NCBI GenBank assembly: GCA_016177915.1
Contig: JACOUI010000255.1
Span: 1-44,673 of the forward strand
Direction of reading: 5' to 3'
From: Planctomycetia bacterium
GTDB taxonomy: Bacteria > Planctomycetota > Planctomycetia > Pirellulales > S012-138
Length of the DNA stretch: 44,673 bases
Numbering within the stretch: position 1 is the first letter of the stretch; the number at the start of each line of letters is the position of its first letter. The translations under genes and the position numbers were made by a program. The notes beneath the pieces were generated by a model, which saw nothing but the letters and a program-made list of their open reading frames with translations, was not told the origin of the DNA and did not search any database. Of this stretch, positions 1 through 44,673 are shown one piece after another.

Positions 1-214
1 CGATCTGCAGGACGTCGGGCGGGATGGGGAAAAAGGAGCTTTCGGCGAATGCGATGACGAACAGCGCCGGCGTGCCGTAGGGCGTCTCGGCCCAGTGCAG
101 CACCCAGTTGTAGAGCCGGCGAAAGACGTGCGGCCGGCGGGGCTTCGCCTCCTTCGGCGAATCGGGGGCGTGCTCGGGAGGGGAGTCGGGCGGCGACATA
201 AGGGCCTGGTTCAT
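1..214 (-). CDS. YqaA/DedA-like VTT membrane protein (partial, N-terminus)
   Basis: Only the first 71 codons are inside the window; the gene runs off the left edge, so it is absent from the ORF track. The start ATG is at 214-212. A charged, proline-rich cytoplasmic leader of about 30 residues is followed by RRLYNWVLHWAETPYGTPAL and then FVIAFAESSFFPIPPDVL. The AES-FFPIPPDVL signature at the first re-entrant segment is typical of the YqaA branch of the VTT (formerly SNARE-associated, DedA-like) inner membrane family, which is implicated in lipid scrambling or transport. Function here is by family only. It could be called DedA, but the YqaA match looks better. Confidence 0.75.
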   Translation of the reverse strand, partial: MNQALMSPPDSPPEHAPDSPKEAKPRRPHVFRRLYNWVLHWAETPYGTPALFVIAFAESSFFPIPPDVLQI

Positions 215-342
215 CGTTGGCTCCGTGCGCATCCTTGCTGAAGCCGGCTGTTCGCCGCCGGCGCATCGCGCGGCGTGCGCGATGGTGAAATTGTAGAACA
301 CGGCCAAACGACCGGAAATGGCAATCGGGAACGGCGGCAGCA

Positions 343-1191
343 CTACGCCGGCTTCTTGTAATAGCAAAACTGCGCCGCCACCGGCGCCGTCCGCGCCTCC
401 AGCTCTTGCCGCTCCTCGGCCGACAGCGGCTGAAACGCCCGCGCGATCCGGCAGTTCTGCGAGACCTCGTCCGGCGTGAAACAGCCCACGACCGCCAGGC
501 TCACGCCCTCCAGGGACAGGGCGTAGGAAAGCGCCTCCTGCATCGTCAGCCGGCCCGGCCCGATGAGCGCCCCGTGCGCCGCGACCTTCATGGCGATCAC
601 GCCCAAGCCGCGCTGCGCCGCCTCCGGCAGCACGTGCTTGATGAACGACAGGCCGTGCACGTCCGCCGCGTTGAGCGCCACGAGCAGCGTGTCGAAGTCG
701 AAGCGCCGCATCGCCTCCAGCAGAATCTCCGGGTCGTGGTGGCCGGTGATCCCGAGGTATCGCACGCGGCCCTGGGCCTTGGCCTGCGTGAGGGCCTCGA
801 TGGCGCCGCCGCGGCCGAAGATATGGTCCAGGTCGGCGCGGGTCCGCAGGTCGTGAAGCTGCCACAGATCGAGATAGTCCGTGTGCAGGCGCTGCAAGAG
901 GTCGTTGAGCAGACGGAAGGAGCCGGCCCGCGTCCGGTCGTGCGTTTTGGAAGCCAGAAAAACCTCGCGCCGCTTCGTTCCCAGCGCCGCGCCCAGGTAA
1001 TCGAGGCAGCCGTCGTAGGCCGGCGCGCTGTCGAAGTAGTTCACGCCCCGGTCGAGCGCCGCGCGGATCACCGGCACGGCCTCCTCTTCACGCCCATACG
1101 TCCGCAAGACCCCTTCGCCGCCCAGCCCGAAAATCGTGGACTCAAAACCGGTGCGGCCGAGCTTGCGCCGCGGGATCGGATCGCTTGGCAT
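343..1191 (-). CDS. Aldo/keto reductase
   Basis: A 282-residue NADPH-dependent oxidoreductase of the AKR superfamily, predicted cytoplasmic, substrate unknown. The start chosen is the internal Met of MPSDPIPRRKLGRTG, because the 25 residues before it in the ORF track are arginine-rich and unlike the family. Visible landmarks are the N-terminal RKLGRTGFESTIFGLGG strand, the catalytic Asp and Tyr in YFDSAPAYDG, the Lys in ASKTHDR and the His in LWQLHDL, so the D-Y-K-H tetrad is complete. The C-terminal half carries GVIAMKVAAHG and a late helix with VVGCFTPDEV. Length fits the short AKRs. It stands alone between the YqaA-like gene and the DUF1559-like gene. Confidence 0.92.
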   Translation of the reverse strand: MPSDPIPRRKLGRTGFESTIFGLGGEGVLRTYGREEEAVPVIRAALDRGVNYFDSAPAYDGCLDYLGAALGTKRREVFLASKTHDRTRAGSFRLLNDLLQRLHTDYLDLWQLHDLRTRADLDHIFGRGGAIEALTQAKAQGRVRYLGITGHHDPEILLEAMRRFDFDTLLVALNAADVHGLSFIKHVLPEAAQRGLGVIAMKVAAHGALIGPGRLTMQEALSYALSLEGVSLAVVGCFTPDEVSQNCRIARAFQPLSAEERQELEARTAPVAAQFCYYKKPA

Positions 1192-1456
1192 TCCCCACCT
1201 TGTCAAAGCGACGGCAGTCCGGGACCAATAGCGCAGCGGCCGTGCAGAAAAAGCACGGCTCCGCAAACTGGCCCGGAAGATGTACCCCTGATTACGACGT
1301 GTCCGCCGGGGGCGACGGACCGAATCGGCCGCCCGGACCCCGGCAAACGCCGGGGATTATAGCCAGGGCGGCCGCGACGCGCCAAATTTTTCTTGGCGCG
1401 CCGGCCAGCGGGTGTAAGTCCTGCTTTGCGCGCCGTCGATGCGGCTGCCGGCGGTC

Positions 1457-2320
1457 TCACCGGCTCGGCTGGTCGCCGGCGGCCTTCGTGAGCCAGGCCG
1501 TCAGGTCCGTCCCCTGCGGCATTTCCTGCACCGTCCCGTCCCCCAGCCCCACATGGACGCTGTCCTCGTGCAGCGCCGGAATGTCGTCCGAGCCGACGAC
1601 CGGGTTCAGCGTTTCCAGCGACACGTCGCGCGGCTCCAGCCACTTGATGTCCGTCAAGCCCATGTCGATCACGTAGACCGTCGACGCCGGCCCGTCTTTC
1701 ACCTGCGACTTTTTCACCCCCTGGCCCCCCTCGAACGCCGTCTCCGGCCCGACCACCACCACGTAGCTCGTCGTCTTGTTCTCCAGCGACACCGTCCAGG
1801 GGCAGGCATACACGTCGGGCATCTCGGCGAGGAGCTTGCTGTTGTTGGGTCCGTTCCACGGCTCATCCATTCGATACCGGCGGAAGATCTGCTGCTCCTC
1901 TGGTCCCATGTATTCCAGGAGCAGCACGCGCCAACTGTGCATTGGTTTGCCGTCCGGTCCGGCGATGTAGGCGGGCGGCAGGCTGCCGTTGTCGGACTCG
2001 TATTCCTCCATGGCGCGGACGATTTTTTTCAGGTTGGTCTGGCACGTCGCGGCGGCCTCGGCCTTGGACGACATCGAATGGCGCACAAGCACGACGATCG
2101 CGCCGATGCCGCAGGGAAACGCCAGGATGACGCACGCCAAGGTGGCCAGCAGTCCCCAGGGCGGCCGGCGGTGTTTTCGGGCCACCTCGGGCGCGGGCGT
2201 GCCGGGGATAACCACCGTCTGGCCGCAGTTTCGGCAGGGCCCGCGGTCGCCGGCGTATTTCGTCTCGACGCGCGTGGCGATGCCGCAGTGCGGGCATTCG
2301 AAGTAGATGGTGGTGGTCAT
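1457..2320 (-). CDS. DUF1559-like protein with N-terminal zinc ribbon
   Basis: A 287-residue protein built as follows: a zinc ribbon (CPHC at about 9-12 and CRNC at about 29-32), a linker, one membrane helix around 55-80 (GLLATLACVILAFPCGIGAIVV), then a periplasmic domain. That domain begins TCQTNLKKIVRAMEEYESDNGSLPPAY and contains SWRVLLLEYMG and, near the end, a VHVGLGDGTVQ strand. These match the DUF1559/pilin-like planctomycete family, in which the first helix resembles type IV pilin and the C-terminus has an H-x-DG motif. The usual prepilin cleavage site is replaced by the zinc ribbon and internal helix, so this is likely a membrane-anchored variant. Function is unknown. The minus-strand neighbour upstream is a protein kinase. 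Confidence 0.8.
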   Translation of the reverse strand: MTTTIYFECPHCGIATRVETKYAGDRGPCRNCGQTVVIPGTPAPEVARKHRRPPWGLLATLACVILAFPCGIGAIVVLVRHSMSSKAEAAATCQTNLKKIVRAMEEYESDNGSLPPAYIAGPDGKPMHSWRVLLLEYMGPEEQQIFRRYRMDEPWNGPNNSKLLAEMPDVYACPWTVSLENKTTSYVVVVGPETAFEGGQGVKKSQVKDGPASTVYVIDMGLTDIKWLEPRDVSLETLNPVVGSDDIPALHEDSVHVGLGDGTVQEMPQGTDLTAWLTKAAGDQPSR

Positions 2321-2445
2321 CGAGGCCCCCGCGCGCCACGTTCGCCGGCCGGACGGCGCGATTGCCTGGCGGCGCCGCGCGGCTGGCTACTGTCGAGCAA
2401 ATCGCGCGGCGGCGGGGCTGTCAAGCAGTTTGGGCGACGAGAAAA

Positions 2446-3366
2446 CTACCGGTCGGCCAGCAACTCCATCTCCAGCGCCATCAGCCGCCGCACGACCTCG
2501 CGCGCCGTCTGCGGCCGGCGCAGCGGGTCCTTGGCCAGCAGTTGCCGCACCAACAGGGCCAGCTCGCATGGCAGCCACGGACATCGCGCCCGCAACGAGG
2601 GCGCCCGGCCCTCGCGCTGCTGCCGGAGCACCTCGGGCAAGGTCCGGCCCGTGAAGGGCCGCTGGCCCGCGAGCATCTCGTAGAGCATGATCCCGAGGCT
2701 GTAGAGGTCGCTTTGGATGTCGGCCCTGGCCGTCGACTCGCCGGCGGCCAGCGCGCCGACGGCCAATTCCGGGGCCATGTAGAGCGCTGTCCCCAAAAGC
2801 GCAGGCTCGCCGGCCGGCTGCCGGGCCTGCCCCTGGCCGCGCCGCCGGGCGAACTCCAGGTCGATCAGCGTGGCATGCCCCTCGGGCGAGACGACGACGT
2901 TGTCGGGTTTGACGTCGCCGTGCGTCCAGCCGGACTCGTCGAGTGCGGCCAGGGCCTCGGCTATCTGCCGGGCGTAGCACAGCGCCATGGCCGTCGAAAT
3001 GCGGCGCTTGGCGACGTGCACCGTCAGCGTGCGGCCGCTCAGCCGCGGCATGACGAGATAGTATGGAGGCTTGTCGAGGTGGGCCGAGAGCACGGGCACG
3101 AGGTGCGCGTGCGAAACGCTGCGGCCGACCTCCGCCTCGCGCCGCAGCGCCTCGATCGACCACGCGTCGGTCTCGTCGAGCAGGAGCTTGACGACGTACG
3201 AGGGGGGCAGCGTCGGCGGGGAGTGCTCCGGCCGCGCCAGATAAACGCCCGCCCGTCGCCCCCATCCAACCCGCGCCACCGGTTGCCACGGCCCGACGGC
3301 CGCAACGGACGGCGGTCGCTCCGGGCGAGCAATGGCCCTGCGCGGAGTCTGTGTTTGCGTCGTCAT
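2446..3366 (-). CDS. Serine/threonine protein kinase
   Basis: A 306-residue Hanks-type kinase without a membrane segment. The glycine-rich loop is VGWGRRAGVYLA (about 33-44), the ATP lysine is K60 in YVVKLL, the catalytic loop HGDVKPDNVV is at 149-158, the metal Asp lies in IDLEFA (DFG changed to DLE, D169), and APEL closes the activation segment. The catalytic Asp, Lys and Asn are all present, so activity is plausible despite the odd DFG. A GMMLYE-like helix and LLAKDPLRRP complete the C-lobe. A palindromic repeat begins 7 nt upstream of the ATG, leaving no ordinary ribosome-binding site between them. A later start is possible but would cut into the N-lobe. Confidence 0.9.
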   Translation of the reverse strand: MTTQTQTPRRAIARPERPPSVAAVGPWQPVARVGWGRRAGVYLARPEHSPPTLPPSYVVKLLLDETDAWSIEALRREAEVGRSVSHAHLVPVLSAHLDKPPYYLVMPRLSGRTLTVHVAKRRISTAMALCYARQIAEALAALDESGWTHGDVKPDNVVVSPEGHATLIDLEFARRRGQGQARQPAGEPALLGTALYMAPELAVGALAAGESTARADIQSDLYSLGIMLYEMLAGQRPFTGRTLPEVLRQQREGRAPSLRARCPWLPCELALLVRQLLAKDPLRRPQTAREVVRRLMALEMELLADR

Positions 3367-3372
3367 CGAGGC

Positions 3373-3427
3373 GTAGGACGGCCTTTCCAGGCCGTCGTTC
3401 CTTGACGGCCCAGAAGGGCCGTCCTAC
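3373..3427. repeat. Dispersed palindromic repeat, GTAGGACGGCC family, copy 1
   Basis: A 55-nt imperfect palindrome starting GTAGGACGGCCTTTCC and ending GGGCCGTCCTAC. Each half is itself a short hairpin (GGCCTTTCCAGGCC and GGCCCAGAAGGGCC). Copies 2 and 3 are at 6497-6546 and 31509-31564. It sits directly in front of the kinase start codon. Confidence 0.9.
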
Positions 3428-3599
3428 CGAGCAGTTTTGCGGCGGCACCTTGGCCAGCACAGGTTCCATCGGCCGGGGGCAGGGGGGAACTTTTCGGCGG
3501 CGGGAGTGCCGGGGCTGCTCTGCGCCGGCACGTGGAAGAGGATAGCGGTCGCGTGAAGATTGCGGGCGGGCGGCGCCGCCGTACGATGACGAGAAGGGG

Positions 3600-4763
3600 C
3601 TACTCGTCGTAGTCTTCTCGCTGCATCCGCTGCATGCGTTTGAGCGCCTTGCGCTCAGCCTTGCTGAGCCGGCGGGGCGGCTCGGTTTGGGGCGGGTCGG
3701 TGCGCGTCGTGCCGAGGTTGAGCTTCGACGCCAGGCCCGCGGCCGGCTTGGGAGACTCCGACTTCGACTCGAACGGCCGGCTGGCAAGGGGTGCAGGTGC
3801 AGGAGACGAGTTCGGTCTGGACGGCGAGGAGCTCTCGCGCATTTCCGTCGGGCGAATTTCGATGTCCGACTTGCGCCGCTTGGGCTTGTCGGCAAGGGCG
3901 TCGTCGCCGTCCGCAGGCATCTCGTGCTTTACCAACCCCTGGATGTCGCGGATCGTGTACCGCGCGTGCAGGCCCATCGCCAACAGTAGCAACAGGTCCG
4001 CCAGCATCTCCAGGCCCTCTTCGAGCATTACGGCCTGGGCGCCGCGCTGGGGCATGAGCAACTGAAGCTGCGTGACGACGGCGGCCGCGTAGCAACCGCC
4101 CGCCAGGACAAGCGCGCCCGTCGACGACCGGCATTCGCGCATTTCCAGGAGAAGCTGCGAACCCACGACGCCCAGCACCAGGCCGTACGCCATCACCCAC
4201 CACAGCGAGCCGTCGCCCAGCAGGCGCTGGCCGGTGAAGAGCGCCATCATCTCCTTGAATCCCTCGTGCAAGCTGGCCGATTCGTCGAGGCTCATCATGA
4301 ACCAGACGGCGGCGGCAAACAGCCACACGCGGTAGCGGCCCTTGTAGTCGTCCTGGCGGTGCCGGCGGAGCGAGTAGATGAGCAGCGCCACGATTCCGGC
4401 GGCGGCCAGGATCGACGACGAGAAACACGCCCCCAGGCTGCCTTCGCTGTCGAGGTCGAGCGAGGCGATGCGGCCGTCGGAGGCGTTTTTGGACAGCGCC
4501 GGCATCCAGTAGTAGAGAGCTTCAAGGCCGGCCGCGATGAAGAGGCCCAGCGTGAACAGGAGGACGACCGTGCCGATCCGCGCCGGGACCAGGTCGGTCA
4601 CGCGCCGCTGCCGATCGAGGGCCGCGGCCGGCGTGTAGCGCGGCGCGTCGTCGGCGCGCGAAGCGGCCGCCGGCTCGGCGGACCGGCCCTGCGACCCGAC
4701 CACTTCGTCCTGAAGCAGCCGGCGCCGGCGTTCGTCGATCGAACTGGCGTTGCGAAAGTGCAT
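3600..4763 (-). CDS. Multi-pass membrane protein of unknown function
   Basis: A 387-residue protein I do not recognise. After a charged N-terminus of about 60 residues there are about six predicted membrane segments: IGTVVLLFTLGLFIAAGLEA, FSSSILAAAGIVALLIYSL, a segment in YRVWLFAAAVWFMMSL, a segment in LWWVMAYGLVLGVVGSQLLL, ALVLAGGCYAAAVVTQL, and MLADLLLLLAMGL. DESASLHEGFKEM follows the third segment and resembles acidic pockets of some integral-membrane families, but I cannot assign one. The last 120 residues are a hydrophilic Ser/Pro/Lys-rich tail ending in a basic KAERKALKRMQRM stretch, probably cytoplasmic. It is separated from the kinase gene by a repeat. Confidence 0.75.
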   Translation of the reverse strand: MHFRNASSIDERRRRLLQDEVVGSQGRSAEPAAASRADDAPRYTPAAALDRQRRVTDLVPARIGTVVLLFTLGLFIAAGLEALYYWMPALSKNASDGRIASLDLDSEGSLGACFSSSILAAAGIVALLIYSLRRHRQDDYKGRYRVWLFAAAVWFMMSLDESASLHEGFKEMMALFTGQRLLGDGSLWWVMAYGLVLGVVGSQLLLEMRECRSSTGALVLAGGCYAAAVVTQLQLLMPQRGAQAVMLEEGLEMLADLLLLLAMGLHARYTIRDIQGLVKHEMPADGDDALADKPKRRKSDIEIRPTEMRESSSPSRPNSSPAPAPLASRPFESKSESPKPAAGLASKLNLGTTRTDPPQTEPPRRLSKAERKALKRMQRMQREDYDE

Positions 4764-5239
4764 GGCGGCCGCGGATGATACTGGGGCGTCGTGGCGGGCG
4801 CAATAGAGCTTTGAGACGGCCGCGATCCGCTTACGGCGCGGCCGCTTTCGTCATTTCGGCAGGGCGAGGCGCGGCTCTGCATTGGCGGGCGACGGCCGAT
4901 CTCGTCGCCGCCGAGGTTGCATTTTTCCTGGCGGAGTCGTGTCAGGGTTCTCGCGATTCCGTCGAGGTTGCCGGTGCATGCGGCTCAGGCGGTGCTAGCT
5001 TGATCGTCCTCGTACTCGTTCTCGTCCTCGGACTTTGCCGCACCGCGGCAGGGTGGACTTTGCCCTTCGTGCTAGCGCGCATCGGCGGCAATCGAGTACG
5101 AGAACGATTACGAGTACGAGGAGGAAAAGCGGCGGCGCAGGGTAGCGGGAAGCCACATTGACCCCCGCGCCCCCCAGGGATACCCTTCGCCCCGACGGAC
5201 CGCCGGAACAGGGCAGAAAGGCCGATCCAGGGAAGGGTC
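4764..5239. other. Intergenic region with an inverted tandem CGAGTACGA-type repeat
   Basis: No gene is supported in this 476-nt gap between divergent genes, so it should hold both promoters. The main structure is a pair of tandem-like tracts, CGTCCTCGTACTCGTTCTCG at about 5005-5024 and its inverted counterpart CGAGTACGAGAACGATTACG at about 5093-5112, separated by about 70 nt. The right end has GGGAAGGGTC before the ATG at 5240, a good Shine-Dalgarno sequence. Confidence 0.6.
5003..5122. repeat. Inverted repeat of low-complexity CGAGTACGA tracts
   Basis: The left arm (about 5003-5030) and right arm (about 5092-5122) are imperfect inverted copies made of CGAGTACGA/CGAGAACGA units. The loop holds GCTAGCGC, echoing GCTAGCTT just left of the first arm. 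It could fold into a long hairpin in either transcript. Confidence 0.75.
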
Positions 5240-7042
5240 ATGCGGAGACATTTGGCCACGCTTGCGCTCCTTTTGGCCCTGTCGGCGGCCGTGCAAGCAT
5301 GGACGGTTTCGCACGCCGTCGTTCCCGCCCAGGACGTGCTCCGCTTTGTCGCCGCGGCCCGGTCGATCGACCGCGACGGCCTGGCAGGCTATCTGCGACA
5401 GGGCGGCACGCGTCCGCTTTTTCCGGCTTTCGTTTGCGCCGTCAAGCGCTGCGCGGTAGAGCGCTTCTGGGGGCCATGGAACGGCGAGCGGCTCGAATCG
5501 CCGAGCGCCAACGACGATGGCGATATCTCGGAGGGCCAATGGGCTTTCTTTGCCCAGTTTGCGTCGGCCGCCATGCTCGTGCTCTGCCTCGTGCCACTCT
5601 ATTGCCTGCTCCTGCGGATCGTGCGTCCGGCGGCGGCGATCGCCGGCTGCCTCCTGTTTTGCGTACTGGGCGAGGCGGCGCGCCTCGGCGCCGACGGCCT
5701 GGCCGATTCCACGCATCTGTTCTTCTTGGCTTGCGCGGTCGCGGCGCTATTTGCGGGCTGGTCGTCGCGAGGCGCGTCGCGATACTGGCCGGCGTGGTTG
5801 CTTTCGGCCGGCGCGTGCATCGCGCTGGCGGCGATGGCGCGGCGGGAAGCGCTGCTCGTCGTGCCCGTCTGGCTCGTCACGGAAGGCATTCTTCAGCTCC
5901 GCCGCCGCTGGCGCGAGCCGGCGCGGCGGCTCCTTGCGGCGGCCGCGGCGATGGCCCTCGGTTTCGCAGCCGGCGCCTCCCCACTCTGGCTTGCGCCCCC
6001 GGCCGATCCAGTTCAATCGATGTGGATGCTCGCCGCCCGGAATCCCGGCGAATTCGACGCGGCGGATGCCGCCGAGCAGCCCTCGACCCGCGCGTGGAAA
6101 TGGCGCACCGACGCCGGCAAGAAAATGCAATTCCCCAGGAAAGACCCCGCTCAGAGCCTGCGATTCTCGGGCTACACGGCGGCCGCGGAAGCACTGGTCC
6201 ACGACGCCGCCAAGTCGACGGGTTATTTCGGCGCCGTGCTCGCGCCGATTGGGCTATTGTCGTTCTGGCGGAGCCGGAGGACAACCCGCGATTGCGTCCC
6301 CGCAACGCCGGACACGAGTCCCGCGAGCCCGCGCCTGCCGCAGTGCCTGTTCATCGTCCTTTTCGGTCTGGCCTATGGCCTGGCGTGTTTCGGATACGCG
6401 GCTGAAATGGGCTACCTCGCCCCGCGGCATTTGCTCCCGCCGGCGATGCTGCTTTTCGGCTGGATCGGCGCGGGTGCGATCGCCGTGGGTGAGGGTGTAG
6501 GACGGCCTTTCCAGGCCATCGCAACGGCCCGGAAGGGCCACCCTACTATCAGCGGCGCGCTGGCCGTCGTTCTGCTGGCCGCAATCTGCCTTCCGCAAAC
6601 TCTAGAGCCGCTTCATGCCAGCCGCCAGGCGCACGCCGCCGCCGGCCGCTGGCTCGCCGACCACGCCGCCCGCGGCGACGTCGTCCTCGACACGCGCGGC
6701 TGGACTGGGCTGTTTTCCGGATGCCCGACGCACACCTACGACGACGCCAAGACAGTGTTCGCCGACTGGCGGCTGGCCTTTGTGGTGTTGGAGAGTGGCG
6801 AGCTGGCGCACGAAAGCCGCCGCTCGGAGACGCTGCGCACGCTGCTCGCTCACGCCGGGACGCCCGTCGCCGTCTTTCCAGCCTCCGCCTCGTCGCCCCA
6901 CAAGACCGTCGAGGTTTATCGCTGGGATCCAGATCGCTTCGACGAGCGCTTCGCCCGCGGGAAGCGCAAGACCAATGCTCAACTTGTCGGCTTCGGCGCG
7001 TCCGAGGTCGCCGCACCGCTCGAAGATCCGCTCGACCCGTAG
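5240..7042 (+). CDS. GT-C-type membrane glycosyltransferase (ArnT/PMT-like)
   Basis: A 600-residue integral membrane protein. An N-terminal membrane helix is followed by a periplasmic loop with VVPAQDVLRFVAAAR, in the position where ArnT/PMT-like GT-C enzymes carry their catalytic acidic residue. Many hydrophobic segments follow, with RHLLPPAMLLFGW late in the membrane domain and a soluble C-terminal region of about 120 residues. It would transfer a sugar from a polyprenyl-phosphate donor to an envelope acceptor; donor and acceptor cannot be read from sequence. The start is supported by GGAAGGG 6-7 nt upstream. It begins a co-directional unit with a methyltransferase and a phosphodiesterase. 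A dispersed palindromic repeat lies in frame inside it (6497-6546), encoding VGRPFQAIATARKGHPT between two membrane segments. Confidence 0.7.
   Translation: MRRHLATLALLLALSAAVQAWTVSHAVVPAQDVLRFVAAARSIDRDGLAGYLRQGGTRPLFPAFVCAVKRCAVERFWGPWNGERLESPSANDDGDISEGQWAFFAQFASAAMLVLCLVPLYCLLLRIVRPAAAIAGCLLFCVLGEAARLGADGLADSTHLFFLACAVAALFAGWSSRGASRYWPAWLLSAGACIALAAMARREALLVVPVWLVTEGILQLRRRWREPARRLLAAAAAMALGFAAGASPLWLAPPADPVQSMWMLAARNPGEFDAADAAEQPSTRAWKWRTDAGKKMQFPRKDPAQSLRFSGYTAAAEALVHDAAKSTGYFGAVLAPIGLLSFWRSRRTTRDCVPATPDTSPASPRLPQCLFIVLFGLAYGLACFGYAAEMGYLAPRHLLPPAMLLFGWIGAGAIAVGEGVGRPFQAIATARKGHPTISGALAVVLLAAICLPQTLEPLHASRQAHAAAGRWLADHAARGDVVLDTRGWTGLFSGCPTHTYDDAKTVFADWRLAFVVLESGELAHESRRSETLRTLLAHAGTPVAVFPASASSPHKTVEVYRWDPDRFDERFARGKRKTNAQLVGFGASEVAAPLEDPLDP
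6497..6546. repeat. Dispersed palindromic repeat, GTAGGACGGCC family, copy 2 (inside a CDS)
   Basis: A 50-nt copy starting GTAGGACGGCCTTTCCAGGCC and ending GGGCCACCCTAC. Its loop is shorter and it has a few substitutions compared with copies 1 and 3. It is read in frame within the glycosyltransferase gene, in the loop between two predicted membrane helices, and adds no stop. Confidence 0.9.
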
Positions 7043-7077
7043 CCGGCCAAAAACAAATCGCCAACCAACGAAACACG

Positions 7078-7854
7078 ATGCGCGAAAACGTCCGAGCTTT
7101 TGTCGAAACCGCCGCCGAGGCCTTCCGCCTGACGGGTCCCGTCTATGAGTTCGGCGCCTACCAGGTCGATGGCCAGGCCGAGATCGCCGACCTCCGGCCG
7201 GTCTTTCGCGGCCAGCGGTACATCGGCTGCGACGCCCGGCCCGGCCCCGGCGTCGATCGCGTCGAGGACCTTGCGCGGCTGGGCCTGGCCGACAGCGTCG
7301 CCCGCACGATCGTCTGCGTCGACACGCTGGAGCACGTTTTCGACGTCCCCCGCGCGGTCGAAGAGATGATCCGCGTCCTCGCGCCCGGCGGCTATTTGAT
7401 CGTCGCCGCGCCGATGGACTTCCGCATCCATGAGTATCCCGACGACTACTGGCGGTTGACCCCAAGCTGCCTGGCGCGGCTCCTGGCGCCGCTCGACGGC
7501 CTGGTGATCGGCTCGCAGGGCGTGGAAAAATATCCGCACACGGTCCTGGGCGTCGGCTGCAAGGGACCGCTCGACGCGGGATTCGCTCGCCGGGCCGGCG
7601 CGTTCGTCGGCGGCTTCCAGGCCTGGTCGCAGGCCCGCGCCGCCGCCCTGTCTCCCGCCAAGCGCCTCCGCCGCTGGTTCCGCAACCGGTTCCTGGGCAA
7701 AGGCGAGCGCCGCCGCGTCGAACGCTACTTCCAATCGCGGTTTTCCGTCGTCGTCGCCGGCGGCACTCAGGCCGCCGCGGCGGTGCGTCTCGACGCGGGC
7801 ACTCGGCAGGTGGCGCAACCGCGCAGCGCTCGCATTGAATCTCCGACCGCGTAA
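7078..7854 (+). CDS. Class I SAM-dependent methyltransferase
   Basis: A 258-residue predicted cytoplasmic methyltransferase. The ORF track starts 119 codons upstream inside the glycosyltransferase gene; the ATG at 7078, 35 nt after that gene ends, gives a protein that begins like the family. Motif I is degenerate (PVYEFGAYQVDGQ), followed by YIGCDARPGPGVDRVED (acidic end of beta-2), TIVCVDTLEHVFDVPRAVEEM (motif IV with the DTLEHV signature) and LAPGGYLIVAAP. EYPDDYWRLTPSCLARLL is typical of Methyltransf_11/12 proteins in glycan clusters. The target is unknown; the neighbours suggest a sugar or lipid-linked glycan. Confidence 0.85.
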   Translation: MRENVRAFVETAAEAFRLTGPVYEFGAYQVDGQAEIADLRPVFRGQRYIGCDARPGPGVDRVEDLARLGLADSVARTIVCVDTLEHVFDVPRAVEEMIRVLAPGGYLIVAAPMDFRIHEYPDDYWRLTPSCLARLLAPLDGLVIGSQGVEKYPHTVLGVGCKGPLDAGFARRAGAFVGGFQAWSQARAAALSPAKRLRRWFRNRFLGKGERRRVERYFQSRFSVVVAGGTQAAAAVRLDAGTRQVAQPRSARIESPTA

Positions 7855-7868
7855 AAGTCCAACGCCCT

Positions 7869-9527
7869 ATGAATCCGCTCTCCTCCCCTCGCGTCGACCG
7901 CGTCCTGGTCATCGGCCTGGACGGCGCGACGTTCGACCTGCTCGTGCCCCTGGCGGGCCTGGGCGTGCTGCCCAACCTGGCGGCGCTGATGCGCGACTCG
8001 GCCCTGGCGCAGCTTCGCTCCACCCGGCCCTACATCACCCCCGTCGCCTGGTCGACGTTTCTCACCGGCTGCGGGCCGGAGTCGCACGGCGTCCTCGACT
8101 ACCGCTATCTCGATCACGCCCGCCGCGAGCTGGCACTCAACAACCACACGCGGCTGCGGGCGCCGACGATCTTCGAGTGCCTGGCCTCGGCCGGCGGGCA
8201 CGTCGTCAGCATCGACCTGCCCATGACCTGGCCGCCGCCGGCGAAAGTGCCGGGCGTCATCCTGGGCGGTCTCGATTGCCCGGGCCTGGAAGCGGCCCTG
8301 CGGCCTTTCCCGCAATTCGCCCAGCACCTGTCGGCCTCCTGTCCCGGCTACAGCCTGCGGACGATCTGGAAGCGCCGGCCGGAAACGTTCGACGAGTTGT
8401 CGCACAACGTGGCCGAGACGGCCAGGCAGTTCCAGGCCCGCGTCACGGCCGCCAAAGTCGCCGACGAGCTTGTGCCGTGGCAGTTGATGATCGTGCAGTT
8501 CCAGGGCCTGGATGCCCTGCAGCACCGCGCCTGGCACCTGCTTTTTCCCGACGACTCCGTCGCGGCTTCCGGTTCATCGGCTTGGGTCCAGGAAGCCCGC
8601 AAAGCCCTGCGTGCGCTCGATCAGTGCGTGGGCGAATTGCTGGACCTGGCGCTGCGTCGGCGGGCGGGCGTCGTGGCGCTGTCGGACCACGGCTTCGGCC
8701 CGTTTCGCGAGCGGATCAACGTGCCGGCGCTTTTGATGCGTCACGGCTGGATGCGGCCGGCGTCGCTGGTCGCTCGCGGCGCGTCGCGCATGGCGCGGTG
8801 CGCGTGGAAATCGCGCCGCTGGCTGGCCCGGCGGCGCGGCGAGCGCACGGCCTCGCTGCCCCGTCCCTTGCACGCGCTGTTGCCGATCGACTGGCGGCGG
8901 AGCCTGTGCTTTTGCGCTCACGGCGACCTGGCCGGCATGATCTACCTCAACGACCCGCGCCGCACCGGCGCCGGCCCGCTGCGGACCGAGCGCCAGCGCG
9001 CCGAGGCGGAATCCGTGATCATCGGCGCCCTGGCCGAGGCCCGGCACCCGGAGACTGCCGAGCCGCTCTTCGACGAAGTTTTTTCCGTCCGCCGCCGCTT
9101 CGACATCGACCCGGTCGAACACCTCTGGCCGGAGGTCCTGGCCATCCCCGCGCCGGGCTTTCACACCCGCTCCAAGCTCGGATGCTCGCGAGACATCGTC
9201 TCGCCCGAGCCGGCGCTCTCCGGCACGCACCGCGAGACCGGCGTGCTGATGGTGCAGGCCCCGCTCGTGCGGTCCGGGCACAGCCACGCGGCGAACATCG
9301 CGGACGTCGCCCCGACGATCCTCTCCATGCTGGGCATCGAGCCGCCCAAAACGATGACCGGCCGCGTCCTGAACGAGCTGCTGGGCGCCGCGCCGATTCC
9401 GGCCGCCGATCGTCACCCCAAACCGGGTGCGACGGCTCCATCCACAGTCTCCCCGGCAACGGCCCTCTCCGCCCGCGATCAAACCGTCGTCGAAGCCCGC
9501 CTTCGCGCGCTGGGCTACCTCGACTGA
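7869..9527 (+). CDS. Alkaline phosphatase superfamily phosphodiesterase/nucleotide pyrophosphatase-like protein
   Basis: A 552-residue protein of the type I phosphodiesterase branch. VLVIGLDGATFDLL supplies the first metal Asp, PVAWSTFLTG the Ser/Thr nucleophile region with the GPESHGVLDY that follows, IDLPMTWP a core strand, and LSDHGFGPFRERINV the second metal site. SGHSHAANIADVAPTIL and the end VVEARLRALGYLD are hallmarks of this group. There is no signal peptide, so it probably acts in the cytoplasm or with a partner. It starts 14 nt after the methyltransferase and ends the operon, 15 nt before the convergent frdD. The substrate may be a phosphoglycan or nucleotide; this is not resolved. 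Confidence 0.88.
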   Translation: MNPLSSPRVDRVLVIGLDGATFDLLVPLAGLGVLPNLAALMRDSALAQLRSTRPYITPVAWSTFLTGCGPESHGVLDYRYLDHARRELALNNHTRLRAPTIFECLASAGGHVVSIDLPMTWPPPAKVPGVILGGLDCPGLEAALRPFPQFAQHLSASCPGYSLRTIWKRRPETFDELSHNVAETARQFQARVTAAKVADELVPWQLMIVQFQGLDALQHRAWHLLFPDDSVAASGSSAWVQEARKALRALDQCVGELLDLALRRRAGVVALSDHGFGPFRERINVPALLMRHGWMRPASLVARGASRMARCAWKSRRWLARRRGERTASLPRPLHALLPIDWRRSLCFCAHGDLAGMIYLNDPRRTGAGPLRTERQRAEAESVIIGALAEARHPETAEPLFDEVFSVRRRFDIDPVEHLWPEVLAIPAPGFHTRSKLGCSRDIVSPEPALSGTHRETGVLMVQAPLVRSGHSHAANIADVAPTILSMLGIEPPKTMTGRVLNELLGAAPIPAADRHPKPGATAPSTVSPATALSARDQTVVEARLRALGYLD

Positions 9528-9542
9528 CGGCGATCGGCTTTC

Positions 9543-9896
9543 CTAGGGGACGTTCCACAACAGATAGACCGCCACGACCGATCCGACGATCGCGGCGCCG
9601 TAACAGAACAGGTTAATCAGCTCGTTCAGGTGCTTGATTTGCAACCCATCGTAGAGCGTGTAACGGAACCGATGGGCAAAGTGGAATAGCGAGAGCAGGC
9701 ACAGCAGGAACAGCACCAGGCCCGTTAGCGGGTTTCCCAGCACAGCGATGAGGCGGGCGTGGCTCGGCGGCGGGAGCCAGCCCAGCGGCAGCGCGAGTCC
9801 GAACAGGAGCAAGAGAACCGGGAGGAACAACGCCGACAGCACACCGCCGGCGCTGAACAGCAGCCACAACAATGGCTCGAGCGATCGCCTGGTCAT
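9543..9896 (-). CDS. frdD: Fumarate reductase membrane anchor subunit D
   Basis: A 117-residue hydrophobic protein with three membrane helices (LEPLLWLLFSAGGVLSALFL, LTGLVLFLLCLLSLFHF, and a C-terminal ELINLFCYGAAIVGSVVAVY). The helix pattern and the FHFAHRFRYTLYDG segment match FrdD. Start at MTRRSLEP: the longer ORF-track form adds 37 arginine/proline-rich residues that belong to the end of frdC in another frame. With FrdC it anchors the catalytic FrdAB dimer and forms the quinol site; enzymes of this FrdCD type carry no haem. It follows frdC by one nucleotide. Confidence 0.9.
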   Translation of the reverse strand: MTRRSLEPLLWLLFSAGGVLSALFLPVLLLLFGLALPLGWLPPPSHARLIAVLGNPLTGLVLFLLCLLSLFHFAHRFRYTLYDGLQIKHLNELINLFCYGAAIVGSVVAVYLLWNVP

Positions 9897-9897
9897 G

Positions 9898-10314
9898 CTA
9901 CCCTCCGAGGATGAGCCAGGCCACAAGCGCCGACACGAGCGCCCAGGCCGCGTAATTGGAGCCGGCGATCCACAGCGCCGGGACCCGCCGGCCCCGCAGG
10001 CGGACAACCATCGCCTTCGGGGCCAGGTTGAACCAGGTGACTGCGTGGAACCCGACGAACAGCAGACTGATGACGTTGAGCCCGACGACCACCGGGTTTT
10101 TCGACCAGGCCAGGAACTGCTCGTAGCCCTCCTGGCCCTGGCTGACCGCCCGCGTGAGGAGCAGGAGGAACACGATCGACCAGGCGATGAAGACGCTGCT
10201 CAGCTCGCGCAGGATGAACATGACATAGGACCAGCGCTTGAGCCACCAGTAGGTGGACATGCGCCTGCGGAACCAGCGCGGATGGAAGTCCGTGTACTTG
10301 GGTTGCTCGTTCAT
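9898..10314 (-). CDS. frdC: Fumarate reductase membrane anchor subunit C
   Basis: A 138-residue anchor protein. The N-terminus [19 protein letters not shown] is the conserved cytoplasmic entry of FrdC (the W-K/R-R-x-x-YM-RE pattern, with [10 protein letters not shown] following). Three membrane helices follow. [14 protein letters not shown] matches the FrdC second helix, where family members carry quinone-site residues. Its ATG overlaps the frdB stop (ATGA), so the two are translationally coupled. Confidence 0.93.
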
Positions 10315-11054
10315 TTGGCGCCTCGCGGCACGAAGATGTCCTTCAGCCAGGCCAGCGCCGCTTTGAGCTTGTACCGCTGGATGGCGCCCGCCGGGTCCAC
10401 GTTTTTCGGGCAGGCCTTGGTGCAGTCGCCGACAAAGGTGCAGCCCCAGATCCCCTCGTGCTGGGAAAGGAGTTCCATCCGTTCCTTCTCACCCTGGTCG
10501 CGGGAATCGAGGTTGTAGCGCTGTGCGAGCGCGATGGCCGCCGGACCGAGGAACTTGGGATCCAGGCCGTACACGGGGCAGGCGGCGTAGCACAGCATAC
10601 AGTTGATGCACATGCTGTACTGCTTGTACGCATCCAGCTCCTCCGGCGTCTGCTGGTACTCCCCCTCCGAAAGCGGCTTTTCCTCCTGGCGGATGATCCA
10701 GGGCTTGACGTGCGCCAGCTTTTGCATGAAGTCGCCGATCTCGACGACCAGGTCGCGAATGATGGGAAAGTTCGCCAGCGGCTCCACGCGCACGGGGCCC
10801 GGCGCGTAATCGCTCAGGAACGTGGCGCAGGTCAGCTTCGGCTCGCCGTTGACGGTCATGCCGCAACTGCCGCAGATGCCCATCCGGCACGACCAGCGGT
10901 GCGACAGCGTCCCGTCCAAATGATCCTTGACGTAGTTCAATCCGTCGAGGACGACCCACTCCTTGGGGCAGGGCACCTCGTACTCCCGAAACGTGGGCTG
11001 GGCCTCGTCCTCCGGACGGTATCGCGTCACCTGGAGGATGATGCGGTCGGCCAT
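10311..11054 (-). CDS. frdB: Fumarate reductase iron-sulfur subunit
   Basis: A 247-residue electron-transfer subunit that carries electrons between the quinol site and the flavin. The N-terminal plant-ferredoxin domain has [11 protein letters not shown] with the downstream Cys in KLTC ([2Fe-2S]). The C-terminal domain has [15 protein letters not shown] and [13 protein letters not shown], giving the ligands of the [4Fe-4S] and [3Fe-4S] centres. All expected cysteines are visible. It is 6 nt downstream of frdA and overlaps frdC by 4 nt. E. coli FrdB is about the same length. It could be called SdhB, but the four-gene A-B-C-D order with short C and D anchors identifies the FRD type. Confidence 0.95.
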
Positions 11055-11060
11055 GGGTTG

Positions 11061-12806
11061 CTACCTCCCATAGACCCGCTCGCCCGGGGGCCAGCGGGTG
11101 ATCGTCACGGGTCGATACTCGACGCGGCAGGAGCCGTCTGCGTTCCGGTAGACTAGCGAATGGGCCAGGAACCGCTGATCGTCCCGTGCGGGAAAGTCGG
11201 TGCGCTGGTGAGCGCCGCGCGATTCCTCGCGCCGCAACGCAGATTCGACGATGGCCTCGCCCACGTCCAGCATGAAGGAGAGCTCCAACGCGGCCATCAG
11301 TTCGGTGTTGAACGTGCGGCTGTGGTCCTGCAGGGCTACGTGGCGGAAGCGATCCTGCAGCTCGCGCAGCTTGACGGCTGCCTGCGCCAGCGAATTGCCC
11401 GAGCGGTAGATGCCGGCGCTCTGCTCCATGGACTGATGCAGTTCGTCGCGAAGCGGGGCCAGGCGCTCGCGGCCGTCGATCTTGTGCAAGAGGTCGCGCT
11501 GCATCCGGCGCCTTTCGTCCTCGGCCTGGGCCAGCACGGCGGAGCGGGGCTCCGCGGCGCTGGAGGCGTACGCGGCGGCGGCACGGCCGGCGCGGGCGCC
11601 GAAGACGAGCAGCTCGGGCAGCGAATTGGACCCCAGACGGTTGGCGCCATTGATGCTCACACAGGCGGCCTCGCCGGCGGCGTACAGTCCCAAAAGCGGC
11701 GTGGCGCCGTGGATGTCGGTGTGGACGCCGCCCATCATGTAATGGGCCACCGGCCGGACCGGGATCAGCTCCGTGACCGGGTCGATGTTCTGGTACTTGA
11801 GGCACAACTCGCGCACGAAGGGCAGCTTCGTGTTGATGAGCTGTTCTCCGAGGTGCCGCAGGTCGAGATGGACGACCGGTCCGTACGGGGTCTCGATGGT
11901 GCGGCCCTTCTCGTGCTCCTTGACGAAGGCCTGGGACAGCCGATCGCGCGGACCCAGCTCCATGCTGCGCAGCACCGGCTTGGCTTCCGGTTTGCCCAGA
12001 CCATAGTCCTGCAAGTAGCGGTAGCCGTCCTTGTTGAGCAGGTATCCGCCTTCCGAGCGGCATGCCTCCGTGATCAGGATGCCGGTGAACGGCAGGCCGG
12101 TGGGATGATACTGCACGAACTCCATGTCCTTGAGCGGAGCGCCGGCCCGATAGGCCAGGGCCATCCCGTCGCCGTTCTTGATGTTGGCATTCGTGGTAAA
12201 TGGAAAGACCCGGCCGCAGCCGCCCGTGCAGAGTATGACCGCCTTGGCGGTGATCGCCTCGATCTTGCCGGACATCAGCTCCAGGGCGACCACCCCCTGG
12301 ACCCGGCCGTCATCGACCAGGAGGCTGGCGGCGAACCACTCGTCGTAGCGGACGACGCGGGTGTACTTCAAAGACGTCTGAAAGAGCGTGTGCAACATGT
12401 GGAAGCCAGTTTTGTCGGCGGCGAACCATGTGCGCATCTTCCTCATGCCGCCGAACGCCCGCACGGCAATCCGCCCGTCGGGCTCGCGGCTCCAGGGGCA
12501 GCCCCAATGCTCGAGCCGCAGCAGCTCTTCGGGCGCTTCCTTGACAAAGGCCTCGACCGCGTCCTGATCGCACAGCCAGTCGCCGCCGGAGATGGTGTCG
12601 TAGGCGTGCTCGTCCAGGCTGTCGTCCGGACGGACGACCCCCGCGGAGCCCCCCTCGGCCGAGACCGTGTGGCTGCGCATCGGATAGACTTTGGAGACCA
12701 CGGCAATGCTGAGCCGGGGGTTGGTCTCCGCAATCGCGATGGCCGCGCGCAAGCCCGCTCCCCCGCCGCCGACCAGCACCACGTCATGAAACGCGGTCAC
12801 GTTCAC
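11061..12806 (-). CDS. frdA: Fumarate reductase flavoprotein subunit
   Basis: A 581-residue FAD-containing catalytic subunit interconverting fumarate and succinate. The dinucleotide fold is [16 protein letters not shown]; the covalent FAD histidine is in [50 protein letters not shown] (active-site Arg) and [14 protein letters not shown] are all intact. Similarity to E. coli FrdA is evident along the length, including GDWLCDQD and [21 protein letters not shown]. It is the first gene of frdABCD. The physiological direction is uncertain: FRD-type enzymes usually respire fumarate with menaquinol but can run as succinate dehydrogenase, and no separate sdh genes are in the window. Confidence 0.96.
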
Positions 12807-13131
12807 ACCCCGGAGTCGACCGATGAATCCGCCTCAAACTCAGTCTCGTATCACGATCGTGCGCGGCGGATGAGCCTCCAACCGCCCAACTCCTGCCCCC
12901 TTCGATGAACGGCGTTGACTTTGTGAACGCGCGATTGTCCCGCATTTCCGGCACCAGTCAAGACGGCAACGCCTAAAGAAACGGATCGACCTAGACGACA
13001 TCATCTCCGCGCCCGCAGGGAAAAGCCTTGTTGCCGCTCATCCCACGGGGTAACGTCACCCTTGGGACTTGAAACCGAGTGCTCGGAGAGGTCCAGCCGG
13101 TCGCTCTGCTTCAACGCAATAGGAGCCGATC
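12807..13131. other. Divergent intergenic region between frdA and the TPR-like gene
   Basis: No gene is supported in these 325 nt. It must contain the frd promoter (leftward) and that of the TPR-like gene (rightward). A small hairpin GGGTAACGTCACCC lies around 13048-13061. AGGAG precedes the ATG at 13132. I see no convincing promoter boxes or FNR-like palindrome. Confidence 0.5.
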
Positions 13132-13632
13132 ATGCTCGAGCTCAAGCCGCTCTCACCGGACAGGATCCCCGCCGCGCTGGAAAAGGCCGTGCGCTATCGC
13201 CTGCTCAACGAACCGGTGGGCGCCGAGAGCATCTGCCGCGACATCCTGCTCTTGGACCCCGAGCACCATGACGCTCTGATCGCGCTGCTGTTGTCGCTGA
13301 CCGACCAGTTCTCGCAGGGCCGGACCGACCAGTTCGACGAGGCCAAAAAGATCGCCGCCCGCCTCAAGAGCGAGTATGAGCAAAGCTACTACCTGGGCAT
13401 CGTCTACGAGCGGCGCGCCAAGGCCCGTTATCGGTCCGGAGGCCCCGAGTGCGGACCGATCGCACACGGCTGGATTACGAAGGCCATGGAGTGCTTCGAG
13501 CAGGCCGCGTCACGGCCGCCGCCCGACGACGACGAGGCCGTCTTGCGCTGGAACACCTGCGCAAGGTTCCTCTTGCAGCACCCGGACGTCAAGCCCGCGG
13601 TGGAAACCTACACCCCCGTCGAGCTGGAATGA
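13132..13632 (+). CDS. TPR-like protein of unknown function
   Basis: A 166-residue predicted cytoplasmic, helical protein. AGGAG sits 7-8 nt before the ATG. The N-terminal part, ALEKAVRYRLLNEPVGAESICRDI, followed by LLLDPEHHDALIALLLSLTDQF, reads as TPR-like helix pairs, and the later GWITKAMECFEQAA as another. I recognise the general tetratricopeptide-like pattern but no defined function. It lies upstream of a Rieske ferredoxin with an antisense gene remnant in between, so a link in function is possible but unproven. Confidence 0.8.
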   Translation: MLELKPLSPDRIPAALEKAVRYRLLNEPVGAESICRDILLLDPEHHDALIALLLSLTDQFSQGRTDQFDEAKKIAARLKSEYEQSYYLGIVYERRAKARYRSGGPECGPIAHGWITKAMECFEQAASRPPPDDDEAVLRWNTCARFLLQHPDVKPAVETYTPVELE

Positions 13633-13638
13633 GGCGGC

Positions 13639-13716
13639 TCACTTCGCGCTCGTTTCGCAACGCACGACGGCAAAGACCAGCCCGTCGGGGTCGGCGCAGT
13701 AGGCCAGCTCGCCTAG
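13639..13716 (-). pseudogene. 78-nt remnant of a VOC (glyoxalase-fold) gene 3' end
   Basis: Read on the minus strand this encodes LGELAYCADPDGLVFAVVRC followed by a short tail ending SAK and a stop. It is nearly identical to the C-terminal 26 residues of the truncated VOC ORF at 14167-14385. Upstream of it the similarity stops abruptly and an in-frame TAG lies at its 5' edge region, so it cannot be expressed as a protein. It is a duplicated gene end left 6 nt after the TPR-like gene. Confidence 0.8.
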
Positions 13717-13818
13717 AAAGGAGGGAATGGCCCCGAGCGTCAAGTTCGAGTGTGCCGACACTGAGTGCCGGCACGACGAGAGTACCGACCGCGTTCACGA
13801 ACATAGGGAGACCTGATC

Positions 13819-14130
13819 ATGGCGAAGACGGTCAAGGTGGCGCAGACTAGCGACATCGCGCCCGGAACCGGCAAGGTAGTTCAAGCCGACGGTCGCAGCA
13901 TCGCGCTGTTCAATGTGGACGGCAGCTTCGTTGCGATCGACAACACTTGCACGCACCGGGGCGGCCCGCTGGGCGAAGGGGGACTCACCGGCGACACCGT
14001 TGAGTGTCCCTGGCACGGCGCCCAGTTCAACGTCAAGACCGGCGCAGTCACTAAACCGCCTGCCCAGGCTGGCGTGCGGAGCTTTCCGGTCAAGGTGGAA
14101 GGCAGCGACGTGGTCGTCGAGGTCGATTGA
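13819..14130 (+). CDS. Rieske-type [2Fe-2S] ferredoxin
   Basis: A 103-residue soluble Rieske protein. The cluster ligands are in CTHRGGPLGEG (C-x-H) and CPWHGAQFNV (C-x-x-H) with the usual spacing of about 17 residues, and the fold finishes with VRSFPVKVEGSDVVVEVD. There is no membrane helix or signal peptide, so it resembles the ferredoxin components of ring-hydroxylating oxygenases or the NirD-like group rather than the cytochrome bc subunit. GGGAGA precedes the start. No oxygenase or reductase partner is adjacent; the redox partner is unknown. It is sandwiched between two antisense copies of a VOC gene end. Confidence 0.93.
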   Translation: MAKTVKVAQTSDIAPGTGKVVQADGRSIALFNVDGSFVAIDNTCTHRGGPLGEGGLTGDTVECPWHGAQFNVKTGAVTKPPAQAGVRSFPVKVEGSDVVVEVD

Positions 14131-14166
14131 CATGGGCGACGACATGAAATCTGTCCAGGACGCGAC

Positions 14167-14385
14167 TCACTTCTCGCTCGTTTCGCACCGCACCACGGCA
14201 AACACCAGCCCGTCCGGGTCCGCGCAACAGGCCAGTTCGCCGACGCCTGGCACCTTCATCGCCGGCACGACGACTTTCCCGCCGAGCTTCTCCACTGGCT
14301 TGAGCGTCTTGGCGACGCTGGCGACTTCGATCCAGCCATTCTCCTGGTTCGCCGGCGGGACGAATCGTTCACGTTCAAGCGGCAA
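14167..14385 (-). pseudogene. Truncated VOC (glyoxalase-fold) protein, C-terminal half
   Basis: A 72-residue ORF whose sequence (GWIEVASVAKTLKPVEKLGG then KVVVPAMKVPGVGELACCAD and PDGLVFAVV) matches the second beta-alpha-beta-beta-beta module of VOC family proteins. Full members have about 120 or more residues; the first module is missing and the upstream DNA does not encode it in any frame I read. It is probably a decayed gene, though expression of the half-domain cannot be excluded. The same 3' end is duplicated at 13639-13716. Confidence 0.7.
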
Positions 14386-14421
14386 GATGGTGCTCTGCGT
14401 TGTTTGCCGACGCCACGTGTC

Positions 14422-16110
14422 TCAGTTGCCGCGCGGAATCCGCGTCGCCGCCCACAGGGCGAGTTTCTCGCGGAAAATCTTGGCGTTGTGGCGGACGTCG
14501 ACAGGAAACGCCGGGTGGATGAGAAAGTGCCGGACGGTTCGCGTCAGCGGGCTTGCTTCGGCCAACTCCCGCACTTCGTCCAGCAGCTTCTGCCTTGCGG
14601 CGGTTGTTTTAGGGAATGACGCGGCGTGCGGCTCGATGATGACGACCGGCGTTTGTCGGCCCGGCGGGCCGATGCCCACGACCGCCGAGCGAGACACGGC
14701 CTCGTGCTCGTTGACGATTGCCTCACAGGGGATTGTGAAGAGCGTCCCCTCGGCCGTCACGACGCGATGCGACATCCGGCCGCAAAACCAGAATCGCTCT
14801 TGCTCGTCGAGATGGCCGACGTCTCCCATCCGATGCCAGACGCGGCCGCCGTCGTCGATCTTGGCCAGGGCATTGGCCTGCGGGCGGTTGAAGTATTCGC
14901 GCGTCACGACGTCGCCCGAGACGAGAAGCTCGCCGATCTGACCGGGCGGAAGCTCTTCCGCGCGGTCGAGAGTCGGGAGCGGCCCGTCGACAATGCGGAT
15001 CACTTTCCAGGCAATGCCCGGGAAGCGGCGGCCGACGCAAACGCCCGCCCCCGCGCGCGTTTTGGCCGCCGTCTCGCGGAGCACCTCGCTGGCGGCGATG
15101 GAGGCGACGGGCAGGGCCTCGCTCGCGCCGTAGGGGGTGAAGACGTCGCCCTCAGGATGGATGGCGTCTTTCATTCGCGCCAGCACGTCGGCATGGACGG
15201 GCGCTCCCGCCGACAGCACGCGCTTCAGCGACGGCAGCCGCAGCTTGCGCTCCTGGCAATAGCGCCCGACGCGGTCCCACACGGCCGGCGAGGCGAAGGC
15301 CGTCGTCGCCAAAAGGTCGCCGGCCAGGCCGGCAATGTGGGACGGATCGACCGTCGCCGGACGCGAGAAGTCCATCCGCGGGATGACCGTCGTCACGCCC
15401 AGGCCGGCGTTGAAGAGGGCGAAGAGTGGAAAGCAGGACAGGTCGATCTCGCCGGAGCGAATGCCGTAGTGGCCCGCCAACTCCTCGATTTGCCGGTCGA
15501 AGTTGCGGTGCCGGTAGAGGACGCCCTTGGCTGGGCCGGTGCTGCCGGTGGTGAAGATGATCGCGGCAGGGTCGTCGGGGCTCGCGGCCGGCAGGCGCAG
15601 TGCGTCGCCGGCGCTCCGGCCCGCGCGGCGGAGGTCGTCGAGCGACGGCGGCCCGAGCGGCCAGCGGCGGCCGACGACGACGTTGAACTTCGCCTCGGGG
15701 TAGCGGCGGCGATGGAGCATGCGCAGGGCATGGACCACCGGCACGGCGATGAAGCCCTGCGGCCGGGCCTCGTCCAGGCAGCGCAGGACGGCGCGACGGC
15801 CCTGGCCGGGATCGATGAGCACGGCCACGGCGCCGGCCTTGAAGACGGCGAAGACGAGCGAGATGAAATCGAAACCCGGGCGGACGAAAAGCGCCAGCCG
15901 CGTGCCGGGCAAGACGCCGAACCTCACGAGCCCACGCGCCAGATCGGTGCTGTCGTCATCGAGTTGGCGAAAGGAATGGCGGCGGTAACGGAATCGCGGT
16001 CCGGCGTTTTGCGGCTCGACGACGGCGTCGGCCAGCGGCATCGCCAGCGCCGTCTCGTGCAGCCGGCGGGCGACGTTGGCAGCGAAAGACGTATTGACGG
16101 CCGCGGTCAT
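14422..16110 (-). CDS. oleC: OleC-like AMP-forming acyl synthetase (beta-lactone synthetase family)
   Basis: A 562-residue ANL-superfamily enzyme. The P-loop is FTTGSTGPAKGVLYRH, with TPYGASEALPV (motif A4/A5), MGDVGHLDEQERFWFCGR (A7/A8) and a C-terminal VDVRHNAKIFREKLALWA. The stretches DLSCFPLFALFNAGLG, SHRVVTAEGTLFTIPCEAI and RHNAKIFREKLA are features I associate with OleC, which turns beta-hydroxy acids into beta-lactones in long-chain olefin synthesis, rather than ordinary acyl-CoA ligases. The start chosen is MTAAVNTSFAANVARR; its ATG overlaps the bioD stop (ATGA). OleA, OleB and OleD are not in the window, so the pathway is inferred from this protein alone. A generic fatty acid-CoA ligase remains possible. 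Confidence 0.78.
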   Translation of the reverse strand: MTAAVNTSFAANVARRLHETALAMPLADAVVEPQNAGPRFRYRRHSFRQLDDDSTDLARGLVRFGVLPGTRLALFVRPGFDFISLVFAVFKAGAVAVLIDPGQGRRAVLRCLDEARPQGFIAVPVVHALRMLHRRRYPEAKFNVVVGRRWPLGPPSLDDLRRAGRSAGDALRLPAASPDDPAAIIFTTGSTGPAKGVLYRHRNFDRQIEELAGHYGIRSGEIDLSCFPLFALFNAGLGVTTVIPRMDFSRPATVDPSHIAGLAGDLLATTAFASPAVWDRVGRYCQERKLRLPSLKRVLSAGAPVHADVLARMKDAIHPEGDVFTPYGASEALPVASIAASEVLRETAAKTRAGAGVCVGRRFPGIAWKVIRIVDGPLPTLDRAEELPPGQIGELLVSGDVVTREYFNRPQANALAKIDDGGRVWHRMGDVGHLDEQERFWFCGRMSHRVVTAEGTLFTIPCEAIVNEHEAVSRSAVVGIGPPGRQTPVVIIEPHAASFPKTTAARQKLLDEVRELAEASPLTRTVRHFLIHPAFPVDVRHNAKIFREKLALWAATRIPRGN

Positions 16111-16838
16111 GACGTTCGTGCGGAAGATGATGCGGGCGGCGCCGCGAGCGAGAGCCAATCGAGCCGGCCGTGCGGCGGCGAGGGCGACGGCGCGCTTTGG
16201 GCCAGGTGAATGACGGCGATCTTGCCGCAGCGCGCGCACAGCTCGGCGAGGTTCGACGTGCGGCTCATATCCGCGGCAGGGCCATTGTCGGCCGGCAGCA
16301 CGTCGTTGAGAAGGACCGCGGCGACCTTCAGCGGCGGCGAGTGCGCGGCCGCGGCGCGGAGCGCGAGCAGCGTGTGGTTGATCGTGCCCAGGGCGTTTCG
16401 CGCGACGACGAGGAGGGGATACCCCAGCTCCGCGGCCAGATGGATGACGAGGTCGTCGTCGCTGATGGGCGACAGGAGCCCGCCGACGCCCTCGACGAGC
16501 ACGATCTCGCTTGTTTCGCGCCAGAAGTCGATGCCGCTTCGCAACAGCCGCGAATCGACGCGGCGGCCTTCGGCCCGTGCGGCCAAAGGCGGCGCCAGCG
16601 GCGCGGCGAAGACCTGCGGGCAGACGCGATGGAGCGTGCCGGGCCGGCCTGCGGCTTCCCAGAGAAAAAGCGCGTCGTCGCTGATCGTGCCCTGCGGCGT
16701 GAGGCGGCAGCCGCTGGCAACCGGTTTATAGACGCCGACGCGCAGGCCCCTTGCGCGGCAAGCGCGGGCGATCATTGCGGCCGCGTAGGTTTTGCCGACG
16801 GACGTGTCCGTGCCGGTGATGAAGAGGCCGGGAGGCAT
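16107..16838 (-). CDS. bioD: Dethiobiotin synthetase
   Basis: A 243-residue ATP-dependent enzyme that closes the ureido ring of dethiobiotin from 7,8-diaminopelargonic acid and CO2, the penultimate step of biotin synthesis. The P-loop FITGTDTSVGKTYAA is the BioD signature; VYKPVASGC supplies the substrate Lys, and VLVEGVGGLLSPI the switch loop with the catalytic Glu-Gly. Length fits the family. It overlaps the OleC-like gene by 4 nt, so the two are co-translated, although no other bio gene is near. A 120-nt low-complexity tract lies upstream. Confidence 0.93.
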   Translation of the reverse strand: MPPGLFITGTDTSVGKTYAAAMIARACRARGLRVGVYKPVASGCRLTPQGTISDDALFLWEAAGRPGTLHRVCPQVFAAPLAPPLAARAEGRRVDSRLLRSGIDFWRETSEIVLVEGVGGLLSPISDDDLVIHLAAELGYPLLVVARNALGTINHTLLALRAAAAHSPPLKVAAVLLNDVLPADNGPAADMSRTSNLAELCARCGKIAVIHLAQSAPSPSPPHGRLDWLSLAAPPASSSARTS

Positions 16839-16852
16839 GGGGGCCAGGAGGA

Positions 16853-16958
16853 AAGTGGTTAGTGGCTGGTGGTTGGTGGCTAGGGGGCGGCAGGAGTGCG
16901 GGGTGCGGAGTTTGGAGTGGGGAGTTCGGAGTGGGGAGTTTTTCCTTTAGCCTCTAGC
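16853..16958. repeat. Low-complexity TGGTTAGTGGC / GGAGTTTGGAGTGGGGAG tract
   Basis: Two runs of G/T/A-rich near-tandem units: GTGGTTAGTGGCTGGTGGTT and then GGAGTTTGGAGTGGGGAGTT, with TCGGAGTGGGGAG following. There is no coding potential. It separates bioD from the LOG gene and resembles recombination-prone simple sequence. Confidence 0.7.
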
Positions 16959-17585
16959 CTACGTCTGTTCGGCTTGGAGCCATTTGGGCATGCGGGGCGG
17001 GTGGAACTTCGCCAGGGCGTCGAGCAGCCGGGCCGGGTTGGAATCGACGAGGAACAGGCCGCGCTGCTCGCGGCGGATGAAACCCTCGTGGACGGCGTGG
17101 TCGAATGCCGCCACGAGCGGGCGGAAGAATCCCGCGACGTTCAAGAGGCCGATCGGTTTATTGTGGATGCCAAGCTGCGACCAGGTGATGACTTCGAGCA
17201 GCTCTTCGAGCGTGCCGTAGCCTCCGGGGAGAGCGAGGTAGGCGTCGGAAAGGCGGCCCATCTTGGCCTTGCGCTCGTGCATGCTGGCGACGCGGTGCAT
17301 TTTCGTCGCTCGCGGGTGCAACAGCTCGCGCGTGGCCAGGCGCTTGGGAATCACGCCGATCACTTCGCCGCCCAGGTCGAGCACGGCGTCGGCCAGGACG
17401 CCCATCAGGCCGACCTGCCCGCCGCCGTAGACGAGCCGGCAGCCGCGCTCGACGAGAGAGCGGCCCAGTTCCACTGCGGCCTGCCGATAGCGGCCGTTGC
17501 GGCCCGTGCTCGAGCCGCAGAAGACGCAGATGCTGCGCAGGGGGCCGGGCGCCCCTTGGGGCGAGTTCGCGTTGTTGCCTGGCAT
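16959..17585 (-). CDS. LOG family protein (nucleoside 5'-monophosphate phosphoribohydrolase-like)
   Basis: A 208-residue Rossmann-type protein of the TIGR00730/LOG family, which hydrolyses the N-glycosidic bond of (cytokinin) nucleoside 5'-monophosphates. The signature motifs are SICVFCGSSTGRN at the N-terminus, LVYGGGQVGLMG, MHERKAKM with the conserved Arg, and the catalytic PGGYGTLEELLEVITW. The start MPGNNANSPQG is preferred because the ORF-track extension runs through repeat DNA (TMLRACHPECSATS). In bacteria the physiological substrate is often AMP or an unknown nucleotide. It is a single gene with repeat clusters on its 5' side. Confidence 0.9.
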   Translation of the reverse strand: MPGNNANSPQGAPGPLRSICVFCGSSTGRNGRYRQAAVELGRSLVERGCRLVYGGGQVGLMGVLADAVLDLGGEVIGVIPKRLATRELLHPRATKMHRVASMHERKAKMGRLSDAYLALPGGYGTLEELLEVITWSQLGIHNKPIGLLNVAGFFRPLVAAFDHAVHEGFIRREQRGLFLVDSNPARLLDALAKFHPPRMPKWLQAEQT

Positions 17586-17640
17586 GCCAGAGAGGATAAC
17601 CGCCAGGCGGCGGGGCGTGCCACTCGTGGCACTGCATTCG

Positions 17641-17745
17641 GGGTGGCACGCCCTGAGCATGGTTGAGTAAACGCCAAGGGGTTGGCTTGAGAGTCGCCTC
17701 GCAAAAGAGAACACGGTTGGAAGTCGTTTGCGAAGGGCGTGCTTG
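17641..17745 (+). repeat. CACGCCCT/AGGGCGTG-bounded element, copy 1
   Basis: The left end is GGGTGGCACGCCCTGAGC and the right end GCGAAGGGCGTGCTTG. The 8-bp inverted repeats are at 17647-17654 and 17734-17741 (span 95). The interior of about 71 nt shows no similarity by eye to the other copies. Confidence 0.85.
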
Positions 17746-17761
17746 GGGGCGAGACGACCTG

Positions 17762-17876
17762 CGCGCGCACGCCCTTCGCGAATGACGTTCCAGCGCGATC
17801 GAATCAGCCAACGCCCTGCCAGGCCCTGGCCCTGATTGATTCGCCAGCGCGCTCAGGGCGTGGCACCCGTGCCACT
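17762..17876 (-). repeat. CACGCCCT/AGGGCGTG-bounded element, copy 2
   Basis: Inverted repeats at 17766-17773 and 17855-17862 (span 97). The outer ends are GCACGCCCTTCGCG and GCTCAGGGCGTGGCACCC. Unlike most copies the interior folds clearly by itself: CGAATCA and TGATTCG can pair around a GCCAGGGCCTGGC-type palindrome. Confidence 0.85.
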
Positions 17877-17889
17877 TATGCCACGCGCC

Positions 17890-17992
17890 GAGCACGCCCT
17901 TCGCAAGAAGGTCGAAGCTGCGTTTTTCGCGGGGCGCGTAGAAGGTCGCCCCACCTGCTTACCGTGGCGGTAATGCTCAGGGCGTGCCACCC
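17890..17992 (-). repeat. CACGCCCT/AGGGCGTG-bounded element, copy 3 (supplies the mobA stop)
   Basis: Inverted repeats at 17893-17900 and 17979-17986 (span 94). The right end GCTCAGGGCGTGCCACCC encodes, on the minus strand, the last residues GGTP and the TGA of mobA. Interior hairpins include TTACCGTGGCGGTAA and GGGGCG pairing with CGCCCC. Confidence 0.87.
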
Positions 17993-18591
17993 GCGAAGCC
18001 GGCATCGGCCAGCGCCGCGCGGTAGTCTTCCGGCGTGTTGAGGTTCCTCAGCGTTTGAAGCTGCGGGTCGACGTCGCGGAGCTCTTCCTCGGAGACGACC
18101 CTCGTCCGCGCGGTCTCCATCAAAAACGCCGGGCGAAGGCGGTCGGCCGCCAGCAGCGCCTCGACCTCTTTGAGCACGCCCACGCGATAGACCGCCGCCA
18201 GGGGATGAAAGAAACCGTCCGTCCGCGGCACGGCGATGTCGTGGTCGCCTAGCAGTTCTTGCAGGCGGCGGACAAAGGCCGGCACCAAAAGCGGCACGTC
18301 GCAGCTTGTGGCGTACGCGGCGTCGGCCCGGTCGCCTAGCGCGATGAGCCCGGCCCGCAGGCCCTCCAGCGGCCCGCGCTCGGGCCGTTCGTCGCAGGCG
18401 ATCGCGACGTCCGACGGCAGGCCAGGGAGCGATTGCCCCTTGGCGGCGACGACGACGATCGGCTGGGCGGCCTGCGCGAGCAGCCGGACGACGCGCTCTA
18501 GCATCGATTCCGGGCCGAATTGCAGCAGCGGCTTGGGGGAACCCATCCGCCGGCTCAGCCCGCCGCAGAGCACGATTCCGCCGCATTTCAT
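17977..18591 (-). CDS. mobA: Molybdenum cofactor guanylyltransferase
   Basis: A 204-residue nucleotidyltransferase-fold protein attaching GMP to molybdopterin. The N-terminal GIVLCGGLSRRMGSPKPLL is the MobA nucleotide-binding signature (LxGGxSxRMGxxK), followed by CDERPERGPLEGLRAGL (the GPLxG motif) and YATSCDVPLLVPAFVRRL (metal Asp). FHPLAAVYRV and RNLNTPEDY complete the family pattern. The start MKCGGIVLCGG is chosen over a longer form. A CTP:molybdopterin cytidylyltransferase (MocA) is an alternative, but the GP-L-G and late NTPEDY elements favour MobA. The C-terminal AGGTP and the stop codon come from a dispersed element. Confidence 0.88.
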   Translation of the reverse strand: MKCGGIVLCGGLSRRMGSPKPLLQFGPESMLERVVRLLAQAAQPIVVVAAKGQSLPGLPSDVAIACDERPERGPLEGLRAGLIALGDRADAAYATSCDVPLLVPAFVRRLQELLGDHDIAVPRTDGFFHPLAAVYRVGVLKEVEALLAADRLRPAFLMETARTRVVSEEELRDVDPQLQTLRNLNTPEDYRAALADAGFAGGTP

Positions 18592-18660
18592 GGCCCAATT
18601 CGCCGCGCGCTTGCGCCCCCAATCCCCCATCAGACTTGGAACCGGGGAGATTGGCAACCC

Positions 18661-20262
18661 CTACTCAGCGTTGCGGATTCCGCACTCCGATCCTTCGCGC
18701 CGGGCGCCGGAGGTGATGGACTGGGCCTGGACGAGGAGGTCGTTATTCAGCTCTTCCAGGTTGGAGGCGCGGCGGATGAGCGGCCCCAAGGGAGTCCCCA
18801 GCGTCTCGCGCAGCTCGGAGCAGAGCTTTTCGGCTTCCTGGAGGATGAGCTGGCTGGTGGCCAGGAGGCTCTTGTGCGACTCCGCGGAACCGTCGCCGCC
18901 GGGAGCGGGCGCCGCCGCGACAATGCCCCGCGCGACGAGCCAGTTCCGATACCAGCGGAGCATCGTGCCGCGGCTGACGATGCCGACGGGATAGCCGTCG
19001 TCGACGATGATCACGCGGCGGACGGCCGACCGCACGAAGAAGTCGCAGATTTTCTGGGCCGGCGTCTCCTCGCCGTAGCAAACGATGTTGCCGCGCATGA
19101 CGTCGCGGATCGGCCGTTCCCAGCCCCGCTCCATCGTCATCAGCGGAATGAGGTCCTTTTCCGAGAGGATGCCGACAAGCTTTCCGCGGCCGTCGACGAC
19201 CGGACTGGCGGCAATCCGAAACCGCAGGAAGAAGTCCGTGGCCTCGCCGACGGTCTCGTCTTCCTTCAGGCAGGGGACGAGCGGCGTCATCACATCGCGG
19301 GCCGTCGCGCCGTGGAAGGGGTTTCGCTCGTTGCAACGGGCCAATAGCGCGCTGTCGCGGAGGATGCTGTGGCGGACGACCCGGTCGCGGCCGGATTCCT
19401 TGGCCACGAGCAGGGCCTGGTCGGCCAGCTCGATCATGTCCTCGAGCCGGCTGGTCTCGCTGAGCCATTCCGCCACGCCGGCGGAGGCGGTGACGGCGAT
19501 CGGCCAGCCGCCCAGCGGCAAGCGGAGGCGCGAGATGGTGTCGCGGACGCGATCGGCCCATTCGGCCGCCCCGTCCTCGTCCGTCTCGGGCAGCAAGGCG
19601 CAGAACTCCTCGCCGCCGTAGCGGCAGACGAGGTCGCTGGCGCGGCTGCTGCCGGCGAGGACCTCGGCCACGGCCTTGAGGACGTCGTCGCCGGCCTGGT
19701 GGCCGAACGAGTCGTTGACGCGCTTGAAAAAGTCGATGTCGATCATGACGCAGGCCATGGTGCGGCCGTAGCGGACGGCGCGGCCGTGCTCGCGGCGCGC
19801 CTCGGCAAGGAACGCCCGCCGCGTCGCCAGGCCCGTCACCGGGTCGACCGAGATCATCCGCTGCAGCCGGCGCTCGAGGCTGAGCATGCGGGCGCCGGCG
19901 TTCATGCGGGCCAGCAGCTCTTCGGCCGGGGCGGGGCGCGGCAGGACCTCGTCCGCCCCGAGGTTGAGTCCCTCGGCCGCGGCCTGCGGCCCGCCCTGTT
20001 CGGCGAGCAAAATCACGAAGACGTAATTCGGCAGCTCCATCTCGCGGATCTTGCTGCAAAGCGTGCCGCTGTCCGTGCCCGGCAGCGGCCACTGCACCAG
20101 CAGGTAGTGCGGGCAGTCGCGTTCGATTTCGCGGACGGCCGCCGCGGAGTCCGCGGCGGTGCGCACCTCGTAGCGGCAGGTCGCCAGGCGCGAGGAGACC
20201 GCCTGGGCCTGGGATTCGTCGCTTTCAACGAGCAGCACCTTGGGCCAGAAGCCGTCTTTCAT
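18661..20262 (-). CDS. REC-GGDEF-CBS diguanylate cyclase
   Basis: A 533-residue predicted soluble signalling enzyme making c-di-GMP from two GTP. Domains: a receiver (about 8-125), GGDEF (about 135-300) with GGEEF at 216-220 and an intact inhibitory site RASD five residues before it, then two CBS repeats (about 308-365, TARDVMTPLVPCLKEDETV; and about 372-430, PIRDVMRGNIVCYGEE), and a helical C-terminus. The receiver phosphoacceptor Asp is replaced by Gln (LLVQWPLPGTDSG) and the usual late Lys-Pro is Arg-Pro, so it probably cannot be phosphorylated. CBS pairs commonly sense adenine nucleotides. Start at MKDGFWPKVLLVESDE. The last residues SECGIRNAE and stop look repeat-derived. Confidence 0.93.
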   Translation of the reverse strand: MKDGFWPKVLLVESDESQAQAVSSRLATCRYEVRTAADSAAAVREIERDCPHYLLVQWPLPGTDSGTLCSKIREMELPNYVFVILLAEQGGPQAAAEGLNLGADEVLPRPAPAEELLARMNAGARMLSLERRLQRMISVDPVTGLATRRAFLAEARREHGRAVRYGRTMACVMIDIDFFKRVNDSFGHQAGDDVLKAVAEVLAGSSRASDLVCRYGGEEFCALLPETDEDGAAEWADRVRDTISRLRLPLGGWPIAVTASAGVAEWLSETSRLEDMIELADQALLVAKESGRDRVVRHSILRDSALLARCNERNPFHGATARDVMTPLVPCLKEDETVGEATDFFLRFRIAASPVVDGRGKLVGILSEKDLIPLMTMERGWERPIRDVMRGNIVCYGEETPAQKICDFFVRSAVRRVIIVDDGYPVGIVSRGTMLRWYRNWLVARGIVAAAPAPGGDGSAESHKSLLATSQLILQEAEKLCSELRETLGTPLGPLIRRASNLEELNNDLLVQAQSITSGARREGSECGIRNAE

Positions 20263-20463
20263 GATTTCGTAGTTCCGCGGGGCAGGTCCGTGAACTGTTT
20301 GTTGAGCCGACAGGCTCCACAAAACTAAGCTTTTTCCAGGCGCGAAGTGAACCTTCGCCGGCAGCGGTGACGGCTGCGCACGGCATCCCTCGGGGACCGA
20401 TCGATATCACCGGCAAAGGCCGCACACCCGGATCGAGCCGAAGCGCTGGAGCGATGCGTTCGC

Positions 20464-20832
20464 TCAGGAGGCGATCGTGCGGGCCACGTTGATCAAGAGC
20501 AGCGCCACGACGACGGTGACGGGATGGATGAGGAGGTTGAGCAGCAGGACGGCGGCGGGCCAGGGCCGGCCGCCGTTGGCGGCCGCGAAGCCCGCGCACC
20601 CCAGGCCCAGGGTGGGCGCGGAAAACCAAGCGATCAGGAGCGCCGGAGGCAAGCTCCGCGCATCGCCGACGGGAACATAAACCAGCGCCACCAGGGCCAG
20701 CAGGACGGCCGACGCGGCCAACAGCGCCCAGGCCGCCAGGGCCGAGATATTGCCGACACGGGCGGCCTTGGCCGCGGCCAGGGCGGCGTCGGAAGCCGCG
20801 CTCCATTGCGGTTTGGCGGACAGGGCACGCAT
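20464..20832 (-). CDS. Small three-helix membrane protein, unknown
   Basis: A 122-residue protein I do not recognise. The ORF track starts at a TTG; the ATG eight codons later (MRALSAKPQW) is preferred. A short hydrophilic N-terminus is followed by membrane segments ISALAAWALLAASAVLLALV, PPALLIAWFSAPTLGLGCAG and PAAVLLLNLLIHPVTVVVAL. It lies 54 nt downstream of the rho ATPase ORF on the same strand, so it could be co-transcribed with rho. Coding likelihood rests on the coherent membrane topology. Confidence 0.6.
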   Translation of the reverse strand: MRALSAKPQWSAASDAALAAAKAARVGNISALAAWALLAASAVLLALVALVYVPVGDARSLPPALLIAWFSAPTLGLGCAGFAAANGGRPWPAAVLLLNLLIHPVTVVVALLLINVARTIAS

Positions 20833-20886
20833 GACGGCACGCGGATCGGATGCCAACCGTCCGGCGCGGCGCGCTGGCTGCGCTCT

Positions 20887-21813
20887 TTACAACGACGCCG
20901 CGTGCGCGTTGGCGATCAGGTTGATGAAATCGCGGTTCGTCTTGAATTTTGCCAGCTTCGACGTGAGCTGCTCCATCGCGTCGACGTGGTGCATCTGCGA
21001 CAAGGTCCGCCGCAGGACGGTGACGGCATGGAGCGTATCGGGATCCAGGAGCAGCTCCTCGCGCCGCGTCCCGGACTGCGTAATGTCGATCGCCGGGTAG
21101 ATCCGCCGGTCGGCCAGCTTGCGGTCCAGCACCAGCTCCATGTTGCCCGTCCCCTTGAACTCCTGGAAGATCACCTCGTCCATGCGGCTGCCGGTGTCGA
21201 TGAGCGCGGTGGCGACGATCGTCAGGGAGCCGCCTTCTTCGAAGGCGCGGGCGGTGGCGAAGAGCTTTTTGGGGATGTCGAGGGCCTTGATGTCCACGCC
21301 GCCGCTCATGGTGCGGTTGCTGCCGCAGACCTTGTTGAAGGCCCGCGCCATGCGCGTGATCGAGTCCATGAGCAGGAACACGTCCTTGCCCATCTCCGCC
21401 AGGCGGCGGCAGCGCTCGACGGTGAACTGCGACAGCCGGACGTGGCTTTCCACGTCGCGGTCCAGGCTGCTGGCCAGGACTTCGCCGCGCACGATGCGGC
21501 GCATCTCGGTGACTTCCTCGGGCCGCTCGTCGACGAGCAGCATCATCAGCTTCAGCTCCGGGTAGTTCGTGGCGATCCCGTGGCTGATGTGCTGCAAGAG
21601 GATCGTTTTGCCGGCCCGGGGCGGGGAGACGATGAGGGCCCGCTGGCCCTTCCCCAGCGGCGTCAAAAGGTCCATGACGCGCGTGGTCAGCGGGGTCGAG
21701 CCGGTTTCGAGGCGCAGCCACTGCGTGGGGTTGATGGGCGTGAGTTGGTCGAAGTGCTTGACGTTCACATAATCGTCGGGCTTCATGCCGTCGACGTCGA
21801 TGATCTCGCGCAC
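20887..21813 (-). CDS. rho: Transcription termination factor Rho, ATPase part (separated by an in-frame TAG)
   Basis: A 308-residue ORF covering the Rho motor: [13 protein letters not shown], the P-loop [27 protein letters not shown] (Walker B region), [11 protein letters not shown], the Q-loop/R-loop region [10 protein letters not shown], and [20 protein letters not shown] with the arginine finger, ending [13 protein letters not shown]. It reads from GTG at 21813. It is in the same frame as the upstream RNA-binding part and separated from it by one TAG at 21825-21823 plus three codons (GPR). AGGGA sits six bases before the GTG, so reinitiation is plausible. The full-length product would be about 466 residues. 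Bicyclomycin-site residues appear intact. Confidence 0.95.
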
Positions 21814-21822
21814 CCGCGGTCC

Positions 21823-22287
21823 CTACTGCCGCCGGCTGTGCTGCACGAGTCCGTTGACCAGCACCCCTTCGCGGAGGCGGAAGCGGTCGATGAGCGTGCC
21901 GGGGACGAAGGGGTCGGTCCGTTCGCGCGAGAAATTGTTGCCCGCGCTGCGGAGGAAGCCGTAGCCGTTGGGGTGCATTTCCAGGACGCCGACGGCCGGC
22001 TCGAGGGGGGCCTCGACGCCGTTTTCCGACGGGACGCCGGCGGCGACAGCGCCGGCCTCCTGCTCGTCGGGTGGCAGGTCCGACGTTTGGGGCGGAGGCT
22101 GCTGCTGGTCATAGCGGGGGCGGAAACGCCGCCCGCGGTAACCGCCGCCGCCGTAGCCGCCGGCACCGTAACCGCCGCCGCCGTAGCCGCCGCCGCCGTA
22201 ACCGTGCCGCGGCGCTCCGCCGCGCCCTGGTTCGTAACCCCCGTCGCCGCTGCGACCCCGCATGCGGCCACGCCTTTTCTTGCTCAT
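21823..22287 (-). CDS. rho: Rho N-terminal RNA-binding part with Gly/Tyr/Arg-rich tract, ending at an amber codon
   Basis: A 154-residue ORF. Residues 1-20 are basic (MSKKRRGRMRGR); about 28-60 is a low-complexity GYGGGG/RGR tract; about 97-154 is the Rho cold-shock-type primary RNA-binding domain (GVLEMHPNGYGFLRSAGNNF, then DPFVPGTLIDRFRLREGVLV). It ends SRRQ then TAG, where full-length Rho would continue [12 protein letters not shown], the sequence present directly after the stop in the same frame. One C-to-T change from CAG would create this TAG. Intrinsically disordered tracts are known in some bacterial Rho proteins and can drive condensation; that role here is inference. Confidence 0.9.
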   Translation of the reverse strand: MSKKRRGRMRGRSGDGGYEPGRGGAPRHGYGGGGYGGGGYGAGGYGGGGYRGRRFRPRYDQQQPPPQTSDLPPDEQEAGAVAAGVPSENGVEAPLEPAVGVLEMHPNGYGFLRSAGNNFSRERTDPFVPGTLIDRFRLREGVLVNGLVQHSRRQ

Positions 22288-22408
22288 TTCTCACCTAGAG
22301 AGCGCGCCCACGATGGTTCGCGGCGGCCGAAAGGCGCGGGACGAACCGGGCAACACAATCGCCCTGGACCATCGCCCCGCACTCGGCAAGACGCCGGCGC
22401 GTGTGGCG

Positions 22409-22448
22409 CAAAAAACCAAAAACACATCAGGCAAATCGATCTGCCTGA
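22409..22448 (-). terminator. Terminator- or attenuator-like hairpin upstream of rho
   Basis: On the minus strand TCAGGCA pairs with TGCCTGA across an 8-nt loop, followed by TGTGTTTTTGGTTTTTTG. This is a moderate intrinsic terminator shape. It is 122-161 nt before the rho start and about 545 nt after clpX, so it may terminate clpX read-through or act in a rho leader. Confidence 0.55.
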
Positions 22449-22653
22449 GACCGCCCTGGGCCGCGACGCGTCTGGCGCTGCGGCGGGACGGCAGCGAGAA
22501 TCAGTTTGCAGGACACCCGGCGTTCATTCGGCGCATGGCGACCCGAAAGACGGATCCCCGATAGACGGATACCGGAAGATGGAAACCGGGATGAACCTAG
22601 TCTCCGAGCAGGCTAGTCAGCGGGCAACCTCGTGCTCCACAAGCTCCCGATCA

Positions 22654-22686
22654 CGGCGGTCTTACCGCCGGGAACAAGCTTGTTCC
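22654..22686. repeat. Two adjacent perfect palindromes
   Basis: CGGCGGTCTTACCGCCG (7-bp stem, 3-nt loop) is followed without a gap by the 16-bp perfect palindrome GGAACAAGCTTGTTCC. No T-tract follows. It has the look of a dispersed repeat, but no second copy is seen in the window. Confidence 0.65.
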
Positions 22687-22992
22687 TCAGGCCAGAACCG
22701 GCGACTCATCCCCCATTGCAGCCACGAGGAAACGGCAGATTGCCATCGCGGGGGGGTGGAACAAACTCTGGAAGGAGTCGTTGACTACGGTCATCTTAGC
22801 TTTCTGTCGCACCGTGTCAACCTTGGAAATTCTACAATCTTTTTCACCCTCGCGGGGCACACCACGCGCAGGGACTTGTGCCGGCCGAAGGTCCGCACGC
22901 CGGTCGCGGCCCGCTGCTAGCACCCGCCGGCGGTCTTTGGGAGATTCCCTATCGCCTATGGACACTCCGCGGGCGTTCGGCAGGCCGAGGCA

Positions 22993-24309
22993 CTACGCGC
23001 TTTTCGTGATCGGTTCGGGCATGGGCAGGACCTTGCCGCGGCCGGCCACGATGTCTTCGGAAATCCGGTAGCGCTTTCCGTAGCCGTGCTCGGGCAGGTC
23101 GTAGAGGACGTCGAGCATCAGGCCCTCGACGATCGACCGCAGGCCGCGTGCGCCGGTGCCCTTTTCCATCGCCAGCTCGGCGACCTTGCGCAATGCGCCT
23201 TCCGTGAACTCCAGCTCGGCGTTCTCCAGCTCGAACATCTTCTGGTACTGCTTGAGCAGGGCGTTCTTGGGATCGCACAGCACGTGCACCAGCGCGTCGG
23301 CGTCCAGCGGCAACAGCGGCGCCACGACCGGCAGCCGGCCCACGAACTCCGGGATCATGCCGAATTGCATCAGGTCTTCGCTGGTCACCTGGGGCAGGAG
23401 CTGGCTCAGGTCGTTTTCGCCGACGATGTCGCCGGACTTCTGCCCGAAGCCGATCGTCTTGTGACCCAGGCGCTTGGCGATGATTTTCTCGATGCCGACA
23501 AACGTCCCGCCGCAGATGAAAAGGATGTTCGAGGTGTCAAGCTGGATGTACTGCTGCTCGGGGTGTTTTCGGCCGCCCTGGGGCGGGACGTTGGCGACCG
23601 TGCCTTCCAGCATTTTGAGGAGCGCTTGTTGCACTCCCTCGCCCGACACGTCGCGCGTGATCGAGACGTTGTGGCTCGTCTTGCCGATCTTGTCGATTTC
23701 GTCGATGTAGAGCACGCCGCGCTGGGCGGCCTCGATGTCGAAGTCGGCCGCGTGCAAGAGCTTGAGGAGCAGGTTCTCCACGTCCTCGCCGACGTAGCCC
23801 GCCTCGGTCAGCGTCGTCGCGTCGCCGATGGCAAAGGGGACGTTGAGCAACCGGGCGAGCGTGCGGGCCAGGAGCGTCTTGCCGCTGCCGGTGGGCCCGA
23901 TGAGCAGGATGTTCGCCTTGTCGATCTCGACCTCGGAGCCGGTGGCCCCCAGGTTCAGCCGCTTGTAGTGGCCGTGCACCGCCACCGAGAGGACCTTTTT
24001 GGCGTGGTCCTGGCCGACGACGTACTGGTCGAGGTGGGAATGGATTTCGCGCGGCGAGGGGATTTTCTGGAAGAGCGGGCGCTCGCCGCCGCGGCTTTTG
24101 CGCTCGCGGTCGAGGATCGACTGGCACAGGTCCAGGCACTCGCCGCAGATATAGACTTCGCCCGGCCCCTCGACCAACGGTCCCACGTCGCGATAACTCT
24201 TGCGACAGAAGGAACAAAACGCGTTGCGCTTGTTCCCGCCGTTCCGTCGATTGGCCGGGTTGTTGAGGTTGGCGTTTCCGTCCCTCCCCGAGGTTGATGT
24301 TGGGGGCAT
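22993..24309 (-). CDS. clpX: ATP-dependent Clp protease ATP-binding subunit ClpX
   Basis: A 438-residue AAA+ unfoldase that feeds ssrA-tagged and other substrates to ClpP. A Gly/Asn-rich leader of about 28 residues precedes the ZBD zinc finger (FCSFCRKS and [10 protein letters not shown]). The AAA+ core has [15 protein letters not shown] (Walker A), [15 protein letters not shown] (pore loop 1 region), [12 protein letters not shown] (Walker B), [11 protein letters not shown] (sensor/arginine finger region) and [15 protein letters not shown]. Length is typical. AAGGAG lies 5-6 nt before the ATG. No clpP is adjacent, although clpP-clpX pairs are common. It is followed by a 705-nt gap before rho. 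Confidence 0.97.
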
Positions 24310-24972
24310 GGCTGCTCCTTATCCGGTTGCCCGGCCGCCGCGATTTTGGCGGCGGCTCGCGTGCGAATCCCAGGTGTCGCTCGATTGACCGGCGGACGCG
24401 TATCTTTCTTGCGCGTCAACGCGGCCAGGGGCATCCATGTCCACGAAGAATCGAGCCTGACGAGTGTCTCCTTCGGCCGTGCTGATTGGTGCGGTTTCCG
24501 GGCGGCAGCCTCCTCCCTGGCGCTGCCAAACCGGCGCTGGCGGTCGGAAAAGACCGCGGCGCGGGCCCTGCGGCCCGACCCGTTGGTTTGCTCCGCGCTT
24601 CCGGCACGGCCGGACGTGGTCCCGCCATGCTGTCGCCAGCTTCGCCTTGTATTGTTCGGTAATCGCCGCGGACAAGCACACCGCGCCGGTGTGATTGCCG
24701 GTTATGCGCAAGCTTCAGGTCGCTGCGCCTGAAGCAGCGCACGGGCATCCTTGGATGGAAGCGCCCGCCGTCCTGGTCGGCACAATCATTATGCCGCGCG
24801 CGGCGCCGGAATTCCAGGAGCGCAGCCGCCGGATTGCGAACTGCGGCCACGCTCCCCTACGCGGCGCTCGGGTAAATTGACACTCCCCCTACCCGCCCTT
24901 ACGCTGGACCGGCCCTGCGGGTTTTCGCGAGGGCGCCGTTTCACAATCTCTTCACGATCCCGGCCGCTGGAA
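24310..24972. other. Intergenic region between clpX and eda
   Basis: No gene is supported in 663 nt; the ORFs on both strands are short and arginine/proline-rich. Two hairpins are visible, CACACCGCGCCGGTGTG (24678-24694) and GCTTCAGG pairing with CCTGAAGC (24712-24735), neither with a T-tract. It contains divergent promoters for clpX and eda, which I cannot place. Confidence 0.55.
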
Positions 24973-25620
24973 ATGTCCAAGGCAGAGCAGCTCGACCGCT
25001 TGCTGCGGTGCGGCATCGTCGCCATCGTCCGCGCAGGCCGCGGCGAACTCCTGGTCGACGCGGCCGAAGCATTGCTTTCTGGCGGCATCGACGTAATTGA
25101 AATCACGTTCACGGTTCCCAAGGCCCAGCGGGTTTTGGAGCAAGTCGCGGACCGTTTGGGGGACAAAGTTCTCTTGGGGGCGGGAACGGTGCTGGACGCC
25201 GCCACGGCGCGGGCGGCGATGCTGGCGGGGGCGGAGTTTTTCGTATCGCCGGCCGTCAATCTCGACGTCATCCGCCTCGCCCGGCGGTACGGCAAACTCG
25301 TGCTCCCCGGCGCTTTCACGCCGACAGAGATTCTGACGGCCTGGGAGGCGGGGGCGGACCTCGTCAAGGTTTTTCCCTGCGATACGCTCGGCCCGGCCTA
25401 CTTGCAGGCCGTCGCGGCCCCGCTGCCACAGGTGCCTCTGGTGCCGACCGGCGGGATCACGCTCGATAACGCCGCGGCGTTTTTGCAGGCCGGGGCCTGT
25501 GCGCTGGGCATCGGCGGATCGCTCGTGCCGGCGCAGGCGGTCGCGGCCGGCGACCTTGCGCGCATCGAAACGCTGGCCAGGCAGTTCGTTCAGGTCGTGG
25601 CGGACGCGCGGAAGCCGTAG
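24973..25620 (+). CDS. eda: KDPG/KHG aldolase
   Basis: A 215-residue class I aldolase cleaving 2-dehydro-3-deoxy-6-phosphogluconate to pyruvate and glyceraldehyde 3-phosphate (also active on 4-hydroxy-2-oxoglutarate in the family). Motifs: GIVAIVRAGRGEL, GGIDVIEITFTVPKAQ (active-site Glu), LLGAGTVLDAATARAAMLAG, EFFVSPAVNLDV, the Schiff-base Lys in DLVKVFPCDTLGP, and LVPTGGITLDNA. The start MSKAEQLDRLLRCG is chosen; the ORF-track form adds 74 unlikely residues. No edd gene is near, so it may serve hexuronate breakdown or the Entner-Doudoroff pathway with a distant partner. Confidence 0.94.
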   Translation: MSKAEQLDRLLRCGIVAIVRAGRGELLVDAAEALLSGGIDVIEITFTVPKAQRVLEQVADRLGDKVLLGAGTVLDAATARAAMLAGAEFFVSPAVNLDVIRLARRYGKLVLPGAFTPTEILTAWEAGADLVKVFPCDTLGPAYLQAVAAPLPQVPLVPTGGITLDNAAAFLQAGACALGIGGSLVPAQAVAAGDLARIETLARQFVQVVADARKP

Positions 25621-25959
25621 TCGGACGAGCGGGCACGCGGCCTCGAGCGCGCCCGTCGAGCACGCCCTTCGCAACCAATGCGGAGCAGCTCTTAGGGTGG
25701 CGGCGTCGAATGCGGGGAGAGCGGACTCCAGTGGCCGCCGCGCTCAGGGCGTGCCACCCGTGCCACCCGCAAATTCGGCGTCCGCGGCACCGCCGGCCAT
25801 CGCGGCGGCTTTCGGTCCGCCGCGTGAATGGCCATCCGTGTCGGGTTTTCACTTTCCTGCACCAGCGGATGATATGTTTCGATTGTCGGCGAAAAACCAA
25901 TTCGGATGTGGGGTCCGAAACGCACAAAATCGACGCGCGCAAACGCGGAAAGGGCCGGT
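25621..25959. other. Intergenic region between eda and the PilZ-like gene, with a repeat element
   Basis: No gene is supported in 339 nt. Element copy 4 fills 25657-25770. The remainder leads to the PilZ-like gene; GGAAAGGGCC just before the ATG at 25960 can serve as its ribosome-binding site. Confidence 0.65.
25657..25770 (-). repeat. CACGCCCT/AGGGCGTG-bounded element, copy 4
   Basis: Inverted repeats at 25661-25668 and 25746-25753 (span 93), followed by GCCACCCGTGCCACCC. It begins 36 nt after the eda stop. In the interior GGCGGC and GCCGCC can pair. Confidence 0.85.
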
Positions 25960-26604
25960 ATGTCCCAAGACGCCCCCGCACCCCAGTCGCAGCCGCCCGT
26001 TGGCTCGGCCTCCTGCTTTGAACCCGCCTCGTCCGACAAGGAGGCCGAACGCGTCGTGGCCATGCTCTTGAAGTGGGACAAGGTGTGCCAAGGCCACCAA
26101 TCGGAAAAACGCACCAACGACCGGTTCCGCTTTGTTTCGCAGGCGATCCTGATGCCCTGGCCGAACCGTGACGGCGCGCTCGCGTCGCCCGCCAGAAGTT
26201 GCGAAGGCCTGCTGCCGGTCTTTCCCGGCTGGACGAGGAATATCTCGACGGCGGGAGTGGCCGTCGTCTGCACCGACTTCATTCGGCCGGCCGCGGAAAG
26301 CACGCGCGAATCCGATTTCGTGCGCCTCCGCCGCGTGATGCCGGAAAGCTCGCCCTGCGCCGTCGGCCTGTTCGATCGCGAAAAGAGGGCGACGTGGCTC
26401 AAAGGCACGGTGCTGCGGCACCGCGAGTTCGACGGGGGGCTGGTGGAGATGGGCATCGGCTTTGACGGCCGGCTCACCGACGAGGAGATGCAGGGGATTC
26501 CGGCCTTCAAGAACACGGTGGAGCAGATCGTGCCCAAGCTCTCCTGGGTGCGCTGTCCCCCGCCGCGGCTGGATTTCGACGACGAATGCGACGACGAACG
26601 GTGA
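25960..26604 (+). CDS. PilZ-like domain protein
   Basis: A 214-residue predicted cytoplasmic protein. Start at MSQDAPAPQSQPP, preceded by a purine-rich GGAAAGGG. The segment KRTNDRFRFVSQAILMP followed by WTRNISTAGVAVVCTDF looks like a PilZ domain: a basic Arg-rich strand start and then an NxSxxG-type turn, the two elements that bind c-di-GMP. The canonical RxxxR is not perfect (EKRTNDRFR), so binding is a hypothesis. The C-terminal part is helical and acidic, ending DDECDDER. The GGDEF protein at 18661-20262 is a possible source of the ligand. Confidence 0.65.
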   Translation: MSQDAPAPQSQPPVGSASCFEPASSDKEAERVVAMLLKWDKVCQGHQSEKRTNDRFRFVSQAILMPWPNRDGALASPARSCEGLLPVFPGWTRNISTAGVAVVCTDFIRPAAESTRESDFVRLRRVMPESSPCAVGLFDREKRATWLKGTVLRHREFDGGLVEMGIGFDGRLTDEEMQGIPAFKNTVEQIVPKLSWVRCPPPRLDFDDECDDER

Positions 26605-26617
26605 CGAACGGGCCGGG

Positions 26618-27514
26618 TTACACGTCCACTCCCTCCCGCGCCGTCAGCTCCGCAAAGAGGCCGCACAGCCGCTGCGTCATCGGCCCGGCCTTGCCGCCGC
26701 CAATCGGCCGGCCATCGACTATGATCACAGCCGCCAATTCGCCCATCGTGCCCGTGCAGAACATCTCGTCGGCCCGGTAGACCTCCGCGAGCGAGATGTC
26801 GCGCTCTTCGATCGGGATCGAGTTATCGCGGCAAAGCTGCTGGACGGCGGCGCGGGTGATCCCCTCGGGGCAGGCGATGGGGCGGCTGGTGAGGACGGTC
26901 CCACCTACAACCAGAAAAACGTTCGTGGCGTTGGTCTCGGCCACGAAGCCACGGGCGTCGAGCATCAGGGCGTCGTCGGCGCCGGCGGCGTTGGCCTCGA
27001 TCTTGGCCAGGATCGAGTTGAGCAGGTTACAGTGGTGGATTCTCGGGTCCAAAACGTCGGGCGACGGCCGGCGGACGGAGCTGGTGATGAGCGTGACGCC
27101 GGACTTGTCGTAGACGGGCGGCTTGTGCTCGGCCAGGACGATGAGCGTGGGACCGGCCTGGCTGAGCCGGGGATCCATGCCGGAGGTGATTTTGACGCCG
27201 CGCGTGAGCGTCAGGCGGATGTGGACGTCGTGCCGCATCTGATTGGCGGCGAGGGTGCGCGAGATTTCGCGCGTGATGTCGTCGTGCGTCGGGATGCTTT
27301 GGAAGGCCAGCGCCAGGGCCGAGCTGCGCAGGCGGTCGAGGTGCTCGCGGAGGCGGAAGATGCGGCCGTGGTAGAGCCGCAGCCCTTCCCAGACGGCGTC
27401 GCCGCCCTGCACGGCCGAATCGAAGGGGCTGATGCCGGCCTCGCTACGGTGTACGAGCCGGCCGTTGACGTTCACAAGGATGTCGCGGTTCTTTTCGCTG
27501 TAAGTCTGGAGCAT
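26618..27514 (-). CDS. Class IV (fold type IV) aminotransferase-like protein
   Basis: A 298-residue protein with the branched-chain/D-amino-acid aminotransferase fold: NVNGRLVHRSEAGISPFDSA, GDAVWEGLRLYHGRIFRL (phosphate-site Arg region), HIRLTLTRG, DDALMLDARGFVAETNATNVF (conserved Glu) and EVYRADEMFCTGTMGEL. In relatives the PLP lysine lies just before the N-[YL]-x-x-N segment of the strand leading to LAK (for example KSLNLL or KVSGNY). Here the strand reads DPRIHHCNLLNSILAK, with Ile-His-His in that place, so the usual Schiff-base lysine appears to be missing. The gene is intact and otherwise conserved. The label branched-chain aminotransferase would therefore be unsafe. Confidence 0.88.
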   Translation of the reverse strand: MLQTYSEKNRDILVNVNGRLVHRSEAGISPFDSAVQGGDAVWEGLRLYHGRIFRLREHLDRLRSSALALAFQSIPTHDDITREISRTLAANQMRHDVHIRLTLTRGVKITSGMDPRLSQAGPTLIVLAEHKPPVYDKSGVTLITSSVRRPSPDVLDPRIHHCNLLNSILAKIEANAAGADDALMLDARGFVAETNATNVFLVVGGTVLTSRPIACPEGITRAAVQQLCRDNSIPIEERDISLAEVYRADEMFCTGTMGELAAVIIVDGRPIGGGKAGPMTQRLCGLFAELTAREGVDV

Positions 27515-27559
27515 GTCCTGCGCTCCACGTCACCTGACCCCAGCCACAGTCGGCGCTGC

Positions 27560-27871
27560 TCAACGACACTCGTATTTCTGGGGGTCGAGCTTGCGCTCTT
27601 GGTAATACCTCTCCAGCGCATCGTAGATTCCGCCGCGGCCGGGAAGTCCGCGGAACAAAAACCGATTCAGCGTCGAGCCGGCGTAGAAGCGCTCCTTGTT
27701 GCGGCTCGGGGCGCCCGCCGTGGCGGCACTGTGGCGGAACACGAAGTCGTCCGTGGCGTGGTCGTACTTCTCGACGGTGGGCTTCGGCTTGGGAGAGTCG
27801 GCCGCCGAGGCGGCGGCGATCCCAATAGCGACGCAGCAGAGAATCACGATCAAGCTCGCAAGGCGTCGCAT
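27560..27871 (-). CDS. Small secreted protein, unknown
   Basis: A 103-residue protein I cannot assign. A clear signal peptide (MRRLASLIVILCCVAIGIAA, then ASAAD as a likely cleavage site) is followed by a short hydrophilic domain with DDFVFRHS, ERFYAGSTLNRFLFRG and ALERYYQERKLDPQKYECR. AAGGGGGG precedes the ATG. It lies 45 nt before the aminotransferase gene on the same strand, so they may be co-transcribed. Confidence 0.72.
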   Translation of the reverse strand: MRRLASLIVILCCVAIGIAAASAADSPKPKPTVEKYDHATDDFVFRHSAATAGAPSRNKERFYAGSTLNRFLFRGLPGRGGIYDALERYYQERKLDPQKYECR

Positions 27872-28262
27872 GAAACACCCCCCTTGTCATCGGTGGATTC
27901 TTCGCCACGGGCAAACCCCGGTCGCTTTCGGACCGATCGTAAACGCCACCGGCGCGACCGTCCACCACCAACCGAAAGTCGCAAATCATCGCCAGCTCAA
28001 TCTCGCTTCGATTGCCGATAAGACAGCGTCCCACGTCAAGTCACTTTGATGACAGAGATTGAATGCGTTGATATCGCTTTTTGGACGATTCGGTGGAAAA
28101 CGTTCCTTGCAGGAACGGATCAAACCGTCGCAATCCATTGAGCCATAAGCTCTTGAAACGCTGCGTGCATCGCCGGCCGAGTTTTGGCACGCGAAGTGTT
28201 TTATCTTCCGCCAAGCACCTGCTCTCAACAAAACACGACCCACTGAACGTAGAAGGAAGAAG
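27872..28262. other. Intergenic region between two small secreted-protein genes, AT-richer than its surroundings
   Basis: No gene is supported in 391 nt between divergent genes. From about 27980 the DNA is visibly richer in A and T than the rest of the window, consistent with a promoter region. AGAAGGAAG precedes the ATG at 28263. A weak TGGCAC-like box lies near 28195. Confidence 0.55.
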
Positions 28263-28712
28263 ATGCTCACGATCCGCAAGACCCTGGCCCTGACTGTGCT
28301 TTCCGTCTCGCTGATGGCCGCCGCAAGCGCCTCGGCCCAGTCCTACGAGCACGTTGACCAGCTCGCCAACCAGCTTCAGCGACAGAGCGCGAACCTCTAC
28401 TGGCAGTTCCGCGCTCACTTCCGCCACACGACGGAATACCGGCACCTGCTGAGCGACACGGCGCGCATGTACCGCCTGTCGGCCCACGTTCACGAAGTGA
28501 TTCACCACGGCGCGGACATCCACCACATCGCCAGCGACGTGGAGCAGCTCGACCAGGCCTTCCACCACGTGGAAGAGGTGGTGGACCACATCGAGCACGA
28601 CGCGCTGGGGCACGGCTTCGGGCACGTCCACGGCGACACGCGGCACGTCCGCCGCCAGCTTCGCCAGATGGAGGCGACGTTGCACCACCTGCGCGACGAC
28701 GTTCGCTGGTAG
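28263..28712 (+). CDS. His-rich secreted protein, unknown
   Basis: A 149-residue protein with a signal peptide (MLTIRKTLALTVLSVSLMAA, cleavage probably after ASASA). The mature part is all-helical and very rich in histidine: HVHEVIHHGADIHHIASDV, FHHVEEVVDHIEHDALGHGF, GHVHGDTRH and TLHHLRDDVRW. Heptad-like spacing suggests an antiparallel helical bundle or coiled coil. Periplasmic metal binding (zinc, copper or nickel) is a reasonable guess from composition only. A strong AGAAGGAAG ribosome-binding site precedes the start. The gene stands alone. Confidence 0.8.
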   Translation: MLTIRKTLALTVLSVSLMAAASASAQSYEHVDQLANQLQRQSANLYWQFRAHFRHTTEYRHLLSDTARMYRLSAHVHEVIHHGADIHHIASDVEQLDQAFHHVEEVVDHIEHDALGHGFGHVHGDTRHVRRQLRQMEATLHHLRDDVRW

Positions 28713-28812
28713 CGCGAAGCGGGCCGAACGACCGGCCAGCCGACAAACCGACCACCCTCCACCCGCGCTCTTTGCCGCCGCCTACGCCGCGGCGCCAGGG
28801 AGCGCGGGTTTG

Positions 28813-30087
28813 TCATTTGGCCGGTCTGGTCATTTGGCCGGCCTTAACGACGCCGCCCTGCATGACGGCGATGAACCGACGACGGTCTTCGAGAATGGAA
28901 ATGTCGGCGGCGACGTCGCCATCGACGACGAGCACGTCGGCCAGCTTGCCCGGCTCGAGCGTTCCCAATTCGTCGCCGCGGCCGAGAATCTCCGCGCCGG
29001 TCTTCGTGGCGCACTGGATCGCGTCCAGCGGCGAGAAGCCGACGTAGTTGACGAAGAACGACAGCTCGCGGGCGTAGTCGCCGTGCGGGTTCCAGCCGAA
29101 GCCGTAGTCGCCGCCCATGCCCAAGCGTCCGCCTTCCTTCAAGATCCAGCGGGCGCTCTCGGCGCCGCCTTCCAGCGTTTCCTTGTGGCCGTCGATCACG
29201 CGCTGCGACAGGCCGAACTCCGGCCCGCGCTCGATGGAGGCCAGCTCGAAGTAGAGGGCTGGCACGACGGGCACGTCGCGCGCGAGAAGCAGGTCCATCG
29301 CCTCGCGGTCCATGAACGTGGCGTGCTCGATCGCGTCGTAGCCGGCGCGGAGGGCGTTCTTGATCCCTGCGGTCGCCCGGCAATGGCCCGTCACTTTCAG
29401 CTTGTGGTTGTGGGCGGCGTCGACGACGGCGTGCATCTCCTCGAAGGTCATGCAGAGGGTGTGATGGTCGTTGGTGTCGGGAGCGGCGGCGTCGCCCGTC
29501 GGATACGTTTTGACCCACTCGACGCCGTCCTTGACGAGCTTCCGCACGGCCGCGCGGGCTTCGTCCGGGCCGTTGATGAGGAGCACGAGTCCCTCCATGC
29601 CGATCTTGCGGAAGTCGGGGTTCCAGTCCATGAGTCCGCCGACGCCGCAGATTTCCCGGCCGCTGGAGGCCAGGCGCGGGCCGGGGACGAGGTCGCTGTC
29701 GATCGCCTTTTTCAGCCAGACGTCGATGTTGAAGAGACTGCCGCCGCTGCGTGCGGAGGTGTAGCCGCACTCCAGGGCGAGCTTGCAATTGGCCGCGGCC
29801 AGGAGCGTGACGTATTCGACGGGGTACTTGATGTCGAGGTCTTCGAGGGCGGCGACGTCGAAATACGTGGCGTGGAAATGCGCTTCGACGAGGCCGGGCA
29901 TGATCGTTCCGCCGCGGGCGTCGATAATCTCGGCGTCGGGCGGCGCGGCCGGCGCGGCGGCGACGGGACCGGCGTAGACGATCTTGCCGCCCTTGACGAC
30001 GAGCGCCGCATCGCGGAGGGGCGGCTGGCCGGCGCCGTCGATGAGCTGGCCGTGGCGGATAACGGTCGTGCCGGTGGCGAGTTGCAT
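28813..30087 (-). CDS. Amidohydrolase family protein
   Basis: A 424-residue metal-dependent hydrolase of the amidohydrolase superfamily, resembling the imidazolonepropionase/Xaa-Pro dipeptidase-like group. The metal ligands are visible: PGLVEAHFHATY (HxH), the bridging Lys candidate in VEWVKTYPTGD, TGHCRA and AIEHATFMD (two His), and GMGGDYGFGWNP (Asp). The N- and C-terminal strands form the usual beta-sandwich (LVVKGGKIVYAGP; LGTLEPGKLADVLVVDGD). There is no signal peptide. The substrate is unknown; a cyclic amide or dipeptide is typical for relatives. Confidence 0.9.
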   Translation of the reverse strand: MQLATGTTVIRHGQLIDGAGQPPLRDAALVVKGGKIVYAGPVAAAPAAPPDAEIIDARGGTIMPGLVEAHFHATYFDVAALEDLDIKYPVEYVTLLAAANCKLALECGYTSARSGGSLFNIDVWLKKAIDSDLVPGPRLASSGREICGVGGLMDWNPDFRKIGMEGLVLLINGPDEARAAVRKLVKDGVEWVKTYPTGDAAAPDTNDHHTLCMTFEEMHAVVDAAHNHKLKVTGHCRATAGIKNALRAGYDAIEHATFMDREAMDLLLARDVPVVPALYFELASIERGPEFGLSQRVIDGHKETLEGGAESARWILKEGGRLGMGGDYGFGWNPHGDYARELSFFVNYVGFSPLDAIQCATKTGAEILGRGDELGTLEPGKLADVLVVDGDVAADISILEDRRRFIAVMQGGVVKAGQMTRPAK

Positions 30088-30151
30088 GGGGGAAGCCTTT
30101 GCGTTGCGGGATTTGGCCGCGGGCCGGCCGACACCCGACGCGTGGCTTTTC

Positions 30152-30208
30152 GGGCAGGCGAGACGCCTACCCTACGCAGTAAGGCAGGCGGGCCGCCTAC
30201 CCTACGGG
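30152..30208. repeat. GGGCAGGCGAGACGCCTACC-type repeat, copy 1 (contains the FHA-kinase stop)
   Basis: Two hairpins in tandem, GGCAGGCGAGACGCCTACC and GGCAGGCGGGCCGCCTACC, each followed by CTACG. On the minus strand the terminal GTAGGG supplies the TAG of the FHA-kinase gene at 30204-30202. Related DNA is found at 36478-36535. Confidence 0.8.
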
Positions 30209-31425
30209 TCGGCGGAAAGGGACTTGAAGGTTCCGATCCGGTTCAGATCGCGCAACAGCTCGATCGGCGTCTGGAAGCGGTCTTCGGGCCGTTTGGCCAG
30301 GAGCTTGATGACCACGTCCTGGAACAGGTCGTCGATGGCAAGCTGATATTTCTTGGGCCGCACCGGCTCCGCCTCGCGGATCATGCGCATCAGCTCCAGG
30401 AGCGACTTGCTCTCGAACGGCGCCCGGCCCGTGAGGAGTGCGTAGAGCGTCGCCCCGAGGCTGTACATGTCGGAGCGGCTGTCGGAGCGGGCGCTGTCGA
30501 GGATCCGCTCGGGGGCCAGATAGGCCACGTCGCCCAAGACCTGACCCTGCTGCGTCACCTGCCGCGCCAGCGTCCCCTCCAGGGCCTTGGCCAGGATCAA
30601 ATCGCCCAGCAAACAGACCTTGTCGGCCTTGCGGCGAAGGATGTTGGCGGGCGTCACGTTGCGATGGATGATCTTGTTGTGGAAGGCCTCCTCCAGCGCG
30701 CGGCCGACGTGCACCGCCACCCGCCACACGTCGCGCCAGTCGAGCATGCCCTCGATGCCGATCCGGGCGATGACCTGCGTCATGCTCTCGCCGTCGACGT
30801 ATTCCATCGCCGACCAGCAATAAGGCCCCGTCTTGCCCGCGTTGTAAAGCTGCACGATGTTGGGGTGCTTGATCGGCAGCATGGTCTTCATCGCGCGGAC
30901 GAAGCGCTCTTTTTGCTCCTCGGTGTTCGTCGGGTCGGGCGTGAGGACCTTGACGGCCACGGCCCGGTTGTTTTGCGTGTCGGTCCCCTTGAAGACCACG
31001 CCGTTGCTGCCGCGGGCCAGGACGGAGTCGAGTCGGTAGTTGGCGAACGTCTGCCCGAGCAGTTTTTCCAGCCCGCCGGCCGCGGGCGTCACGACCGGCC
31101 GGTCGCGGACCATCGTGGTGCTTTCCTGCGGGCGGTGGACCTCGAAGCGGAACTGGGTGTCGCCGACGCGGAAGACGTCGCCGGAGCGGAGCTCCTGCTG
31201 GTCGATTCTCTGATTGCCCATCAGCGTGCCGCTGCTGCTGCTGGCGTCGACGAGCGTAACCTTGTCGCCGGCGACGACGACGCGGCAGTGGACGCGCGAC
31301 ATGGCGGCGTCGGCGATCTGCGTGTCGCTGGCCTGGCCGCGGCCGATGACCAGCGTCTGGCCGTCGTGCAGGGCGAAGGTGCGCCCCGTTTCCGGTCCGG
31401 CGATGACGACAATCTGGCGTTCCAT
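30202..31425 (-). CDS. FHA domain-pseudokinase-like protein
   Basis: A 407-residue protein. Residues 1-100 are an FHA phosphothreonine-binding domain (LVIGRGQASDTQIADAAMSR, then VHCRVVV and SSSGTLMGNQRI). Residues about 130-390 are a Hanks-type kinase fold with the ATP Lys (AVKVL, K159) but a catalytic loop reading IIHRNVTPANIL, in which the catalytic Asp (HRD) is Asn256 and the following Lys of HRDxKxxN is Thr. The metal motif DFG is GDL (D275). APER and a full C-lobe follow. It is thus probably a pseudokinase or very weak kinase used as a scaffold. Its stop codon lies in a dispersed repeat. Confidence 0.92.
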   Translation of the reverse strand: MERQIVVIAGPETGRTFALHDGQTLVIGRGQASDTQIADAAMSRVHCRVVVAGDKVTLVDASSSSGTLMGNQRIDQQELRSGDVFRVGDTQFRFEVHRPQESTTMVRDRPVVTPAAGGLEKLLGQTFANYRLDSVLARGSNGVVFKGTDTQNNRAVAVKVLTPDPTNTEEQKERFVRAMKTMLPIKHPNIVQLYNAGKTGPYCWSAMEYVDGESMTQVIARIGIEGMLDWRDVWRVAVHVGRALEEAFHNKIIHRNVTPANILRRKADKVCLLGDLILAKALEGTLARQVTQQGQVLGDVAYLAPERILDSARSDSRSDMYSLGATLYALLTGRAPFESKSLLELMRMIREAEPVRPKKYQLAIDDLFQDVVIKLLAKRPEDRFQTPIELLRDLNRIGTFKSLSADP

Positions 31426-31508
31426 GGAGCGATCCTCAAAGGTCGATGGCGACGTGGCCGTCTATCATGCCATGCGGAAACGCGCCGTACAATCCGCAGC
31501 CTCAGCCG

Positions 31509-31564
31509 GTAGGACGGCCCTTCTGGGCCGTCGCTATCGAGACGGCCTGGAAAGGCCGTCCTAC
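31509..31564. repeat. Dispersed palindromic repeat, GTAGGACGGCC family, copy 3
   Basis: A 56-nt copy in the opposite orientation to copy 1: GTAGGACGGCCCTTCTGGGC, then a short loop and GACGGCCTGGAAAGGCCGTC followed by CTAC. Both arms are nearly identical to copy 1. Confidence 0.92.
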
Positions 31565-31612
31565 GGGGCTAAATCCCCAGCGCCCGCCGCTTCTCGAGGA
31601 TGAAGGTCATCC

Positions 31613-31722
31613 ACACTAACCCGACGCGCCAGCGAGGGAGACGGCGAGCGAGCGCAGGGGCGCGGCGCAGCGTATGCAAGCGTATCGCGTCGATCTCCCT
31701 CGCTGGCGCTTCGGGTTAGTGT
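31613..31722. repeat. Long inverted repeat, ACACTAACCCGA...GGGTTAGTGT
   Basis: The left arm (31613-31641) begins ACACTAACCCGACGCGCCAG and ends CGAGGGAGA; the right arm (31694-31722) is its near-perfect complement, ending GCGCTTCGGGTTAGTGT. The 52-nt loop contains GTATGCAAGCGTAT. This kind of repeat is familiar from planctomycete intergenic DNA. Confidence 0.85.
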
Positions 31723-31729
31723 TGGTCAG

Positions 31730-31757
31730 GCTACATCGCGCGGAGCGCGATGGCTAC
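31730..31757. repeat. GCTACATCGCGCGGAGCGCG palindrome
   Basis: A 28-nt near-perfect palindrome running from GCTACATCGCGC to GCGCGATGGCTAC, 8 nt after the end of aceE on the minus-strand reading. It could act as a 3' stem-loop, but no U-tract follows. Confidence 0.75.
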
Positions 31758-31765
31758 GATTTCCA

Positions 31766-34456
31766 TTAGCTCGTCATCGGGTTGGGCTTTCCCGGGTCGA
31801 TGCCCAGCTCGCAGACGGCCGCTGCCACGCGCGCCGCGTCGAATTTGCCAAGCTGCGACAGCCGATGGAGCGCCGCCACGGCCACCGATTCGGCGTCCAC
31901 CTCAAAAAACCGCCGCAGGGCCGGCCGCAGGTCGCTGCGCCCGAAACCGTCGGTCCCCAGGGCGAAGACCCCGCCGGGAACAAACGGCGCAATCTGCTCG
32001 GGCACCTGGCGGACGTAGTCGGAGGCGGCAACGAACGGTCCCGCCGCTCCATCGACGATGGTTTCCAGGTACGACCGCCGCGGCGGTTGGTCGGAGTGGA
32101 GCATGTTCCAGCGGCGGCAGGCCAGGGCGTCGCGGCGAAGCTGCGTGTAGCTGGTGACGCTCCAGACGTCGCTGGAGACGCCGTACTTCTCCGCCAAAAT
32201 CTCCTGCGCCCGCAATACGGATCGCAGGATCGCCCCGCTGCCCAAAAGCTGCACGCGCGGCGCGCTAGCGCCCGCTTCGGCGCTCTTCAGCTTGTACATG
32301 CCGCGAACGATCCCCTCTTCGGCCCCGGAGGGCATCGGCGGGTGCGGGTACGGGTCGTTTTCCAGCGTGATGTAATAAATCGCGTCCTCGCCGTCCTGAT
32401 ACATCCGCTTGAGACCGTCGAGGATGATGACCGTCGTCTCGTAGGCGTAGGCCGGGTCATAGGGCCGGACCGTCGGATAGGCCGAGGCAAAAAGCAGGCT
32501 GTGGCCGTCCTGGTGCTGCAGGCCCTCGCCGTTGAGCGTGGTACGGCCGGCGGTGGCGCCGAGCAGAAAGCCGCGGGCGCGGCTGTCGCAGGCGGCCCAG
32601 ATCAGGTCGCCGATCCGCTGGAAGCCGAACATCGAGTAGAAGATGAAAAACGGGATCATGGGGACGCCGTGCGTGGCATAGGCCGTGCCCGCCGCGATGA
32701 ACGAGGCCATCGAGCCGGCCTCGGTGATCCCTTCCTCGAGAAGCTGCCCGTCCTTGGCTTCCTTGTAGAAGGTGAGGCTCTTGGCATCGACCGGCTCATA
32801 GAGCTGGCCGGCGTGCGAATAGATGCCGATCATGCGGAACAGGCCCTCCATGCCGAAGGTCCGCGATTCGTCGGGCACGATGGGCACGACGTACCGGCCG
32901 ATTTCCTTGTCGCGCAGGAGCTTCATCAGAAAGCGGACGAAGCCGAAGGTCTCCGACCAATCGTCGCCGCCGCTCCCTTGGATCGTGTCGTGGTCGCGGA
33001 AATCGTCGAGCGTGGGCGCCTTGAGAGAAGGGGCCTTCCGCGGCGGGCCGCCTGGAATGCTTCCGCCGAGCGCCTGGCGGCGCTCGACGAGGTATTTCAT
33101 CTCCGGAGAATCTTCCGGCGGCCTATAGAACGGGGCCTTGGAGACGTCCTCGTCGGAAATGGGGATGCCGAACCGCGTGCGAAACTCGCGCAGCTCGTCC
33201 TCGTTGAGCTTCTTCTGCTGATGGGTGATGTTCCGGCCTTCGCCGGCCTCGCCCAGGCCGTAGCCCTTGATCGTCTTGGCGAGGATGACGACGGGCTGGT
33301 CGGCTTCCACGGCGGCCTTGTAGGCGGCGTAGACCTTCTCGGGGTCGTGGCCGCCGCGGCGGAGCTTTTGCAGCTTCTCGTCGGAAAGGTGAGCGACCAT
33401 TTCCAGCAGTTCGGGATACTTGCCGAAGAAATCGCGGCGGATGAAGTCGCCGTCGCTGACCACGTATTTCTGGTACTGGCCGTCGACGACCTCGCCCATC
33501 CGCTTGACGAGGAGGCCGTGTTCGTCCTTTTCCAGAAGTTGGTCCCAGTCGTCGCCCCAAACCACCTTGACGACCTTCCAGCCTGCGCCGCGGAAGATGG
33601 CCTCCAGCTCCTGGATGATCTTGCCGTTGCCGCGCACGGGTCCGTCGAGGCGCTGCAGGTTGCAGTTGACGACGAAGATCAGGTTGTCGAGATGTTCGCG
33701 CGAGGCAAGGGTGATGGCGCCGAGGGATTCCGGCTCGTCGCACTCGCCGTCGCCCAGGAAGGCCCACACCTTCCGCCCCTCCGTGTTCTTGATGCCGCGG
33801 TCGGTGAGGTACTTGTTGAACCGCGCCTGGTAGATGGCCATGATCGGCGAGAGGCCCATCGAGACGGTGGGAAACTCCCAGAAGCCGGGCATGAGCCAGG
33901 GGTGCGGGTAGCTGGAAAGGCCGCCCCCGGCGATTTCCTGGCGGAAGTTCTTAAGCTGCGATTCGCTGAGTCGGCCTTCGAGGAAGGCCCGGGCGTAAAT
34001 TCCCGGCGAGGCATGGCCCTGAAAGTAGACGCTGTCGCCGGAGAAGCCGTCCTCGCCGCGGCCGCGCAGGAAATGGTTGAAGGCGACTTCGTAGAGCGTC
34101 GCGCAGGAGGCGAAGGTCGAGATGTGGCCGCCGATCCCGTCGTGCTCGGTGTTGGCCCGCGAGACCATCGCCATCGCGTTCCAGCGGAGGATGCTCTTGA
34201 TGCGGCGTTCCAGCTCGCGGTTGCCGGGGTACGGCGGCTGCTTGTCGACGGGGATGGAATTGATGTAGGGCGTGTTGGCGGAGAAGGGAATTTCGACGCC
34301 GCGGCGATAGGCTTCCTCCTCGAGGACTGAAAGCAGAAAGTTGACGCGCTGCGGGCCGCGGCTTTCCAGCACGTACTTGAGCGACTCCAGCCACTCGCTG
34401 GTTTCCGTGGGGTCGAGGTCGTTCTTCCGGCCGTAGGAGGGATCGACGACAGCCAT
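31766..34456 (-). CDS. aceE: Pyruvate dehydrogenase E1 component, homodimeric type
   Basis: An 896-residue thiamine-diphosphate enzyme that decarboxylates pyruvate and acetylates the lipoyl group of E2. The start MAVVDPSYGRKNDLDPTE is used; the ORF-track form adds 82 unlikely residues. Visible features: ANTEHDGIGGHISTFASCAT (substrate channel His residues), the ThDP motif GDGECDEPESLG to FVVNCN, AKTIKGYGLGEAGEGRN, and the C-terminal domain with EGITEAGSMASFIAAGTAYA and LNGEGLQHQDGHSLL. Length matches E. coli AceE (about 887). The neighbourhood has lpdA (36.6-38.0 kb, opposite strand) but no aceF. Confidence 0.96.
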   Translation of the reverse strand: MAVVDPSYGRKNDLDPTETSEWLESLKYVLESRGPQRVNFLLSVLEEEAYRRGVEIPFSANTPYINSIPVDKQPPYPGNRELERRIKSILRWNAMAMVSRANTEHDGIGGHISTFASCATLYEVAFNHFLRGRGEDGFSGDSVYFQGHASPGIYARAFLEGRLSESQLKNFRQEIAGGGLSSYPHPWLMPGFWEFPTVSMGLSPIMAIYQARFNKYLTDRGIKNTEGRKVWAFLGDGECDEPESLGAITLASREHLDNLIFVVNCNLQRLDGPVRGNGKIIQELEAIFRGAGWKVVKVVWGDDWDQLLEKDEHGLLVKRMGEVVDGQYQKYVVSDGDFIRRDFFGKYPELLEMVAHLSDEKLQKLRRGGHDPEKVYAAYKAAVEADQPVVILAKTIKGYGLGEAGEGRNITHQQKKLNEDELREFRTRFGIPISDEDVSKAPFYRPPEDSPEMKYLVERRQALGGSIPGGPPRKAPSLKAPTLDDFRDHDTIQGSGGDDWSETFGFVRFLMKLLRDKEIGRYVVPIVPDESRTFGMEGLFRMIGIYSHAGQLYEPVDAKSLTFYKEAKDGQLLEEGITEAGSMASFIAAGTAYATHGVPMIPFFIFYSMFGFQRIGDLIWAACDSRARGFLLGATAGRTTLNGEGLQHQDGHSLLFASAYPTVRPYDPAYAYETTVIILDGLKRMYQDGEDAIYYITLENDPYPHPPMPSGAEEGIVRGMYKLKSAEAGASAPRVQLLGSGAILRSVLRAQEILAEKYGVSSDVWSVTSYTQLRRDALACRRWNMLHSDQPPRRSYLETIVDGAAGPFVAASDYVRQVPEQIAPFVPGGVFALGTDGFGRSDLRPALRRFFEVDAESVAVAALHRLSQLGKFDAARVAAAVCELGIDPGKPNPMTS

Positions 34457-34649
34457 GGGCGGCCTCCGGGGAGCGTTGCGGCGGGAAGATGGATGCGTAC
34501 ACGATGTGCGGGCGCGGCGCGGGCGGTCCATTGGAAATCTACCCGTGGCGCAGTGAATCGGAAAGGGCCGACGAGCTTGACGCGCGACGGACGCGCACTG
34601 CGACGGCCGCGCCCTACAACGCCGCCGCCCTGCCGGGTACGATTCATGC

Positions 34650-35441
34650 ATGCACCCGCGCGAAACGCTTTCCGAACTGGCCGGACTCTTGCAGCAGGGC
34701 AAGCTGTCGCTGGAGGGCTTTTTGGATCGGGCGTGCGACGCGGGCGTCGCCGTGCTGCCGGAGTCGCAGGTCGACGTCGACCGCCAGCGGCGGTGCGGCT
34801 TTCCGGAGGTCGTCTACGGCCAGGGAAAAACGCCGCAGGCGATCGAGGCGATCTTCCGCGTGCTTTTGGAGAACGACACGGACGTGCTGGCCACGCGCAT
34901 CGATGAGAAGCACGCGGGCTATCTCGCCGGCAAGTTCCCCACGGGGCGCTACAACGCCGCGGCGCGGACGTTTCGCATTCCTCGGCCCGACGCCGACGCC
35001 GCCCCGCCGCAGGGCCGCGTTGTGATCGTGACCGCCGGCGCCGGCGACCGGCCGGTGGCCGAGGAGGCCCTGGAGACGGCGCGGTGGATGGGAACGGAAG
35101 CGTCGCTCGTCTATGACGTGGGCGTGGCCGGGCCGCAGCGGCTTATTGCCCATCTGGAAACGCTGCGCGCGGCCGACGCGATCGTCGTGGTGGCGGGCAT
35201 GGAGGGGGCGCTGGCGAGCGTCGTCGGCGGGCACGTGGCCTGCCCCGTGATCGCCGTCCCCACGAGCGTCGGCTATGGGGCGAGCTTCGGCGGCGTGGCG
35301 GCGCTCTTGGCGATGATCAATAGCTGCGCCGCGAACGTGTCGGTCGTGAACATCGATGCGGGCTTCAAGGGGGGCTACGTGGCCGCGATGATCGCCCGCG
35401 CGTCGGCCCGCGCCAAAGTTGCGAAGGACGCCGCCCCATGA
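34650..35441 (+). CDS. larB: LarB, nickel-pincer cofactor biosynthesis carboxylase
   Basis: A 263-residue protein related to PurE (AIR carboxylase) that makes pyridinium-3,5-dicarboxylate mononucleotide from nicotinic acid adenine dinucleotide, the first step of the nickel-pincer nucleotide cofactor. Features: DVDRQRRCGFPEVVYGQGKT, LATRIDEKH, TAGAGDRPVAEEALETARWM, VVVAGMEGALASVVGGHVAC, VIAVPTSVGYGASFGGVAAL and NIDAGFKGGYVAAMIAR, all close to the family consensus. LarC and LarE are not in the window. Its stop overlaps the nnrD start (ATGA). Confidence 0.94.
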   Translation: MHPRETLSELAGLLQQGKLSLEGFLDRACDAGVAVLPESQVDVDRQRRCGFPEVVYGQGKTPQAIEAIFRVLLENDTDVLATRIDEKHAGYLAGKFPTGRYNAAARTFRIPRPDADAAPPQGRVVIVTAGAGDRPVAEEALETARWMGTEASLVYDVGVAGPQRLIAHLETLRAADAIVVVAGMEGALASVVGGHVACPVIAVPTSVGYGASFGGVAALLAMINSCAANVSVVNIDAGFKGGYVAAMIARASARAKVAKDAAP

Positions 35442-36301
35442 CGGACCCGCTGCCCAAACTGCCCGCCCGGCGCCCGGACTCCCACAAGGGCGACTTTGGC
35501 ACGGCGCTCTTGATCGGCGGCAGCCGCGACATGCCGGGGGCGATCGCACTGTGCGGAATGGGAGCGCTGCGGAGCGGGGCGGGGCTGGTGCGGCTGGCCG
35601 TGCCGTCGGCTTGCCATTCGATCGTGGCTTCGTTCGAGCCTTCTTACATGACGGCGGCGCTGGCCTGCGACGCCGACGGCAGGATTTCAGCGGCGGCGCG
35701 AGATCGTTTGATGGAACTCGTTGCCCACTCCACGGCCGTGGCCATCGGGCCGGGCATGGGACGGTCCAAGGAACTCGACGAACTGGTCGCCGACCTCTAC
35801 ATGCACGTTGCGCTACCGATGATCGTCGACGCCGACGCGCTCAATGCGCTTTCGGGCAAGCCCGCGGCGCTGGAAAAACCCGGCGGGCCGCGCATCCTGA
35901 CGCCCCACCCTGGCGAATTCGCGCGGCTCGCGGGCGTGACGACGGCCGAAGTGCAAGCGAAGCGGCAGACGCTGGCCGAGACGTTCGCCGCCTGGTCCCA
36001 CGCCATCGTGGTCCTCAAGGGATACAAGACGCTGATCACCGACGGCAAGAAAACCGCCGTCAACGAGACGGGAAATCCCGGCATGGCCACCGGCGGCACC
36101 GGCGACGTGCTGACGGGCGTCATCACGGCCCTGGTCTGCCAGAAGCTGGCGCCGTTCGACGCAGCGCATTTGGGGGTACACGTTCACGGCCTGGCCGCGG
36201 ACCGCGTCTCGGCCGAGCGCGGCACGCACGGCATGATCGCCCGTGACATTGCGGAGTTTCTTCCGGAGGCGTTTTTGCACGTCAAGCGCAGCCCGGCATG
36301 A
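35438..36301 (+). CDS. nnrD: ADP-dependent NAD(P)H-hydrate dehydratase
   Basis: A 287-residue repair enzyme that dehydrates the S form of damaged NAD(P)H hydrates using ADP. Ribokinase-like fold: HKGDFGTALLIGGSRDMPGA, GALRSGAGLVRLAVP, AIGPGMGRS, IVDADALNAL, LTPHPGEFARLAGV, and the nucleotide site NPGMATGGTGDVLTGVI with the catalytic Asp. No epimerase (NnrE/YjeF N-terminal) domain is fused. It overlaps larB and the following 60-residue ORF by 4 nt each, so the three genes form one tightly coupled unit. Confidence 0.95.
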   Translation: MTDPLPKLPARRPDSHKGDFGTALLIGGSRDMPGAIALCGMGALRSGAGLVRLAVPSACHSIVASFEPSYMTAALACDADGRISAAARDRLMELVAHSTAVAIGPGMGRSKELDELVADLYMHVALPMIVDADALNALSGKPAALEKPGGPRILTPHPGEFARLAGVTTAEVQAKRQTLAETFAAWSHAIVVLKGYKTLITDGKKTAVNETGNPGMATGGTGDVLTGVITALVCQKLAPFDAAHLGVHVHGLAADRVSAERGTHGMIARDIAEFLPEAFLHVKRSPA

Positions 36302-36480
36302 GCAACGTCAACCCAAGAGAGCGCGAAGAAGCCCGCGGCTGGTCCGTCTGTCGGCAGGACGACAACGGGAACCGGTTTGTGGTGGCGACGCGACTGGGGC
36401 GGGAGGAGGCGGAGAAGCTCGCGGCGGAACTGGAATCCCGCGAACACAAGCAGACGTATTGGGCAGACGAAAACGCGTAG
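36298..36480 (+). CDS. 60-residue protein, unknown
   Basis: A 60-residue charged protein starting in an ATGA overlap with nnrD, which argues that it is real. The sequence (WSVCRQDDNGNRFVVATRLG, then REEAEKLAAELESREHKQTYW) suggests a small two-strand plus helix fold, somewhat like SPOR-type or single-module proteins. No function is assigned. Its stop codon TAG is the first three bases of a dispersed repeat (TAGGGCGGGCGGCCCGCCTG). Confidence 0.75.
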   Translation: MSNVNPREREEARGWSVCRQDDNGNRFVVATRLGREEAEKLAAELESREHKQTYWADENA

Positions 36481-36535
36481 GGCGGGCGGCCCGCCTGCCG
36501 TATTTTCGTGGGGCAGGCGTCTCGCCTGCCGCTTC
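36478..36535. repeat. GTAGGGCGGGCGGCCCGCC-type repeat, copy 2 (contains the small-ORF stop)
   Basis: Two hairpins, GGCGGGCGGCCCGCCTGCC and GGGCAGGCGTCTCGCCTGCC, separated by GTATTTTCGTG. It matches the repeat at 30152-30208 in reverse order. The TAG of the 60-residue ORF is its first three bases. Confidence 0.8.
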
Positions 36536-36562
36536 TGAATCGCGGTCAAGTTTTATGTCAAC

Positions 36563-36590
36563 ACCGGGGGGCTGACGCCCCCCGCTCGCC
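36563..36590. repeat. GGGGGGCTGACGCCCCCC hairpin before lpdA
   Basis: A perfect 7-bp GC stem (GGGGGGC/GCCCCCC) with a TGAC loop, followed by CGCTCGCC, ending 12 nt before the lpdA ATG. It could be a terminator-like or translation-affecting structure; it also looks like another dispersed repeat. Confidence 0.75.
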
Positions 36591-36602
36591 ATTGGGAGCG
36601 TC

Positions 36603-38009
36603 ATGCACACGCAGCTTCTCGTTCTCGGTGCCGGGCCTGGCGGATATGCGGCGGCGTTTCTGGCGGCCGACAAAGGCCTGCAGGTGACGCTTGTGGACGC
36701 CGACCCGCGCCTGGGCGGCACGTGCCTCCTCCGCGGCTGCATTCCGTCCAAGGCCCTGCTGCACGTGGCCAAGGTGATGCACGAGGCTGGCGGGCTGCGC
36801 GAGTGGGGAATCGATTTCCCGGCACCCGCGGTGAATATCGATCTGCTTCGCACCCGCAAAGAGAAAGTGCTCAACACTCTCGCAAATGGTCTCAAGCAAC
36901 TGGCGAAGCAGCGGAAAGTGAACGTCGTCACGGGCCGGGGGCGGTTTGTCAACTCGAGCACGCTGGCCGTGGATCGGATCGCCGAGCCATTCACCTTCGA
37001 TCACTGCATCCTGGCCACCGGCTCGACGCCGGCGAAGATTCCCGCGTTCGACCTCAACAGCCCGCGCGTGATGGACTCGGCCGCTGCGCTCGATCTGCCC
37101 GACGTGCCTGCGTCGCTCCTGGTCTTGGGGGGCGGGTACATCGGCCTGGAACTGGGGACGGTGTTTGCCACGCTCGGCTCGAAGGTGACGGTCATCGAGT
37201 TGACGGAGGGACTCTTGCCGGGCGTTGATCGCGACCTGGTGAAGCCTCTTTCGGGGCGGCTGGAAAAGTTGTTTGCGGCGATCCGTCTTGAGACGAAAGT
37301 GCTGCGGCTCGAGGACCGCGGCGAGGGGATCGACGTCACCTCAGCCGGCGCCGGCGGGGAGCGGACGGAGCGGTTTGAGCGCGTGCTCGTTTCGGTGGGG
37401 CGAAAGCCGTGTACCGCAGAAATCGGCCTGGAGAAGACGCAGGTGCGGCTCGATCAGCGCGGGTTTGTCATCGTCGACGCGCAGCGGCGCACGGCGGACC
37501 CGCACATCCTGGCGATTGGCGACGTGGCGGGCGAGCCGATGCTGGCGCACAAGGCGACGCACGAGGCGAAGGTGGCCGTCGAGGCGCTGGCCGGCGAGCC
37601 GGCGTCGTTCGATCCCGTCGCCATCCCGGCCGTCGTCTTCACCGACCCGGAGATCGCCTGGGCCGGGCTGACGGAAGGGCAGGCCAAAGAGCAAGGCCGG
37701 CAGGTCGCCGTCGCGCGGTTCCCCTGGGCCGCGAGCGGCAAGGCGCAGTCGCTCGGTCGGACCGAAGGGATGACGAAAATCCTCTACGACGGCGAGACGG
37801 AGCGCGTGTTGGGCCTTGGGATCGTGGGCGCGAGCGCGGGCGACCTCATTGCGGAGTGCGTCCTGGCCCTGGAGATGGGCTGCACGCTGCGCGACGTGGC
37901 CGAAACGATCCACCCGCACCCGACGCTGGGCGAGACGGTGGGGATGGCGGCGGAGATGCCGCTGGGTCTGGCGACGGAGATTTACCGGCCGAAGCGCAAC
38001 ACTCCGTGA
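36603..38009 (+). CDS. lpdA: Dihydrolipoyl dehydrogenase
   Basis: A 468-residue FAD flavoprotein that reoxidises dihydrolipoyl groups of 2-oxoacid dehydrogenase complexes with NAD+. The FAD fold is LLVLGAGPGGYAAAFLAAD, the redox-active disulfide GGTCLLRGCIPSKALLH, the NAD fold LLVLGGGYIGLELGTVFATLG, then HILAIGDVAGEPMLAHKATHE and the active-site base HPHPTLGETVG of the partner subunit. It is full length. It lies with aceE in one locus, so it is a candidate E3 of the pyruvate dehydrogenase complex; E2 (aceF) is not here. Confidence 0.96.
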   Translation: MHTQLLVLGAGPGGYAAAFLAADKGLQVTLVDADPRLGGTCLLRGCIPSKALLHVAKVMHEAGGLREWGIDFPAPAVNIDLLRTRKEKVLNTLANGLKQLAKQRKVNVVTGRGRFVNSSTLAVDRIAEPFTFDHCILATGSTPAKIPAFDLNSPRVMDSAAALDLPDVPASLLVLGGGYIGLELGTVFATLGSKVTVIELTEGLLPGVDRDLVKPLSGRLEKLFAAIRLETKVLRLEDRGEGIDVTSAGAGGERTERFERVLVSVGRKPCTAEIGLEKTQVRLDQRGFVIVDAQRRTADPHILAIGDVAGEPMLAHKATHEAKVAVEALAGEPASFDPVAIPAVVFTDPEIAWAGLTEGQAKEQGRQVAVARFPWAASGKAQSLGRTEGMTKILYDGETERVLGLGIVGASAGDLIAECVLALEMGCTLRDVAETIHPHPTLGETVGMAAEMPLGLATEIYRPKRNTP

Positions 38010-38106
38010 CGTCGTCGTCGCGCTTTGCGTCCGTCGGCGCGGGGTTGCCGAGCACGCGGAGAAGAAACACGGTACAATACACAAGGACTCGCGCAGGAGA
38101 GAAACT

Positions 38107-38373
38107 ATGACTCCCGTCCTCAGCGACGAACAACGACAGGCGATTGCGGAGGGGCACGGAGCGCCGGTCTTCGTTCTCGACACTCTGTCGCAGTCGCAAT
38201 ATGTGCTCTTGCCGGCAGCGGCGTACCAGCGCATTCGCTCGCTCTTTGGCGGCGACGATCCGTTCGACATCAGCGAGACGTACGTCATTCAAGATGAGGC
38301 CGCCGACAAGGCGTGGAGCCACCCTGAGGACGCCGCCTACGACGACTACGACGCCCACCGCCAACAACCATGA
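38107..38373 (+). CDS. Antitoxin-like protein of a MazF-type module
   Basis: An 88-residue acidic protein directly upstream of a MazF/PemK-like toxin, overlapping it by 4 nt (ATGA). Sequence: MTPVLSDEQRQAIAEGHGAP then VFVLDTLSQSQYVLLPAAAY, and a C-terminal acidic tail (DDPFDISETY, AYDDYDAHRQQP). It does not look like the AbrB/MazE N-terminal domain. The position, size and acidic tail fit an antitoxin. A strong ribosome-binding site (AGGAGAG) precedes the ATG. The ORF-track start is 97 codons too early. Confidence 0.78.
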   Translation: MTPVLSDEQRQAIAEGHGAPVFVLDTLSQSQYVLLPAAAYQRIRSLFGGDDPFDISETYVIQDEAADKAWSHPEDAAYDDYDAHRQQP

Positions 38374-38723
38374 GCGTCAGCCGCGGCGACATCGTGCTGG
38401 TCGATATGCCGTTCGCCCAGGGCGGCGGTTCGAAGATAGGTCCGGCGCTCGTCGTGCAAGCGGACCGCAGCAACACTCGCCTGACGAACACAATCGTGGC
38501 CGCGGTCACCCGAAACACCAGCCGCGTCCGCGAACCGACACAGCTATTGATCGAATTGGCGACGCCCGCCGGTCAACAATCGGGCCTGCTTGCCGATTCA
38601 GCCGTGACGTGCGAGAACCTCTTCACGGTCAGTCAGCAGTTCGTTCGGCGCACGATCGGCAGCCTGTCGCCGCAAGCGATGCGGCAAATCGACGACTGCC
38701 TCAAGGCGGCACTGGGTCTGTAG
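38370..38723 (+). CDS. MazF/PemK-like endoribonuclease toxin
   Basis: A 117-residue protein with the MazF/CcdB fold signatures: SRGDIVLVDMPFAQGGGSKI, GPALVVQADRSNTRLTNTIV, and LLADSAVTCENLFTV. The conserved R-G-D/E-I-V-x-V start, the R-P/G-A-L-V-V-Q strand and the late S-x-V-x-C-x-N pattern are all present (R is replaced by G at one point). MazF toxins cleave single-stranded mRNA at short motifs. It is translationally coupled to the upstream antitoxin. Confidence 0.88.
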   Translation: MSVSRGDIVLVDMPFAQGGGSKIGPALVVQADRSNTRLTNTIVAAVTRNTSRVREPTQLLIELATPAGQQSGLLADSAVTCENLFTVSQQFVRRTIGSLSPQAMRQIDDCLKAALGL

Positions 38724-38739
38724 CGAGAATCGTGCGCGC

Positions 38740-40377
38740 TCAAATCCGGATGAAGATCTTCCGCCACCACATCCACACGCAGATGAGCCACAGCACGCAG
38801 AGCACCAGCAGCGATTCCCAAAACGGGCCGTAGAAATTGTCGCTCACCGCGCGGCCCCAGAAGTCGTAGCCCGCGGCCTTGCCGATCGCGACGGCGTGGA
38901 ACTTGAGCGTGGCCGCGGTCCAGGGCTTGATGAGCTGCGCCAGGCAGTAGATGGCGATCGAGTTGAGACCCACGACCGCCAGTGGAAAGGCCAGCTTCCG
39001 CCAGCCCCAGCCGTCGATCACGCCGTAAAAGAGCGCGAAAATCACCATCGCCCAGCCCGCGCTGTACACCGTCCAGGTCGGCGTCCAGATGCGCTTCACG
39101 GCCGGGCCAAAGGTCCACGTCGCCTGCGGAATGAGCCGCCGCAGCGCGTCGGGCCAGACGGTCGTGTCGACGGCCATGGCCACGAGGATGCAGACGATGC
39201 CGCCCAGGAAGAGCCAGCGGAAATTGCTAAAGGGCGTCTCGCGCCGGCGGAACAAGAGCTGGCCGGCCATCAGGCCGAAGATCATCGTGGCGATCGAGGG
39301 CACGAAGTTGAGCGTCTGGTAGCCGCCGTCATTGACCCAGAATTGCTTGTCCTTCCAGGGCTTTTCGTGGCGCGGGAAGACGTTGAGATACTTGCGGTCG
39401 AAGTCGGCGGCGGCGTTGGTGTGTTTGTTCCAGTGCGCCGCCAGGCCCGTGAATTGGTCCCAGTCTTTCTCCGCCAGCGGCCCCGCGCGGGCCGAGCCGT
39501 CCTTGGGGTTGATGGTTTGCCGGTAGGCGATCACGTCGTCGCGCTCGGCCGGCTTGGGCGCGTACTGGAAGAACCACCACCAGTAGCCGCCCAGGATGGC
39601 GGCGATCACGGCCAGGTGCAGCCACCAGCCGCGATTGCAGAGGACCCAGACGACCATGTAGCCCAGGCCGATCTGCGTGAGCACGTTGACGAACGTGAAG
39701 TTCGTCTGCGGGCCGGAGTTCGACGACAGGAACACGCCGAGCAGGATCAGGATGACGCAGCGCAAGACGGCGTGCAGGAAGCGGCGAATCCAGAAGTGCC
39801 CCTCGGCCTTGCGGCGGGACTCGGCAAACGGGATCGCCGCCCCCACGATGAACATGAACGACGGCTGGATCAGGTCCCAGAACGAGCAGCCGACCCAGGA
39901 GACGTGCTCGAACTGGTAGGCCAGCGTATTCCAAAGCTGCGGCCAGAACCGGCCGAGCGTCGTGCCGGCGTGCTGCTGCAGAACTTCCTGATGGTCCCGC
40001 ACGATCCTGGCAAAGCCGAAGCCGCCGGAGATCATCGCCAGCATGACGAAGCCGCGATAGGCGTCGAGCGAGACGAGACGGGTCGTCGGGCGGACGGCCG
40101 GCGCGGCGGGCGACACTTCGCGGATTTCGCGGCTAGGCAGTGGCTGGGCGTAAGGGTATCGCTTAGGCAGCATCGCCGACGCGGGCTGACCGGATGTCGG
40201 GGCGGAGGCCGACTTGACAGGCGCGGGCGTGACCGGGGCCAACTTGAAGGCCTCTTTCGCGCCGCTTGTCGGCGCGCCGGATGCGGGAGTAGGGCCGGGC
40301 GGGGGACCGAGGTTGGCCGGTGGGGGTCCGATCGGCTTGGGCAGGTCCGGCGAAGTGGATGAGTCGGTCGCAGCCAT
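38740..40377 (-). CDS. DUF5009/NagX-like membrane acyltransferase
   Basis: A 545-residue integral membrane protein. After a Pro/Ala-rich leader of about 80 residues comes RLVSLDAYRGFVMLAMISGG, the R-x-x-S-x-D-x-x-R-G start typical of heparan-alpha-glucosaminide N-acetyltransferase-like and DUF5009 proteins. About ten membrane segments follow, with FIVGAAIPFAESRRK and AVVGLNSIAIYCLAQLI, ending WMWWRKIFIRI. The family transfers acyl groups across the membrane to sugars; the substrate here is unknown. The long cytoplasmic leader is unusual. Start at MAATDSSTS. Confidence 0.85.
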   Translation of the reverse strand: MAATDSSTSPDLPKPIGPPPANLGPPPGPTPASGAPTSGAKEAFKLAPVTPAPVKSASAPTSGQPASAMLPKRYPYAQPLPSREIREVSPAAPAVRPTTRLVSLDAYRGFVMLAMISGGFGFARIVRDHQEVLQQHAGTTLGRFWPQLWNTLAYQFEHVSWVGCSFWDLIQPSFMFIVGAAIPFAESRRKAEGHFWIRRFLHAVLRCVILILLGVFLSSNSGPQTNFTFVNVLTQIGLGYMVVWVLCNRGWWLHLAVIAAILGGYWWWFFQYAPKPAERDDVIAYRQTINPKDGSARAGPLAEKDWDQFTGLAAHWNKHTNAAADFDRKYLNVFPRHEKPWKDKQFWVNDGGYQTLNFVPSIATMIFGLMAGQLLFRRRETPFSNFRWLFLGGIVCILVAMAVDTTVWPDALRRLIPQATWTFGPAVKRIWTPTWTVYSAGWAMVIFALFYGVIDGWGWRKLAFPLAVVGLNSIAIYCLAQLIKPWTAATLKFHAVAIGKAAGYDFWGRAVSDNFYGPFWESLLVLCVLWLICVWMWWRKIFIRI

Positions 40378-40572
40378 GGCTTTCTCCTGCGTCTGGCCCG
40401 AGATCGGCCAGCGCGCACGCAAAGCGCCCGGCGCGCCGGCTTGGCCCCTATTTCAGATTACCCCATTGGGCGGGCCGGGGGGAGAAGAAACGCGCCGTTG
40501 GCGGATGTTACGCGAAGCCGACGACGTTTCGAAATGGACGCGGATGAGACGGATTGGGTGGATGGGCGCGGA

Positions 40573-41175
40573 TCAGCGCAGGCGGGTCGCAAACTCGCGC
40601 TGGCTGCGTTCCGGGCTTTCAATGCCAAAGTCGAGGAGCAACTGCGGATCGGGCTCAAAGTCGCCGAACTCCTTGAACAGCAGGCTCGGCTGGATGTCCT
40701 GGTTGTGCTGGTACTTGCTGGCGTACTCCGTCACGTCGCCCTTGATCTCGTGATAGAAGATCTGGCAGATCGGGACGCCGGCAAAGACCCGCACCGGCTG
40801 GACCGCGAACATCTCCAAGGTCCAGTAACCGCAAAAGCCCACGTCGCCAAACCCGGCCGTCACGTGGACGAACAAGCCCAGGCGGCCGATCGAAGAGCGG
40901 CCCTCGATCATCGGCACGAGGTTGTGGGTTTCCGTGCGTTCGGCGGTGCGGCCCAGGTAAAGCTGATTTGGGCTGAGCACGAGACCCTCCGGCGGAATCT
41001 CCAGCCGCCGCACGCGGTTGGGCCTGCTCATGTCCAGTACGACCTCCTCGTACACCATCAGTTCGTGGTGCAACGTGAGGTTGTAGCTGTTGGGGTTCAG
41101 TCGCGATTCGTCGAACGGGTCGATGACGATGTTCCGCCCAAGCTGGGCGCGGATCTCATGGCCGGAGAGGATCAT
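40573..41175 (-). CDS. dcd: dCTP deaminase
   Basis: A 200-residue enzyme deaminating dCTP to dUTP to feed dTMP synthesis. Motifs: MILSGHEIRAQL, SRLNPNSYNLTLH, the signature MIEGRSSIGRLGLFVH (catalytic loop), TAGFGDVGFCGYWTLEMF (active-site Glu) and YQHNQDIQPSLLFKEF near the C-terminus. The chosen start is the internal ATG (MILSGHE). Bifunctional dCTP deaminase/dUTPases share these motifs and cannot be excluded. Confidence 0.93.
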   Translation of the reverse strand: MILSGHEIRAQLGRNIVIDPFDESRLNPNSYNLTLHHELMVYEEVVLDMSRPNRVRRLEIPPEGLVLSPNQLYLGRTAERTETHNLVPMIEGRSSIGRLGLFVHVTAGFGDVGFCGYWTLEMFAVQPVRVFAGVPICQIFYHEIKGDVTEYASKYQHNQDIQPSLLFKEFGDFEPDPQLLLDFGIESPERSQREFATRLR

Positions 41176-41489
41176 GCCAGTGCGGGGGCTGGAGGAGGGC
41201 CGGCGGGCGCGCTCCGTCGCGGCGATCTCGCGGCTGGCGGCGCTCGGCAAGCGGAAATATACCGCCGCGCGCGGCCTTTCGGCGAGACGCCGCGCTAGTT
41301 TTTTTCCGCGCCGGGGACGTAACGTGAGTTTCGCGGCCGGAGGTCGAGTGCAGCGCGCCCACGGTATTCAGGTTTCGAGCGGCGGAATTGTGTTTCCCCG
41401 CGGCTGCGCCTAGACTGCTTAGTCAGGCCGCGGCCGGCATTGCCGCATCGGCAGGGGGCTTCGCGGCCGGCACGTCCGGAGACATCGCC

Positions 41490-41906
41490 ATGCGTCGCGC
41501 TCTTTGGCTCTTTGCGCCCCTCGCGCTCGTACTGTCCGGCTGCGGACAAGCGCCGCAAAGCGGCGCCAGCGCCGCGCAGAATCCGCCGGCCAATCCCGGT
41601 GCGACCGAAATCGTGCCGGCCACGATGAACACCGTCGGCACGAAGGGGCGCGATTACGGCGGCGACCCGATCACCGAGCCGATCAGCCAATACTGGAAGG
41701 TGCAGGACCGGCTCGCGCTGGACACGTACAACTACGCGATGAAGCTCTACTACGCCGAGCACGGCGAGTACCCACCGACGCTGGAAGACGTCAAGCCGCT
41801 TTTGGCCATGCCGCTGCCGCCACTGAAGCCCGGCCACGAGTACGTCTATGACCCCAAGACGGGGCAGCTTTTTGTGAAGCGGCCGACGGGAGCGCCTGCG
41901 CAGTGA
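41490..41906 (+). CDS. Lipoprotein, unknown
   Basis: A 138-residue protein with a lipoprotein signal (MRRALWLFAPLALVLSGCGQ; lipobox LSGC). The mature part has an Ala/Pro-rich linker, then QDRLALDTYNYAMKLYYAEH and GEYPPTLEDVKPLLAMPLPP, reminiscent of small planctomycete proteins that resemble pseudopilin C-terminal domains (YAEHGEYPPTLE). It ends with a short YVYDPKTGQLFVKRP strand. Repeat element copy 5 starts about 9 nt after its stop. Function is unknown. Confidence 0.8.
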   Translation: MRRALWLFAPLALVLSGCGQAPQSGASAAQNPPANPGATEIVPATMNTVGTKGRDYGGDPITEPISQYWKVQDRLALDTYNYAMKLYYAEHGEYPPTLEDVKPLLAMPLPPLKPGHEYVYDPKTGQLFVKRPTGAPAQ

Positions 41907-41914
41907 GCCGCGCG

Positions 41915-42013
41915 TGTGGCACGCCCTGAGCTTGCCGGACTCCAAGCGAGCCGCCGCCATCTGAGGCCGAATCATCCAATCGCGTTCCGCCCCGGCTGCG
42001 AAGGGCGTGCTCG
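41915..42013 (+). repeat. CACGCCCT/AGGGCGTG-bounded element, copy 5
   Basis: Inverted repeats at 41920-41927 and 42002-42009 (span 90). The ends read TGTGGCACGCCCTGAGC and GCGAAGGGCGTGCTCG. It follows the lipoprotein stop immediately and is inverted relative to copy 6. Confidence 0.85.
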
Positions 42014-42015
42014 AC

Positions 42016-42119
42016 GCGCCACGCCCTTCGCTCATGAAGGCATGAGGCCACTTCACTTCAGGCGTTTCTTTGCGCCGGCGTAGATGCGCTGCTCGGCGAT
42101 GCTCAGGGCGTGCCACCCG
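42016..42119 (-). repeat. CACGCCCT/AGGGCGTG-bounded element, copy 6 (supplies the stop of the large gene)
   Basis: Inverted repeats at 42020-42027 and 42105-42112 (span 93). On the minus strand its GGGTGGCACGCCCTGAGC end encodes the last residues GGTP and TGA of the large upstream gene, exactly as copy 3 does for mobA. It lies tail-to-tail with copy 5. Confidence 0.87.
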
Positions 42120-44673
42120 GTTTCTTTTCGGCCGGTTTGGGCGGGGGGAGTTCCTCCGGCGGCTTGGGTCGGGCCGCCGGCGGAGGAGGAGGCGGAACGT
42201 CGCTGCCCGCAGGCCAGTGCATGTCCACCTCGACGTGCGCCGCCAGCGTGCCGTTGACAACGGCCACGTCCACATCCAGGCCCCGCAGCCAGCCCAGCGG
42301 CGGGAACCGATATCGCCCCTCCACAAACTCGCGCCCGGCCGTCGACTGCCAGCGGGGATAGCCGGCCTTGTCCTGCGCGAGGACGTACTTTCCGCCCTGC
42401 GGGCAGACGAGCCTGGCGTCGATGATCGCCTCGGCCGCGGGCAGGGCCTCTTCGCGCGGCAGGTGAAGCTGCTGCGCCATGGCGTTGAGCAGGGCCGTGT
42501 TGCCGTCGGAGGCCTGCCTGGCCCGCAGGAAACCCATCATGTCCAGCAAGCGGGCGAGGTTCGTCTGCGCCAGGTCGCCCACGTGCAGCCGCATTTGCGC
42601 CGGGCGAGGGGCGTCCTCCATGACCAGTTGCGGCCCGACGCTGCGCAGAATTTCCGGATGGAACGAGTAGGTCGTGTAGCCTCCCGATTCCAGGCGATAC
42701 CAGAAGCCGTCGCCGCGCGCGAGGCCGCGCTGCGGCGGCCCGAAGCGATCGGTGATGTACTCGTCCAGAACGGCGCCGCCGGAAGTGCCGCCGACGTAGC
42801 CGAACAGGTAGTCCGGCGGCGTCATCGCGACGTACGGCAGCACGTATTCCAGCACGGTCCGCGGCTGGCGCTGCAGCGGCAAATAACGGCTTTCCGGCGG
42901 CTTGAGGTCGCGCAGGCCCGAGAACGCGTGCTGGTCGGGATAGACGACCTCGGCGGAGAGGACATCGCCCGGCACGCGCCGCAATTGCCTGCGCGAGGGC
43001 GGCCCGAGCCCCTGGAAAAAGCTCCCGCCGTGCGTGAAGGGCGAAATGCGCGCGTCGATCACGATCAGCTCGCGCAGGCCGGCCTCGGGCGGCAGGGGCG
43101 GGGCGCCCGGCGGCGGAAGGAACGGATAGCGCTGGACCGCCAGCGCGATGGGGTCCATCCTGCCCGTCGTTTCCCGGTAGTCTCGGATGAAGGACCGATA
43201 CTGCCGCGCCTCGCTGGGCGTGACGGTTGTAAACTCGATGTCGGGGACGGGCAGGAACGTGCCCCGCGCGCCGCGGGCCGAGTCGAGCACGAGGTCGCCG
43301 CGCAGCAGCGTGCGGCTGCCGCCCGGCAAATCGCCGAACGAGGGCGGCAGGAACCCTCCGACGATGAGGTCGTCGAGCGTGTCGGCCTTGACGTGCTCGG
43401 CCTTAGCGGCGAGCCGCGCCATCCGCGCCAGCTCGAGGTTCCCGGCCGCCCGCAGCCGGCGCAGCATCTCGACGCGGTAGCGGGGGCTGGCGAGGTTTTC
43501 GAAGAAGGCGTCGGAGGCATAGAAGAAGACCGTGTCGCCGCGCGCGACGGGCAGGAGCGAGCGCGCGTTAAGGAACTCCGCCGACGCGCCGAGCGCTTGC
43601 GTGCCCTCGCCCGCTTCGTAAAACCGCCCGACGATGTAGCGCGACGTGGTGACCAGGTGATAATTGCCGTCGATCGCGTAGAACGAGCGGACGCGGTTGT
43701 CGGGCGTGGAGATGAACGAGACCTGGCGGCCGGCTACGTCGATCATCCGCTCGACGGCTTCCTTTTGATCGGCCAGCGCAGCCTGGCGCTGCTGTTTGAT
43801 GCCGCCGGCCAGCGCCAGCGAAGCGCCGAGGTTGTTGGCCTCGAAGACGACGCCGGTGGCGCCGCCTTCGCGGAGGAAGGGGTCCGTGCCGATCCAGGCG
43901 ACGTCGGCCACGACGAGCCGGGCCAGCTCGGATTCCTTGAGGACGAGCTGCCGTTGGAGCTTGTCGGAGAGGCTGTAGTTCACCCCGCGCAGCGCCAGCA
44001 GGTTCGCCAGGTCGCCGCCCGTCTGCTCCAGCGTCTTTCGCAGCCAGATGAAATTGCCGAAGCTGCCGCAGCGGACGTAGAAGCACTCCTCCGGCACGTG
44101 CATCGCGATCGGCTCGACCGCCACGTCGGCCGAGGCGTCGGGAACAAGGAGCGGCGGACCCTCGGGCATGGCGGGCAGCGGCAGGTCGGCCAGCTCGCCG
44201 TCCTTCATCGCCCCCAGCATCGTTTCGCGCTGCAGCTCGATCTTCAGCGATTCGGTCCCGGCGAGCGGGCCGAGGATGTCGTCCATCTTTGGCAGATTGA
44301 AGACCGTGGCGAGCCAGGCTTCGCCCTGGTCGGGCATGGCGAGGCCCAGCCGCCGCGAGAGCATGCACTGCAGGTAGTTTTCCAGCACGGGCGGGTAGTC
44401 CTCGGCGCTTTCCAGCAGGCGAGGTCCCGGCGTGTACTGCGACCACCACATGCCGAGGAGCTGTTGGTGGGTGATGCGATCGACACGCGGGCGGACGGCC
44501 ACCTTGTACCCTTGAGGAATGTAGACGTTGAGGTCGAACGGCTCCTTGCCGCGGAAGAGAAAGTAGCCGTTGGCCTGCCGCGGGCGGATGCCGAGGATCT
44601 CGCGGAGCGCGCCGCGGACGGGCGCGGCCTGGTAGCAGGGGTAGAGTACGCGGCCGTTTTGCTCTTCGACGAA
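42103..44673 (-). CDS. Large conserved-looking protein of unknown function (partial, 5' end outside)
   Basis: At least 856 codons; the reading frame is open from the right window edge (FVEEQNGRVLYPCYQAAPVR), so the ORF-track GTG start at 44502 is not the true one. I do not recognise the family. Segments include RPRQANGYFLFRGKEPFDLN, EECFYVRCGSFGNFIWLRKT, DTVFFYASDAFFENLASPRY, FSGLRDLKPPESRYLPLQ, EYITDRFGPPQRGLARGDGF, and a C-terminal domain MRLHVGDLAQTNLARLLDMM. The end is proline-rich (PPPPPAARPKPPEEL) and finishes KKPGGTP, where the last residues and stop are repeat-derived. It has no obvious membrane segment in the visible part. Confidence 0.85.
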   Translation of the reverse strand, partial: FVEEQNGRVLYPCYQAAPVRGALREILGIRPRQANGYFLFRGKEPFDLNVYIPQGYKVAVRPRVDRITHQQLLGMWWSQYTPGPRLLESAEDYPPVLENYLQCMLSRRLGLAMPDQGEAWLATVFNLPKMDDILGPLAGTESLKIELQRETMLGAMKDGELADLPLPAMPEGPPLLVPDASADVAVEPIAMHVPEECFYVRCGSFGNFIWLRKTLEQTGGDLANLLALRGVNYSLSDKLQRQLVLKESELARLVVADVAWIGTDPFLREGGATGVVFEANNLGASLALAGGIKQQRQAALADQKEAVERMIDVAGRQVSFISTPDNRVRSFYAIDGNYHLVTTSRYIVGRFYEAGEGTQALGASAEFLNARSLLPVARGDTVFFYASDAFFENLASPRYRVEMLRRLRAAGNLELARMARLAAKAEHVKADTLDDLIVGGFLPPSFGDLPGGSRTLLRGDLVLDSARGARGTFLPVPDIEFTTVTPSEARQYRSFIRDYRETTGRMDPIALAVQRYPFLPPPGAPPLPPEAGLRELIVIDARISPFTHGGSFFQGLGPPSRRQLRRVPGDVLSAEVVYPDQHAFSGLRDLKPPESRYLPLQRQPRTVLEYVLPYVAMTPPDYLFGYVGGTSGGAVLDEYITDRFGPPQRGLARGDGFWYRLESGGYTTYSFHPEILRSVGPQLVMEDAPRPAQMRLHVGDLAQTNLARLLDMMGFLRARQASDGNTALLNAMAQQLHLPREEALPAAEAIIDARLVCPQGGKYVLAQDKAGYPRWQSTAGREFVEGRYRFPPLGWLRGLDVDVAVVNGTLAAHVEVDMHWPAGSDVPPPPPPAARPKPPEELPPPKPAEKKPGGTP

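Follow-up and report, generated by a model that had tools for sequence, protein, structure and literature searches.

Six short intervals in a 44,673-nt stretch of DNA from a Planctomycetia bacterium (the window) raise the question of what kind of element keeps its ends and its length when its interior appears to share nothing from one copy to the next. An initial annotation had described them as bounded by an inverted repeat and placed at or just after stop codons, and had proposed an undescribed element: a structured 3' end, a small RNA, a recombination site, or a mobile unit whose middle diverges fast. The window contains 15 occurrences of the 8-mer CACGCCCT versus 2.45 +/- 1.81 expected, and 12 of the 15 build the six intervals, whose existence with conserved ends is thereby borne out, as it is by the genome-wide search described below. 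Measured with the outer edges of the 8-mers included, the spans are 95, 95, 94, 93, 90 and 93 bp; five of the values first reported stand and that of copy 2 is corrected from 97 to 95. We describe the intervals as modules related to repetitive extragenic palindromes (REPs), elements associated with domesticated transposases called RAYTs.

Copy 1 (17641..17741, plus strand, 8-mer span 17647-17741), a long-tip REP with its GTGG head on the left, consists of GGGTGG (17641-17646), the arm CACGCCCTGAGC, an interior and the arm GCGAAGGGCGTG. A central spacer of 26 nt, without strand (17742..17767), separates it from its inverted partner, copy 2 (17768..17868, minus strand, 8-mer span 17768-17862), whose tail is GCACCC, not CCACCC. 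An additional module, copy 3 (17893..17992, minus strand, 8-mer span 17893-17986), lies next to this pair, and scattered short GTGGCAC/GTGCCAC repeats resembling loose REP heads were also noticed near copies 1-3 (17600-17890). Copy 4 (25661..25759, minus strand, 8-mer span 25661-25753) is a single module, located about 40 nt past the point where a KDPG/KHG-aldolase gene (24751-25620) ends. The second pair is formed by copy 5 (41914..42009, plus strand, 8-mer span 41920-42009), a long-tip REP with the head GTGTGG, a 10-nt central spacer without strand (42010..42019) and the inverted partner copy 6 (42020..42118, minus strand, 8-mer span 42020-42112). The reported position at stop codons applies to copy 5, which begins 10 nt from the first base of the TGA that closes a plus-strand frame (41388-41906), whereas copies 3 and 6 themselves supply the stop: their outer ends terminate a minus-strand open reading frame (17977-18657, TGA) and a 799-aa minus-strand frame (42103-44502) respectively, in both cases reading ...GGT GGC ACG CCC TGA.

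The source genome (G000) is a fragmented assembly of 6.03 Mb in 387 contigs with about 93% completeness. A search of it with both ends, as the initial annotation had suggested, gave 107 matches over both strands to the two arms set 60-90 nt apart, and none to the reversed control pattern. With 2 mismatches permitted per arm, 66 modules (up to 100 bp) were recovered at 39 places; their lengths range from 86 to 99 bp with a mean of 93.2 bp and a standard deviation of 1.8, so that the description of conserved ends around an unconserved interior of almost constant length survives on the scale of the genome. Read from the inside outwards, a module consists of CACGCCCTTCGC, about 69 variable nt, GCTCAGGGCGTG and CCACCC, and on the opposite strand of GGGTGG-CACGCCCT-GA-GC ... 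GC-GA-AGGGCGTG. The lower stem thus comprises 8 bp (CACGCCCT/AGGGCGTG), a conserved 2x2 mismatch (GA opposite GA, head strand) and 2 bp of GC/GC. The 8-bp arms are inverted, as first noted, but the ends are not a plain inverted repeat: the GTGG head stands on GGGTGGCACGCCCTGAGC and none stands on GCGAAGGGCGTG. No mismatch is found in the 24 arm nt of 56 of the 66 modules, and CCAC or a variant follows nearly every module. We considered whether ascertainment lay behind these perfect ends and rejected it, a 3-mismatch scan having returned right ends that were exact in 51 cases and one base off in about 32; among the matches listed, decayed ends did not grow in number. An attC integron site was rejected by inspection, as the GTTRRRY/RYYYAAC core is absent and neither conserved arm contains GTT or AAC. 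The modules form 26 inverted pairs with both heads outermost, separated by 10-60 nt except at one spacer of 700 nt with a gene inside. Fourteen modules have no detected long partner, which tells against the REPIN reading given below; two of them do have a partner that the arm search missed, one with an extra base in its outer arm (L046) and one that is short-tipped (L064). The same genome also holds a second REP class with the arm CCTCAGGGCGTGCCACCC (contigs C2, C36, C151, C165, C349, C374 and C387), whose tips are short or 17-18 nt and self-complementary (e.g. CACGCCCTGAGGTCGCACGTCGCGACCGAAGGGCGTG), and a third class of outer end, TTTCAGGGCGTGCCACCC (contigs C56, C123:9092-9211 and C268).

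This anatomy matches that of a REP except in its tip. The GTAG/GTGG tetranucleotide of REPs lies 0-2 nt 5' of the hairpin, and here GGGTGG directly precedes CACGCCCT; a basal stem of at least 7 pairs with an optional mismatch bulge is represented by the 8 bp, GA/GA and GC/GC described above; and two inverted REPs acting as a dispersed unit, the mark of a REPIN, are represented by the 26 pairs, both members being common to dispersed copies. Above the bulge, published definitions allow either a loop of 2-5 nt or a second stem (PMC6006769), and the tips of the 66 modules, about 69 nt long, are neither. An unstructured 69-nt tip lies outside the REP definitions in use (PMC6006769), which counts against REP identity, and because it breaks the published loop rules we file the long form as a variant and not as a plain member of the REPs.

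Among the 12 Y1_Tnp domains of the genome, that of a RAYT gene on contig C185 (HUH, single Tyr) is encoded between two inverted long modules, in the position usually taken by the spacer. The product of about 206 aa carries HVH and YIHANP motifs and scores 90.5 bits versus the NCBIfam model NF047646 ('REP-associated tyrosine transposase', cut-off 80); its sole match in the PDB is E. coli TnpAREP (4er8), a weak one (E 0.0011). Its frame extends across the right module's inner arm to a stop 23 nt into that module (L051:5172-5837), so that the end of the gene overlaps the element. Of 297 genomes from the order, 131 contain relatives of this RAYT. The closest of these, at L132 and 59% identical, has inverted REPs on either side with the arms GGGTGGCACGCTCTGA and CGAAGGGCGTGG, near-identical to those of the long modules, and the next-closest has REP pairs with GGGTGGCACGCCCT arms on both sides. 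Since related RAYT genes are bracketed by short-tipped REPs, the long modules occupy the REP position of related REPtrons. They are linked to this one RAYT gene only, and its protein need not be active.

Short-tipped relatives also occur elsewhere. Among 84,980 species genomes scanned, 47 stretches, mostly of Planctomycetota, carry the 18-nt outer end GCTCAGGGCGTGCCACCC; the inner arm is present in 36 of the 47, with a tip of 1-6 nt in 35 and of 30 nt in one, and 21 of these 36 have an inverted partner. Their loops are of the length expected of REPs and these forms are classical GTGG-headed REP hairpins in a REPIN/BIME arrangement. Short tips between the same 12-nt arms occur in the present genome as well, in three copies (C24, C51 and C213). 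Calling the intervals an undescribed element was therefore too strong, as in other Planctomycetota the same arms, with 1-6-nt tips, already make up REP pairs of the ordinary RAYT type; what seems new is the 69-nt tip. The proposals of a recombination site or of a new RNA likewise gave way, the same arms forming classical REP hairpins elsewhere. By exact arm patterns, the long form is present in this one genome only among 397 of the order and absent from the 396 others, a set that holds no other genome of the genus; three counts of the long pattern, in G321 and G378, come from short-tipped REPs standing in arrays. Long tips on other arms were looked for next to 30 RAYT genes. Some RAYT genes there lie among different REP pairs or arrays, with 8-nt arms recurring about 80-100 bp apart on both sides (L139 in G075; L135/L136 in G050 and G119). 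At two of these loci, L135 and L139, the arms lie about 93 bp from each other; both were considered as long tips and set aside, the arm positions appearing to give short-tipped pairs or arrays. Spread by viruses or plasmids was also rejected: the two-arm pattern is absent from viral contigs, pair 2 has no plasmid match and no RAYT-like phage protein was found.

The history of the units can be read from copies that descend from one ancestral pair. Four of them (L043, L049, L050 and L063) have both interiors in common, and their flanks show 0.71-0.74 differences per site, which is about random. As the flanks are unrelated, the unit must start at GGGTGG and end at the other head. The idea of a mobile or recombining unit with a diverging middle is thus upheld by dispersed copies with sharp boundaries in unrelated surroundings. 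Within the group the outer ends show 0.028-0.056 differences per site and the inner ends 0, as compared to 0.25 substitutions per site in both interiors and likewise 0.25 in the central spacer. Gapped cells number 6 versus 822 aligned in the interiors and 37 versus 172 aligned in the spacer, and the standard deviation of length is 1.8 for modules versus 13.2 for spacers (Levene p 4e-12). With equal substitution and fewer gaps, the interior drifts like the spacer and changes length far less, and the arms are held. Hypermutation of the interior was rejected on the same grounds, its substitution rate being that of the central spacer.

Two further units at L047 have both interiors in common with each other, and the interior of copy 2 (17780-17850) aligns with five other modules of the genome, to which it is homologous. 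Genome-wide, alignments of interiors in the same orientation outscore the controls on average, and for 34 of the 66 interiors there is a relative whose score exceeds that of every reversed or reverse-complement control. When two interior groups were made into sequence-only models, these hit targets inside elements only, one new partner at C156 among them; many interiors are consequently old copies of each other. Capture of the interior from elsewhere in the genome was rejected, as interior-only models matched nothing outside elements. The first impression that the interiors share no sequence holds among the six of the window (best pairwise score 2.5) but not in the genome at large. The initial annotation had also stated that its view of a constant span would fall if the ends were randomly spaced or the interiors homologous and merely old; this came true by half, many interiors being homologous and the span being constant.

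The units lie at the 3' ends of genes. Judged by third-position GC, 56 of 78 sides have a gene running into the element; 11 of these genes end exactly 13 nt inside it, with the TGA in GGTGGCACGCCCTGA as their stop, and about 20 end at most 23 nt before it, all these counts being approximate. Among genes ending inside the element the early-TGA frame accounts for 11 versus 5 other outcomes, which suggests that insertions leaving a short tail may be the best tolerated.

This location at gene 3' ends, together with strong private hairpins in some interiors (L038, L058 and L041), would be expected of a structured RNA in which the fold is conserved and not the sequence, either as part of a 3' UTR or as a small RNA. 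One of these modules, of 86 bp (L041:5084-5171, C101), has an interior made of three private hairpins unlike the others and arms matching the CC class. As a group, however, the interiors fold like dinucleotide shuffles (mean z about -0.3 with both RNA and DNA parameters). A map of left versus right interior positions over 64 modules shows no co-varying diagonal and no stem extension, alifold consensus structures of the two homologous interior groups contain zero pairs with two-sided (compensatory) change, and both module orientations are present at every pair. Rfam gave no match in the window and none at a relaxed threshold around copies 1-3. Complementarity between the left and right interiors of one pair, which could form a long hairpin, is not significant (p 0.16). 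Folding like shuffles and without covariation, the interiors offer no conserved RNA or DNA fold, neither the compensatory changes that mark a structured RNA family nor those that keep hairpin capacity in REPINs; the covariance check that had been advised, the conserved fold and the structured 3' end or small RNA all came out negative, and we regard the RNA explanation as largely refuted and very improbable. The 8-bp stem, by contrast with any fold of the interior, is predicted to close on ssDNA with a mean probability of 0.95, or 0.94 with shuffled interiors, so that the arms would give the same REP foot with any interior.

The homology between interiors and their drift at the rate of the spacer would also suit a decayed MITE of a DDE-type transposon, of which the TIRs survive around old, drifted interiors and in which no RAYT takes part. 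Such an origin leaves unexplained that conservation of the inner arm and of the asymmetric head equals that of the outer end, that the unit has four arms and not two, and that a RAYT gene is bracketed by modules just as related RAYT genes are bracketed by short-tipped homologues; we hold it to be improbable, if somewhat less so than the RNA. A better prospect, though still an unlikely one, is that tip length is under selection for a task on double-stranded DNA to which mobility is secondary, two proteins or DNA faces meeting over about nine helical turns on a binding platform (compare BIMEs with gyrase or IHF). It would account for the narrow length distribution relative to the spacers, for the few gaps in the interiors and for 66 copies with near-perfect arms. 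Short-tipped forms are nevertheless abundant elsewhere and present here, from which it follows that the span is not generally required, and lengths from 86 to 99 occur.

We therefore favor, with a probability of roughly 0.82, the reading of the intervals as non-autonomous, RAYT-mobilised REPINs with giant, sequence-free and length-limited tips. Each interval of 90-97 bp would be one GTGG-headed, RAYT-associated REP in which about 69 nt have replaced the 1-6-nt tip, and two inverted REPs with heads outermost around a 10-60-nt spacer would make up a non-autonomous unit, about 200-250 bp long and REPIN-like in design. A RAYT (Y1 HUH transposase), presumably that of C185, would bind the single-stranded head, the lower stem and the bulge and thereby move the unit. 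The tip, unread by the enzyme, would drift as the central spacer does and the arms stay constant, large changes in tip length would not be retained, and units would settle at gene 3' ends, just behind a stop codon or providing it. As for the reason of the length limit, it is conceivable, and somewhat less doubtful than the platform, that the enzyme or the synapse measures the distance between arms, the fixed insert of about 69 nt having become part of the transposable unit in this lineage; the tip would then be a length-gated compartment for arbitrary sequence. Long-tip REPs bear on the rules by which RAYTs recognize REPs and raise the testable question of why length is kept. More generally, elements with constant ends and a variable middle in GC-rich genomes can be REPINs, and standard REP finders, which expect tiny loops, would miss them.

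The closest parallel in design is found in the REPINs of P. fluorescens SBW25, in which the ends are invariant and the spacers differ in sequence, not in length (PMC3116915). Like the long modules, these are dispersed, extragenic and RAYT-linked, and combine an inverted REP pair and spacer with invariant ends and a length-constrained variable middle. In SBW25 the variable part lies between two REPs and its hairpin is kept by compensatory changes (PMC3116915), whereas here each single REP has its own variable tip of about 69 nt with no conserved fold. Planctomycetes are among the phyla named for GTAG/GTGG-headed REPs and REPtrons (PMC3733652, PMC6006769). These have, as here, an 8-bp GC-rich stem with a GTGG head immediately on its 5' side and a stem mismatch like that of the long REPs, and they flank a tnpAREP/RAYT gene; their described loops are of 2-5 nt or bear a short second stem, and the published rules make no room for a tip of 69 nt. 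Nearest of all are the short-tipped Planctomycetota REP pairs (e.g. the LacPavin MAG, JAPLNP01; loci L075-L118), with the same arms, head and inverted arrangement, a similar spacer and a tip of 1-6 nt (once 30) versus about 69 here. In E. coli, TnpAREP, whose structure with the y REP is known (PMC8266576; PDB 4er8), is related to the C185 RAYT. The role of the upper stem-loop is there non-specific and structural, the lower stem, bulge and head being what matters, and binding is abolished when the upper part is removed (PMC8266576). The y REP combines the bulge AA-GC, the head GTAG and a short hairpin as its upper part (PMC8266576), as compared to GA/GA, GTGG and a tip of about 69 nt in the present elements. 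A REP tip that has grown more than tenfold, drifting in sequence at a kept length, would separate the parts read by the enzyme (head, lower stem and bulge) from a tip sequence that it ignores.
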